From NCBI GenBank assembly GCA_947561395.2, contig OX387193.1, positions 8,432,001-8,496,000 of the forward strand: a stretch of DNA of 64,000 nt, read 5' to 3'. Within the stretch, counting starts at the first letter, position 1. Each line of letters begins with the position of its first letter. Made by a program: the position numbers and the translations under genes. The notes under the pieces were generated by a model. It saw nothing but the letters and a program-made list of their open reading frames with translations. It searched no databases and was not told the origin of the DNA. This DNA comes from Buxus sempervirens (Eukaryota; Streptophyta; Magnoliopsida; Buxales; Buxaceae). Below are positions 1-64,000 of the stretch, one piece after another.

Positions 1-982
1 TAAACAAGGTACAAATTCCGTTTTTATTGATCAAGCTATTTGTGGTTTGAAGCAAAATATAAAACGGAACTCTACCCAAAAAAATATATATAAAACGGAA
101 GCAATGGGTCAAAGCATTGATTTGGGAGACTAGTATGTAGTAGTGAATTCTCTCCCACGCAATTCAAACTTCTAGATACGTCTTTGTATCCCATTTCTCA
201 AGTTGCCAAGTCTGATTGTGATGGAGGAAAGACAATGGGCAATTCATTTGGTGCAATATTAATTTACATAATCTTGCATCATTTATCTACAGAGACCCAA
301 ATCATGGTGTGGTTGAGAGCTGTGCATGTCGAGTAATAAAGAATTTAGTGCATGTAATGACATAAGCTTGTAAAGAAAAGGGAGCCAATAGAAGTCCTAA
401 GACTTGATTTCTCAAACTAGTTAGAAATCCAAAAGACTTGTTCATTTTGGAAGACTTTGCTTCTTTAAAACGCCCCTGCATCTCTGTGCTCCTCATGTCG
501 TGAAAAACATGGATACCAACTTCATTTCCTTTGTCCTCACAGAATCAGTAGCTCAATTCTTAATAATTGAAAAATAATGCGACTTGTACAAAACTGTGTA
601 TTAACTTGTATGCTTATATATAGGTTTATACCTCTTTATCAAATACTTGTACAATACTATGTATTGATTTGTATATTGATTGGCTGACCTGTAACATAGA
701 GATTTTATACTTAACATGATATAAAAATTTCCTCCTAAACCTTCTATAATCATGGTTTGTTGCAAGTATTTATAATAATATTTTTTAAGAAAATTTTGGT
801 GAAGGTTTAAATTATACTTGTTGTAAACCATTTTAAAAATATATACTTGATTTTTAATTATAAAAAATTAAATGACTTAATCTAAATTATTTTTAAAAGC
901 ACCATTAGAAACCAATTTTTCTTTTATAGAAGAGGGAAGGAAGAGTACTGAATTTCATAACAGGGGAGGGCAATGTGAACTA

Positions 983-1387
983 AGGTGTCGTTTGGTGGGG
1001 TTTCTGGTTTCTAGATTCTATCAAAATCCAAAAACTAAGGTCCATTGAGTTGTTTGGTAGGGTTTTTACAAGTTTAATTTTAAAAGCAAATACTAAAATC
1101 TTCCCAAAAACCACAATCCTCCTTTTATGGGTTTCTATAGATTTTGACACTTAAAGGTAGTGGGTCCCACTTGAATATAAGTACTAAAGAGCTATTAATG
1201 ATGGTGGGACCCACTTGCACACAAATAATAAAGAACTAATAATGGTAATGGGCCTCACTAAAATAACGTGCTAAAATCCTAAGTATCCAAACAAGATATT
1301 GGATTTTAAAAATAAGCATGTACAATCTTGATTTTCAAAATCCAAATTATTATCCAAAATCCACAATCCAAAAACCATACCAAATGG
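983..1387. mobile_element. MITE-like element with imperfect terminal inverted repeats
   Basis: This AT-rich stretch starts with GGTGTCGTTTGGTGGGG and ends with the imperfect complement of that motif (..CCATACCAAATGG). Flanking sequence on both sides matches the C-D block near 12255-12325, which lacks it. The interior has short repeats (TGGGTCCCAC, AATCCAAA) and no coding potential. No clear target duplication was found, so the superfamily is open (hAT- or Harbinger-like ends are both possible). Confidence 0.45.
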
Positions 1388-2323
1388 ATGAATGTCAGTG
1401 TCAAAAGAGGGCCCCACACCATCAAAACCCATACTAGCCGATGGTATACCATCGGATAGGAACTACATTCATGAGAGTTGGGATCGAATGAGTCTACGAA
1501 AGAAAATTACGAAACCACTACTAGCTCCCCTGAGCTCAAAAGCATTGTCAAGTAGGATAGAAATGAGCCGAGTCCATAAAGAGTTTAACTAATAGTAAAC
1601 CCTAACCTGCCCTATCAAGTTAGTAATGGAGCCTATCAGGTTGCGCCAATTATATTATGAAATAATAATTATTAATAAAATATGTATAAAATTTAACCCA
1701 CTCCATTGCCATCCCTAGTCCGTCAAGGAGCAGCTCTACTATTTTCGGGTCGAAGAAGTCACTCATGTAAAATTACCAAACATCTTTTTCATTTTAAAAA
1801 ATGCTTTAGTAAGCTATTCTAGCATATTAAACATCTCCTTCCATGGTGAACAATAAATTGATTAAGAGCTGAATCAAGGCATCAGCTTCAAGATTGTATT
1901 CATTTTACATATCTATTGTGAAAGTCATTATAATGACAATATCACCAATACAAGCTAGTTCCCACCAAGGTGAGCATCGTGCTCTATCAAAAATCATAAC
2001 TTAAGTTAATTTATTTTTATATAAATTGTGTTTTGTTAAACCATACATATAATATTTTTAAGTCTTTCTCTTGATCTCTTAGGCCCTTCAGTATGCATCT
2101 TTTAATGTTTTCTTACATGTGCATCTCTTAACCTTTGCTCTACATATCTAAACCATGTTAACCAATTCTACTCTCTTTTTATTCCCCGCTATGCCTAATT
2201 GCTTTTGAATATTTTCATTTCTTACTTACTGAAATTTCCTGAAAAATATATTCATCTTTTTAATCATCTACATAATTTAAGCATTAGTTGAAAGCAATCA
2301 TCTCCAAAAAAAGAGGGAGGGGG

Positions 2324-2358
2324 AGGGAGAGTGGGGAGAGAGAGAGAGAGAGAGAGAG
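2324..2358. repeat. GA-rich microsatellite
   Basis: A purine run that becomes a clean (GA)n tract. The paralogous position near 13340-13372 has a shorter, interrupted version, so the tract has changed length since the block duplicated. Confidence 0.8.
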
Positions 2359-2593
2359 TCATTTTGCAACATCGATTACTTATCTCCACAGCTATATCAT
2401 TTGAACATTTTTAATTGAAAACTGTGAACCGGTAAATCTGACGTAAAAACAACACAACTCCTTGTAAATATACAGAACCAGAATTCACAATTAAAGGGAA
2501 AAAGCCCTTTATTTAAAATCATACAAACACTCGGTCGCATAGCTCTCATTCAACATGAGACACACCAGACGAGAGACAGACTCCAAATTATCA

Positions 2594-2939
2594 ACAGTAC
2601 AGATTCAAGCCCAGGTTCATATCAGCAAACCCCAAGTTCAAATCAGAAACTGATTTGATCAATGAAGAGGTAAGGATGAAAACTGATATGCAGCCCCTGA
2701 TTTCGTCAATGAAGAGATAAGGATGAAGACTGATCTGCAGTCCCAACAAACTGATTCATTCAAAATTTAATGAGATTCAAACCGTGTATCTACCAATCAA
2801 GAGAGATTTTCTTCTAATCAAATCTTGTAGGATTAGCTTAATAGTTTTGTATCCAAGGCTTTAAATAGTGCCCTGTATATCTCTCTGTACTCACGTTGAG
2901 AACACAATTCAATAAATTCCCATTTTTCACCTCAAATCA
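2594..2939 (+). mobile_element. Probable LTR fragment downstream of SDR copy A
   Basis: The sequence breaks homology with the paralogous 3' flank of copy C (13580-13670). It has LTR-like features: two tandem 47-48 bp units sharing the motif CAATGAAGAG, then a TATA-like CTTTAAATAG and an AATAAATTCCC stretch. There is no coding capacity. The ends are not certain. Read as a fossil solo or partial LTR. Confidence 0.35.
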
Positions 2940-3130
2940 GTTGTTTCGTCCACCAAGTGAACACAACAAGAAAAGTAAGAGGGAGAGTGAGTTCGATAGA
3001 CAGGGTGCCTATTAATTTTCTGGGAATGAACACCAACGATTATACCATCATAAGCCACCATATACAGGAAGCCCTTTTAATAACAAGAGTCAAATTCGTT
3101 GAGTCTCATCACTCGTTGCATGACATCTGA

Positions 3131-4418
3131 TTAAAGAAAGCCCCCTTTTTTGCAGCATTGAATTGCTCCATCATACATTTCACCCGGACTGTATTTGAAT
3201 TTGAACCCCAAGTCCAAAAGCCTCTTTGATGAGTAGCTAAGTGGTCCATAATCTTTAATATCTCTTAGTGACCTGTGAAATAAAACTATCAATATCATTA
3301 TTCAAAAATGAAATTTTATACAGAAAATGTGCAAAGAAGAGAAAAAAGGAAAACTCGCTCTGGAGTTGCCAGTTGGACTTCAGGGTATCTAGAAGAAAGA
3401 AATTCTACCATCTCATCAATTTTGATGTGATGAGATGAACAGATATACCTCCCTTTCGCATTAGGACAATCAAGAAGGAAAATATGAGCTGAGACAACAT
3501 CATCTAGGTGCACCATGTGTATTGCAAAGCTGTATAACCATTGATCTGCTTTACCTGTACATCAAAAATAAGGCATCAAGACAAAAGAAAACAATTAAAG
3601 CCTCCAAATATATCATAATTTGCAAAACAAATAGGTGTTTGTTTATGTGGAGATTGATATTTTATCATGAGAATTCTACCTGATATCATTGCCAAGGCCA
3701 GACACTGAGCCGGGAAGGTTGGGAGTGATGAAAGGACCGAGGACACAGGAAGGAAGTACAGTCACAAGATCCAATCCATGTTGATCTGCAAATTCTAGAG
3801 GTGCCTTTTCTACCAACGTTTTTGAGATGGCATATGAAGAGAGTTGAATCTTAAGACTTCTGTAGTAGTCTATATCAGCCCATGAGTTCTCATCTACTAT
3901 GTCAAGACCCTCTTTAGATATTACTGCAGCTGCAGTGGAAGTTAAAACAACCCGTTTAACCGTATTAGAATTCACGCATGCCTTCAGTATGCCTGGAGTT
4001 CCCTCTACTGTCCTTCTGGTTATTACTTCTTGAGGCTCATTTACTTCAATGTCTGTGGGGTGAACAACATGAAAGACTCCTACACATCCAGCGATGGCAG
4101 CATTGAAACTTTCTGGTTTGTCAAGATCTGCATTAAAGATCTTGAGATTTTCTGATGCACCCAGAAGGTTTGTAAGGTAGCTGGGGCCTTCCTTTTGTCC
4201 TGCTCATTTTTTGAAGGAAACATAAATAAAGGCTTTTCAGTTCTGAGTTGTATGAGTTAAAACTATTCTCATCAACGTTTTGGCTGAAGTGGAAGAAGCT
4301 GCTTACCTCGGATTGTTGCCCGGACAGAGTAACCTTATTGCAGGAGCCTCATGATCTACCATGATGCAATATACCCAGTTCCACCTGTTACACACACAAT
4401 ACTTTTCTCTCCTTCCAT
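3131..4418 (-). pseudogene. SDR copy A (subtype 1a), vestitone reductase/DFR-like, broken
   Basis: Four exons on the minus strand: 4307-4418, 3680-4199, 3359-3554 and 3131-3272. The family is the extended SDR group of dihydroflavonol and vestitone reductases, which reduce ketones with NADPH in the cytosol. Visible parts are the glycine-rich [10 protein letters not shown] near the start, the catalytic serine in [14 protein letters not shown] (the YxxxK motif) and a C-terminal [14 protein letters not shown] block. It is broken: codon 21 is TAG (4356-4358) where the paralogs read Leu, and a 2-bp deletion near the end of exon 2 shifts the frame. The exon 3 donor is GC (3357-3358) rather than GT, as in copy C. 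The TATA-like box upstream is also altered relative to copies B-D. Copy C is its partner in the block duplication. Family placement is firm; the substrate is unknown. Confidence 0.88.
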
Positions 4419-4437
4419 CCTCTCTGCGTGTCTGTCC

Positions 4438-4597
4438 CATGCCTTCAAATAGTTTATGTACTCCAACAAGAAGCATCTCAACTGCTAAAAACACAGCCGA
4501 CCAATAGGTTTTGGTTAATTTACTACAATTAGCCGGCTGTGTTTTTTGCAGTTGAGATGCCTCTTTTTGGACTATATAAACTAGTTGAAGGCATGGC
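4438..4597. repeat. Inverted repeat in the 5' flank of SDR copy A
   Basis: Arms 4438-4499 and 4534-4597 (about 62 bp, roughly six mismatches) are separated by about 34 bp. Each arm holds the SDR promoter segment with its TATA-like ACTATATAAAC and the GGCATGG stretch that normally precedes the SDR start codon. The right arm points a second TATA box to the plus strand, away from copy A. The same structure stands upstream of copy C. Confidence 0.85.
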
Positions 4598-5126
4598 ATG
4601 CAGCATAGAGAAAACGCTAAAGCCAGCCATATAACTTGAACATTTTTTAGTTGAAAAACTGTGAACTGGTATTTACTGTGTCACAGTTTCCCTTTGTTTA
4701 GGAAATCTGACTTAAAAACAACACAACTCCTTGTAAATATACAGCAGCAGTATTCAAAATTAAGGAAAAAAGAAGAAAAAAAAACCTTTATTAAGAAGCA
4801 TACACACGCTCAGTCACAAACAGCTCTCACTCAGACGTCACTTGAGAGAGAGAGAGATTCCAACTTTGGACTCGACATTTGGGACACTTTCTACAACCAC
4901 ACTTATCTTGGTGAGAGGACTGACCAACTCAGTTGTTTTTTCCACCAAGTGAACACAGCAAGAAAGTAAGAGGGAGAGTAAGTTCGATAGACAGGCTGCC
5001 CATTAACTTTACTGGGAATGAAGATCAACAAGTATACCATCATAATCCAACAATTACAGGAAGCCCTCTAAATAACAAAAGTCAAATTCTTTGAGTCTCA
5101 TCACTCCTTACAAGACATCCTGCTGA

Positions 5127-6421
5127 TTAAAGAAAACCCTTTTTTTTACAGCATTGAATTGCTCCATTATACATTTCAGCCAGACTGTACTTGAATTTAA
5201 ACCCCAAGTCCAAAAGCTTATTTGACGAGTAGCTACATGGTCCATGATCTTTAATTTCTCTTAATTTCCTGTGAGATAGAAATACCACTATTACTATTCA
5301 AAAATGAAATTTCATACAGAAAATGAGCAAAGAAGAGAAAAAAAGGACAACTTACTCCGGAGTTGCCAGTTCGACTTCTGGGTACCTTGAAGAAAGAAAT
5401 TCTACCATCTCATCAATTTTGATGTGATGAGATGAACAAATATACCTCCCTTTCGCATTAGGACAATCAAGAAGGAAAATATGAGCTGAGACAACATCAT
5501 CTATGTGCACAATGTGTGTTGCAAAGTTGTATAACCATTGATCTGCTTTACCTTTACATCAAAAACAAGGTATCAAGACAAAAGAAAGCAATTAAAGCCT
5601 CCTATATATATCATAATTTGCAAAACAAATAGGTGTTCTTTTATGTGGAGATTGATATTTTATCATGAGAATTCTACCTGATATCATAGCCAAGGCCAGA
5701 GACACTGCGACAGGGAGGTTGGGACTGATGAAAGGACCGAGGACTAAAGAAGGAAGTACAGTCACAAGATCCAATCCATGTTGATCCGCAAATTCTAGAG
5801 CTGCCTTTTCTACCAACGTTTTTGAGATGGCATATGAAGAGAGTTGAATCTTAAGACTTCTACAGTAGTCTACATCAGTCCATGTATTCTCATCTACTAT
5901 GTCAAGACCCTCTTTGTTGGAAATTACTGCAGCTAGAGTGGAAGTTAAAACAGCCCGTTTAACTGTCTTAGAATTCACGCATGCCTTCAGTATGCCTAGA
6001 GTTCCCTCTACTGTCCTTCTGGTCAATACTTCTTCTGGCTCATTTCCTTCTATGTCTGTGGGGTGAGCAACATGAAAAACTCCTACACATCCAGCAATCG
6101 CCGCACTGAAGCTTTCTGGTTTGTCAAGATCTGCATTAAAGATCTTGAGATTCTCTGTTGCACCCGGAAGGTTTGTAAGACAGCCTTTTTCTTCCTCACA
6201 TTCTGTTCAATTTTAGAAGGCAAATCAATCAAGGCTCATCAGTTCTCAGTTGTATGAGTGAAATTATGTTCACCAAACCAGAAGAAGTTAAGAAGTAGTA
6301 GTTGCTTACCTCGGATTGTTGCCCGGACAGAGTAACCTTGTTCCAGGAGTCTCATGATCAACCATGATGCAATATACCCAATTCCACCTGTTACACACAC
6401 AATACTTTTCTCTCCTTCCAT
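5127..6421 (-). CDS. SDR copy B (subtype 1b), vestitone reductase/DFR-like, intact
   Basis: Exons 6310-6421, 5678-6202, 5356-5551 and 5127-5268 join in phase into 975 bp, that is 324 residues plus stop, normal for this family (about 320-330). All donors are GT and all acceptors AG. Motifs: glycine-rich [11 protein letters not shown] at residues 10-20 (the usual Thr/Ser/Ala is Ile here), [11 protein letters not shown], catalytic Ser in [23 protein letters not shown] with Tyr and Lys of Yxxx[11 protein letters not shown], and the terminal CCKKKGFL. By family it should be a cytosolic NADPH-dependent reductase of a flavonoid-type or other ketone; the actual substrate cannot be read. The start is fixed by the shared ATGGAAGGAGAG of all copies. 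A TATA-like box lies about 130 bp upstream. It belongs to a run of same-strand paralogs. Confidence 0.85.
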
Positions 6422-6547
6422 CTTCTATGTGGGTGTGCGTCTGCAGGCACAATGATTCTTTAAGATAGTACCATCTTAAATATGATATTGGATGGTAAAC
6501 AGTAGCTACCTTCAGCATTTTCTCTATGTTGTGATGACTTCAACTAG

Positions 6548-6554
6548 TTTATAT
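6548..6554 (-). promoter_or_regulatory. TATA-like box of SDR copy B
   Basis: The minus strand reads CCATATAAACTAGTTGAAG about 130 bp before the ATG. The same TATAAACTAGTTGAAG context recurs upstream of copies C and D and in the inverted repeats, which supports it as the shared core promoter. Confidence 0.5.
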
Positions 6555-6559
6555 GGTTC

Positions 6560-7391
6560 AAAATTAAAAGAGCCAACTCAGATGCAAAAGACACGGCGAA
6601 ATGTTAAAAACTAACCAAAGGCAAGTGGATGAAAGGTGAAGACAAGGTTGACATTCATGTTGATGGCATTTATTTGATTCCAATATAAGGCAAAGACAGA
6701 AGCTAACAAGCATAAAATAATATAATATTCTCTTGACACGTCTTCTTGTGGGCATTTTCGCAGGATTATGTCTCTTTGCTTCATCAAAAAGGCAGTGCTT
6801 TCATAGAATCGGATCCAGACCTGGTAGAACCCGTTTGTGAATCTCTATTAACTCCTCCCTCAAAAGCCTTCAAATCAGAATGAAGAAAATGAGGAGCAAC
6901 TAGTTTATTAGCTCATTTCCTTACCCCAAAGGAAGAAAAAAAAATGGGAGCTGTGTTGGATCATTCATAGCAGTAACTAGATATTTTTTAATGGTTATTT
7001 TATTTCGTCTATTCTAAACAGATGCCTCCTGTTTCTTCATTCTTTGCTTCATTATCAAGATGTCAATGTGTAAAAGCATAGTTAATACGGTATTTTGTTG
7101 GTTATTACCTTAAATGAATTCAAAACAGGGTATGCCTATGATATGAGGATTAGGTGAGTGATGCCTACGCATGCAACTGCCCCAAGTGTATGTAAGATAG
7201 GTATGATGGTGTGAATAACAAGCAGAGATAAAGTCACAGTCTAAACTTGCAAATACCCGAAGAAACACAAAAAAGGGATTTGAATAAACAGAATAGTAGC
7301 CACTGCAAATTGTTCAACTTCAGTCATATTGATATACTTTATCCAGTAATTATTGTAGTTTGCAATTGATCAAGAAGAAGATCAAAAGTAC
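6560..7391. other. Spacer upstream of copy B
   Basis: There is no gene here. The first half matches the spacer upstream of copy D (17260-17662). The end next to 7392 resembles intron 1 of the type-2 SDR genes, which belongs with the exon relic that follows. Confidence 0.6.
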
Positions 7392-7510
7392 TTGGATTAG
7401 ATATGATAATGGTGAGAACAAAGTAGCCGTGTTGAAGAAGCCTCATGTTCAGCCATGATGCCATGTACCCTGCTGCACCTGTCACACAGACTACCTTTCT
7501 CTTCTTCCAT
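7392..7510 (-). pseudogene. Orphan exon 1 of a type-2 SDR gene
   Basis: The minus strand starts ATGGAAGAAGAG and then, in a shifted frame, reads VCVTGAAGYMASWL..LLQHGY, matching exon 1 of copies G, H and I ([16 protein letters not shown]). It is 119 bp against 121 bp in the others, a 2-bp deletion just before the Rossmann motif. The exon ends in CCAA followed by a GT donor, as in copy I, and some intron 1 sequence follows. Exons 2-4 are absent. It lies upstream of copy B, where the type-2 gene stands in the other two modules. Confidence 0.75.
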
Positions 7511-8042
7511 GCTTGGCTCTTTAACTTTTTTCTGTTTCTTGCAGTTTAACCATGCAAGAGTTTCTTTATAGACGTTACATATGAGATTAAGGTTGCGTTT
7601 GGGATTTCTGGTGATTACAGGTAAGTACTTATAGAAAAGTTATCTTTATTCAAGTACTTATCCAGAGTTCTAAAAGGTGGCTAATTTGAAAAACTGAAAT
7701 TAGTGTTGGTAAAAACTTGTATTCAAGCACTTCATAATATAGTTAGCCACCAGAACACTTCATTAATTTCATCTTGACATGGAGAAACACCAACTATTCA
7801 ATTTCGCATAAACTTAAATTCCAGGATCTCAACGCATTCAAGGAAACAATCTCAAACCCATCAAAATATTGAAAAAAAAAAGAAGGAAAAAGCACGTTAA
7901 AAAACCCAAAATTTCCCGATTCACACTGCAGCATAATTACAAGCCCAGAACCAAATCCGTGACCCGAAAACCCTAACTCAAACAGTTTAAGAACAATGCG
8001 ACAAGATAATATGAACTGTCGAAAGAAAAAGACGAAACTCAC

Positions 8043-8265
8043 CACGGTTTGCAGAATCAGGAGTGAAGATCACAGAAGCTTTCAAGAAGGCAGCAGTACT
8101 GTCACCGCTAGAAAGGAGTCTAGAAGAAGGGTCAACGAACTTCGACAACCAACCTCCGTCTTGTGACTGAATCACCGGCCGGTCATAAGGAGTCGTCGGC
8201 GACTTCTTCTGTATGGTCGGCTTGGATTCGTGATGTCGATTGGGCCGGTATACGATTAAACAAAG
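8043..8265 (-). pseudogene. Fragment of a plant NUP1/NUP136-like nucleoporin (first exon)
   Basis: The minus strand encodes TTPYDRPVIQ, then GGWLSKFVDPSSRLLSS, then a short tail ending at a GT donor (CCGTG then GTGAGT at 8042-8041). The TPYDRP...GGWLSK(L/F)VDP signature is that of the N-terminus of the plant nuclear basket protein NUP1/NUP136. About 300 bp of apparent intron follows (to about 7750), but no further exons are in reach and no ATG precedes the homologous part. It sits exactly at the seam between blocks 1 and 2; the sequence just upstream of it equals the first bases of the window, so another copy may lie to the left of base 1. Identification rests on motif memory and is moderately sure. 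Confidence 0.55.
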
Positions 8266-8305
8266 GTACAAAATCCGTTTTTATTGATCAAGCTATTTGT
8301 GGTTA

Positions 8306-9421
8306 TGTTTACGCCCTATAAAACCAACGAATAAGAAAGGGACACGTAGTGTCCATGTGGTTTATTTAAGCCATGACAACAAAACACGTAAGCCTTGGAC
8401 AGTTGGACAAACCACGTCAGCATACGCACAAAACCAAGAATACAGTTCAAGGCACGCAAGCCAATGCAACAGAATCACACTTACAACTATCAGAAGATCG
8501 TACCATCAGTCGTTCAAGAGTAACCTATTTTAAAGATCGTGGCCAAGCGGTTATCTGTCTGGAGCAGAAAACTGAAGACTGCCAACCACCATGAAGATCG
8601 TGCAAAAGTGGGACGTTAAACAACCATCAAAGATTGGCTATAAAATGCACCAATTTGAAGAGCTCGATGACACAATCCATCCAACCGCAACCGATTATTA
8701 TATTATTTTGATCATCCGTGATCTTTTATCTCCTCTCCTACACTGTAGCCAGAAGGATAAACTAGGACTTCTCTCACTGCTTCCAGTCGCAGTGACATCT
8801 TAAACCCCTCTTTACTCCGATTAACACCAGAATCTTGCCACCGAAGGGTAAGTTGAGGCCGGCCCTAACTCGCAGTTCTGTGTCCACAGAATCCCGAGCA
8901 ACCGGTCCCGAGACTCGCTCTGTTCAAGACAGGTGACTTGTGTATCTTCGGTTAAACAGCAATCTAAGGTGAACCCCCTGAATTGGCTTTGCTAATAGCC
9001 GCCCCCTTCCTCCTACGCTTATACCTGATTACGGCTATAAAACCAGGACAGGCCGGTCCTGCAAGCCCTGTCAGTTTTCTTTTTATTTTTTGTTTCCTTT
9101 TTGAGGATTATCTGTTGTCATTCTCGGCCGTTGGCCGATTTTATAATAAAGGAGTTTTATGTGCCATTAGTGGCTTTCGCTTTCAAATACTTACAAGAAC
9201 CCAAACGAAGACCGAACCCCTAATCTTCGTATTATCGCCTAACCCGTTTTATTACAAGTGACTTGCAGTACGACTGAACCAACTCCGGTTTAAATTCAGA
9301 ACAGGTGCCCGGGGTTAGGACCCGACCCGAAATCATTGTATCAAACGATACTGGTACGCCCGCGTAGAGACACATCATCAACATCACCACGTGTCCATAC
9401 CGGCCCAATTTTGGATCAACA
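8306..9421 (+). mobile_element. Probable solo LTR, about 1.1 kb
   Basis: The insertion starts TGTTTACGCCC and ends GGATCAACA (TG...CA ends), and is flanked by GGTTA (8301-8305) and GGTTG (9422-9426), a 5-bp target duplication with one difference. The paralogous site near base 45 is empty. A TATA-like GGCTATAAAATG lies near 8637. There is no internal domain. Fossil; superfamily not resolved. Confidence 0.6.
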
Positions 9422-9741
9422 GGTTGGAAGCAAAATATAAAGCGGAAGCAATGGATCAAAGCATTGACTTGGGAGAATAGTATGTACCATTGAATTCTCT
9501 CCCACACAATTCAAATTTCTAAATACGTTTTTGTATCCCATTTCCCAAGTTGTCAAGTCTGATTGTGGAAGTGGAAAGACCATGGGTAATTCATTTTTTT
9601 TTTGGTAAGCCAATGGGTAATTCATTTGGTGCAATTTGCATAATCTTGCATCATTAACCAATAGAGACCCAAATCATGGTGTGGTTGAAGCCTTGAAGGT
9701 TGTGCATGTTGCGTAAGAAAGAATTTAGTGCATGTAATGAT

Positions 9742-10301
9742 TAGGGCTGGCAACGGGTCGAATACGGTACGGATCTGTCATGATCCGAATCCGAACCGAA
9801 AATAAAAATCCGATATCCGAATTCGATCCGAAATTCGACGGATCTTTTATATGTGAATCCGAATTCGAAACCGAATTTATATAATGTATCCGAATTCGAA
9901 ATTCGACCGAATAAATAACCGAAATCCGAATTCGATCCGAATTAGATCCGATTTGAACTTAAAACTCAAAAGTTAAGTTTAACTATTAAAGCAAATTTTA
10001 GTTATCAAATCTAATGAGCCATATAAATATTAAAGCAAGATATGAATAAGGATAGTTCAAGCATGATTTATACAAAGTTTACCAATGATTTAATGAAAAG
10101 TATATGTTGATTTCGGTTCGGATCTTTTTCGGATCGGATATGGACAGATTCGGATTCGGATCCGAATTCGGTCGGATCCGAATTCGGTCGGATCCGAAAT
10201 CCGTATTCGAACCGCGGATCTATATTTTCAGATCGGATTCGGGATTTTCGGATCTGATTCGGGTCGGATTCGGATATATATCCGACCCATTGCCAGCCCT
10301 A
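9742..10301. mobile_element. hAT-type MITE, 560 bp
   Basis: Ends TAGGGCTGGCAACGGGTCG and CGACCCATTGCCAGCCCTA form near-perfect inverted repeats. An 8-bp target duplication GTAATGAT flanks it (9734-9741 and 10302-10309), the hAT length. The paralogous site near 351-358 is empty. The interior is dense with TCCGAATTCG-type palindromic words pointing toward each end, with an AT-rich centre and no transposase. Confidence 0.88.
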
Positions 10302-10326
10302 GTAATGATACAAGCTTGTGAAGAAA

Positions 10327-11204
10327 GATCCCGCATCCTCTCCGACGCCCCATCTCCAACATTTTACTGCAGCAAGGAGAGGGTGCTGCGTGTCATCATG
10401 GGTCTTACAGAACTAACGGCAACGTTAAAGTTTCGCCATAATATTTCTAAACTAAAAAACCCTAAATAAAATAAAATGAGTCGTCTTCTCCCCACTTTGA
10501 AGAAGCAAAAGTCGACCTGCAAAAAACCTGTAACTATAAAAAAAACAAAAGGGCAAAGCTTCACCTTAACATTTCTAAACTTTAAAAAAAAAACCTAAAT
10601 AAAATAAGACGAAGTTGTGTTCTCCACTTTAAAGAAGCAAAAGTGGACATGTAAAAAACCTCTTAGTATAAAAAACGTAAGGGAAAGGGTTCGCATCCTC
10701 TCCTCCAACAAAGGGAGATTGTAGGAACGAGTTCTAGTTCTATGTTTTTCCAAAATCGCAAAACCCTAACCTTATTTTCTTCACATTTTTAGTTCCTTTA
10801 AGATGGGATTTGAAGTTGCAATTCCTAAATATGAATAGAGTTCTAGTACCGTATCTTTTCAAAATCTCAAAACCCTAACCCTATTTTCTTCACATTTTTT
10901 AGTTCCTTTAAGATGGGATTCGAAGTTGCAATTCCTAAATCTGAATATGTGTTCAATGTTCATGTCTTTCATTTTTGTCTTCATCATTTTTTCACTACTA
11001 ACCCAACTTTGTTGTTGAAGACGAGGTGGGTTTTTCTATTTTAAGTTTTCCTTTTTCATTTAAAAATGTTCAAACAAGACGTTAGTGTTGACTGACGTTG
11101 CTGTCTACTTGAAAGCAAATTATGAGACCTACGACGACACGTGGAGGCGAGCTTTTGATGCAGTAAAATTGTAGGAGGGAGGGCGTACGAGAGGATGCGG
11201 GCTC
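10327..11204. mobile_element. Mutator-like (MULE) MITE, 878 bp
   Basis: Terminal inverted repeats of about 60 bp begin GATCCCGCATCCTCTC and, on the other side, GAGCCCGCATCCTCTC. The 9-bp duplication GTGAAGAAA flanks it (10318-10326 and 11205-11213), as expected for MULEs. The paralogous site near 369-377 is empty. The interior holds two pairs of tandem units of about 120 bp (one with AGAAGCAAAAGT, one with AGATGGGATT). There is no transposase. Confidence 0.85.
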
Positions 11205-13855
11205 GTGAAGAAAAGGGAGCCAATAGAAGTCTTAGGACTTGACTTCTCAAACCGGTTAGAAATCCAAAAGACTTACTCACTTTGGAAGACTTTCCTTCTT
11301 TAAAACAACGCCCCTGCGTCTATACACTCCTTATGCTATAAAAAAACATGAATACTAACTTCTTTTCCTTTGTCCTCACAAAAAGATTAAGCGTGAAAGT
11401 CGCCCGCTACAAATGCAACGTGGAGAAATGGTTTTATGCAATACTTTTTCAAGAGAATTCAGAATCAGTAACTCAATTCTTAATAATTGAAAAATAATGT
11501 AACTTGTACAAAACTGTATACTAACTTGTATGCTTATAGATAGGTTTATACCTCTTTATCAAATAACTTATACAATATCATGTATTGATTTGTATATTGA
11601 TAGATTGACCTGTAATATAGAGATTTTATAATTACCATGATATAAAAATGTCCTCCTAAATCTTCTATAATCATGGTTTGTTGCAAGTATTTATAATAAT
11701 ATTTTTGAAGAAAATTTTGGCGAAGGTTTAAATTATATTTGTTGTCAATTATTTTAAAATATATACCTGATTTTTAATTATAAAAAATTAAATGACTTAA
11801 TCTAAATTATTTTTAAAAGCACCATTAGAAACCAATTTTTCTTTTATAGAAGACGGAAGGAAGAGTATACTTGACTTTCAATGCCCCAATCTAAATTATT
11901 TTTAAAACCATAGGCCAAGTTTTCAAGAGAAGAGTTGCGGTAGGTGTTGTCGTTTTATAAACCAAGTAATACTGAATTTCAAGAATTAGGGAAGTAGGTC
12001 AAGCACGAGAGTAGGAAAACAGGCCAATTAAGGACAAACTTTCTTTTATATTAAAAAAAAATAGGGGAAGCAAGTCAAGCACGAGGATAGGAAAACAGGT
12101 CAAGCAGAACTTCCACTAGATTAGTTGTTAAGGACTTCTAATCTTTATTTGTTCTATTTCCTGGTTTCTTCGTATCAAAAACAAAAAAATAAGGGTCAAG
12201 CAGACAAACTTTCTTTTATATTAGGTATAAAGAAGGGGGAAGGGCAATGCGAACTGAGACCTATTACCCAAAAAAAAAAAAAAATACGAACTGAGACCAA
12301 TTCATCTGATACGTTAAACGGACGGATGAATGCCACGTTGCCAGTGTCAGAAGAGGACCGCACACCCTCAAAACCCATACCAGCCGGTGGTATCACCGTA
12401 CCATTGGATTCTGGGACAGAGGAATTGCATTCATGAGAGTTGGGATCTGAAAGAGTCTACGAAACAAAATTACGAAACCGCTACTAGCTCCCTCAACTCA
12501 AAAGTGTTGTCAAGTAGGATGGAAACGAGCGGGGTTTTTATAGAATTTAACTAATACCAAACCCTAACCCGCCCTATCAAGTCAGTAATAGAGCCCACTG
12601 GGTTGTGCCGATTATATTATGAAATAATAATTATTAATAAAATATGCATTTTTATATATAAAAATAATACTTTTGAAATTTAAAATAATATTTTAAAATA
12701 TCTTAGGGGTGGATTACCGTTTTTAACCCACCCCATTGCCATCCCTAGTCCGTCAAGGAGCTGCTCTACTATTTTCGGGTCGAAGTAGTTACTCATGTAA
12801 AATTACCAAACATCTTTTTCATTTTAAAAAATGCTTTAGTAAGCTATTCTAGCAAATTAAACATCTCCTTCCATGGTGAACAATAAATTGATTAAGAGCT
12901 GAGTCAAGGCATCAGCTTCAAGATTCTTTTCATTTTACATATCTATTGTGAAAGTCATTATAATGACAATATCATCAATACAAGCTAGTTCCCATCAAGG
13001 TGAGCATCGTGCTCTATCAAAAATCATAACTTAAGTTAATTTATTTTTATATAAATCGTGTTTTGTTAAACCATACATATAATATTTTTAAGTCTTTCTC
13101 TTGATCTCTTAGGCCCTTCAGTATGCATCTTTTAATGCTTTCTTACATATTCATCTCTTAGCCTTTGCTCTACATATCTAAACCATTTTAACCCACTCTA
13201 CTCTCTTTTTTTCCCTGCTATGCCCAATTGCTTTTGAATATTTTCATTTCTTACTAAAATTTCCTAAAAAATATATTTATCTTTTAATCATTTACATAAT
13301 TTAAGCATTAGTTGAAAGCAATCATCCCCAAAAAAAAGGGAGGGGAGGGAGAGGGGGGAGAGAGAGACAGAGTCATTTTGCAACATCGATTATTTATCTC
13401 CACAGCTATATTATTTGAACAATTTTAGTTGAGAACTGTGAACTGGTAAATCTGACATAAAAACAACACAACTTGTAAATATACAGCACCAGAATTCACA
13501 ACTAAAGGGAAAAACCCTTTATTAAAAATCATACAAACACTCGGTCACAATGCTCTCATTCAACATGAGACACCTCACGAGAGACAGACTCCAACATTGG
13601 ACCAGAAACTTTGGACAAACTTGATACATCCACACTTGGCTTGGTGAGAAGATTGACCAAATAAGTTTTTTCGTCCACCAAGTGAACACAACAAGAAAAG
13701 TAAGAGGGAGAGTGAGTTCGATAGACAGGGTACCTATCAATTTTCTGGGAATGAACACCAACGAGTATACCATCATAATCCAACTTATACAGGAAGCCCT
13801 TTTAATAACAAGAGTCAAATTCGTTGAGTCTAATCACTCCTTGCATGACATCTGA

Positions 13856-15127
13856 TTAAAGAAAGCCCCTTTTTTTGCAGCATTGAATTGCTCCATCATA
13901 CATTTCACCCGGAATGGACTTGAATTTGAACCCCAAGTCCAAAAGCCTCTTTGATGAGTAGCTAAGTGGTCCATAATCTTTAATATCTCTTAGTGACCTG
14001 TGAAATAAAACTATCAATATCATTATTCAAAAATGAAATTTTATACAGAAAATGTGCAAAGAAGAGAAAAAGGGAAAACTCGCTCTGGAGTTGCCAGTTG
14101 GACTTCTGGGTATCTAGAAGAAAGAAATTCTACCATCTCATCAATTTTGATGTGATGAGATGAACAAATATACCCCCCTTTCGCATTAGGACAATCAAGA
14201 AGGAAAAATATGAACTGAGGAAACATCATCTATGTGCTCCATGTATGTTGCAAAGCTATATAACCATTGATCTGCTTTACCTGTACATCAAAAACAAGGC
14301 ATCAAGACAAAAGAATACATTTAAAAAGCCTCCTAATATATCATAATGTGCAAAACAAATAGGTGTTTGTTTTTGTGGAAATCGTCATTCTAACATGAGA
14401 ATTCTACCTGATATCATTGCCAAGGCCACAGACACTGAGCCAGGAAGGTTGGCAGTGATGAAAGGACCGAGGAACATGAAGGAAGTACAGTCACAAGATC
14501 CAATCCATGTTGCTCTGCAAATTCTAGAGCTGCCTTTTCTACCAACGTTTTTAAGGTGGCATATGAAGAGAGTTGGATCTTAAGACTTCTGCAGTAGTCT
14601 ATATCAATCCATGAGTTCTCATCTACTATGTCAAGATCCTCTTTAGACATTACTGCAGCTTCAGCGGAAGTTAAAACAACCCGTTTAACCATATTAGAAT
14701 TCATGCATGCCTTCAGTATGCCTAGGGTTCCTTCTACTGCCCTCTTGGTTACTACTTCTTCAGGCTCAGGTAACCAACATGAAATACACCAACACAGCCA
14801 GCGATGGCAGCATTGAAACTGTCTGGTTTGTCGAGATCTGCATTAAAGATCTTGAGATTTTCTGATGCACCCGGAAGGTTTGTAAGGTAGCTGGGGCCTT
14901 CCTTTTGTCCTGCTCATTTTTTGAAGGAAACATAAATAAAGGCTTTTCAGTTCTCAGTTGTATGAGTTAAACTGTTTTCATCAATGTCTTGGTAGAAGAA
15001 GAAGAAGTTGGTTACCTCGGATTGTTTCCCGGACAGAGTAACCTTCTTGCAGTAGCATCATAATCAACCATGATGCAATATACCCAGTTCCACCTGTTAC
15101 ACACACAATACTTTTCTCTCCTTCCAT
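13856..15127 (-). pseudogene. SDR copy C (subtype 1a), broken
   Basis: Exons 15016-15127, 14408-14909, 14084-14280 and 13856-13997. It is the block partner of copy A and shares its exon-2 start (QKEGPSYLTNL) and the GC donor after exon 3 (14082-14083). Exon 1 is open and reads [20 protein letters not shown]. Exon 2 has lost 19 bp around the usual AHPTDIE region and 1 bp in the CVLGPF region; exon 3 has one extra T in AHIFLLD. These three indels rule out a full-length enzyme. YxxxK is altered as well: YATLK keeps Tyr and Lys. The TATA box and upstream inverted repeat are present. Confidence 0.88.
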
Positions 15128-15145
15128 CCTCTCTGTGTGTCTGTG

Positions 15146-15307
15146 CCATGCCTTCAACTAGTTTATATAAGTCCAACAAGAGGGATCTCAACAGCAAAAA
15201 ACACAGCCGGCCAAGTGGTTTTGGTTAATTTTATACAATTAGCCAGCTGTGTTTTTTGCAGTTGAGATGCCTCTTTTTGGACTATATAAACTAGTTGAAG
15301 GCATGGC
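15146..15307. repeat. Inverted repeat in the 5' flank of SDR copy C
   Basis: Arms about 15146-15210 and 15244-15307 with a spacer of about 33 bp, homologous to 4438-4597. Both arms carry a TATATAA box, facing opposite directions. Confidence 0.85.
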
Positions 15308-15830
15308 ATGCAACATAGAGAAAAGGCTAAAGCTAGCTATATAACTCGAACATTTTTTAGTTGAAAAACTGTTTAACTGGTATTTACTGTGTCACAGTTT
15401 CCCTTTGTTTAGGAAATCTGACGTAAAAACAACACAACTCCTTGTAAACATACAGCAGCAGAATTCACAATTAAGGAGAAAGAAAAAACCTTTATTAAGA
15501 AGCATACAAACACTCAGTCACAAACTGCTCTCACTCAGACCTCACTTGAGAGAGAGAGATTCCAACTTTGGACCGGACATTTGGGACACACTTTATTCAT
15601 CCCCACTTATCTTGGTGAGAAGACTGACCAACTCAGTTGTTTTGTCCACCAAGTGAACACAGCAAGAAAGTAAGAGGGAGAGTAAGTTCGATAGACAGGG
15701 TGCCCATTAACCTTACTGGGAATGAAGATCAACAAGTATACGATCATAAGCCAACATTTACAGGAAGCCCTTTTAATAACAAGAGTCAAATTCTTTGAGT
15801 CTCATCACTCCTTACAAGACATCCTGCTGA

Positions 15831-17122
15831 TTAAAGAAAGCCCCTTTTTTTGCAGCATTGAATTGCTCCATCATACATGTCAGCCGGACTGTACTTGAAT
15901 TTGAACCCCAAGTCCAAAAGCTTCTTTGATGAGTAGCTACATGGTCCATGATCTTTAATTTCTCTTAATGACCTGTGAAATAGAAATACCACTACTACTA
16001 TATAACAATGAAATTTTATACAGAAACTGAGCAAAGAAGAGAAAAAAGGAGAACTTACTCCGGAGTTGCCAGTTGGACTTCTGTGTATCTAGAAGAAATA
16101 AATTCTACCATCTCATCAATTTTGATGTGATGAGATGAACAAATATACCTCCCTTTCGCATTAGGACAATCAAGAAGGAAAATATGAGCTGAGACAAGAT
16201 CATCTACGTGCACCATGTGTGTTGCAAAGCTGTATAACCATTGAGCAGCTTTACCTGTACAAAAAACCAAGGCATCAAGACAAAAGAAAACAATTAAAGC
16301 CTCCAGATATATCATAATTTGCAAAACAAATTGACGTTTGTTTATGTGGAGATTGATATTTTATCATGAGAATTCTACCTGATATCATTGCCAAGGCCAC
16401 AGACACTGAGCCGGGAAGGTTGGGAGTGATGAAAGGACCGAGGACACAGGAAGGAAGTACAGTCACAAGATCCAATCCATGTTGATCTGCAAATTCTAGA
16501 GCTGCCTTTTCTACCAACGTTTTTGAGATGGCATATGAAGAGAGTTGAATCTTAAGACTTCTGTAGTAGTCTATATCAGCCCATGAGTTCTCATCTACTA
16601 TGTCAAGACCCTCTTTAGATATTACTGCAGCTGCAGTGGAAGTTAAAACAACCCGTTTAACCGTATTAGAATTCACGCATGCCTTCAGTATGCCTAGAGT
16701 TCCCTCTACTGTCCTTCTGGTTATTACTTCTTCAGGCTCATTTACTTCAATATCTGTGGGGTGAGCAACATGAAAGACTCCTACACATCCAGCGATGGCA
16801 GCATTGAAACTTTCTGGTTTGTCGAGATCTGCTTTAAAGATCTTGAGATTCTTTGATGCACCCTGAAGGTTTGTAAGACAGCCAATGCTGTCTTCCTCAC
16901 AATCTGTTCATTTTTGGAAGGAAAAATTGATTAAGGTTCATCGGTTCACCGTTTACATGTAAAATTCTGTTCACCAAACCAGTGAAGGTTAAAAGGAAGA
17001 AGTTTATTACCTCGGATTGTTGCCTGAACAGAGTAATCTTGTTGCAGGAGCTTCATGATTAACCATGATGCAATATACCCAGTTCCACCTGTTACACACA
17101 CAATACCTTTCTCTCCTTCCAT
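15831..17122 (-). CDS. SDR copy D (subtype 1b), vestitone reductase/DFR-like, intact
   Basis: Exons 17011-17122, 16379-16903, 16059-16254 and 15831-15972 join to 975 bp, 324 residues plus stop, with GT-AG borders throughout. The glycine-rich [22 protein letters not shown], the active-site Ser in [24 protein letters not shown] (YxxxK) and [10 protein letters not shown] are all present; the end reads CCKKRGFL. Exon 2 begins [13 protein letters not shown], the 1b version shared with B and F and unlike QKEGPS of 1a. The family is NADPH-dependent reductases of dihydroflavonols, isoflavanones and related ketones; I infer such an activity but not its substrate. It is the block partner of copy B. A TATA box lies about 125 bp upstream. 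Confidence 0.86.
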
Positions 17123-17243
17123 CCTTTCTGTGTGTGTGTGTGACTGACGATGGATTAAGATAGCATCACCTTAAATATGATATTGGGTGACAAACAGTAG
17201 CTAGCTTCAGCCTTGTCTCTATGCTGCCATGTCTTCAGCTAGC

Positions 17244-17250
17244 TTATATA
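17244..17250 (-). promoter_or_regulatory. TATA box of SDR copy D
   Basis: The minus strand reads GGACTATATAAGCTAGCTG about 125 bp before the ATG, matching the shared core promoter of the type-1 copies. Confidence 0.55.
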
Positions 17251-18105
17251 GTCCAAAAAAAGGCATCTCAACTGCTAAAAAACACAGCCAATTGTATAAA
17301 ATTAAACAAAACCATGTGGACAAAATGGGAAGACAAAATTGTCATTTGACTTAATTTCATTTTGATTCTACCTATTTGGTTCCAATACAAGGCAAAGACA
17401 GATGCTGACAAGCATAAGCTAATATAATATTCTCTTGACACCTCTTCCTGTGGACGTTTTCGCAGGTGTATGTCTCTTCATCTCATCAAAGGCGTAGTGC
17501 TTGCATTGGATATCGGTTCCAAATCCGGTAGAACCCATTTGTCAATCACAATGAACTCCTTGCTCAAAAGGCTTCAAAGCAGAGTGCAGAAAACAAGAAG
17601 CAACTGGTTTATTAGCTCACTTCTTTAATGGTTATTTTATTTCCTCTATTCTAAACAGATACCTCGCATATTCCATCCTAGACCAATATCAAATTAAAGA
17701 CTTTGTACGCATATCCAATCTATAAAGCTCATGATGATCTGGACCAAAAGACAAAACACAGACCAAATTTCATGCTTCATTGGTTCGGTTGCACATGAAC
17801 GAACTCAAGTTTTCTTCATCTGTTTTCTTTATACTTTGCCTTTTCCACAAAGCAAACTCCAGCCTTTAACGACATCAGATAGAGAGAGATACTCAACGCA
17901 AAACAAATAACAAGACAAATACACAAGCGATATTGGAATTTTCAAAGAAAGAGAAACAATCAAAAGAAAGAGCAATTAAAGGATTTGCCATTCTTGGGTT
18001 CAACTATGAGGAACCGAACCCAAACACCCTTTTTTTTTTTTTTTTTTTTGCAAGTATCTATCCAATATTTATGCAATATCATCATCGGTCATCGGTGATA
18101 CAATT
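17251..18105. other. Spacer upstream of copy D
   Basis: No gene seen. From about 17725 onward it matches the spacer upstream of copy F (from about 37750), which marks the start of the second large duplication. Confidence 0.6.
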
Positions 18106-18778
18106 GGACCTGGATCCTCTACGGTCAAACTCGGAAGGGGCTTCAACCCGTAACCATTCATGTGATGCCACTTCAGCCTACTTGCGCTATCACTGCCACA
18201 TCATGACCAAAGGAAAGGCAGAAACACAACGGCATTAACGTTACAGGATTCTCTTAAAAGAAAACTATTTTATTTTTGGGTGCGACAGTCGAAGCTGCAC
18301 CTCGACTGTTGCACCAGCATACTGGTTTGACTTTCCTCCTTCCTCCCCCTCGCAAAAACCTGGTGACTTCCAAACCTCTCCCTCGTTTGACGTTCCTCCT
18401 CCTTTCCCTCGCGACAGTTGAAGATTCCATCACCAAGCAAATAAAAAATTAGTATGCTAGAGCGACAGTCGAGGTACAGCCTTCAACTGTGGCACCCAAA
18501 TAAAAAATTAGCTCTTTCCCTTGTGACAGTTGAGGATTCCATCACCAAAGCAAATAAAAAATTTCTATGCTGATGCGACAGCCGAGGTGCAGCCTTTGAC
18601 TGTCACATTCAAATAAAAAATTAGTTTCCTTTTAATAGAATCCCGTAACGTTACAGCGGTTGTGTTTTTACCTTTGTTCATGACGTGACAGTGATAGCAC
18701 GAGTAGGCTGAGGTCGCGTCGCATAAATGGTTACAGGTTGAGGCTCCTTCCGAGTTCGATCGTAGAGGATCCAGGTCC
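18106..18778. mobile_element. Non-autonomous MULE with about 200-bp terminal inverted repeats
   Basis: Both ends read GGACCTGGATCCTCTACG inward and the inverted match goes on for about 200 bp. The 9-bp duplication GATACAATT stands at 18097-18105 and 18779-18787. The partner locus near 38455-38495 lacks it. The middle has repeated GCGACAGTCGAGG-like words and AAATAAAAAATTAG spacers. There is no transposase, so it moved with help from another element. Confidence 0.9.
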
Positions 18779-18787
18779 GATACAATT

Positions 18788-19824
18788 AGCTCATAGGATG
18801 ATACATCATGCTTATGAATTTAAACCAAAATACCTTGTATAAAAATCTGCAACTTGGTTTGGGTGCTTAGAGATTTCTCCACTGCGTGCAGATGGTAGTT
18901 GGTGGAAGGTGGACAGTGACGGTGATAGGAGGAGGTCAATAGCAACAGCAAACCACCGGAGAAAAAAGAAAACGATGGCCGGCGTTAGCAGTCGCCGGCA
19001 AGCCCAAGATTCAGGCGAAATGGGGGTTTCTACTGAAAACCCCAAACAGAACCGAATGTGTGTACAATGGTCACCGGCGATGGGAACCAGTGGAAATTGA
19101 TCGGAAGAGGGCGTGATAGCCGAAGGGAGCTGAGGCCGACGATTGCAGTGAGTCTGCCGGAGACGAGAGAGAGTTGAGAGGTAGGCCCCTAGTATACCCC
19201 AATCCCCCTTCTTAGTTTCCCATTTTTCCTCTTGAAGACCCCCCAAATCTGATGATAGCCTAAGAGCGCGAGAGAATGGGAGCGGAGCCGACGAGTGGGT
19301 GCCGGAGAGAGAACCGAGAGAGAGACCGGAGAGAGCTGGCGAGAGCCCCATATTTCTTTGGACTATTAGCAGATATCGCCGCTAAAAATTACGATTCCTC
19401 ACCTTTTCCTTTTCGTCTCTCTTTCTTCCCGTGAAGGCCTGCAAATAATTTAAGCGACTGCCTCGAGCTCAACGCAACATTCTCATCTTTCAGAAACCCT
19501 CCATTAGGAAACCTATCCAAATCTCCGACAAAGTATTCAGAAACAGATGCAGGCATCTAACATTCACGGTAAACCTAGCGTTTTCTGAACCAGAGGCCGG
19601 GTACCGACGAACTATCATGAGATGGAAGATCAGGAAGGATGATGAAGAAACTGTGACCGTTTGAAAGGATCTTGCGCTGCATTCGAAGAAGAATCTCTTT
19701 GAATTTCGCATTCATATCGATCTATGTCTAATGATGTTGTGTTGAGTTTTCCAGATATTGCGATCATCCATTAGGAACTGAAGAAGCCGATCTGCCATGG
19801 CCTCGGCTCCATGTCGCGGGAAAA
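18788..19824. other. Duplicated GA-rich spacer without a clear gene
   Basis: Highly similar to about 38497-39540. Open frames exist on the minus strand (18812-19351) and as small plus-strand frames (for example toward MRWKIRKDDEETV near 19617-19664), but none resembles a known family, and the minus-strand frame is only partly kept in the partner. It may be the promoter/5' region of a lost gene. Unassigned. Confidence 0.4.
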
Positions 19825-20200
19825 GGGCAAATTACATTTACCTCTCTTGAGGTATGGCATAATTACACTTACCTTTCTTGGTGTTTCTGATATAACACTG
19901 TCACCTCTTGACGTTTATGTGTGAGTCACATTAACATTCCTCACTACATTTTTCGTATTAAAAAATAAATAAGTTTTAAATGTATGACTAAAAATTAATT
20001 TTAAAAAATAAATAACTTGTTCTAAATTAATTTTTAATCATAGATTCAAAAGTTATTTATTTTTTAATACGGAAAATGTAATAAGGGGTGTTAGTGTGAC
20101 TCACACATAAACGTCAAGGGATGATAGTGTTATATCAGAAACTTCAAGGGAGGTAAGTGTAATTATGTCATACCTCAAAGAAAGTAAGTGTAATTTATCC
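19825..20200. mobile_element. Fold-back MITE, about 376 bp
   Basis: Two arms of about 175 bp face each other, beginning GGGCAAATTACATTTACCTC and, on the far side, the complement of GGATAAATTACACTTAC. The AT-rich centre repeats AAAAAATAAATAA on both strands. The partner locus (about 39548-39560) is empty. The target duplication is unclear. It would transcribe into a long hairpin. Confidence 0.8.
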
Positions 20201-20463
20201 TAAAAAAATTCAAAGCCCTAATCCGAATAATAACATTGTTTTTTTCGCGATAAGCCAATGAAAATCATAAAAATCCCAGAGTGATGGTCGTGTCACTGCA
20301 GATCATTCTTGAGATAATATATCTTTAAAGAGTTCATTAGAAAGCAATCATTTCATTCAGAAGATCACAGAAGAAAACACCTATCGACTGGAGAAATAAT
20401 CACAGATCGAAAAATAGAGTATGACAATGATAGGGTTTTTCTCTAGTTTCCCCTGAAGGCAAA

Positions 20464-21950
20464 CTAAAGAAAACCCTTTTCTTTGCAACATTGAATTGCT
20501 CCATCGTACATCTCCTCCATACCATACTTGAACTTGAATCCGAGGCCTAAGATCTTCTTTGAGGACAAATGCATTGGCTTTTCTTCTTCCACATCTCTTA
20601 AACAACTAGACAAAAATAGTAAGAAAAGAAAAGAAAAAAAATTATTGGTTACTACTTACTACCAACCAGATAGAAGAAATGGTATGGAAATGTTAAACAA
20701 GCAAGAGAACAGGGGATTTACTCTTTTGCAATCTGAAGTTCTGGGTATTTCGCGGACAAGAACCTAGCCAACTCATGAATCGTTGTATTAGTTGATGAGC
20801 AAATATATCTCCCTTTTGCCATTGGACATTCAAAAAGAAAAATATGAGCATCAACAACATCATCTATATGCACTATTTTCCTGCTGGCTTTGAACAGCTC
20901 TACATTACCTGAGTAGCAATTAAACTTAGTAAGAAATAGAGTCTGTCAAAAGGGATTAAGGATATGGTATTAAAGTTTGTGTAATCATCATATTAGATAG
21001 TTCAGATAATTTGATCAGGCCTTCAAAGGTAGCAGATGTAGAATAAATTAAAATAGAAGATACCCCAGACCAGAGCCAGAGAAATTGAAAAACTGGCTGG
21101 AAGGTTGGGACCAAGGAAAGGTCCAACTATCATAGAAGGAAGAACTGTGACCAGATCCAGTCCATGCTCATCTGCAAATTGTAAAGCTGCCTTTTCAGTA
21201 AGTGTCTTCGTTACAGCATATGATATCCGAATAACATTCATGGATCTACAGAATTCGACATCAGTCCAGATATTCTCATCAATTTCCTTGATTTCTTTGC
21301 CATGGCTGTTAAAAATAGAAGCCACAGCTGAAGAAGTGTGAACAACTCTCCTCACTGTTTTAGAATTCAAGCATGTTCTAAGAATGCCTATTGTTCCCTC
21401 CACTGAGGTTTTGATCTTTCTGTCCAGAGGAATCTTGTCTTCGAAGTCCATAGGATGAGCTAAATGAAACACGCCGATGCATCCATCAATGACGGCCTCA
21501 AAGCTTTCTGGCTTGTCGAGATCGGCTTCAAATATTTAGAGCTTTTCTGATGCACCAGGAAGTATTTTGAGGTGTTCTACATCTTCCTTGAATCCTAATT
21601 AAGCCCATGGATTAAAATTTCGATCAACGCTTTACATTTCAGATTTACATATACATGGATCATGCTAAAATATATAATATCTCAATCAAAACATACAAAT
21701 ACCAGAAAGATCAAATAATTAAAATTTGTTGAGCATGCAAACAAGCTTAAAAAACATGAAACAGACTATCACGCACAGTATTTCAGTCATCCTGATCTAT
21801 AACTTAGCTGTATTCTTTATTTGGATTACTTGGATCAGATTGGATAGTGGTGCGAACAGAGTAGCCACGTTGAAGGAGCTTCATGATCAGCCAAGATGCT
21901 ACATATCCCGCTCCACCTGTCACGCACACGGTACCTCGCTCTCCTTCCAT
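20464..21950 (-). pseudogene. SDR copy G (type 2), one nonsense codon
   Basis: Exons 21830-21950, 21064-21594, 20722-20908 and 20464-20605. Type-2 members read [20 protein letters not shown] and have a longer exon 1 (121 bp) ending in the SDP stretch. Codon 60, at 21536-21538, is TAA where H and I have CAA (Gln) in [15 protein letters not shown]. Everything else looks sound: splice borders, catalytic YAVTK (YxxxK), VLPSMIVGPF and the CCKEKGFL end. Exon 3 is 6 bp shorter than in H, in frame. With one C-to-T change it may be a recent pseudogene, or the only downstream Met would give a form without the cofactor loop. The partner in the other module is copy H. Confidence 0.85.
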
Positions 21951-24358
21951 TCGGATCTTTAGTTCTTGATGTTTCTTAGAGATGAAATTTCCAGGAGGGA
22001 CTCTAATTCTTTATATTGATGCTAGATATGAATTTAAGATTCATGCCATTCCTCTTTATTCTTTGACCCGTTAATTGGACTGCATCATCCCCCCTCTCTC
22101 TCTCTAAAGTCTCAAGGAACAACAATAGTCTAAAATGCTTTTGTATGGCAAAGGCAATTAGATGTTGACAATCATAAGATAATTTTATTCTTTCAAGTTA
22201 TCTCTTATTGTGACATTTGAACAAAACTTTGTCACTTCTCCTTTAGCGTGATTAGCGGACGACCTGATCCTTACAGTAACGTTATTTTCCGCTTACAGTA
22301 ACGTTGTTTTCATTGAAGATTGAAAGCATTCACTCTAGTTTGATGGCTGAAATAAAGGATCCTTCATGGTTGTGGCACTATCGTTATGGCCACTTGAGTT
22401 ATGGTGGTTTAAAGACCCTTCAGCAGAAAAAATGGTGACAGGTCTTCCACAAATTACTGCTCCCTCCCAAGTCTGTGAAGATTGTGTTGTTGGCAAACAA
22501 CATTGGTCTCAGTTTCCCAAAGGGAAGTCATGGAGGGCAAAGGATGTGTTGGAGCTAGTACACTCAGACATCTGACATCTGTGGCCCAATAAATCCATCC
22601 TCTAATGGAGGTAAGAGATACTTAATTACCTTCATTGACGATTTTTCCAAAAAAAACATGGGTTTATTTTTTGCTAGAAAAATCAGAAGCTTTTACCATA
22701 TTTAAAAGCTTCAAAGCTCTTGTAGAAAATGAAGCAGGAAAAACCATTAAATCTCTTCGAACAAATCATGGTGGCGAGTATTGCTCAAAAGAGTTTAAAG
22801 ATTTTTGTATGTAGCATGGGATTCGATGAGAGCTTACTGCCACATATACACCACAACAAAATGGTGTTTCGGAGCGGAAAAATAGAACCATTCTCAACAT
22901 GGTGAGAAGCTTGTTGGCTAGAGGAAGGGTTCTAAAGACTTTTTAGCCGGAAGCAGTAAACTGGAGTGTTCATGTTTCAAATAGAAGTCCAACTTTTGCT
23001 GTCCGAGATAAGACACCTGAAGAGGCCTGGAGTGGAAGACGACCAACTGTAGGTCACTTCAGAATTTTTGGATGTATAGCTTATGCCCATGTCCCGGATG
23101 AGAAAAGGAAGAAACTTGATGATAAAGCTGAAAAATGCATCTTTCTTGGTGTAAGTGAATCATCCAAAGCATATAACTTATTCAATCCACTGACGAAGAA
23201 GATTGTAACCAACAGGGATGTTGTTTTCGATGAAGAGAGCACTTGGGATTGGAATCAGCAGCAGCCTTACCAAGTCATTTATGATGATAATGCTGAACAG
23301 GAGCAAGTTTCAGCACCATTTATGTCCGAAACTTCATCAGATACAACTCAAACAGCCACTGAAGCTTCACCATTAGTTGAAGCCGGTGAAGAAGAAGCTC
23401 AGTCTATTCGCCGTATTAGAAGAAGGCCTGCTTGGTTGGAAGATTATGAGGTAACTAGACTAAGGAATCCAATTACTCAGTTTGCTTTGTTTGCAGATTG
23501 TGATCCTACAACTTTTGAGAGTACTGTCAAAGAAGAAAAATGGCGGAAAGCAATGGATGATGAAATCAATTCCATAGAAAGGAATGATCCTTGGGAATTA
23601 TATGATCTTCCCGAGGGGCACAATGTAGCGCCCCAGATCCGGGTCTGCCCTATCACAGCACCAACCCGTACCCGAGACCTACTTATGGGCCCAATAGAAC
23701 CTGATAAACACAATTTCCTGGGCAATTACAATGTAATTATCAGAGTGCATGACTACAGAAGCATGGAATAAAAATTTTCCATATAATCAAAATGTCATCT
23801 AAACTATAATCTCCAAACATGATATATATTTGAAGAAAATACAACTAAGGCAACTAACCATTTACAATGATCTCTCCAAAATAGATAGACATGAACAAAA
23901 GATATTTCCCAAGAGTATAGGTCCAAAAATAATATTTACATCCCATATACAATCCCCAAGACAAAATACATCATTATAAAAAGAACCCTACTATGGTTGG
24001 TAGAAATCCTCTGGCCTGAACTAAAGCTCACCCTCAATGCCTGCCCCAATACGCAGCTCACCAAGCGAATCTGAAAACAAATCCGGTAAAACAAAACACG
24101 CGTAAGACTTAAAGTCCCAGTAAGCAGCAAACATGCATGCATAGAAACAGTTTATGCAATTTTGTAACATCATGATAATATTCACAAGTATAAGCAACCA
24201 AATGTAAACCAAACCATCTCTAACAGATATAAATCGGAATTCCAAGTCAAATCAATCAACAATTCCCAGTCAAATGTCTCAATCGAGTAATTGATGAAAT
24301 CAAATCATCCATTCCAAGTCAAATATCTCAATCAAATTAATGATCGTTGTCCAAGATT

Positions 24359-24586
24359 AAGGCCAAGCGGAGTACTTCTACACTGCCGACGAAATCAAGG
24401 CCAAGTGGAGTACTTCTACACTGCCGACGAAATCAAGGCCAAGTGAAGTACTTCTACACCGCCGACGAAATCAAGGCCAAGTGGAATATTTCTTCGCTAC
24501 CCGATGGATCAAGGCCAAGTGGAGTACTTCTATGCTGCCCGATGAATCAAGGCCAAGCGGAGTACATCTACATTGCCCCGGTTCAT
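24359..24586. repeat. Six tandem 38-bp units
   Basis: Units begin AAGGCCAAG(T/C)GGAGTACTTC; the first three are nearly identical and the last three drift. They lie inside the 4.15-kb LTR-like element. No spacers, so this is not a CRISPR array. Confidence 0.9.
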
Positions 24587-24636
24587 GAAATCCAAAATCA
24601 ATCAAAACGAGTACCATGAAAACCAGTGTTTAAACC

Positions 24637-24745
24637 AAAGCCAAGTGGAATTCCCCATCCACTAGTAAATTAACCGAAACCAAGTGGAATTCCCCATCCA
24701 CTACCAGTCCATACTAAGGGCAAGTGGAATTCCCCATCCACTGCC
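24637..24745. repeat. Three spaced GCAAGTGGAATTCCCC-type units
   Basis: The motif CAAGTGGAATTCCCCATCC occurs three times about 40 bp apart, in the same LTR-like element and related in sequence to the 38-bp array before it. Confidence 0.8.
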
Positions 24746-26229
24746 AATAAAACTATAGGCCAAGCCTTGTCAAATCATATAAGAGTTTTTCAACATCGCT
24801 TTCATGAATCCAAGCCAAATCAAAATGAAGGTCATAAAATCCTCAAAACACATTTTTGATGAGTGGATTGATCTTAAAAATCCCAAATACGTCACCATAC
24901 CAAAATTCAATGGATTCCGAGGCAAAAAGTTTTGGACCTCAAAAATATTCTAAGTCTGGATAGAAACGTTGACTTTTCGGTGTAGAATTTTTCTAGACAA
25001 ATCTACAAGGAATTTCGGGCTTAAATTCTGGTTGTAGTCTATTGGAGGGTATACAAATCATCTAGAATTTTCTGGGTTTCTGAATCACTCGTTTGGATAT
25101 CAAACTCAAAAAGTGGCCCTTTTTGAAAATCGGGAAAATCGGAAATTTAAGCATAAACTGAAAAGTTGACTTTTTATTGGTTGGGATTTGGGCCTTGGGA
25201 GTATTTTTATTGGTTCCAAATGGGAGGTAAAACCTTATTTACATGTAAAGACTTAAGTAAATTGAGCAATAAATACACAGGACATTTACTTAAATGTCTT
25301 TCATGTAATAAGGGTGCTCTGCTGAAGCCTTGAGTTGTTTGGAAGAGGGTTGAGGAGAAAAAGGGTAAAGAGTTCTCAAACACAGGCTTCAACGTTCGGG
25401 CGTTAAAGGCACAGACAAGGCAACGTTCGAGTGTTGGGGTAAAAACTGGGGGTTAACGTTCGCGCGTTGAAGTTTAGAGTTCGCACGCTAAAGGGTAAAT
25501 CAAAGCTAACGCGCGCGCGGTAAATTCAACGTTCGAGCGCTAAGGTCGCGATTAGCCCTGGGCGATTAATCCTGATTCGCGATTTACTTTAACAGAATCT
25601 GATTTTTGGGGGTCTTGGCTCAAGATTAATCGCCAATCTTCAGGATTAATCGCCGGCTCGGGTTTTTTGAAACATTTCAACTATTTTCAACACCAAACTC
25701 ATGGGAATCATTTCCAACACTTCCAACATCAAATAGGATTATCATAAAACATCCCAACATGCTTTAAAACACTTTCCACACAAAAGATTCATCCCAAATC
25801 TCAAACCCTAATCTGAAATATAATCAATAGAGCTAGAAATCTATGGCAAATCAATAAAAGACTAAACAAGAGTATTATACAATCAAAACCCACGAATTTT
25901 AGAAGCAAATAGCAACATGCAAGATCATTTCTTTAAATAAATCAAACCCTAGAGAGAGAATAAGAATTTTGGTAATTCATTTTGTTTAGAAGGGTTTGCT
26001 ACTTACTTGTTAATGGAGAAGCACAACTTCTATTCAAGTTCTCCTCTCCTTCTTCTTCTTTTTCTTCTTGCTCAAGCTTTCAAGTGAGCTCCCAATCTTC
26101 CTCTCTTGATCTATACATCCAAGACAAGAGAAATGGGTTTTCAAACTCTTAATTAGAAATTAGGGCATCCTTTTATATGCCCAAGTTTTGGGTCTTTCAA
26201 TTCTGCCCCTAAACAAGGCTTTTATTCAA

Positions 26230-27530
26230 CTAAAACCCTAGGGTGTACCTAAAGCATACCAGGGGTACCTTAGTGTTATTCGAGTGGGGTACCTTGGTAT
26301 TAAGTGGGGTACCTTAGTGTTAAGTGGGGTGTTTCCCTTAGCCACTTCAAAAGGCAGACTTTAGGAATACTTGGGAGGTATACATCATTTAACACAGAAG
26401 GGTATCTCAGTTATATGAGGGGTACTTTAGTTATTTGAGGAAGTATTTTGATGTTTCAAGGGATTTACCTTAGTTATTCTAAGGGGTAACTTTGAATAAG
26501 CTTAGGGGGGTGTACATCAGTTATATTGAGGAGGGTACTTAACTATAGAAGGGGTGTACCTTAGTTATACGAGGGGATACCTTAGCTATATAAGGGGTTA
26601 TACCTTAGGCAAAACAAGGGGGGTTACCTTACTTATATAGGGGTTACTTTAGTTAGACAAAGGGTGTACTTTGGCTATATAGGGGGTGTACCCTAGGTAA
26701 AATAGTGGGGGGTACTTACTTATATGAGAGGAGTACCTCTAGGAAATACAAGGGGTGTACCCTAGGTAATATAGGGGATGTACCTTAGGTATATTGGAGG
26801 TACTTTAGTTATATAAAGAGGGTACCTCTAGCTGTATAAGGGAATGTACCTTAGCTAAACAAGGGGTACTTTAAGTAAGATAGTAGGGTACCTTAGTTAA
26901 AATAAAGAGATATCTTAGGCAATACAAATGAGGTATCTTAGGTATAATTAGGGGGTACCTTAGGTATTCGAATGGGGTACTTTGAGATAAACAGTGGGGT
27001 ACCTTAGTCAATATGAGTGAGGTGCTTTAGGTAATATAAGGGGTACTTTAGGTATACATATGGGGATACCTTAGGCAAACACAGTGGTACCTTAGGCAAA
27101 CACAAGAGGATACCTTAGGTAAATACAGGGGTACCTTAGGCAATTAAAGTAGGGTACCTTAGGGATACAAGTGGGGTACCTTAGGTATAATTGAAGGGTA
27201 CTTTAAGTAACACTTGGGTGGTACCTTGGGCAATACTTGAGCATACCTTGAGCACACAATGAGGGTACCTTAGGAAATACGTGGGTGTACCTTGGGTATA
27301 GAAGTGGGGTACCTGGGGTATACTTGAGAGGTTATTTGGGTATTCTTGGGAGATACTTAAGGTACACTTGAGAGGTACCTTGGGCATTCTTAAGAGTTAC
27401 TTTGAGTATTCTTAGGAGTATTTTGGGGTATACATGGGTATACACTAGCGTTATCCGGGAGGGTACCTGGGGTAAACTTTAGGGCACCTTGGGTATACTT
27501 AGGAATTACTCTAGGTACACATAAGTCTAA
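26230..27530. repeat. Degenerate short-period GGGGTACCTTAGGTA array, about 1.3 kb
   Basis: Dozens of diverged units around GGGGTACCTTAGGTAATA with roughly 17-25 bp spacing fill the right third of the LTR-like element. There is no reading frame of note on either strand. Confidence 0.85.
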
Positions 27531-29241
27531 CTTTTCAGAATTTGATTTCCAATTCATTTAAGCTAATTGAAGAGCATCTTAGACAATTGGAATTGAGAAA
27601 TAACATTGATTAAATTTTCCTTAATAACCTTCATACAGTTCAATTGATTTCTCTAAATCCTCAAGAATAATCCACATTTACCTCATCTTCATAACACAAT
27701 TACTTAATTAGTCTAATAATCACACTTTAGATAATTAATCTTAATAATTAAATTATAATCCGGGTCGTGGTTTTACACACAAAACCATTGGTGTAAAGTG
27801 GGTCTTCAAAACAAAGCTGAACAAAAATGGTGAAGTTGACAAGTACAAAGCACGCTTGGTGGCCAAAGGATACAAGTAGCAATACGGGGTTGATTATACA
27901 GAAGTTTTTTCTCCAGTTGCAAGACATGACACAATCAGGTTTGTGGTTGCATTAGCAGCACAAAATTCTTGGCTTATCTTCCAACTAGATGTAAAATCAG
28001 CATTCTTGCATGGGTATCTAGAGGAACAGGTATTTATCGAGCAACCTCCTGGCTATATTAAGGTTGGAAATGAGAATAAAGTCTATAGATTAAAAAAGGC
28101 CCTTTATGGTCTAAAGCAAGCCCCGAGGGCTTGGTATAGTCACATTGAGGCTTACTTTCTTAGAGCTGGTTTTGTGAAATGTCCTTATGAGCATACAATG
28201 TTTGTTAAGATTGGCAATAAAGGGAAAATGCTCATAGCCTGCTTGTATGTTGATGACCTCATATTTACTGGGAATTGTGTTACCATGTTTGGTGAATTCA
28301 AGAAGTCCATGATGAATGAATTTGAGATGTCTGATCTTGGTTCGATGCATTATTTTTTTGGCATTGAAGTGATATAATCAAATGATGGAATTTTTCTCTC
28401 TCAAAAGAAATATGTGGAGAAATTCTGAATAGGTTTCCAATGAAGGATTGTAATCCTGTTAGTACACCAATGGAGTGTGGCATGAAGCTACACAAAGATC
28501 GTGATGGGAAGAAGGTTGACAGCACATTGTACAAGCAAATTGTAGGCAGTTTGATGTATCTAACTACAACAAGGCCAGAGATAATGTATTCAGTGAGTCT
28601 AATTAGCAGAAACATGGAAAATCCCACGGAGTTGCATTTCTTAACTGCCAAAAGAATCCTTCGTTATTTGCAGGGAACTCGAGATTTTGGACTATACTAC
28701 AAGAAAGGTGAAAAATCCAATATGGCGGGTTTTACTGACAGTGATTATGCAGGAGATCAAGATGATAAAAGAAGCACCTCTGGTTATGTCTTTATGCTTG
28801 GAACGGGTGCTATTTCATGGTCATCTAAGAAGCAACCAATTGTCACTTTGTCAAGTACGGAAGCTGAATTTGTTGCAGCAACGGCTTGTGCTTGCCAAGC
28901 CATATGGCTGAGAAGAATCCTTGAGGAGTTGTAGTTTAAGCAACCTGGAGCTACTAAAATCTTATGTGACAATAGTTCAACAATCAAATTGTCAAAGAAT
29001 CCAATGCTACACGGAAGAAGCAAGCACATTGATGTAAAGTTTTACTACTTGAGAGATCTTTGCAAAGAGGGAACAATTGATTTGAAGTATTGTAAGTGTG
29101 AAGACCAGGTTGTTGATATATTCACAAAGGCCCTCCAGAGGGAGTTGTTCATGAAGCTCAGAAAATTACTAGGTGTCTGCACATTAGACTCAGCCAAAGT
29201 TTTAAACTGAATGTTAGCAAACATCAGTTTAAGGGAGGGTT

Positions 29242-29532
29242 TGTTAGCAAAATTTATTTATTTTTAATTGTTAGAATTATTTCATTGAATGAGTCAGTAG
29301 TTATTTTGCTGTTAGTGTCTGCCCTGTTTTTTAGGAGTCAGTGGGAGAGTTGGTTACCAGTCAATAGGAAAATGAATCTGCACGTAGAGTAGAGGCCTTG
29401 ATTTGTGGAACAACCCGTTGCTTGTAATGCCTATATAAAGGCAGCTTAGTTGATGAATAAAAAGTAGTAGAAAAGTTCCTTTCTCTTCCAAAAATTAATC
29501 TTTCTTCTGCAATTATATTTTTTTCCACTTCA
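29242..29532 (+). mobile_element. 3' LTR of the copia element
   Basis: Begins TGTTAGCAAAATTT right after the purine-rich AAGGGAGGG tract and ends CCACTTCA; contains CCTATATAAAGG (about 29431) and GAATAAAAAG as TATA and polyadenylation-like signals. 291 bp. What follows is the 3' flank of SDR copy E. Confidence 0.75.
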
Positions 29533-29680
29533 TCAGTTTCGTCCACCATGTGAACACAGCAAGAAAGTAAGAGGGAGAGTGAGTTCGATAGAGAGGGTGC
29601 CCATTAATTTTACAGGAAGCCCTTTTAATAACAAGAGTCAAATTGTTTGTGTCATCACTCTTTACAAGATGTCCTGCTGA

Positions 29681-32600
29681 TTAAAGAAATCCCTTTTTTT
29701 CACAGCATTGAATTGCTCCATCATACATTTCACCCGGACTATACTTGAATTTGAACCCCAAGTCCAAAAGCTTCTTTGATGAGCAGCTAAGTGGTCCATG
29801 ATCTTTAATATCTCTTAATGACCTGTTAAATAGAAATACCACTATAATTAATCAACAATGAAATTTCAGACAAAGATGAGCAAAGAAGATAAAAATGGAA
29901 AACTCACTCAGGAATTGCCAGTTGAACTTCTGGGTATCTAGGAGAAAGAAATTCTACCATCTCATCAATTTTGATGTGATGAGATGAACAAATATACCTC
30001 CCTTTCGCATTACGACAATCAAGAAGGAAAATATGAACTGAGACAACATCATCTATGTGCACCATGTGTGTTGCAAAGCTGTATAACCATTGATCTGATT
30101 TACCTGTACATCAAAAAACAAGGCATCAATACAAAAGAAAACAATTAAAGCCCCCAAATAAATCATATTTTGCAAAACAAATAGGTGTGGAGATCGATAC
30201 TTTAACATGAGAATTCTACCTGATATCATAGCCAAGGCCACAGACACAGAGCTGGGAAGGTTGGGAGTGATGAAAGGACCAAGGACACAGGAAGGAAGTA
30301 CAGTCACAAGATCCGATCCATGTTGATCTACGAATTCTAGAGCTGCCTTTTCTACCAACATTTTTGAGATCGCATACGCAGACAGTTGAATCTTAAGACT
30401 TCTGTAGTAGTCTATATCAGTCCATGAATTCTCATCAACTATGTCAAGACCCTCGTTGTTACCCATTACTGCAACTACACTGGAAGTTAAAACAACCCGT
30501 TTAACTGTCTTAGAATTCACGCATGCCTTCAATATGCCTAGAGTTCCTTCTACTGCCCTCTTGGTTACTACTTCTTCTAGCTCTCTCCCTTCAACGTTCA
30601 TGGGGTGAGCAACATGAAATACACCGACACATCCAGTGATGGCAGCATTGAAACTGTCTGGTTTGTGAAGATCTGCTTTAAAGATCTTGAGATTCTCTTA
30701 TGCACCCGGAAGGTTTGTAAGGTATTCGGTGCCTTCCTTTGGTCCTTGTGAGACATGGGAAAAAATCAATCTAATGACTTCCCTGATCATCACGTGGGAT
30801 TCATTAAAAACACAGAGTCGCCACCATTCAATCTAAGTGTGAATGGACACCAAAATATCAAATAAGCACAAAAGGCAAATTTAGGATAAAAATAACCCTC
30901 CTAAAAAAAACAACCAGAGATGGGTAAGGGGATTAGGTTATGAACAGGGGAAGGTGTTAGGCACCCCTGTTCATCCACACAAGGTGGTTGCCAGGTATTG
31001 TTCATGTTAAAATAAAGGAAAAAGGCTTGCTATAAAAAATCACAAAAAAAGACAAAAAAGACAAACATTGTATGGTTTTTTCATACGAATAGTCTGATTG
31101 ATCCAGAACTTTCAAATATGATCATACCATTCCTAGGGTTTCATGATTAAAATAAAATTAAGATAAAATTAAATAAAACCAATCTAAAGTGAAAAATCCA
31201 AAAATCTGTCTTCAAGTCAAATTTTAGAAATCTAGAAAAATATGATTTTTATAAAATATTTCAAAATTGAACTTGAATAGTCCAGGACATAGATAAAGCC
31301 CATATTTCACATTAAATCAAAAAATAAAAACCAAAAATACCCACGTTGATGGAGAACATCAAAAGGGGAGAATTTAGACCGTAGGGTCTTCTCTCAATAA
31401 TGAAAAAGGACTCAAAAACCACATCATGAAACCCTAGAGTTTATTTTCAGGCTTCTGAATTTAGATCTACCATATTAATCATGATAAATCCAGGATCTTA
31501 GCCTAATATCACGAAAATCATGAAAACAGTGCTGTAGGTGCAAAAGTGGTGAAAATCCAAATTTTATAAAAAAGTGGGGATCTCATGCTATAAACATCAT
31601 AGATTCATGGATTCATTCAGATTCATCATAAAAAGCATTAAAACATGATCAGGATATTCAAAGCAGCCACGTCTCACAAATTAGAGCACATGGGGGTCTA
31701 CCCTACGGATCCACCTGTTCTCTTTTCCTCTAGCTCTCTCTTCACGTTTTACGGCTAGAGAGGATTCTTGATGTACTTGGAGATAGGTTTAGTTATACAA
31801 ACACAATCAAAGGCTTTATTCTAGAAAAAAGGAGAAAAACAAATATGGGGTTCTATTCTAAGGATCCACCTGTTCTCTTTTCCCCTAGCTCTCTCTTCAT
31901 GTTTTACGGCTAAAGAGACTCTTGAGGTACTTAGAGACAAGTTTAGGAATACAAAATATAGAAGATGACCTTATTCTACAGAAATAGAAAAGATCCTATT
32001 ATCTCTAGAATTAAAAATATGAAATAAAAGGGAAAAGGGACTTACCTGGATTAAGCAAGCAGAGCAGCAGGGATTCCTTTCTTCTCTTGGAGCTCTTGAG
32101 TCTTCAAAATTTCGTGGCCCTTTGCTTGAGAATCTCACCTCTATTTATAGGCAAGCACAGGGGCAAGGCTAGTCCAGAAGGATATATCCTAATCCTCAGG
32201 ATAGAGTGAAAGTTGGAGATAATGCCCATCCATAGCCAACCAAGGTGACTTCAGCGAATAAAAGACATAATTCGCTCATTTAAAGGGATATTGGACTAAA
32301 GATAAAGCTCAGAAATCGAGAGAAGAATAAAACTCGCACGAGTCTTTAGTGACCGTAAATGATACACGGTCCAATGGTGCCCATATTTCCAATACGGGCA
32401 CGCCTGACCGTAGAGATTGTTCGGGCGCGACCGGCCCGTGAATGAAATATGGGCAAAGCTTGCTTGGTCAGATTTTATGCATTTTTGACCTGTTTTAAGC
32501 TCTAATTACATGTTTTTATTACTTTCTCATTTTGTAGTGCAATTTGGGGTGTCTACAGTCCTGTGTTCAATTTTTTGAAGGAAAAATAAATTAATTAGTG

Positions 32601-32760
32601 TTTTTCAGTTCTTAGTTTTGGCCTGATGAAGAGGAAGAAGCTGCTTTCCTCGGATTGTTGCCCGGACAGAGTATCCTTGTTGCAGAAGCCTCATGATCAA
32701 CCATGATGCAATATACCCACTTCCACCTGTTACACACACAACACTTTTCTCTCCTTCCAT
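29681..32760 (-). pseudogene. SDR copy E (subtype 1a), split by a solo-LTR-like insertion
   Basis: Exons 32649-32760, 30220-30744, 29908-30103 and 29681-29822. Exons 2-4 are otherwise open ([15 protein letters not shown] and the CCEKKGFL end are kept). Three faults are visible: the exon 1 donor is GA (32647-32648) instead of GT, codon 53 is TAA (30698-30700; Ser in paralogs), and an 1811-bp element sits exactly at the intron 1/exon 2 border. A second element splits the 5' region 20 bp upstream of the ATG. Exon 1 reads [13 protein letters not shown]. Without the insertions it pairs with copy F as the third 1a-1b dimer. Confidence 0.88.
30747..32557. mobile_element. Solo-LTR-like element, 1811 bp, in SDR copy E intron 1/exon 2 border
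   Basis: Starts TGTGAGACATGG, ends GGGTGTCTACA, with exact 5-bp duplications GTCCT (30742-30746 and 32558-32562). Contains GAGTCGCCACCA and GGTGTTAGGCACCC near its left end, shared with the next element, and a roughly 150-bp internal tandem pair around GGATCCACCTGTTCTC (31708 and 31857). No coding domain. Looks like one LTR left by recombination. Confidence 0.82.
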
Positions 32761-32779
32761 CCTCTCTATGTGTCTATGC

Positions 32780-35293
32780 TGTGGGAACACGGCCCGTGGG
32801 GGTCGATTCGGGTTAATGGAGTCGCCACCATCCATGGTTCCATTTCGGGTGTGGATGGACACCAAGAAAAATAATTAATTACATGAGAGTTTTAAATTTG
32901 ATTCAACCAGATTTCTGGGTTAGGGGGTTCAATTAAGTAGTTGGGAAGGTGTTAGGCACCCAACCACCCCTGGTTCAATGGACCAATTACCTTATCTAGA
33001 TTTCACCCTGAAAAGAAATTATTTATTCACAATTTCAAAATTTTAAATATTTACAAATACTAAGGAAAGTTCCTAAGTTTGTTAAATTTTATACAAGATA
33101 ATTATTTCTAAAATTCTAATTTACAAATTTTAAATTATTAAAAAGGAAAGTTTCTAAATATATTAAAAGGAAAGTTTCTAATTTTCTAAAAAAAGGAAAC
33201 TTCTAATTTTCTAAAGGTTTCTAGATTTGATAATATACGAATCCAAAAGAAGAAAATTTCTAAGTTTGTTAAAATTTATACAAGGTAACTATTTCTAAAT
33301 ACTTAAAAAGGAAAGTTTCTAATGTTCTAAAAAAGGAAATTTTCTAATTTTATAATTTTCTAAATGTTTCTAAATTTGATAATATACAAATCTAAAAGAA
33401 GAAAATTTCTAAGTTTGTTAAAATTTATACAAGGTAACTATTTCTAAATATTTAAAAAGGAAAGTTTCTAATGTTCTAAAAAAAGAAAATTTCTAACTTT
33501 CTAAATGTTTCTAAATTTGATACTATACAAATCTAAAAGAAGAAAATTTCTAAGTTTGTTAAAATTTATACAAGGTAAATATTTCTAAATATTTAAAAAG
33601 GAAAGTTTCTAATTTTTTAAATGTTTCTAAATTGGCTAATATTTATAAGTCCTGAAAAGGCAACATTTCTAAGTTTGCTAAAATCCTATATATAAAAAAT
33701 CCCTAAACTTTAAATTCCTACAAATAAAATGTTAAATTCAGATTTTCTAAAATACAAGATTCTAATTTATTTTTTTTTATATTTTTTTATATATATATAT
33801 TTTTTATTTTCCATTTTTTACTTCTAAAAAGATACCTAAACCTTAATGAAGGGAATAATATTTCTAGGATGGATTAAATGGTATGAGAGACAAATAATCT
33901 GTAAAATAATGGAATAAGTAAATTACAAATCCTAACTAACAAATCTGAAAATAATGGTCATTGGAATAATATACATAAATATGTACCAAGGACTCATTGA
34001 AGCTTGCATTTCATAATGACAACAATAGGCGAACTAATCCTAGTGATGAACTTGTTTTTAAATACCAGAAAACAATCAAACAATTGAATTATCCACCACA
34101 TCTAAAAAACTAAACTCAGATTCTTTCTCATTCGAAGAAACTAAAGACACAAAGTATAGAATTTTCGAAAGAACAATCTATAATGATTTTACTGAGTTGA
34201 AACAATCCTGATTACAACCGGAACATTCAACTAGAACATTCGATTAAAACAGCAGCAACTCTCATAGAAATCCTATATCTCCAATCACCAAGGCATCATA
34301 AAGAAGATAACAGTGGAAGGCTTACCTGATTCAGACGAATAGGAGTGCTTTAATCAGCTCTTGACCCTCAGAAAATGAAAGCAGATGAGTAATGCGTCTC
34401 ACGTTGCAGATACAAAAACTTAAAGTTTCTTTCGTTGAGGAGTGGAGTCGAACAGAGACTTGCGAGTGAGAAAACACTTCGTGGAGGAGCTACTGCAACA
34501 GGGAGAAGAGTGGTGCTAACTGCGGCAGAGAAAAATGAGGGAAACAGAGAGAAACTTGTGCGAGGATTGTCGCCGGTGGGGTTACGACTGAGAGAAAGAG
34601 AAATATGGGCGAATGGGGAGCCGTGACACAGTGTGTGACAAGAAAAGGTGCGACAGGGAGGTGTGCGAGTGAGGTTTCGAGGGAGAAAAAGTGAGCGAGC
34701 GAGAGAAGATGAGAGAGGCCGGTCAAGGGTTATTCCCGCTAATCTCCAGTCCGTCCCGAAATGAAGCGACCCGCCCCCTTTTTAAAGGGGGTGGTTGCCG
34801 TTTTCTAACAGAGAGAGAAAGAGAGAGCTTCACTCGAAAATGGAAAGGAATCGACTAGCTTTTGGAATATTCTCGAATCTAGGAGAAGAAATAGAAAGAG
34901 AGGAGGAGACCTCGAGAGCAAGGAATCTGATTTCGGAAAGTTTCGCCATGGAAACTTCCGAAATTTAAAAACTGGTTAAAAACCTAAAAAAAAAACATAC
35001 AATTTTCCTCTTAATCACCTTCTTTGAACTTGGTAATCAATTTAGGCTGATTTCCCCTTTGATTTGGGTTGCAAAACAGCAACTCACGATTGAGAATAGA
35101 AGGTTCGTGTTCGTTGGGAACCAGGGCCAGATTTTGTAAATTTGAAAAAATTAATTCTCTTTTGTCATTTTAAAAAGTTCAGGGTGCAAAAATAATTTTG
35201 AGAACTTCACTTTTTCCCTGTTTTTCAACTTTTATTTCAAAAAGATCTTTTTTCTGTTTCTGCAATTAAAATCCCAAAATTGGGGTTCTAACA
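32780..35293. mobile_element. Solo-LTR-like element, 2514 bp, in the 5' flank of SDR copy E
   Basis: Starts TGTGGGAACACGG, ends GGGTTCTAACA, flanked by TATGC duplications (32775-32779 and 35294-35298). The left end carries GAGTCGCCACCATCCA and GGGAAGGTGTTAGGCACCC, as in 30747-32557, so the two are related but not the same family member. No domain seen; small frames near 34.4-34.7 kb are not convincing. Confidence 0.82.
33060..33650. repeat. AT-rich tandem repeat inside the 2.5-kb LTR-like element
   Basis: About three to four units of roughly 145 bp built from AAATTTCTAAGTTTGTTAAAA and GGAAAGTTTCTAA words (starts near 33217, 33362 and 33508). Confidence 0.8.
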
Positions 35294-35784
35294 TATGCCA
35301 TGCCTTCAATTGGTTTATATTAGTCCAACAAGAGGCATTCCAATTGCAAAAGACACAGCCGGACAATTGAATATGCATAAAACTATTAAAAGAAGCACCT
35401 CTGTGCTCTGATACCGTTCATTTAAGTTTTCTTTCTTTCCCTTTGTTTGTTCCAAAATAAATAAATAAATATTAAAGTTCACAACAGGTAACAGCATCTA
35501 AAAAGCTCTTGTCTTTTACCTTTTATTTTTTAGTAGAAAGATCCACAATCGAAGCTTGCCTCTTGTCCTTTGCAGATTGCAGTAATCCCTCCATATCCTC
35601 CAACATCTGCGCAGAAGGTAATTACTGTGACAAATTAAAGTTGAAAAACATGACAAAAAGGAAATCCATAATTCTCTTCATTTATTAACTTTAACGAAGA
35701 AAGCTTATTTAAACTAGAAACACGGTAATAAAACAATAACCAACCCAAGTTACACTACTCTTAATAGGATCTGTTTAGTTTCTT

Positions 35785-35898
35785 ACTTCAAGTCAAAATC
35801 AAAGAAGCTTTTGGACTTGGGGTTCAAATTCAATTACAATCCGGCTGAAATGTATGATGGAGCAATTCAAAACTGCAAGGAAAAGGGCTTCCTTAATA
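35785..35898 (+). pseudogene. Inverted relic of SDR exon 4
   Basis: The plus strand reads [20 protein letters not shown] and then AIQNCKEKGFL, the last ~37 residues of type-1 SDR genes, but opposite to all other copies. The normal stop has lost a base and the frame runs on to 35911. No other exon is nearby. Flanking 35.5-36.2 kb has a direct repeat of about 28 bp (TTAATTGAGC(T/C)AGAGAGGC) and no gene. Confidence 0.82.
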
Positions 35899-36271
35899 TA
35901 AGCAGAGATTAAGCCAAGAGTGATGTGTGTCAATAAATTTGTATCATGTTTGTGGAAGATAAGCCTTAATTGAGCTAGAGAGGCTTCTATATATACTCCA
36001 AGCTATGTGTTTGTGCATAGGTCTAAGTATCTGGTCCAGGGGTGGAGTCTTAATTGAGCCAGAGAGGCTTCTATATAATGTCTGTTCCATGCTACTAACA
36101 GTCTTAAAAGTTTGGGCTTTTGTAACCATGCTTATAATATTCGGTTTCAATAAAAGGGTTTTTTTTTCTAATTATAAATTTGCAACTGGTTAACTTATGA
36201 GCTTATTTCTTACACAAAAGGAAAAAAGAAAATATGGAGCTATGTTGGATCATTCGTAGCAGATTTTTTTG

Positions 36272-37580
36272 CTATGAATGACATCTGATTAAAGAAAGCC
36301 TCTCTCTTTTTTTGCAGCTTTGAATTGCTCCATCATACATTTCATCCGGACTGTACTTGAATTTGAACCCCAAGTCCAAAAGCTTCTTTGATGAGTAGCT
36401 ACATGGTCCATTTTCTTTAATATCTCCTAATGACCTGTGAAATAGAAATGCCACTATTACCATTCAGCAATGAAATTTCACACAGAGAATGAGCAAATTA
36501 AAAAAAAAGGAGAACTTACTTCGGAGTTGCCAGTTGGACTTCTAGGTATCTAGAAGAAAGAAATTCTACCATCTCATCAATTTTGATATGCTGAGATGAA
36601 CAAATATACCACCCTTTCGCATTAGGACAATCAAGAACGAAAATATGAGCTGAGACAAGATCATCTACGTGCACCATGTGTGTGCAAAGCTGTATAACCA
36701 TTTACCAGCTCTGTACATCAAAAACAAGGCATCAAGACAAAAAGGAAAAAAAAACAATTAAAGCCTCCAAATATATCATAATTTGCAAAACAAATAGGTG
36801 TTTCTTTATGTGGAGATCGATATATGAGAATTAATTCGACCAGATATCATAGCCAAGGCCACAGACACTGAGCCAAGAAGGTTGGGAGTAATGAAAGGAC
36901 TGAGGACACAGGAAGGAAGCACTGTCACAAGATCCAATCCATGTTGCTCCGCGAATTCCAGAGTTGCCTTTTCTACCAAAGTTTTTGGGATGGCATATGA
37001 AGAGAGTTGAATCTTAAGACTTCCATAGGAGTCTATATCAGCCCATGAGTTCTCATCTACTATGTCAAGACCCTCTCTAGACATTACTGCAGCCGCAGCG
37101 GAAGTTAAAACAACCTGTTCAACCGTCGAAATCACACATGCCTTCAGTATGCCTAGAGTTCCCTCTACTGTCCTTCTGGTTATTACTTCTTCAGGCTCAT
37201 TTATTTCAATGTCCATGGGGTGAGCAACATGAAAGACTCCTACACATCCAGCGATGGCAGCATTGAAACTGTATGGCTTGTTGAGATCTGCATTAAAAAT
37301 CTTGAGATTCTCTGATGCACCCGGAAGGTTTGTAAGACAGCCAGTATTGTCTTCCTCACACTCTGTTCATTTTTGGAAGGAAAAATTAATTAAGGTTCAT
37401 CAGTTCTCCATTATACGTGTAAATTTCTGTTCACCAAACTAGTGATGGTTAAGAGGAAGACATCTCTTACCTCGGATTGTTGCCCGAATAGAGTAATCTT
37501 GTTGCAGGAGCTTCATGATCAACCATGATGCAATATACCCAGTTCCACCTGTTACACATACAATACCTTTCTACTTCCAT
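36272..37580 (-). pseudogene. SDR copy F (subtype 1b), several frameshifts
   Basis: Exons 37471-37580, 36841-37362, 36520-36710 and 36272-36434. Exon 2 is open and starts ECEEDNTGCLTNL as in 1b; it holds the active-site Ser region VLTSAAAAV and YAIPK (Tyr and Lys kept). Exon 1 has lost 2 bp right after the start codon, exon 3 has lost 4 bp at its start plus 1 bp before HMVHVDD, and exon 4 gained 4 bp in an AAAAAAAGAGAGA run, so the tail reads RERLSLIRCHS instead of the usual GFL. Splice borders remain GT-AG. Not a working enzyme gene. Confidence 0.87.
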
Positions 37581-38001
37581 CCGTTTTGTGTGTGCGTATG
37601 TGTGTGCGTGCATATGATGATTGATTAAGGTAGTACCACCTTAAATATGATATTGGATGACAAACAGTAGCTACCTTCAGCCTTCTCTCTATGCTGCCAT
37701 GTCTTCAGCTAGCTTATATGGTCCAAAAAAAGGCATCTCAACTGCAAATATAAAGCTCATGATGATCTGGACCAAAAGACAAACAGTAACCAAATTTCAT
37801 GCTTCATTGGTTCGGTTGCACATGAACGAACTCAAGTTTTCTTCATTTGTTTTATTTATAATTTTTGTCTTTCCCACAAAGCAAACTCCAGCCTTTAACG
37901 ACATCAGATAGAGAGATACGCAAAACAAATAACAAGACAAATACACAAACAGGTATTGGAATTTTCAAAGAAAGAGAAACAATCAAAAGAAGAAGCAATT
38001 A

Positions 38002-38335
38002 GTGTTTACTGTTTTGGTGACACGCTGTGACGATGCATTTCGGAGGATAAAAATTGCTTAATTACATCGTTGGCGATTTTTGACGATTTTTCGACCAAAC
38101 AGGGCAGCGTGCCGAGCGAAACAGAATCAAACAGGCAAAACGCGCGAAACAGAGAAGGGAAATGTAAATTTGTTTAATTTTTATTGACGAAATGGGGTGG
38201 CGTGCCGACGAAATTTTCCCAAAATCCAAAAAAAAAAAATCAAATTTTGCCCTTTTTAATTTTTCTACCGTTTCGACGGCGTACCGCCGAATTTCTATTA
38301 TGGCCGTCCATCAGCACCGAAACGGTAAACCTCGG
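38002..38335. mobile_element. 334-bp MITE, MULE-like, GC-palindrome family (copy 1)
   Basis: Ends GTGTTTACTGTTTTGGTG and the complement CACCGAAACGGTAAACCTC; 9-bp duplication AAGCAATTA/AAACAATTA (37993-38001 and 38336-38344). The partner spacer near 17970 is empty. The interior repeats GGCGTGCCGACGAAA-like words. Related to 43966-44295. Confidence 0.75.
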
Positions 38336-38344
38336 AAACAATTA

Positions 38345-39843
38345 AATGATTTGCGATTCTTGGGTTCAGCTATGAGAACCGAACCCAAACCCCTTCATTT
38401 TTTTTTAATAATTTATTTGCAAGTATCTATCCAATATTTATGCAACATCATTGGTGATACAGTTAGCTCATAGTTCACCCAAAAAAAAAGATACAATTAG
38501 CTCACAGGATGATACATCAAGCTTATGAATTTAAACCAAAATACCTTTTATAAAAATCTGCAACTTGGTTTGGGTGCTTAGAGATTTCTCCACTGCGTGC
38601 AGATGGTAGCTGGTGGAAGGTGGACAGTGATGGTGATAGGAGGAGGTCAATAGCAACAGCAAACCACCGGAGAAAAATGAAAACGATGGCCGGCGTTAGC
38701 AGTCGCCGGCGAGCCTAAGATTCAGGCGAAATGGGGGTTTCTACTGAAAACCCCGAACAGAACCGAATGTGTGTACAATGGTCACCGGCGATGGGAACCA
38801 GTGGAAATTGATCGGAAGAGGGCGTGATAGCCGAAGGAAGCCGAGGTCGACGATTGCAGTGAGTCCGCCGGAGACGAGAGAGAGTTGAGAGGAAGGCCCC
38901 AAGTATACCCCAATCCCCCTTCTTAGTTTTCGATTTTTCCTCTTGAAGACCCCCCAAATCTGGTGATAGCCTAAGAGAGCTAGAGAATGGGAGCGGAGCC
39001 AGAGAGTTGGTGCCGGAGAGAGAACCGAGAGAGAGAGACCGCAGAGACAGAGAGAGAGCTGGCGAGAGCCCCATATTTCTTTGGACTATTAGCAGATATC
39101 GCCGCTAAAAATTACGATTCCTTCCTCACCTTTTCCTTTCCGTCTCTCTTTCTTCCCGTGACGGCCTGCGAATAATTTAAGCGAATGCCTCGAGCTCAAC
39201 GCAACATTCTCATCTTTCAGAAACCCTCCATTAGGAAACCTATCCAAATCTCCGACAAATTATTCAGAAACATATGCAGCCATCTAACATTCACTGCAAA
39301 CCTAGCGTTTTCTGAACCAGAGGCCGGGTACCAACGAACGATCATGAGATGGAAGATCAGGAAGGATGATGAAGAAACTGTGACCGTTTGAAAGGATCTT
39401 ACGCTGCATTCGAAGAAGAATCTCTTTGGATTTTGCATTCATATCGATCTCTTTCTAATGATCTTAGGTTGAGTTTTCCAGATATTGCGATCAGATCCCA
39501 TAGGGACTGAAGAAGCCTATCCGCCACTGCCCCCGCTCCGTATCGCAGGTATCATAAAAAAATTCAGAGCCCTAATCATAAAAAATAAAAAATAAAAAAT
39601 CTCAGAGAGATGGTCGTGTCATTGTAGATCGTTCTTAAGATCATATCCTTGAGAGTTAGGAACCTCTTCATTTAGAACATCACAGAAGAAAACACCTATC
39701 GACTGGAGAAATCATCACAGATCGAAAAATAGAGTATGAGAATGATAGAACAGACTCTACCGTATTTTATGACCTTAAGTCGCATTACATTTGATAACCT
39801 AAGTACATGGAAATCATAAGACCATATTTTCCAGGAAGGCAAA
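38345..39843. other. Duplicated spacer between copies F and H
   Basis: Homologous to 18000-18100 plus 18788-20460. No gene recognised; a short plus-strand frame (39185-39391) is kept in the partner as well but matches no family I know. Confidence 0.45.
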
Positions 39844-41398
39844 CTAGAGAAAACCCTTTTCTTTGCAACATTGAATTGCTCCATCATACATCTCCTCCAT
39901 ACCATACTTGAACTTGAATCCCAGGCCTAAGAGCTTCTTTGAGGAGCAATGTATTGGTTTTTCTTCTTCCACATCTCTTAAACAGCTAGACAAAAAATAG
40001 TAAGAAAAGAAAAGAAAGCAAGTATTAATTGGTTACTACCAACCAGATAGAAGAAATGGTATGGAAATATTAAACTCTGAAGATAACAGGGGATTTACTC
40101 TTCTGCAATCTGAAGTTCTGGATATTTAGTGTACAAGAATCTAGCCGATTCATGAACCGTTTCATCGGTCGATGAGCAAATATATCTCCCTTTTGCCATT
40201 GGACATTCAAAAAGAAAAATATGAGCATCAACAACATCATCTATATGCACTAGTTGCATCTTCCTGCTGGCTTCGAACAGCTCTACATTACCTGAGTAGC
40301 AATTAAACTTGGTAAGAAATAGAGTCTGTCAAAAGGGATTAAGGATATGGTATTAAAATTTGTGTAATAATCATATTAGATAGTTCAGATAATTTGATCT
40401 GGCCTTCAAAGTTAGTAGATGTAGAATAAATTAAAATAGAAGATACCCCAGACCAGGGGCAGAGCAATTGAAAAACTGGCTGGAAGGTTGGGACCAAGGA
40501 AAGGTCCAGCTATCAAAGAAGGAAGTACTGTGACCAGATCCAGTCCATGCTCATCTGCAAATTGTAAAGCTGCCTTTTCAGTAAGTGTCTTTGTTACAGC
40601 ATATGATATCCCAATAGCATTCATGGATCTACAGAATTCGACATCAGTCCACATGTTCTCATCAATTTCCTTGATTTCTTTGCCATGGCTGTTAAAAATA
40701 GATGCAGCAGCAGCTGAAGAAGTGTGAACAACTCTCTTCACTGTTTTAGAAGTCAAGCATGCTTTAAGAATGCCCATTGTTCCCTCCACTGATGTTTTGA
40801 TCTTTCTGTCCAGAGGAATCTTGTCTTCCAAGTCTATAGGATGAGCTAAATGAAACACGCCGATGCATCCATCGATGACGGCCTCAAAGCTTTCTGGCTT
40901 GTCGAGATCGGCTTCAAATATTTGGAGCTTTTCTGATGCACCAGGAAGTATTTTGAGGTGTTCTACATCTTCCTTGAATCCTAGTTAGCAGATGGATTAA
41001 AACTTCGGTCAACGCTTTACGTTTCAGATTTAAATATACATGGATCACGCTAAAATATATAATATCTTGTTTGATTGATAGTCCTAATTTTAGGAAGATC
41101 AAATCTCAAGCAAAACATACAAATACCAGAAAGATCAAATAATTAAAATTTGTTGAGCATGCAAACAAGCTTAAAAAACATGAAATAGACTATTAAGCAC
41201 AGTATTTCAGTCATCCTGATCTATAACTTAGCTGTAATCTTTATAATTTGCAGTTGAAGAACAAAATTTTGGATTACTTGGATCAGATTGGATAGTGGTG
41301 CGAACAGAGTAGCCACGTTGAAGGAGCTTCATGATCAGCCAAGATGCTACATATCCCGCTCCGCCTGTCACGCACACAGTACCTCGCTCTCCTTCCAT
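39844..41398 (-). CDS. SDR copy H (type 2), vestitone reductase/DFR-like, intact
   Basis: Exons 41278-41398, 40447-40980, 40099-40291 and 39844-39985 join to 990 bp, 329 residues plus stop, all with GT-AG borders. Motifs in order: [14 protein letters not shown] (cofactor loop), [36 protein letters not shown], active-site Ser in [24 protein letters not shown] (YxxxK), [44 protein letters not shown] and CCKEKGFL. By family it is a soluble NADPH-dependent reductase; type 2 differs from type 1 by a [15 protein letters not shown] segment after the active-site Ser, so a different substrate is possible. A TATA box stands about 60 bp before the ATG. The only intact type-2 gene here. Confidence 0.87.
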
Positions 41399-41457
41399 TC
41401 GGATCTTCAGTTCTTGATGTTTCTTAGAGATGAAATTTCCAGGAGGGACTCTAATTC

Positions 41458-41464
41458 TTTATAT
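41458..41464 (-). promoter_or_regulatory. TATA box of SDR copy H
   Basis: The minus strand reads ATCAATATAAAGAATTAG about 60 bp before the start codon; the same sequence precedes copies G and I. Confidence 0.55.
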
Positions 41465-43411
41465 TGATGCTAGATATGAATTTAAGATTCATGCCATTCC
41501 TCTTTGACCTGTTGCACCCCCCTCTCTCTCTCTCTCTCTCTCTCCCCCTCTCTAAAGTCTCAAGGAAAAACAATAGTCTAAATGCTTTTTTGTGGCGAAG
41601 GCAATTAGATGTTGACCAACAAAAGATAATTGTATTTTTTCAAGTCATCTCTTATTGTGGAATTTAGACAAACCTTTGTCACTTCTCCCTTAGCCCATCA
41701 AGCTTCATGTTTTTACACTTTTTACTCTAAATGGCCTTGTTGTTTGAGGGAGTCACAGGCCTGTATATATAGACCTTCACTTTTTTCTTTCTAAGTAATG
41801 TAGGATCCGAGATCTCATAACTGTACTGCTCATAGGCTAGGTTTTAGAACACTGATGTGCACAGTAATCTTCCTTTCCAGCATCTTCTTAGAAGAAAAGT
41901 CCGGTCATTTAACATCGATATCTCCTCACAACTGTAAAACTTAAAATCTTTCCCCCGCTTATACGAGGATGCAATTGATTTTTTAGTGATGTTGTTATTG
42001 TGTGGTTTATGTTTATTGGATAGTTGTTTCACTGGTTTTGAATTGTGAATAAATATCTCTTAGGTGGGTTGGGTTAGAAGAGATCTTAAAAAATGGGAGA
42101 ACAATTAAACTAAAAACAGTCAAGTTTCAATCCACACCAAAATGATGCCTTTGTCATTATTTATATGAAAAGAGGAAAGGTTGAGTAGCAACAACTATTG
42201 TTAGTATAATGTTCCAAACTTCTATTACACAAAAATAATAATCGGGTCATTTCAAGTTGAGGGGTCAAACCCTAACCCAACCCGTTTACAACTGGGTTGA
42301 GAATTCATGACCCGAACCGAACCCGCAGGTTGAAACAGTCAACCCAAACCCGCCTAAGACCGGGCGGGTTGGCGGATCACAATTGCCACCTCTAATACAT
42401 ATGTGGTTTTTTTTTTTTAACAATTTTTCTTTAGCTTGTTCGGGATTTCCAAGAGTGTAACTTGTTTGGATTTAATTCCAACAACATTGACTAATCGGTG
42501 AGAATTCCTCTACCGTTTGTCAATAAATTTGCCGACTGGTCTATAACTATTATAAAGCCAACCCTGCTTTTCTTGTTGACATTCACTTCCCAAAAATCCT
42601 TCCAGTTCTATTTAATTTTACTCTTTGTCACCGCCACATGTCATAACTGACTATTCATAGCCTCTCTGCTTATAACACTTTTGGCATACGATCGCGTGTC
42701 ATAACTAACTGTCCATAGCCTCTTTGTTTCTAATTCTTTTGCTATGTCACATCCATTCTCCTAATCTTTTATAATATAAACTTGTAATGTCTCTTATGAT
42801 GTAAGATATCATCAAGTTGGTGTACCCATTTCTCCAGTACCCACCTCATGTGTTTGCCAATGGCAAAACAATGATCTAGAAAACTAATCACCAGCATTTT
42901 GATGTATTTTCGAGTTTCCAATTTGCACCACCTGTCCTTTAAGATAGCATTCAAAATTGGAAAGCTTCGAATTACAAAAGATACAGTAGTTGATGTCCTC
43001 TGCATTTTTCTCTAGTGTTGGTTTTTGGTATTTGAGAGAGGTACTATCACGTGGAGCATCTAATCGTTACTAATTTTTCAACAACAAAAAACTTTCTTAT
43101 ATTTACAACAAGCAAAAATACTTGTCCGTTTGATGTTCAATGCGGTAAAATCTCTTTCAAAGTGCAGGAACCAATGCAGGAGAAAAGTTCCGAGGCCGCA
43201 AATAGAAAGATAACGGGATCATATGTTTTATTGGTGGATGCCTGGATGGATTACTCTTATTAGGCTTTCAGCCTAGCTTGAAGATTTTAAAGTGGGTCGG
43301 ACCCAAACCCATAATTTAATCTGATTTACACATATGGGTCCTTAGTAAGAGGTAAAAGCCAGCCGACAATGAACACATTTCCGAATAGAACTATCTCGAG
43401 ATCCTTCTACA
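41465..43411. other. Spacer between copy H and the MLF 5' duplicate
   Basis: A CT microsatellite lies at about 41517-41548. Near 42245-42400 there is a decayed hAT-like end (ACCCGAACCGAACCC, ending ..GCCACCTCTA). The remaining sequence matches about 51010-52320 upstream of MLF. Minus-strand frames such as 42769-43005 are also in the partner but resemble nothing known. Confidence 0.5.
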
Positions 43412-43953
43412 TAGGGTTGCTTATCGAGCTGGCCCTGGCCCGATATGGGAACGTTTAGCCCGTGCCTGGCGAGCCATGGGCTGGGCATGGACGGACCGTG
43501 CCATGCCTAGCCCGTAACCCAATATCCTAGGTAGGGCCTAAACCGTGGCACGGCTAAGGTTGGGTTGTGCTGTGGCACACGGGCCGCCCAAGTGCTACAT
43601 AATAAATTTATTAAAAAAATCGGAAAAAAATAAATGAAAAACACAAAAATTCTAAAAAAAATACATTTACTATTTACACAAATTTCTTACACATATTGGA
43701 ATATAATTTTCTCCAAAATTATTAAAAAAAAAACCCTCAAATGTTAAAAAAAACCTCATTTTGTTAATGCAAGCCCGTTGGCCAGCACAGTAAGACACGC
43801 TTAAAGTGTGCCGTACTACCCGCGTGCTTGGTAGTTGGTACCCTAGACACAACATGGCCCGCAAATAGATGCTGGGCCGTGTCGGTCTCGAACACGCTTG
43901 AAGCATTTTGGGGGATGCCGTGTCCGTGTTGGTCCGGCCGATAAGCATCCCTA
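43412..43953. mobile_element. hAT-like non-autonomous element, about 540 bp
   Basis: Ends TAGGGTTGCTTATCGAGC and the complement of TAGGGATGCTTATCGGCC. GC-rich flanks (CCCGTGCC, GGGCCG words) surround an AT-rich middle. It is absent from the right tandem unit near 52365. An 8-bp duplication could not be confirmed, probably because a second MITE inserted 12 bp further on. Confidence 0.6.
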
Positions 43954-43965
43954 TTACGTAACAAG

Positions 43966-44295
43966 CAAGGTTTTAAGTTTCGGTGGCCCTGGGCGTGTCG
44001 CCCAGGGCACCGAACGGCATTTCGGCGGCACGCCGGCGGCGTGCCGCCGAAACGCGGGAAAAATTTTAATGGCAAAAAAAAATAAAAAATTATGTTTTTT
44101 TAGATTTCGACGAAATTTCGACGGCACACCGCTCCGTTTTGCCGGCACGCCGTCCGTTTCGCTAAAAAAATTTTTAAAAAAATTACATTTTTCGCCCGTT
44201 TCGGTCGGCACGCCGACCGTTTCGCTCGAAATTTCGGTCCGTTTCGCCAACGACACAAATTAACGATTTCCCCAAGCGAAATAGTAAACCTTGGG
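43966..44295. mobile_element. 330-bp MITE, MULE-like, GC-palindrome family (copy 2)
   Basis: Ends CAAGGTTTTAAGTTTCGG and the complement of CAAGGTTTACTATTTCGC (the second end read just inside the duplication). 9-bp duplication CGTAACAAG/ACTAACAAG (43957-43965 and 44296-44304, two differences). It holds a 15-bp-arm perfect palindrome at 44020-44052 (arms CGGCGGCACGCC) and further CGGCACGCCG words. Inserted just upstream of the duplicated MLF TATA region; the right unit near 52372 is empty. Confidence 0.75.
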
Positions 44296-44797
44296 ACTAA
44301 CAAGTGCGTATATTTTTTTTCAATTTACGCCTTCTTGTTCCGATTTATATTTTTTCTCATTAAGCGCAATCACGCTTAGACCAGGAGCATCTTTCTGCAG
44401 CAGCCAGGGTTTCTTTCCACGTTTTTGTGCCTTGTGATCTCGATCTTAGAAAGGTAAGTTTTCTTCACTTCTCCCGAATTTAATTTGTGAAGCTTAGCTT
44501 CTTTTCCTTTGATTCTTTTTGTTTTGATCATTGCGGCGTTTCTTGAGATTTCACGTTCTTGGAGTTGCGAATTTCGAGCAAAATTTGTAATGGCTAGTTA
44601 TGGTCACTGATCCTTGTTTTTTAATTGTTGTTGGTGCCCGACCGGTTTCGTCGTGCTATCAACGCACAAGAAAACGTTCATTGCCGAGTATTCATTCGGT
44701 TTCTTGATCGATTTAGATTCATCTTGTGCATTTTATGCTTTCTCGAGAAATTTCGGGTTGTTTATGAAGATTCAGTTAGTAGTTTCATTTTCCTTTT
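44296..44797 (+). pseudogene. Orphan MLF promoter, 5'UTR exon and part of 5'UTR intron
   Basis: Matches 52370-52858 upstream of the MLF coding region: CTTCTTGTTCCGATTTATATT, the GCAGCAGC(C/T)AGGGTTTCT leader, the donor AGAAAG/GTAAG (44453/44454) and about 340 bp of intron. The TATA box is altered (GTATATTTT against GTATAAATA) and a MITE abuts it. No coding exon follows; SDR copy I lies downstream in the opposite direction. Confidence 0.85.
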
Positions 44798-45706
44798 TCA
44801 TTGTAGATCATTGTTGAGATCATATCCTTAAGATTTAGGAACCTCTTCATTAGAATGCAATCATTTCATTTAGAAGATCACAGAAGAAAACACCTATCGA
44901 TTGGAGAAATCATCACAGATCGAAAAATAGAGTATGAGAATTGTAGAACATTAAATCTTTAACTTTCAAAGAGGCCATAAATATTTACAGTAATACTAGT
45001 AAGATTTGCATAAGTAGGATTATGACCATAAGACACATTACATTTGATAATCTAAGTACATGTAATCATAAGACCATATTTCCCAGGAAGGAAAACTAGA
45101 GAAAACCCTTTTCTTTGCAACATTGAATTTCTCCATCATACATCTCCTCCATACCATACTTGAACTTGAATCCCAGGCCTAAGATCTTCTTTGAGGACAA
45201 ATGCATTGGCTTTTCTTCTTCCACATCTCTTAAACAACTAGACAAAAATAGTAACACAAGAAAAGAAAAAAAATTATTGGTTACTACTTACTACCAACCA
45301 GATAGAAGAAATGGTATGGAAATATTAAACAATGAAGAGAACAGGGGATTTACTCTTTTGCAATCTGAAGTTCTGGGTATTTCGTGGACAAGAACCTAGC
45401 CAACTCATGAATCGTTGTATCAGTTGATGAGCAAATTTATCTCCCTTTTGCCATTGGACATTCAAAAAGAAAAATATGAGCATCAACAACATCATCTATA
45501 TGCACTAGATATGTCTTGCTGGTGGCTTTGCACATCTCTACATTACCTGAGTAGCAATTAAACTTAATAAGAAATAGAGTCTGTCAAAAGAGATAAAAAA
45601 ATGTGATATTATAATCATCATATTAGATAGTTCAGATAATTTGATCAGGCCTTCAAAGGTGACAATATGCTAATTTGTCAGTAGGTCCTAACCAACATAT
45701 GATCTT

Positions 45707-45813
45707 TTTTTTTGATAGGTAAATAAGGTATATTATAAGTAAACTAGGAAGTTGGATCATAGGTTCACAAATAGTGTACCCATGATACAATGGAGTCAAC
45801 CATACAGCACCCA
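45707..45813 (-). mobile_element. 5'-truncated LINE tail in SDR I intron 2
   Basis: Starts with a poly-T run and GATAGGTAAATAAGG, resembling the 3' end of the LINE at 58245 (T13, GATAGGTAAAATGAG), with a shared AGTGTACC(C/T)ATG word. Flanked by ATATGATCTT duplications (45697-45706 and 45814-45823). Copy H lacks it. Confidence 0.75.
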
Positions 45814-46134
45814 ATATGATCTTGTTTAGGAAATATTAAGTTTAAGCTATAATTTTAATTGATGACACAGCAGATGTAGAATAAAGTACAAGAGAACATA
45901 CCCCAGACCAGAGCCAAAGCCATTGAAAAACTGACTGGAAGGTTGGGACCAAGGAAAGGTCCAACTATCAGAGAAGGAAGTACTGTTACCAGATCCAGTC
46001 CATGCTTACCTGCAAACTCTAAAGCTGCCTTTTCAGTAAGTGTCTTTGTTATAGCATATGCCATCCCAAAAAAATTTATTGATCTACCGAATTCGACATC
46101 AGTCCACATGTTCTCATCAATTTCCTTGATATCT

Positions 46135-46224
46135 TTGCCATGGATGTTAAAAATAGATGCTGTGTCAGCTGAAGAGGTGTTGCCATGGCTGTTAAAAATA
46201 GATGCAGCAGCAGCTGAAGAAGTG
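46135..46224 (-). repeat. 45-bp in-frame tandem duplication in SDR I exon 2
   Basis: Units 46135-46179 and 46180-46224 encode [15 protein letters not shown] and TSSADTASIFNIHGK. Copies G and H have one unit. It doubles the segment that carries the active-site Ser. Confidence 0.92.
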
Positions 46225-46913
46225 TAAACAACTCTCTGCACTGTTTTAGAATTCAAGCATGCTTTAAGAATGCCTTGTATTGCCTCCACTGAGGTTTTGA
46301 TCTTTCTGTCCAGAGGAACCCCGTCATCAAAGTCCATAGGATGAGCTAAGTGAAACACACCAGTGCATCCATTGATGACGGCCTCAAAGCTTTCTGGCTG
46401 ATCGAGATCGGCTTCAAATATTTGTAGCTTTTCTGATGCACCAGGAAGTATTTTGAGGTGGCCTGCATCTTCCTTGAATCCTAGTTATCAGATGGATTAA
46501 AATTTCGGTCAAAGCTTTGCATTTCACATTTACATATACATGGATCATGCTAAAATATTTAATATCTTGTTTGATTGATGGTCCTAATTTTAGGAACATC
46601 AAATCTCAATCAAAACATAAAAATACCAGAAAGATCAAAGAAATAAATTAGCACACTCTGAAATTTGTTGAGCATGCAAACAAGCTTAACAAACATGAAA
46701 CATACTATTAAGCACAGTATCAGTCATCCTGATCTATAGGTTAGCCATAAATCTTTATAATTTTCAGTTGAAAGAACAAAATTTTGAAGTACTTGGGTCA
46801 GATCGGATAGTGGTGCGAACAGAGTAGCCATGTTGAAGGAGCCTCATGATCAGCCAAGAAGCTACATATCCTGCTCCACCTGTCATGCACACAATGCCTC
46901 GCTCTCCTTCCAT

Positions 46914-47878
46914 TCGGATCTTTAGTTCTTGATGATTCTTAGAGATGAGATTTCAGAAGGGACTCTAATTCTTTATATGGATGCTAGATATGAGTTGAAG
47001 ATTCATGTCATTTCTGATCTGGCCGGGTCTTTGTTGTTAGCGTGATCAATACAAACCTGGTGCTGTTTTTTTTTTTGGATGTTACAACCCTGGTGCTGTT
47101 CATGCTGACTTAAAGTGGTAAATTGCTTTTAAAAAAAAAAACCAGCTGATTTATCCCCCTGCCCAATCCCTGTACACAAAGTTCGATTAGTTGAAGGTTT
47201 TAAATAATCTAAAATATTGATGCTGTGGTATTAAGGTTTGGACTTGATGCATGGAAACCACTTGGGTTAGATCAGAATGAGCTTATGTATTTACCGGAGT
47301 GCCTCTGCACTCTGCAGGTGTTTACTTCATCCTTTTCTATATGTTTCCTGTAAAAGTCAGACTTTTCTGAACCATACAATCTAGATCCATTGTTAAAAAA
47401 CAATGGGCATCATGTAGATGAAGGCGAAGCTTGTTTTATTAGTAAAATATTTTTGTATGGCTTTATGGCAAAGGCAATTAGATGTTGACAAGCATAAGTT
47501 AATTTTGTTATTTCATGTCATCTCTTATTGTGACATTTTAACAAACCTTCGTCACTTCTCCTTAGCTTGACTAGCGGACGCCACCTTAATCTCTACGGCA
47601 ACGATATTGTCCACTTTGCCCCATGTGACCTTACAATTTTGCTTTTATGTTTTACACCGAAAGGTCTTGTTGCTTGAGGGAGTCATATGTTATATATATA
47701 GACCTCCATCTTTTTTTCCCTAAGCAATTTAGGATCCAGGATCTCATAATTATACCACTCATAGAAAATTAAAACTTACCCTTTCAAGCTAGGTTTTAAA
47801 ACACTGATGTGCACAGTAATCTTCCTTTACAGCATCTTCTCAGAAGAAAAGTCCAGTCATTTAACATCGATATCTCCT
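46914..47878. other. Spacer upstream of SDR copy I
   Basis: Homologous to the spacer upstream of H (41399-41930), with the same TATA context next to the ATG. It includes about 400 bp not shared with H (about 47040-47460) for which I see no gene or clear element ends. Confidence 0.5.
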
Positions 47879-48420
47879 TGTTAGTTATTATCATTCATAT
47901 TCAATAAATTCCAGATCTAAGCATAAACTTTAATGCATGTTTCTAGATCTAAAACATTCATTAAATTCCAAGATCTTCAATATATATGAATATCACAATT
48001 GATCGAATGCATATGGTTAAATAAAATAAATAATTCACATACCCGTATTCATTGTTGACGTTCTTGATTTGGAGTGACCCACGTTTAATCTTGAGATCCC
48101 ACGAGCACTTGAATGTTGAGATTATACGTATGAAGGTTTCTCTCACTTCACTCTTTCGTTCTGTTCAGTTTCGTTAAATTGCATAAGTGATGGGATTATG
48201 CCTTTATATAAGGTAGAGAGAGGACCAATTCTAATATAATTTGAATTACATAAATTATCAATTTACCCTTTAGGTAATTACTTAATAATTAATAAGGTAT
48301 TCCACTTTCCATCGAAGTAGGAAACATTAGGATTAATTTCTCATTGATCAAATCAACGGTTCAGATTCAAATTAACTCATCAATCACATGGGACATGTCA
48401 TGTGAGTCATAATTCTAACA
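47879..48420 (-). mobile_element. Probable solo LTR, 542 bp
   Basis: Ends TGTTAG and CTAACA are complementary; the minus strand holds a TATA-like CCTTATATAAAGGCATAA. The H unit near 41925 lacks it. A clean 5-bp duplication could not be seen. Fossil, copia-like by size and ends. Confidence 0.5.
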
Positions 48421-48729
48421 TTTGTCACAACGGTAAGACTTAGGCTCCGTTTGATAACGCTGTTGCTTTTATGCTTTTAAAAGCAAAAAAACAATTTTAC
48501 GCTTTTCAACTGCTTTTTTCTTAAAGCAAAACTGTTTGGTAAATTTTTATTTTGCTGTTAAGAAGTAAAAAAAGCATGTTTGATAACTGCAATAGCATAA
48601 AAATTGCTTTTTTGCTTCCACAGAAATATTGTAAACAATTGATGCATTGTACTTAGAAATATACCCAACAATATAAATCTAATATTATAAAAGTTTCATA
48701 AAATTTGTCATTTAATTACATTTAAATAA

Positions 48730-49545
48730 CTAAACATAATACGCCGACCCATGATCCAACCGCCTCAGAGTAGTTGCTGCCCAGGCAGGATCGCTAAATA
48801 CAGCCAATGCATTCTTGTCATACATCCAAACCAATTCACACTCTGCACCAAACCTCGGGACCAAGGCACTTATATCTACATCCCTTGGCAAATCTAGCAG
48901 AGCCACGACAAGCCTAGGATCAATGTCCACTGATGGTTCAGAAGTAGGTGGATAGAAGCCATTTAGTCCAGTGCTAACCTTGGCACCAAGAACACGAGAT
49001 GGAACTTTAGATTTGGGAGTTACATGAACCACGATGAACCTCTTAGGCTCCCATCGGGTTGCATGAACTGAAAGCTTCCATCTTTCTGCAATTTGTCTTA
49101 TGGAATCTCTCTTTTCCTTCAGCATTAAACAAAAAACATGAACAATCAGACCATTGGCAGAGACAACTTTGCTCCTCTACAGATAATACCCACTTCGGTT
49201 CTCACCTAAAAAGATCAGCAAGCAAGTCAGAAACAGCGTAGCTCTCACCAAAATGAAGGGCCTCCATACCATAACAAATCATGCATTAAACAGTACCTTT
49301 CATGAGTTGTTCTTGAATTTCGTGCACGAGTTGAGGCAAATTCCCCCGTTTCACCTCTTGAGCCTCCACTTCCTTCTTCTGGTTCTGCGGCCGCGATACG
49401 TAACTTCTCCGAACAAAATTCCCCCCCTTGTCGACTCTCTGGAGGAGCTGAACTGTAATTCGAATCACCACCATTTCCATTCGGCTTCGAATCGAAACAC
49501 GGTAGCGGATTCACAATCGTCGCCGCAGATCCTCTGGGGACCCAT
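48730..49545 (-). pseudogene. NFXL1: NFXL1-like gene fragment, middle deleted
   Basis: Two ends of a plant NF-X1-type zinc-finger protein are placed back to back. The N-terminal part (about 49545-49290) reads EWVPRGS..., then LPQLVHEIQEQLMKGTV and CMICY, the start of the RING-like segment. The C-terminal part (49125-48730) reads RDSIRQIAERWKLSVHA (R3H-like), VHVTPKSKVP, DPRLVVALLDLPRD and ending RRLDHGSAYYV. All the cysteine-rich NF-X1 repeats are missing. It has a frameshift at the G7 run and TAA in place of Glu before CMICY. In Arabidopsis NFXL1 is a nuclear regulator of stress and defence responses; this copy cannot do that. It is enclosed by transposon ends and lacks the genes around it, so it looks captured. 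Confidence 0.8.
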
Positions 49546-49598
49546 TCTTGACGAGAACTACGTGTAGAAAGCCTGGAACCATCTCTTCAATCATTACA

Positions 49599-50239
49599 AG
49601 TGTTGAGAGGTGATATAAAATCACTTATCTTTATGTCTTTTTCTTCTCTTGGACTTGTTATTTTATATGAAGGTATTCATGTAAATGATAGCAATAAAGT
49701 TTATATACCATTAGTGTGGTACATGAGAGGGGCTCTCTCATGTGGGGGTTATAAGACACTAGATGGGGTTCTATTAAGAGATAGAGTGAGAAGGAGAGGA
49801 GAAAGAGAGAGAAGAGACAAGGGTTTTCACCATTCCATCTCTTGCAAGGTTTGTTCCAAGGTAATTGGGGAGTTCTTTCATAATTGTTTGGGGTTACAAG
49901 CATATTGTGGAAGGTTGCAAGTTGTGGGGGTTGGGTGAATGGTTTATGTGTCAAGCTTGTAGTGAGGTATGTCTTCTAAATCCTCTCTTATTGTAATCTT
50001 TTGCATTGATAGTGGAGTTCCATCTTACCGGATTGCCTGTGGACGTAGGCCTTATTGCCGAACCACGTTAAATCTCATCTCTTGTTTGTGGTTGTGCTTC
50101 TATTTCATTTCCTTACACACTTAGTGGCTAGTTTACACTTTGTTTGTGTGTTTGGTGTATTACCATTACTTTGTTGGTTTGCTTGAACTTCAAAGTATTA
50201 GGTAAATCATTCACAAGTGGTGGGATTTCACCGCAACAA
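49599..50239 (+). mobile_element. Copia-type solo LTR, about 640 bp
   Basis: Starts TGTTGAGAGGTG and ends TTTCACCGCAACA. Near the 3' side it has the run GGACGTAGGCC...GCCGAACCACGTTAAAT, a hallmark of many plant copia LTRs. It lies in the 5' part of the captured NFXL1 sequence. Flanks ACAAG/ACGAA are only partly alike. No internal region. Fossil. Confidence 0.7.
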
Positions 50240-50996
50240 CGAACTTGAAAGCTCATTATCTGGGAGGCTGAAACGGACTCAAAACCCCCAATCCCACCAA
50301 TTTTTTCCCTTCGAGAAATGATCGACTAGAACCAAACCGAATCAGATCACTGAAACAGAAGGGGACCAAATAGGTTACAAATCTAGATTTATGAATGAAT
50401 CAAAGAGACAAAACCCTAACCCTAACTTCAGAAATCTAGAAATCTGTGTGGTCATATATACTAACAAAGGAAAACGATTGGAAGTGGGAACAATCGGCAA
50501 ACACAGACCACGAGGGGAAGGAATACTCTTGAGTCGGGAGAAAAACTATAAGGAAGTTAGAAACCGACTAGGACGAAAGTCTCGTTTGTTTTGGAGCATT
50601 TAAAGGAGGGAGAGCTCGGTTTGAGACTTGATGCCAAAGCAAAAATGGTCGTCGGTGTAACACTCGTCGATAATCGCTTTTGGTGTGTAGACTACAAAAG
50701 AGTCGCCGGAGAAGAAGCTCGCCACCGATGAGGAAGAAGTTCGTGTTCAACCGGTTGAACACAGCTCGACTTCGACGAAGGACGACCATAGTTGCAGTTG
50801 AGCAAAAGCTTGCTATCGGGGAGGCTGTTGGAGAATGTCTAGTGTTTTAGAAGCAATTTCATCTTTAAAATGAGAAGCAACATTTCTGTGCTGCTCATGA
50901 AAAGCAAATCCAAATGGTGCTTTTGTTTTTAAAATCACTTTTTTTCTTTCAAAAACAAAAACAAAAAAAACTTCTGAAAAGCGTTACCAAACCGAC

Positions 50997-52381
50997 ACTT
51001 ATCTTTCCCCACTTTTACGATGACGTAACTGTTTTCTCACTGATATTGTTATGGTGTGGTTTACTTTTATTGGATTCCACTGGTTTTGAATTGTGAATGA
51101 ATATCTCTTGAGAGGGTTGGGTTAGAAGAAATCTTAAAAAATGGGAGAAAAAATAAAACTAAAAATAGATCGCGTTTCAGTCCACACCAAAATGGTGCCT
51201 TCGCAAAAATAGTAGTCATATGGATGAAAGAGGTAATGATGCCAATTGATCAGAGGAGAGGAAGATTGATGACCAACAGAACCCATTTGATCATAGCATT
51301 AGGTTCCACAAATGAAAGATGCAAAAGCAAAATAAGCAAAAATCAGGGAGCAGAATAAACAGAATAGTGCAAAAGCATTTTTATCATGGTTAAATGCGGT
51401 TTTAACTATTTTTCTTTAGCTTGTTCGGGATTTCCAAGAGTATAACTTGTTTGGATTTAATTCCAACCACTTTGACTATTCGGTGAGAATTCCTCTGCCA
51501 TTTGTCAATAAATTTGCCGATTGAGAGAAATCTATTATTATTATAAAGCCAACCCTGCTCTTGTTGACATTTACTTCCCGCCTTCCAATTTCATTCAATT
51601 TTATTCTTTGCCATCGTCACATGTCATAAATAACTATTCATAGTCTCTCTGTTTCTAACTCTTTTGGCATACGATCGCATGTCATAACTAACTGCCCACA
51701 GCCTCTTTGTTTTTAATTCTTTTGCTATGTCTCATACATTCTCCTAATCTTTTATAATATAAACTTGTCATGTCTCTTATAATGTAAGACATCACCAAGT
51801 TGGTGCACCCATTTCTCTTGTACCCACCTCATGTGTCGGCCACCGGTGAACCAATGATCAAGAAAACTGATCACCAGCCTTGTGATGTATTTTCCAGCCC
51901 CCAATTTTCCACCTGTCCTTAATAAGATGGCATTCAAAATTGGAAAGTGTTGACTTACAAAAGATACAAGTTGATGTCCTGTGCATTTTTTTTCTCTTAC
52001 ATTGGTTCTTGTTATTTGAGAGAGGTACTATCACGTGAAGCATTTAATCATTAATAGTTTTTCAATAATAAAAATTTTCTTATTTTAAAAAAAAAAAACC
52101 CTCAACGGATGGTAAAGTCGTAAAATCTCTTTTAAGGTGCAGGAACCAATGCACAAGAAAAGTGCTGAGGCCTTAAAGGAGGCTCAAATAGAAAGAATAC
52201 GGGATCATCTGTTGGCAGGCTTTCAGCCCAGCTCCAAGATTCTAAAGTCGGTCGGACCCAGAGCCGTAATTTATCCGATTTACACGTATGGTCCTTAGTA
52301 AAAGTAACATCCAACCGAGAACCAACACGTGTGCGCATAAATTCTGGAAATATCTTCCGATACTTCCGTGTAACAACTGCG
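50997..52381. other. Spacer upstream of MLF
   Basis: Paralogous to 41945-44295 minus the two MITEs there. No gene is supported; 51752-51937 and 52132-52439 minus-strand frames are not family-like. Confidence 0.5.
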
Positions 52382-52389
52382 TATAAATA
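52382..52389 (+). promoter_or_regulatory. TATA box of the MLF gene
   Basis: GCGTATAAATACATCG about 130 bp before the 5'UTR intron donor. The downstream leader (…AGCTAGGGTTTCT…) ends at 52513, followed by a 406-bp 5'UTR intron (52514-52919, GTAAGG…TTTTCAG). Confidence 0.65.
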
Positions 52390-52936
52390 CATCGATTTAC
52401 ATCTTGTTCCGATTTATATTTCTCATCAAGCGCAATCACGGTTAAGGATTTCTTTCTGCAGCAGCTAGGGTTTCTGTCCGCGTTTTTTGCCTTGTGATCT
52501 CGATCTTAGAAAGGTAAGGTTTCTTCGCTTTTCCCGAATCTAATTTGTGAACCTTAGCTTCTTTTCTTTTGATTCCTTTTGTTTTGATCGTTGCGGCGTT
52601 TCTTGAGATTTCACGTTCTTGGAATTGCGAATTTGGAGGCCAAATTTGTAATGGCTAGTTATGGTCACCGATCCTTGGTTTTTAATTGTTGATGGTGCAC
52701 GATCGGTTTTTCGTCGTGCCGTCAACACACAAGAAAACGTTCATTGCCGAGTATTCATTCGGTTTCTTGATCGATTTTGATTCGTCCTGTGCATTTTATG
52801 TTTTCTCTAGAATTTTGGGTTGTTCATGAAGATTCTGTCAGTAGTTTCATTTCCCTTTTTTCCCCTAGTTTGTCAAGCTTGATTTGGGGTTTCTGGTTTT
52901 GTATGTATGCAATTTTCAGGAATTGGTAGCTAGAAA

Positions 52937-54301
52937 ATGTCGAGGGGTAGAGGCCGCGGTCGAGATGATATTTTTGGTTTTGGTGATCCATTTGCTGGTT
53001 TTGGTGGATTTGGCGGCCATGGGAGTCTAATGCCGAGCCTTTTTGGGGGAAGGGATCCCTTTGATGATCCTTTTTTCACTCGTCCGTTTGGAGGTATGTT
53101 TGGGTCGAGCATGTTCGGCCCGAGCATGTTCGGTTCTGATGTGGGTCATTTCGGAGATCTGCAGCCGGCTGGATTTCTTGAGCATGAAGCACCACCACCC
53201 AAAAAGTCTAGGGGACCCATTATTGAAGAGATTAACTCTGATGATGAGGCGGAAGGGGATGAAAGCAAAAAGGAGAAGACGGAAGGTTCTACATACGAAA
53301 GAGAGAACCCTATAAAGCATTCGAGGAGCAAAGAACCTTATGTTCAGGATCCTGATGACGAAGCTGAAGGTGAAGTGATTTTTTTATGTTGGATTAGTGG
53401 GTTAGCATGCTTTTACTTTGGCTTGTAATTGTAACGACTTGATGATAAATCATCTTATCATGTTGTTTTGCAGAGAGGAACAGTAGGCAGCTGCAGTATC
53501 AGAATAAGTTTAACAGCACAAACATAATGCAGCCTCAGACTCATAGTTTCAGCTTTCAGAGCTCCAGCGTTACCTATGGTGGTGCCAATGGCACATACCA
53601 TACTTCATCTACATCCAGAAGGACAGGAAGTGATGGAGTGAGTTGTTTGTTTGCTGAGTGAGTGGAATTGTTCTGGAGTTGTTCCTTTGTTTTATAGTTT
53701 GCTTAAATTTGCTTGATTGTGGATCAGTTAACGATGGAAGAGAGTAAAGAAGCTGATACAGCTACGGGTCAAGCAAAACACAGGTTATCTAGGGGCATTC
53801 ATGATAAGGTATTTTCGAGTCGTTCTTATTTGTTCAATATTTTTTCTTTGGGTTATTTCTGGATTATGGGAGACATGGTTACTAATGTACATTTTCCTCT
53901 TCGATTCTTTATGTTGAATGTGATAATTTCTTGGAACTGCAGACTGATTTTTCAAAAAAAAAAAAAAATGGTTAATCTGTATTGTGCAATGTAACTCTCG
54001 TAGCCTCTTATTAAAACTGATGGTTGTATTGCTTCTATAGGGACATACAATGACAAGGAAGCTTAATCCAGATGGCAGGGTGGATAAAATGCAGACTTTG
54101 CATAATCTGAATGAAGGTATATTCTTGGTGTTATTTATGGAGGCTTTGAAGTCTTTTATCTGTTTTTGCAATAAAACATTGAATGCTACTGATTTCATGT
54201 GTTTCTAGATGAGATCTCCGGTTTTGAAGAAGCCTGGAAAGGAAATGCAAGAAAGAACTTACCTGGCTGGAGCGAGGGGTCTAACATGTATGGAAATAGG
54301 G
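52937..54301 (+). CDS. MLF: Myeloid leukemia factor (MLF) family protein, 3' end not found
   Basis: Exons 52937-53369, 53474-53637, 53728-53808, 54041-54116 and 54209-54301 join in phase for 282 codons plus one base; the last donor is GG/GTAAGT at 54302. The N-terminus is Gly/Phe/Arg-rich (MSRGRGRGRDDIFGFGDPF, then DDPFFTRPFGGMFG), followed by an acidic stretch (EEINSDDEAEGDE) and the conserved MLF core: DPDDEAEERNSRQLQY, QSSSVTYGGANGTY, GHTMTRKLNPDGRVDKMQTL, HNLNEDEISGFEEAWKG and LPGWSEG. Plant MLF proteins continue a further few dozen residues; that final exon is not seen before the LINE sequence begins at about 54.96 kb. It could lie beyond the window or be lost. MLFs bind chaperones and transcription factors in animals; in plants they are linked to translation or stress, and the exact role here is not readable. 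The start codon is the first ATG after a 5'UTR intron. Confidence 0.85.
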
Positions 54302-54429
54302 GTAAGTATTTATTTAGTTACCAATTCATGATTTGTTTTCTTGGTGTTGCTTACAATCATAGGAATTTTTTTTTTTTTTTTTGGCATCTTGGATTTAAAC
54401 ATAGTTACAATCATTATGTTCCAATGATC

Positions 54430-54806
54430 ATCGTTTCAAAACCTTTTGTATCGGATTTTTTTTTTTTAGGATTTTGGAGGCTTGGTTTGGAACCCTCCAA
54501 TTTTGTCCTGATCTGTGATGATTGGAATTGAAGGGGTTAGCATCTTTGTTGGGTGAGCTTAGTCAAGTTATCATTGAAGGGGGGTGTTGTGTGTGTGTGT
54601 GTATTGCGGGGAGATAATTCTCTCCTATCCCATAAGTATCTAGAATTGTTTCATATTCATCTCGTTTCAAAACCTTTTGTATCGGATTTTTTTTTTTTAG
54701 GATTTTGGAGGCTTGGTTTGGAACCCTCCAATTTTGTCGTGATCTGTGATGATTGGAATTGAAGGGGCATCTTTGTTGGGTGAGCTTAGTCAAGTTATCA
54801 TTGAAT
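54430..54806. repeat. Direct duplication in the last visible MLF intron
   Basis: A segment of about 145 bp (from TCGTTTCAAAACCTTTTGTA to CAAGTTATCATTGAA) occurs at 54430-54576 and again at 54661-54806, nearly identical, with a GT microsatellite between. Confidence 0.85.
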
Positions 54807-54959
54807 CTTCTATGTCAATGGTCATCGTTAGTCTCTTACCCCTCGCAGTTTGTTTACCATATAGACATTATTTAACCATCTTTGCTTTGTTCCTAGAGTT
54901 GCTTCCCCCCACCCACACACACACACACAAAAAAAAAAGACACTATCTACCCTCCCAAG

Positions 54960-57540
54960 AACGAATGGAGGACCCAGAGTAGAGGATGGGAGTTAGCGAG
55001 GGATAAAAGAGAGATACAAGAGCAGAAATAGCTTTCTAGGGACTCAAGCAACAAATACTTGCCTTAGGGTTGATATCTGGTCCATTCCTGTGAGTTATGT
55101 GCTTAAAATAACTTTATGCGACAAAGACCCTTTATCCTCCTGAAATCTCCACAAACACTATTGCTAATAGGGCAGAATCTCCTAAGTAGAGATTTCCCAA
55201 CCCCAAACGCTCATGAATTCTTCTCAGGCTTTCATTTATCCATTTCACCAATTGGTCCTTCTCAGCCTCTCCTACCTTCCCAAAGAAAATCTCATCCAAC
55301 TTTTTCCAAAATGTTAATCATTTATTTGGGGTCCTAAAAATGGATAGAAAGTATATGGGAAGGTTCACTAGGGATGCCTTGATCAAGGTAATTCCACCCC
55401 CTAGTGATAGATAATTCCTCTTCTAATAAGCATGTTTTTTCTTAGTCCTCTTCCAATAAGCAAGTTTTTTCTTAGTCCTCTCCACTAGCTCACCAACTTT
55501 GGATTGGCACCCCAAAGTGAGGCTTAGATAAGTGGTGGGCCACTCTTGTCTGACGCCCCAATACTAGAGCACGCTCCTCTAAAGCTGATCTATCAATGTG
55601 AATTGCTAACATTCTACTCTTCTTAAGGTTCACTCTAAGGCCGGACAGCATTTCAAAACAATTCAGGGCACTTTTTGGCCAAAAGTTTTGCTCCGGAGAT
55701 GTCTCAAGGAACAAGATGGTCTTATCTGCAAATTGCAGACGAGATGTAAGAAGACTAGGACCACCAACTTAAAAACCTTTAATTCTAGGTGCCTTGTCCC
55801 TACCCATTTCCTGAGCTGCCTTTTTGATCTCATGCTCCTTAAAATTCTACCTCTAAAAGAGCTTTATGATTATCATCTAATCTGTTAGTACCAGAAGGAA
55901 TCAACTTAAAAGTCAGGTCTTGTTTTGAAGTGTAAAGTTGAGGGTAAAAGGTAGTCATGTACTAATAAATACTATTATAATCCAAGATCATATCCTCTTC
56001 TTCAAATGGACAAGTGATGCAGTTATTTCTATTCTTGAAGCTCGCTATGCAATGAAAGAACTTGGTGTTACTGGTGCCGTCATTGGTCCAAAGAGCTTTG
56101 GATTTATGCCTCCAGGAGATTCCTCCATTCCTAAGAATATCCTTAAGGTCAGATTTGATTTCTTTTGTTTATCCATTTCCTACTCTGAGAGAGACCTTTC
56201 CCCTTCTACAAAATTGATCTCTTCAATTTACCGAAGCAAATTATTTTTGATAATCTTTACCCAGCTGAACGCCTCGTTGTTCCGCTTAAGAGATTTTGAG
56301 CTGAAGCGATTTTAGAGTCTCCGAAAACTTAAAACTAGGCCATCCAAGCTTTCCAAGTTGACTTTATTCCCACAAAGTTTCACCAAGATCCTTGAGGTCA
56401 ATGTCGGTGAGCTACATGTTCTCAAATTCGAGACACATGTTGTGAAAGAGGGAAGGTTTTGAAAATCAGTGAAGTATAGGAAGATGGTTAGAGGCAATTC
56501 GGTTTTTTTTTCCTTTGGGTGGAAAGTGGTGTCACTTTGAGAAATGGTATCTAAAATTAACAACTCAATTTATGGAATCCACCTACATATTCAATCAGGT
56601 GAATCGAGAACCTTTGATCGATTGTCAATTAGCTCTAACTTGTTAATGGGATAAGAAAATGCTCTCATGATTTTGTTTTGTGCCCTAGAGACTACTTTCC
56701 TCACTACAAAATCTGATGACATAAAAATCACTGGCCAGGCTCCAGGGGCCAAGAAAGGCAGCCCTAATAGAACTGAGTTCTTCCCACAAAGGATCCTTCA
56801 ATGCTAGACAACAACCTGGTCCAGTCATCACAGAGACATGTGGTTGTGACATTCACCAAATGGAAGCCAACAAATTTATCATCTAGCCAAGCCACGAGAA
56901 TTCCACCCTACGCACCTTGAGAAGGGAGGAAATGCTTATTCCTACAGCCCCAAAAATTTTCCTCATAAATCTGGACCCAATGAAATCTATTTCAGTTTAA
57001 TGAATGATGAGAATAGAAGGATTCATTCTACTACACGAGTCTAATAGCATAGCTTAAGGGAGTAGTTAGAACCTATGATGTCCCAGCTGATGAACTTAAT
57101 AAAGTAACCAAGTCCCTTGGCTTTGTCCTTTTCCATTGCTAAGACCATTCAAGGATTTTGAGCTCTCTTGACATCCTAAATCCATTCACGACCTCAAGTA
57201 TATCACATGAATTCTCAGAAGGCAATTCCCATTGTGTACAACAACTTGGCGCGGTACCAGGACCTCATGGTAATATTATTTGCCCTTATCAAAGTGAATT
57301 GATCAAGCCTGTGGAGAGGAGAGAACCGAATGGGGGGTGGTATAGATGTTGGCAGAGACCAAGAGCTACAAGGGTAGTAATCATATGTGAGAAAGTTTTA
57401 AGCATCGGACCAGGAGGAGATGTTGGTATTAGGTAAATGGATCTTGAGGGGTTCACCAGGGGGTTAGGATCAACAACATCAGCGGCTTCAAGAGAAGACA
57501 AGCTAATGCCTGCAGGAGCAGTAGGGATAGCAACAGTTTG
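54960..57540 (-). mobile_element. Decayed LINE (L1-type), minus strand
   Basis: On the minus strand an endonuclease-like piece (GGILVAWLDDKFVGF, about 56.9-56.8 kb) is followed by the linker ISWRHKSKALW...NTKFFH (56.13-56.02 kb) and the RT C-terminal part (LSGLRVNLKKSRML near 55.65-55.6 kb, then NLPIYFLSIF near 55.36 kb). The RT core with its FADD box is missing and several stops and frameshifts are present. It interrupts the MLF 3' side. The stretch resembles an old, internally deleted L1. Confidence 0.75.
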
Positions 57541-58244
57541 GTTAAAACCACCTAACCTAACGGAACTATTGGGGTTTTTTTTTGGTTATTATTAATGGAT
57601 ATTGGCTTGTTTTCTGTTTTATACTCCATAAAACCGATTCAGTTTCATGTTGGTTTCAAGGTCAAACTGAAACAAAACTATTGGGGTCCGTTTTGAGTTT
57701 GCATTAATTGGTTCCAATTTTATACAAGCAGAAACCGATTCCGTTTTGATTTACTACTAGTATGTTAGGCTTTGAGTTTTCTCAAAACCGAATTGTCGCC
57801 ATCCCTACTGAGCTATTCTGTGTGGTCTATGCAACCCAGTAACTGGGGTTTTAGCCAACTTTTCTGTGCCTTCGCCTTCATGGGTTGAACAAGAAAACAT
57901 CATTTGGTGATTCTCCGCCAAGGCAGGACTGTATGCCTTAATTGGATCCAACATCCTTGAATTTCTCTTCAAGGTTTCTAACTACTTACGAAAACCAGCA
58001 CTAAAGATCTCCCGCTCCCAACCTCTTAAAGAATTTCAAATCAATAAATTCCAGGCCCAAGTCATGGACTTCTTCTGCCTGGGAATGCTCTAGGTCATTC
58101 ACAGATCGGGCCCAAGGCACACTTCCTACTTCACGGAGACTGGTGGAGATTTTAAAGTAATGCCCATCACACCTGGAGTCAGGATGGGACATGTGGTCTG
58201 CTGCCTTCATTTCCTTAATGCTAGCCACCACTATTTCTATGAAG
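57541..58244. other. Spacer between two LINEs
   Basis: Has a hAT-like remnant around 57.55-57.81 kb (AAACCGATTC words, ending GCCATCCCTA). A 76-codon minus-strand frame (58001-58231) has no relative that I recognise; it may be LINE leader sequence. Confidence 0.4.
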
Positions 58245-58456
58245 TTTTTTTTTTTTTGATAGGTAAAATGAGAATTGTATAAATGATAGAGTTAGAACTA
58301 GAGCCATAAGTACACCACAGTGTACCTATGGCCCATAGGACAAGGAACAGACACCAATCCAAGGAAACATTTCATTGCATCTCCTCCTACTCACAACCCC
58401 AGTCCCCCTTCCTCTTTGAATTCCAGATTTCACCCAATCGGCAGCACTTTTCTTGT

Positions 58457-61400
58457 CTATTCTGGAAACATCTGACTCATGGCGAAGTCCTGGAATTGTA
58501 CTTCAATCATCATACCATGGACTGCCAGCCAATCATACATAAGTCTGAGAACTTTTCTTTCTAAGATGGGCAAATGACGTTCCGTGCTCCTAAAGATTCT
58601 GTTGTTCCTTTCACCCCATAGTACCCAAATAATGGCTGCCGGGGTAACATTCCACAACCAGTTTTTCCGGCCTTTCCCTCTCATTACACCCCATGCCTGT
58701 AACACCTTATCCAGTCTTTTCTCCTGGACCCACACCAGTCCAAACCTCGCAATAATTCTGCCCCAAAGATTGTTAGCTTCCTTACAATGGATAAGTAGGT
58801 GCTCAACTGATTCTTCTTCCTCTTTGCACATTATACACCTATTGGGCATCTGCCACCCTCTGCTCTTTAGGTGATTCACAGTTAGAATCTTATCTAATCT
58901 TGCTGCCCAGGTAAAGAAAGAAACTTTACTTGGAATGAATTTCGACCAAATAAGCTTATGCTCCGGGATTATTGATCCAATGGAGTTTAAGCATGAAAAA
59001 GCTTCCTTTACTGAGAATAGGCCTGCTTTTCCTTTTGTCCACACTCTTCCATCCTCCTCCCGGTCCTCCACCTGGGTGCTATAGAGATCCTGCAGCAATT
59101 CTTCCAGCAAACCAACCTCCCAATCGTGCAGTTCCCTCCTAAACATTATGTTCCACACCCTTCCAGCAGATGTTAACTCCATAGAATCATGGACTGATGC
59201 ATCTTTATCCCTGCAGATACTATATAGAACTTTATACCTTTCCCTCAATGGCACCGTACCACACCACTTATCCTCCCAAAACCTTATCCTCCTGCCATCA
59301 CCTACAAGAAATCTGCAATCGTTCTCTATTGCTGCTGACATCTTTGCAATTGGTTTCCATAGACTCACTCCAATTGAGGCTTTTGACTGTCTCGGAAACC
59401 AGCCCCCAAACGATGCACCATACTTATGTAGAATAACTTTTCTCCATAGGCTGTCGGACTCATTTCCGAACCTCCATATCCACTTCTGGAGCAGAGCTTT
59501 ATTAAAGAGATGAAGAGGTCTCAATCCAAGCCCTCCTTCCTCCTTCAGTTTACAAACAGATTCCCAGTTCACTAGGTGATACTTTTCCTTACCCCCAGGC
59601 CCTTCCCACAGAAAATTTCTTTGGATTTGCTCTAGTTTATGAACAATAGACATGGGCATCTTAAGGACTGACATGTAAAATGTGGGCAGACTCGCCAACA
59701 CACTTAACACCAATGTCAACTTACCTCCTTTAGACAAAGTGCAGCTCTTCCACAATGCTAACTTCTTATCCATCCTTTCAATGGTTGGATTCCACACCGA
59801 AGTGTCCTTGAATCTAGCTCCTAGGGGTATTCCCAAATAAGTCGTTGGCAACTTACTCACCTTGCAACCAAGTACCCAACTTAGGTCCCTAAGGCATCCC
59901 ACTTCCCCAATTCCAAATAATTCGCTCTTGGCCAAATTCACTCTCAGCCCCGAACACGCTTGGAAGCATAGTAGCACTCCTTTCAACCATTCCATAGACT
60001 GTTGAGTAGGATCACAGAACATGAGAATATCATCTGCAAAGAGTAGGTGGTTGATGGTGACACCTCCTCCAAACCCTACCCCTTGAATTAATCCAAGATT
60101 AGAAGCTCTAGTCATCATTTTGCTAAATACCTCCATCACCAATGTGAACAAGAGTGGTGAGAGTGGGTCTCCTTGTCTAAGCCCTTTCTGAGTATTAAAG
60201 AAACCAGCTGGAGAGCCATTTATCAACATGGATATACGAACTGACGATATGCAATAGAAAATCCACCTCCTCCACCTCTCTCCAAACCCCATTCTACTCA
60301 TAATATAGAGGAGAAATTCCCAATTCACACTATCATATGCCTTTTGGAGGTCAAGTTTGCACATAATCTTCGGGTTCTTCTCCTTCAAACATGAATCTAT
60401 GCATTCGCTTGCTATAAGTATTCCATCCTGCAATTGTCTTCCCCCTACAAATGCACCTTGTGTCTGAGATATCAATGGATCCAACACCTTCCTCAACCTA
60501 TTTGCAAGCAACTTTGATATAATCTTATAGACACTCCCAACCAGGCTTATAGGTCTTAGCTGATCCACTTTGTATGCTTCCTCATTCTTAGGGATCAATA
60601 CGACGAATGTTGCATTCATGCTTTTCTCAAATTTCCCTGACTTATGAAATTCCTCCACCGTAGCCATCAAGTCATCTTTAATAATTCTCCAGCATGCTTT
60701 AAAAAAAGCTAAGGTGAAACCGTCGGGTCCCGGAGCTTTGTCACCATTTAGTTGATTAATAACACCTTCTACCTCCTCCTCTAGGAAAGGCCTCTCTAAC
60801 CCAACCTTATCTTCCATGGACAACTGCTGAAATTCCAGTCCATCCACCTTGGGTCTATTCTGACTTTCTTCCTTGAAATGCACACGATAAGAATCCGTAA
60901 TCTTCCTCTTCATGACCTCCTCATCTTCGTAAATTATTCCATCAATTTCTACTTTGTTAAGATTGTTGTTACGCCATCTCGCACTCGCCATCTTGTGAAA
61001 GAACTTTGTGTTCCTATCACCTGCTTTCAGCCATAATGCCCTTGCTTTTTGTCTCCAACTGACTTCCTCCAAAAAGGCCCATCTTCTATACTCTGTTTTC
61101 AATCTCTCTCTAAGCAACCATTCTGAGGTACTTAGCTGGTCCTTATCAGTTTTATTATCCAACTCTTTTATCTGTGTCAACATCTTTAACATCTGCTGGT
61201 CAACTCTTCCAAACTCTTCGAAGTTCCACTTCTTTAGGCTTAATTTTAACATCCTCATTTTCTGACTTAAGATGAAGCTCGGAGTTCCTTCAAACTGCAG
61301 CTCCCCCCACCACTTCTCGACCATGTTAACAAAGTTTGGAGATTCTAGCCACATATTTTCAAAGCGAAAGGGAGTGGCCTTTCTTATGAAATCCTCACAT

Positions 61401-62090
61401 CTCAACACCACCGGATTATGATCTGAAATCACTCTTGGCATAGCTTCAGCCGCCAATCGTGGGAATTTTGACTCCCACTCCAATGACACGAGGAATCTGT
61501 CAAGCTTTGAAGAAGATTTCTTGTTGGACCAGGTATATCTTGACCCTGAAATTGGAATGTCTAACAATGCAAATCTGTTAATAAAATCTGAGAAATTTTT
61601 CATTGCTCTTGACCAATGTCTACACCCTATCCTCTCTGACGGATACCTGATTACGTTGAAATCCCCCCCCCAAACACCATGGCCCCTGCCCATTATCCCG
61701 CACGTCCTCTAGCTCTTGCCACAGCCGGCACTGCAGATTCTCATCATTCGGGCCATACACACCAGTAACCAGAATAGCTTCGGAAGATCCAAGGACTTGC
61801 AACTGGATCGATGCAGAAAATTCTTTAATCCAACACATTTGAAGCTGAAAAGACATAGTTTTCCAGGCCACAATAATCCCACCAGCACTCCCTTTTGAGG
61901 GCAGGAAGATCCATTGAACCCTTTTGCAATCCCAAAGCTCCCCCATGATCCTTCTATCGACTACTTCCAACTTTGATTCCTGAATGATCAAAATATCTGG
62001 ATTCCAAGCTCTTAACAGAGATTTGACAGTAACCCTCTTCTCCCCTGCGTTCAACCCTTTGGTATTCCAGCTAATTACCTTAATCTTCAT
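58457..62090 (-). CDS. LINE ORF2: endonuclease, reverse transcriptase, zf-RVT
   Basis: The first part (62090-61620) starts MKIKVISWNTKGLNAGEKR, an APE-type endonuclease; the rest (from 61693 in the next frame, 1078 residues) continues with GGDFNVI, SRYTWSN and SDHNPVVL of the endonuclease, the linker SWRQKARALWLKAGDRNTKF, and RT motifs PGPDGFTLAFF, LIPKNE, LRPISLVGSVYKI, GLRQGDPLSPLLF and the catalytic NHLLFADDILMF. The C-terminus has the reverse-transcriptase zinc-binding part (FFTWAARL, CIMCKEEEESVEHLLIHC). The two frames meet at a G9 run (C9 on plus, 61663-61671), one base too long for the GGDFN motif; it could be a real frameshift or a sequencing slip. No RNase H domain is evident. Confidence 0.9.
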
Positions 62091-62134
62091 AGATCACCTC
62101 TTAACCCCTGTAGACTCCTTTCCGGGTACTACTC

Positions 62135-63967
62135 TTACCTCCTGACAGCTCCCTTTCGGGATCTACTCTTATCTCCTGTCAACCTCGGCGTGTCCTTTAC
62201 TGACCAAGCCAACTTCTGGAGCTCCCTTGCCACCTTTTTATTAGCTTCCGTCTGTTCTTTGTGCTGAGCCTCTATGGCTGAGAAAAGTGCATAAGCTTCC
62301 ATCTCAAAACCTTCAAATGAAAGCCCCAGAACTTGACTCATGAGCATTATCTTGTCCAGAATTTTTTCCGAATGGGACTGCTCTGATTGAGTCTCTTCCT
62401 CTTGCACCTCTGACGGTCTCTGGTCTCTAACAAACTCTGGGGAACTAGGAGCCGGCCTCTTGGCAGCAATGGGGCTAACGTATACACTTGCTTCGTTGCA
62501 CTCCACCAACTGCCAATTGCTGTACTTCAAATTCCCAGAATCATTCTCCTTGCAGGCAGCCTGTTCCTCTACATCCAACTGAGAGAAGCTCGGCAAGTCT
62601 TCCACCACGTTCGACCAATTGACGACAACCTTATCGTGACTGCAGTCTCGACAATAGGTCTTCCTTTCCAGCAAGCTAGCACTTTCGTCTTCCTCCGAGA
62701 TCGAGTTTCCTCCCACCTTCTCAGGCCCATCCACGAAGCATTCCGCACCAGATGAAGCCTCGTTCTGGCTACTAACCTCCTCCTCGTCGTGCGATGATAG
62801 ACATCTGACCCTCGTCGGAATGTCGCCATCCTCCGCTGTGACCCCTTGAGAGATGGTGGTAGAAATGGGCGACGCGCTATAGCCTCCATCCTCGTCCTGC
62901 CCATTCAGCTCTTGACGGACTCTATCCATCAGGTTGAGACGAAAGCCATCCTCTCCCAACTCGTTGATAACCTGGTCGCTCGGCACACCATCCCCTTGGT
63001 CAGACGATACATCAATGGCCTGGACGCTAGGCCCAAAAACCTCCTGCTCTCTCAACAGACGTGAGTCCAGATCGCGCGGCCCATCCGGCTCCTGGCCGCA
63101 CACACCAACACAGTCCTGGGCTGACGCCTGCTCTCGCCTAGCAACGTTCTCCAGGGCCGGCACCCTGTGAGAACCGACCTGCCTCCACTGCTGGGCCCCA
63201 GAGGAAGATTGGGCCCAACGCCCGATATTTTGAACTCTTTCAACGGTCACTGGCCCTGCATTAATGGGAACACCATTTGCATTGTTGCTGACCTCGACTG
63301 ACTCCCTGGCATGCCTCTGACGATGGGCCCCACCAGATACCCTGCGACTTGAGATGATGCTGGCCACGTCATCATCTTCTTCCTCCAGCAGCGTGTTCCA
63401 AGTTTGAACTGGTGCAGAATAGGCATCCGGCATAACCGATATAAACGTTTCAAAGACGTCTGAGCCATCCCAAATACAAATAGATGAAGGTATTCTGCGA
63501 GCAAAAACTTCCTTGACCTTCAAGACGAACTTACACAAATCATTTTGCATCAACTCGATGTTCCCGATCTCCACAATGCCTCCGCAAACTCCTCCTAACA
63601 ACGCCAGAGTTTTAGGGGCGAGTAGATGGAGTGGGACACCGACTATGGATATCCACATCCCTCCCGCCACAACGAGCCCCACATTTTGCCCACCCTGCAA
63701 TACTGGTCTATAGAAGCAAACCTTATGCTTTCCCCCGACTCGGAGCTCCTTCCTACGGATGAGTTGCTCCATATCTTCCTTACTTCGAGTAAAAATGACT
63801 GCTTTTTTGTCAGATATTTCTATGATAGAGCACTTTGGGTCCTGAATGCGACGCAGAGCCTCTTGAATTATTCCCCATCTGATTGTCTTAAATGGCTGAA
63901 AGCACATAACCGCTAAACTCCATTTATTATCTAACGGACATATACCCACCACTGGGCGCCACCCCAT
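62135..63967 (-). CDS. LINE ORF1 with DUF4283-like N-terminal domain
   Basis: 610 residues from the first Met shown; the frame is open upstream to the window edge, so the true start may be outside. The N-terminal 170 residues (WSLAVMCFQPFKTIRWGIIQ, then WISIVGVPLHLLAP, CGGIVEIG) look like the RNA-binding-type DUF4283 domain common in plant L1 ORF1 proteins. The remainder is hydrophilic and low in motifs, with CRDC in place of a full zinc knuckle. It ends 44 bp before ORF2, the usual L1 arrangement. It probably coats the element RNA. Confidence 0.8.
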   Translation of the reverse strand: MGWRPVVGICPLDNKWSLAVMCFQPFKTIRWGIIQEALRRIQDPKCSIIEISDKKAVIFTRSKEDMEQLIRRKELRVGGKHKVCFYRPVLQGGQNVGLVVAGGMWISIVGVPLHLLAPKTLALLGGVCGGIVEIGNIELMQNDLCKFVLKVKEVFARRIPSSICIWDGSDVFETFISVMPDAYSAPVQTWNTLLEEEDDDVASIISSRRVSGGAHRQRHARESVEVSNNANGVPINAGPVTVERVQNIGRWAQSSSGAQQWRQVGSHRVPALENVARREQASAQDCVGVCGQEPDGPRDLDSRLLREQEVFGPSVQAIDVSSDQGDGVPSDQVINELGEDGFRLNLMDRVRQELNGQDEDGGYSASPISTTISQGVTAEDGDIPTRVRCLSSHDEEEVSSQNEASSGAECFVDGPEKVGGNSISEEDESASLLERKTYCRDCSHDKVVVNWSNVVEDLPSFSQLDVEEQAACKENDSGNLKYSNWQLVECNEASVYVSPIAAKRPAPSSPEFVRDQRPSEVQEEETQSEQSHSEKILDKIMLMSQVLGLSFEGFEMEAYALFSAIEAQHKEQTEANKKVARELQKLAWSVKDTPRLTGDKSRSRKGAVRR

Positions 63968-64000
63968 ATTCTGAACCTGACCACAAACCCCATTTTGTTT

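Follow-up and report, generated by a model that had tools for sequence, protein, structure and literature searches.

Tandem arrays of the kind known from resistance-gene clusters hold many local copies, many of them broken, together with mosaics. The locus described here resembles plant resistance-gene clusters in its local copies, its share of broken members and its mosaics, a likeness drawn from general knowledge, and differs from them in that its members are metabolic reductase genes. Plant resistance-gene clusters (PMC3113787) are an example of tandem arrays that evolve by birth and death with interlocus gene conversion. Closer in enzyme kind are the duplicated DFR genes, for which passages of PMC5155217 describe recombination and divergence across angiosperms. 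Our case has the enzyme kind, the recombination and the divergence of duplicates in common with what those passages describe; whereas they treat DFR across angiosperms, ours is a 30-copy array with broken members. Vestitone reductase is assigned to SDR460A in a passage of PMC6688129, at odds with the DFR-like match obtained here, and a passage of PMC8430790 reports tandem duplication to be absent among the SDRs of Medicago truncatula. Our literature text search for vestitone reductase-like together with gene cluster returned no match.

We analyzed a window of 64,000 nucleotides from Buxus sempervirens (C19:8432001-8496000, where C19 is the contig on whose numbering the copies beyond the window are named by kb position). 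Nine reductase copies, all on the minus strand and each with four exons, occupy 3131-46913 of the window, from the stop codon of A at 3131 to the start codon of I at 46913. About thirty copies make up the large tandem array to which they belong, and they form its right-hand end. The contig carries at least 30 exon-2 copies, 29 of them inside 198 kb, and a splice-site search gave 13 open models on it; among the nine copies in the window, only B (324 aa), D (324 aa) and H (329 aa) were open. The nearest full copy beyond the window, Z, is a fourth copy of the 1b kind, is open, and lies 1.5-2.8 kb to the left of the window, in which direction the array continues. A first-pass annotation of the window had described nine minus-strand SDR copies running from A to I, with B, D and H as the only intact ones; copy mapping recovered the same copies in the same order, and the splice-site search the same survivors.

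The copies are of two types, with exon lengths of about 112/525/196/142 nt in type 1 and about 121/534/193/142 nt in type 2. Most of the subtype marks proposed at the exon 1/2 border were recovered: exon 2 starts with QKEGPS in A and C, the (D/E)CEE mark of 1b is present in B, D and F as well as in Z, and a longer exon 1 ending in SDP characterizes G, H and I. Copy E had been placed with A and C as 1a, but its exon 2 starts with GPKEGTEYL and in this resembles the array beyond the window more than it does QKEGPS. The KEG mark is also carried, with small variants, by the remaining type-1 copies of C19 that could be read, mostly as GPKEGAGYL, with QEG at 8280 kb and KER at 8283 kb, and a 1a-like exon-2 start was found in nine open copies outside the window. 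The KEG exon-2 start is an array-wide state and no marker of a 1a group.

The best reading of this locus, and in our view a highly probable one, is that a tandem SDR array has evolved by ordinary birth-and-death, with gene conversion among its copies. Segmental duplications that overlap, each covering one or two genes, are seen in the array and probably arose through unequal crossing-over of misaligned units. Many copies have been inactivated separately, and neighbouring copies have swapped sequence, as between A and D and at the A/C-like 3' end carried by Z, presumably by interlocus gene conversion. The copies that stay open would be putative NADPH-dependent reductases acting on a small phenolic or related ketone. 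The features of the window are as follows.

88-6923 and 9435-17627: A-B unit and C-D unit, a duplicated two-gene block that matches piecewise.
3131-4418, minus strand: copy A, 1a-like start, broken with no open model, pairing with C; exon-1 stops at 4358 and 4337, 2-nt deletion in exon 2 near 3702, GC donor at intron 3.
3637-4131, minus strand: exchange tract in A, its edges placed by eye on the alignment.
4437-4599: palindromic MITE-like element 5' of A, with an inverted match at 15144-15306, 5' of C.
5127-6421, minus strand: copy B (1b), open 324-aa model; exons at 6310-6421, 5678-6202, 5356-5551 and 5127-5268.
7416-7514, minus strand: relic exon 1, with its best scores against type 2, inside the block 7296-7583.
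13856-15127, minus strand: copy C, 1a-like start, broken, GC donor at intron 3 and Ala at the catalytic Ser position; 19-nt deletion near 14768, 1-nt deletion near 14477, 1-nt insertion near 14208.
15831-17122, minus strand: copy D (1b), open 324-aa model, mosaic.
16336-16832, minus strand: counterpart in D of the exchange tract.
20464-21950, minus strand: copy G (type 2), broken by one stop at 21538.
29681-32760, minus strand: copy E, 1a-like start, broken, basal in the right-end clade of the exon and full-gene trees; stop at 30700, GA replacing GT as intron-1 donor, intron 1 of 1.9 kb.
35798-36156, plus strand (opposite to the nine copies): a tenth piece, an exon-4/3' fragment with 95% identity to F across 81 bp, which matches the 8423 and 8426 kb copies on their 3' sides over longer stretches.
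36289-37580, minus strand: copy F (1b), broken, Ala at the catalytic Ser position; 2-nt deletion at 37573 (codon 3), 1-nt deletion near 36683, 4-nt insertion near the 3' end.
39619-44798 and 44798-52860: H unit and I unit, tandem duplicates that match piecewise, with their junction at 44798.
39844-41398, minus strand: copy H (type 2), open 329-aa model; exons at 41278-41398, 40447-40980, 40099-40291 and 39844-39985.
45096-46913, minus strand: copy I (type 2), broken by a stop at 45439, with an in-frame 45-bp tandem duplication at 46135-46225.

By similarity, the array genes are classed as vestitone-reductase/DFR-like plant extended SDR genes. The exon-2 pieces of E, G and B, the three that were scanned, matched Pfam Epimerase and 3Beta_HSD above the cut-off. 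Against solved structures, spliced B matched vestitone reductase 2p4h best, over its full length (E = 9.8e-104), with DFR close behind; spliced H likewise matched 2p4h at full length (5.5e-96), level with 9m3k, a named ketoreductase, and followed by DFR. A search of the whole 677-Mb genome with PF00106 placed none of its 19 scored matches inside the array. The genes resemble vestitone reductase (2p4h) and DFR (2c29 and 8fem), both of the DFR/ANR/CCR kind, in matching at full length and in keeping the motif residues, with the N-terminal glycine motif, Tyr and Lys retained in B and H. Relative to 2p4h, type 1 lacks about four residues where exons 1 and 2 meet. What we take to be the position of the Ser-Tyr-Lys triad was placed by alignment: H keeps all three residues, and B and D keep Tyr and Lys with Thr in place of Ser, a difference from vestitone reductase and DFR that is also seen in Z. 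Some extended SDRs accept Thr instead of the catalytic Ser, and activity of B and D is therefore still possible.

This Thr is also an argument for an alternative in which Z, B and D were kept by selection after gaining a new activity, marked by the Thr and by the changed exon-2 start in the cofactor-loop region. All three open 1b copies carry Thr, and Ser is found in eight of the nine open copies with a 1a-like start, that is, in the other open type-1 copies on C19, as well as in H. The 1b copies are also open more often, in three of four cases against 9 of the 23 copies with a 1a-like start (a count that includes the 8427 kb piece without a reading of its exon-2 start), but this difference is not significant (Fisher 0.29). 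Moreover, Thr occupies the same position in the open 8297 kb copy and in two broken copies, A and 8423 kb. The dN/dS of B-Z was 0.55 (0.34-1.03), a pair from which alone constraint is not shown and in which there is no sign of positive selection across the whole gene. Retention of these copies by selection for a new activity is, on this evidence, unlikely.

Birth-and-death with gene conversion is supported by sequence exchange between copies. A and D exchanged about 500 bp: they are identical at 489 of 495 positions (98.8%) inside the tract and at 695 of 794 (87.5%) outside it, with identity falling back on both flanks, and such a tract was matched in none of 200 shuffles. For A and C, the corresponding figures are 435/475 inside and 756/796 outside. 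D itself is mostly F-like at columns 100-488 of the gene alignment and closer to C elsewhere. Besides the mosaic A, block signals were also found in D, B and Z, by a test that may also react to uneven rates. The evidence favours neither direction for the A-D exchange. In comparison with F, B, Z, E and the 8297 kb copy, three sites show the 1b state in A and three the 1a state in D, and a relaxed count gave seven against four. At 35 sites A agrees with D and not with C, and 22 of these reflect changes unique to C. What is observed is the tract, from which we infer gene conversion as the mechanism. Given the mosaic A and the block signals in D, B and Z, assigning each copy to a single class oversimplifies.

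The first-pass annotation had proposed another history: three copies of a 1a-1b-2 module, each keeping a different survivor, with 1a already failing before amplification. We regard this combination as very improbable, although parts of it agree with the data. Neighbouring genes were indeed duplicated together. The A-B block, with its spacer and left flank, is homologous to the C-D block, the two spacers being 90.9% identical, and the 5' side of D together with G matches the 5' side of F together with H. These are overlapping duplications and not three copies of one triple. The order of the module is not matched by flank homology across three units, as the E-F spacer matches the A-B and C-D spacers only within a dispersed palindromic element, over about 75 bp (fragments of this element also occur close to other copies), and the type 2 of the A-B unit is an exon-1 scrap only.

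The scrap is of type 2, as had been proposed for the relic after B. It scores 111/136 against I, 108/133 against G and 105/131 against H, and at best 93/120 against type 1. We considered whether the same duplication had included a third type-2 gene, now lost, of which this is the remnant. That reading is not supported, since its flanks showed no homology to those of G, H or I, and its 288-bp block (7296-7583) is absent from the Z unit. The divergence of the relic from G, H and I (18-20%) lies within the range of the duplicated flanks, which differ by about 7-20% with gaps counted, and is not decisive.

The phylogeny bears on whether A, C and E are one 1a class. An exon tree was built from 26 of the 30 modelled copies (nine in the window, 18 others on C19 and three on C9; the 8283, 8294 and 8300 kb copies and the 44186 kb copy of C9 were omitted), and gene trees from an eight-row alignment that included introns, with and without the exchange tract. 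A and C belong together: their clade was supported by 98/98 on the full gene and 100/99 with the tract removed. The clade of Z, B, D and F was supported by 96/96 and 97/97, respectively. In the exon tree, E lies outside A, C, (B,Z) and (D,F) within the right-end clade, and A, C and E were grouped in 2% of bootstraps. In the eight-row trees, E was outside the other six on the full gene (87/91) and joined 1b weakly (61/73) once the tract was removed. The AU test did not reject A+C+E (p = 0.080 on the full gene and 0.246 with the tract removed). The tree of exons and introns that the annotation had called for therefore separates E from A and C only weakly, and its 1a class stands for the A/C pair and lacks support, rather than being disproved, for E.

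Early failure of 1a would be expected to leave lesions in common, such as are seen in two other pairs of the array: the 8371 and 8376 kb copies have a 178-nt deletion with identical ends, and the 8283 and 8300 kb copies, 97.8% identical across 2.5 kb, both cease to match the 8414 kb copy at one and the same point in exon 2. No stop or frameshift common to A, C and E was found, all of theirs being private, and the nine open copies with a 1a-like start elsewhere on C19 also argue against a class that was failing before amplification. A TGA at codon 39 together with insertions of 1, 2 and 6 nt had appeared in both A and C; it was an artefact of forcing the KEG start onto the start of B, and exon 2 of A and of C begins in frame from its own acceptor.

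The GC donor, in place of GT, at intron 3 is common to A and C alone. With a dN/dS of 0.74 for A-C (0.42-1.51, an interval that spans 1), it makes it possible that the common ancestor of these two copies was somewhat weakened before duplicating. C-D gave 0.89 (0.55-1.51). The Ka/Ks comparison proposed for the survivors gave 0.46 for B-D (0.27-0.72), below both of these values with overlapping intervals. E-B gave 0.43 (0.30-0.60), suggesting that E was long constrained, as expected of a gene that broke late.

The survivor counts were as first described, with none of three 1a copies, two 1b copies and one type 2 open, but they do not indicate unequal loss. With three open copies among nine in three classes, 54 of the 84 arrangements are a 2/1/0 split, which with a probability of 0.64 is the commonest outcome of equal loss, and the probability of no open copy in 1a is 0.24. 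Copies with a 1a-like start were open in 9 of 20 cases outside the window and 0 of 3 inside it (Fisher 0.25), and four Fisher tests of survivors by class gave values of 0.25-1.0. We therefore rejected the survivor counts by class as evidence of unequal loss. Chance could account for which copies survive along this stretch of the array; given the small numbers, it is not rejected rather than proved. Because copies in the array duplicate, break and exchange sequence with their neighbours, the pattern needs no special explanation.

That some of the broken or duplicated copies are collapse or phasing errors of the assembly is hardly credible: a single stop is the only clear lesion in G and in I, and E has one stop and a donor change, but the nearest copies (A-D, D-F, G-H and H-I) differ by about 9-14% across the gene, far above sequencing error, and the units differ from one another in flanks and insertions.

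Seen from one end only, a large array takes on what looks like a strict pattern of modules and survivors, and the rest of the array reverses the inference drawn from the window alone. Rather doubtfully, on the alignments, broken copies could also have been donors to living ones, with D a 1a/1b mosaic and the Thr-bearing 1b group perhaps a functionally shifted subgroup. If this is true, part of 1a may survive inside the intact 1b gene D, the local 1a copies being all dead. With at least 30 exon-2 copies, 13 open models, mosaics and two lesion-sharing pairs, the array is well suited to the study of the interplay between gene conversion and decay in plant metabolic genes.

The SDR gene array extends well beyond the window, with 29 exon-2 copies, inside and outside it, found in 198 kb (C19:8280625-8478475). 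A further exon-2 copy at 8142 kb brings the number on C19 to at least 30, and three more lie on C9 at 44.19 Mb. Thirteen copies on C19 are open. At the position of the catalytic Ser of the Ser-Tyr-Lys triad, placed by alignment, Thr is found in four of these, namely B, D, the 1b copy Z just left of the window (locus L020) and L022 (8297 kb), while the remaining eight open type-1 copies carry Ser.

Within the window, a palindromic element mostly adjoins the 5' ends of gene copies:

4437-4599, 15144-15309, 35295-35373, 6503-6619, 17198-17314 and 37668-37748: palindromic MITE-like element, whole or in pieces

The type-2 copy I carries an in-frame tandem duplication of 45 bp in exon 2 (46135-46225). 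Between the type-2 copy G and the 1a-like copy E, putative Copia-like polyprotein pieces were recognized by eye at 23322-28934; tandem repeats occupy 26.3-27.5 kb of this stretch. A 131-aa frame on the minus strand (48730-49125) matched an NFXL1 RRM-like domain (PF24435, E 2.9e-34). The stretch at 58457-63967 resembles a non-LTR retrotransposon; one frame there, 1078 aa long, matches RVT_1 and zf-RVT and is adjoined by frames of 156 and 610 aa.

Elsewhere in the array, L045 (8283 kb) and L046 (8300 kb), both on the plus strand, share 97.8% identity across 2.5 kb, and their homology to other copies ends at one common place in exon 2. These two loci constitute a second dead pair besides L049 (8370501-8372400) and L050 (8375600-8377400), which have in common a 178-nt exon-2 deletion with identical ends. 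This common deletion marks a copy that was already dead when it was duplicated.
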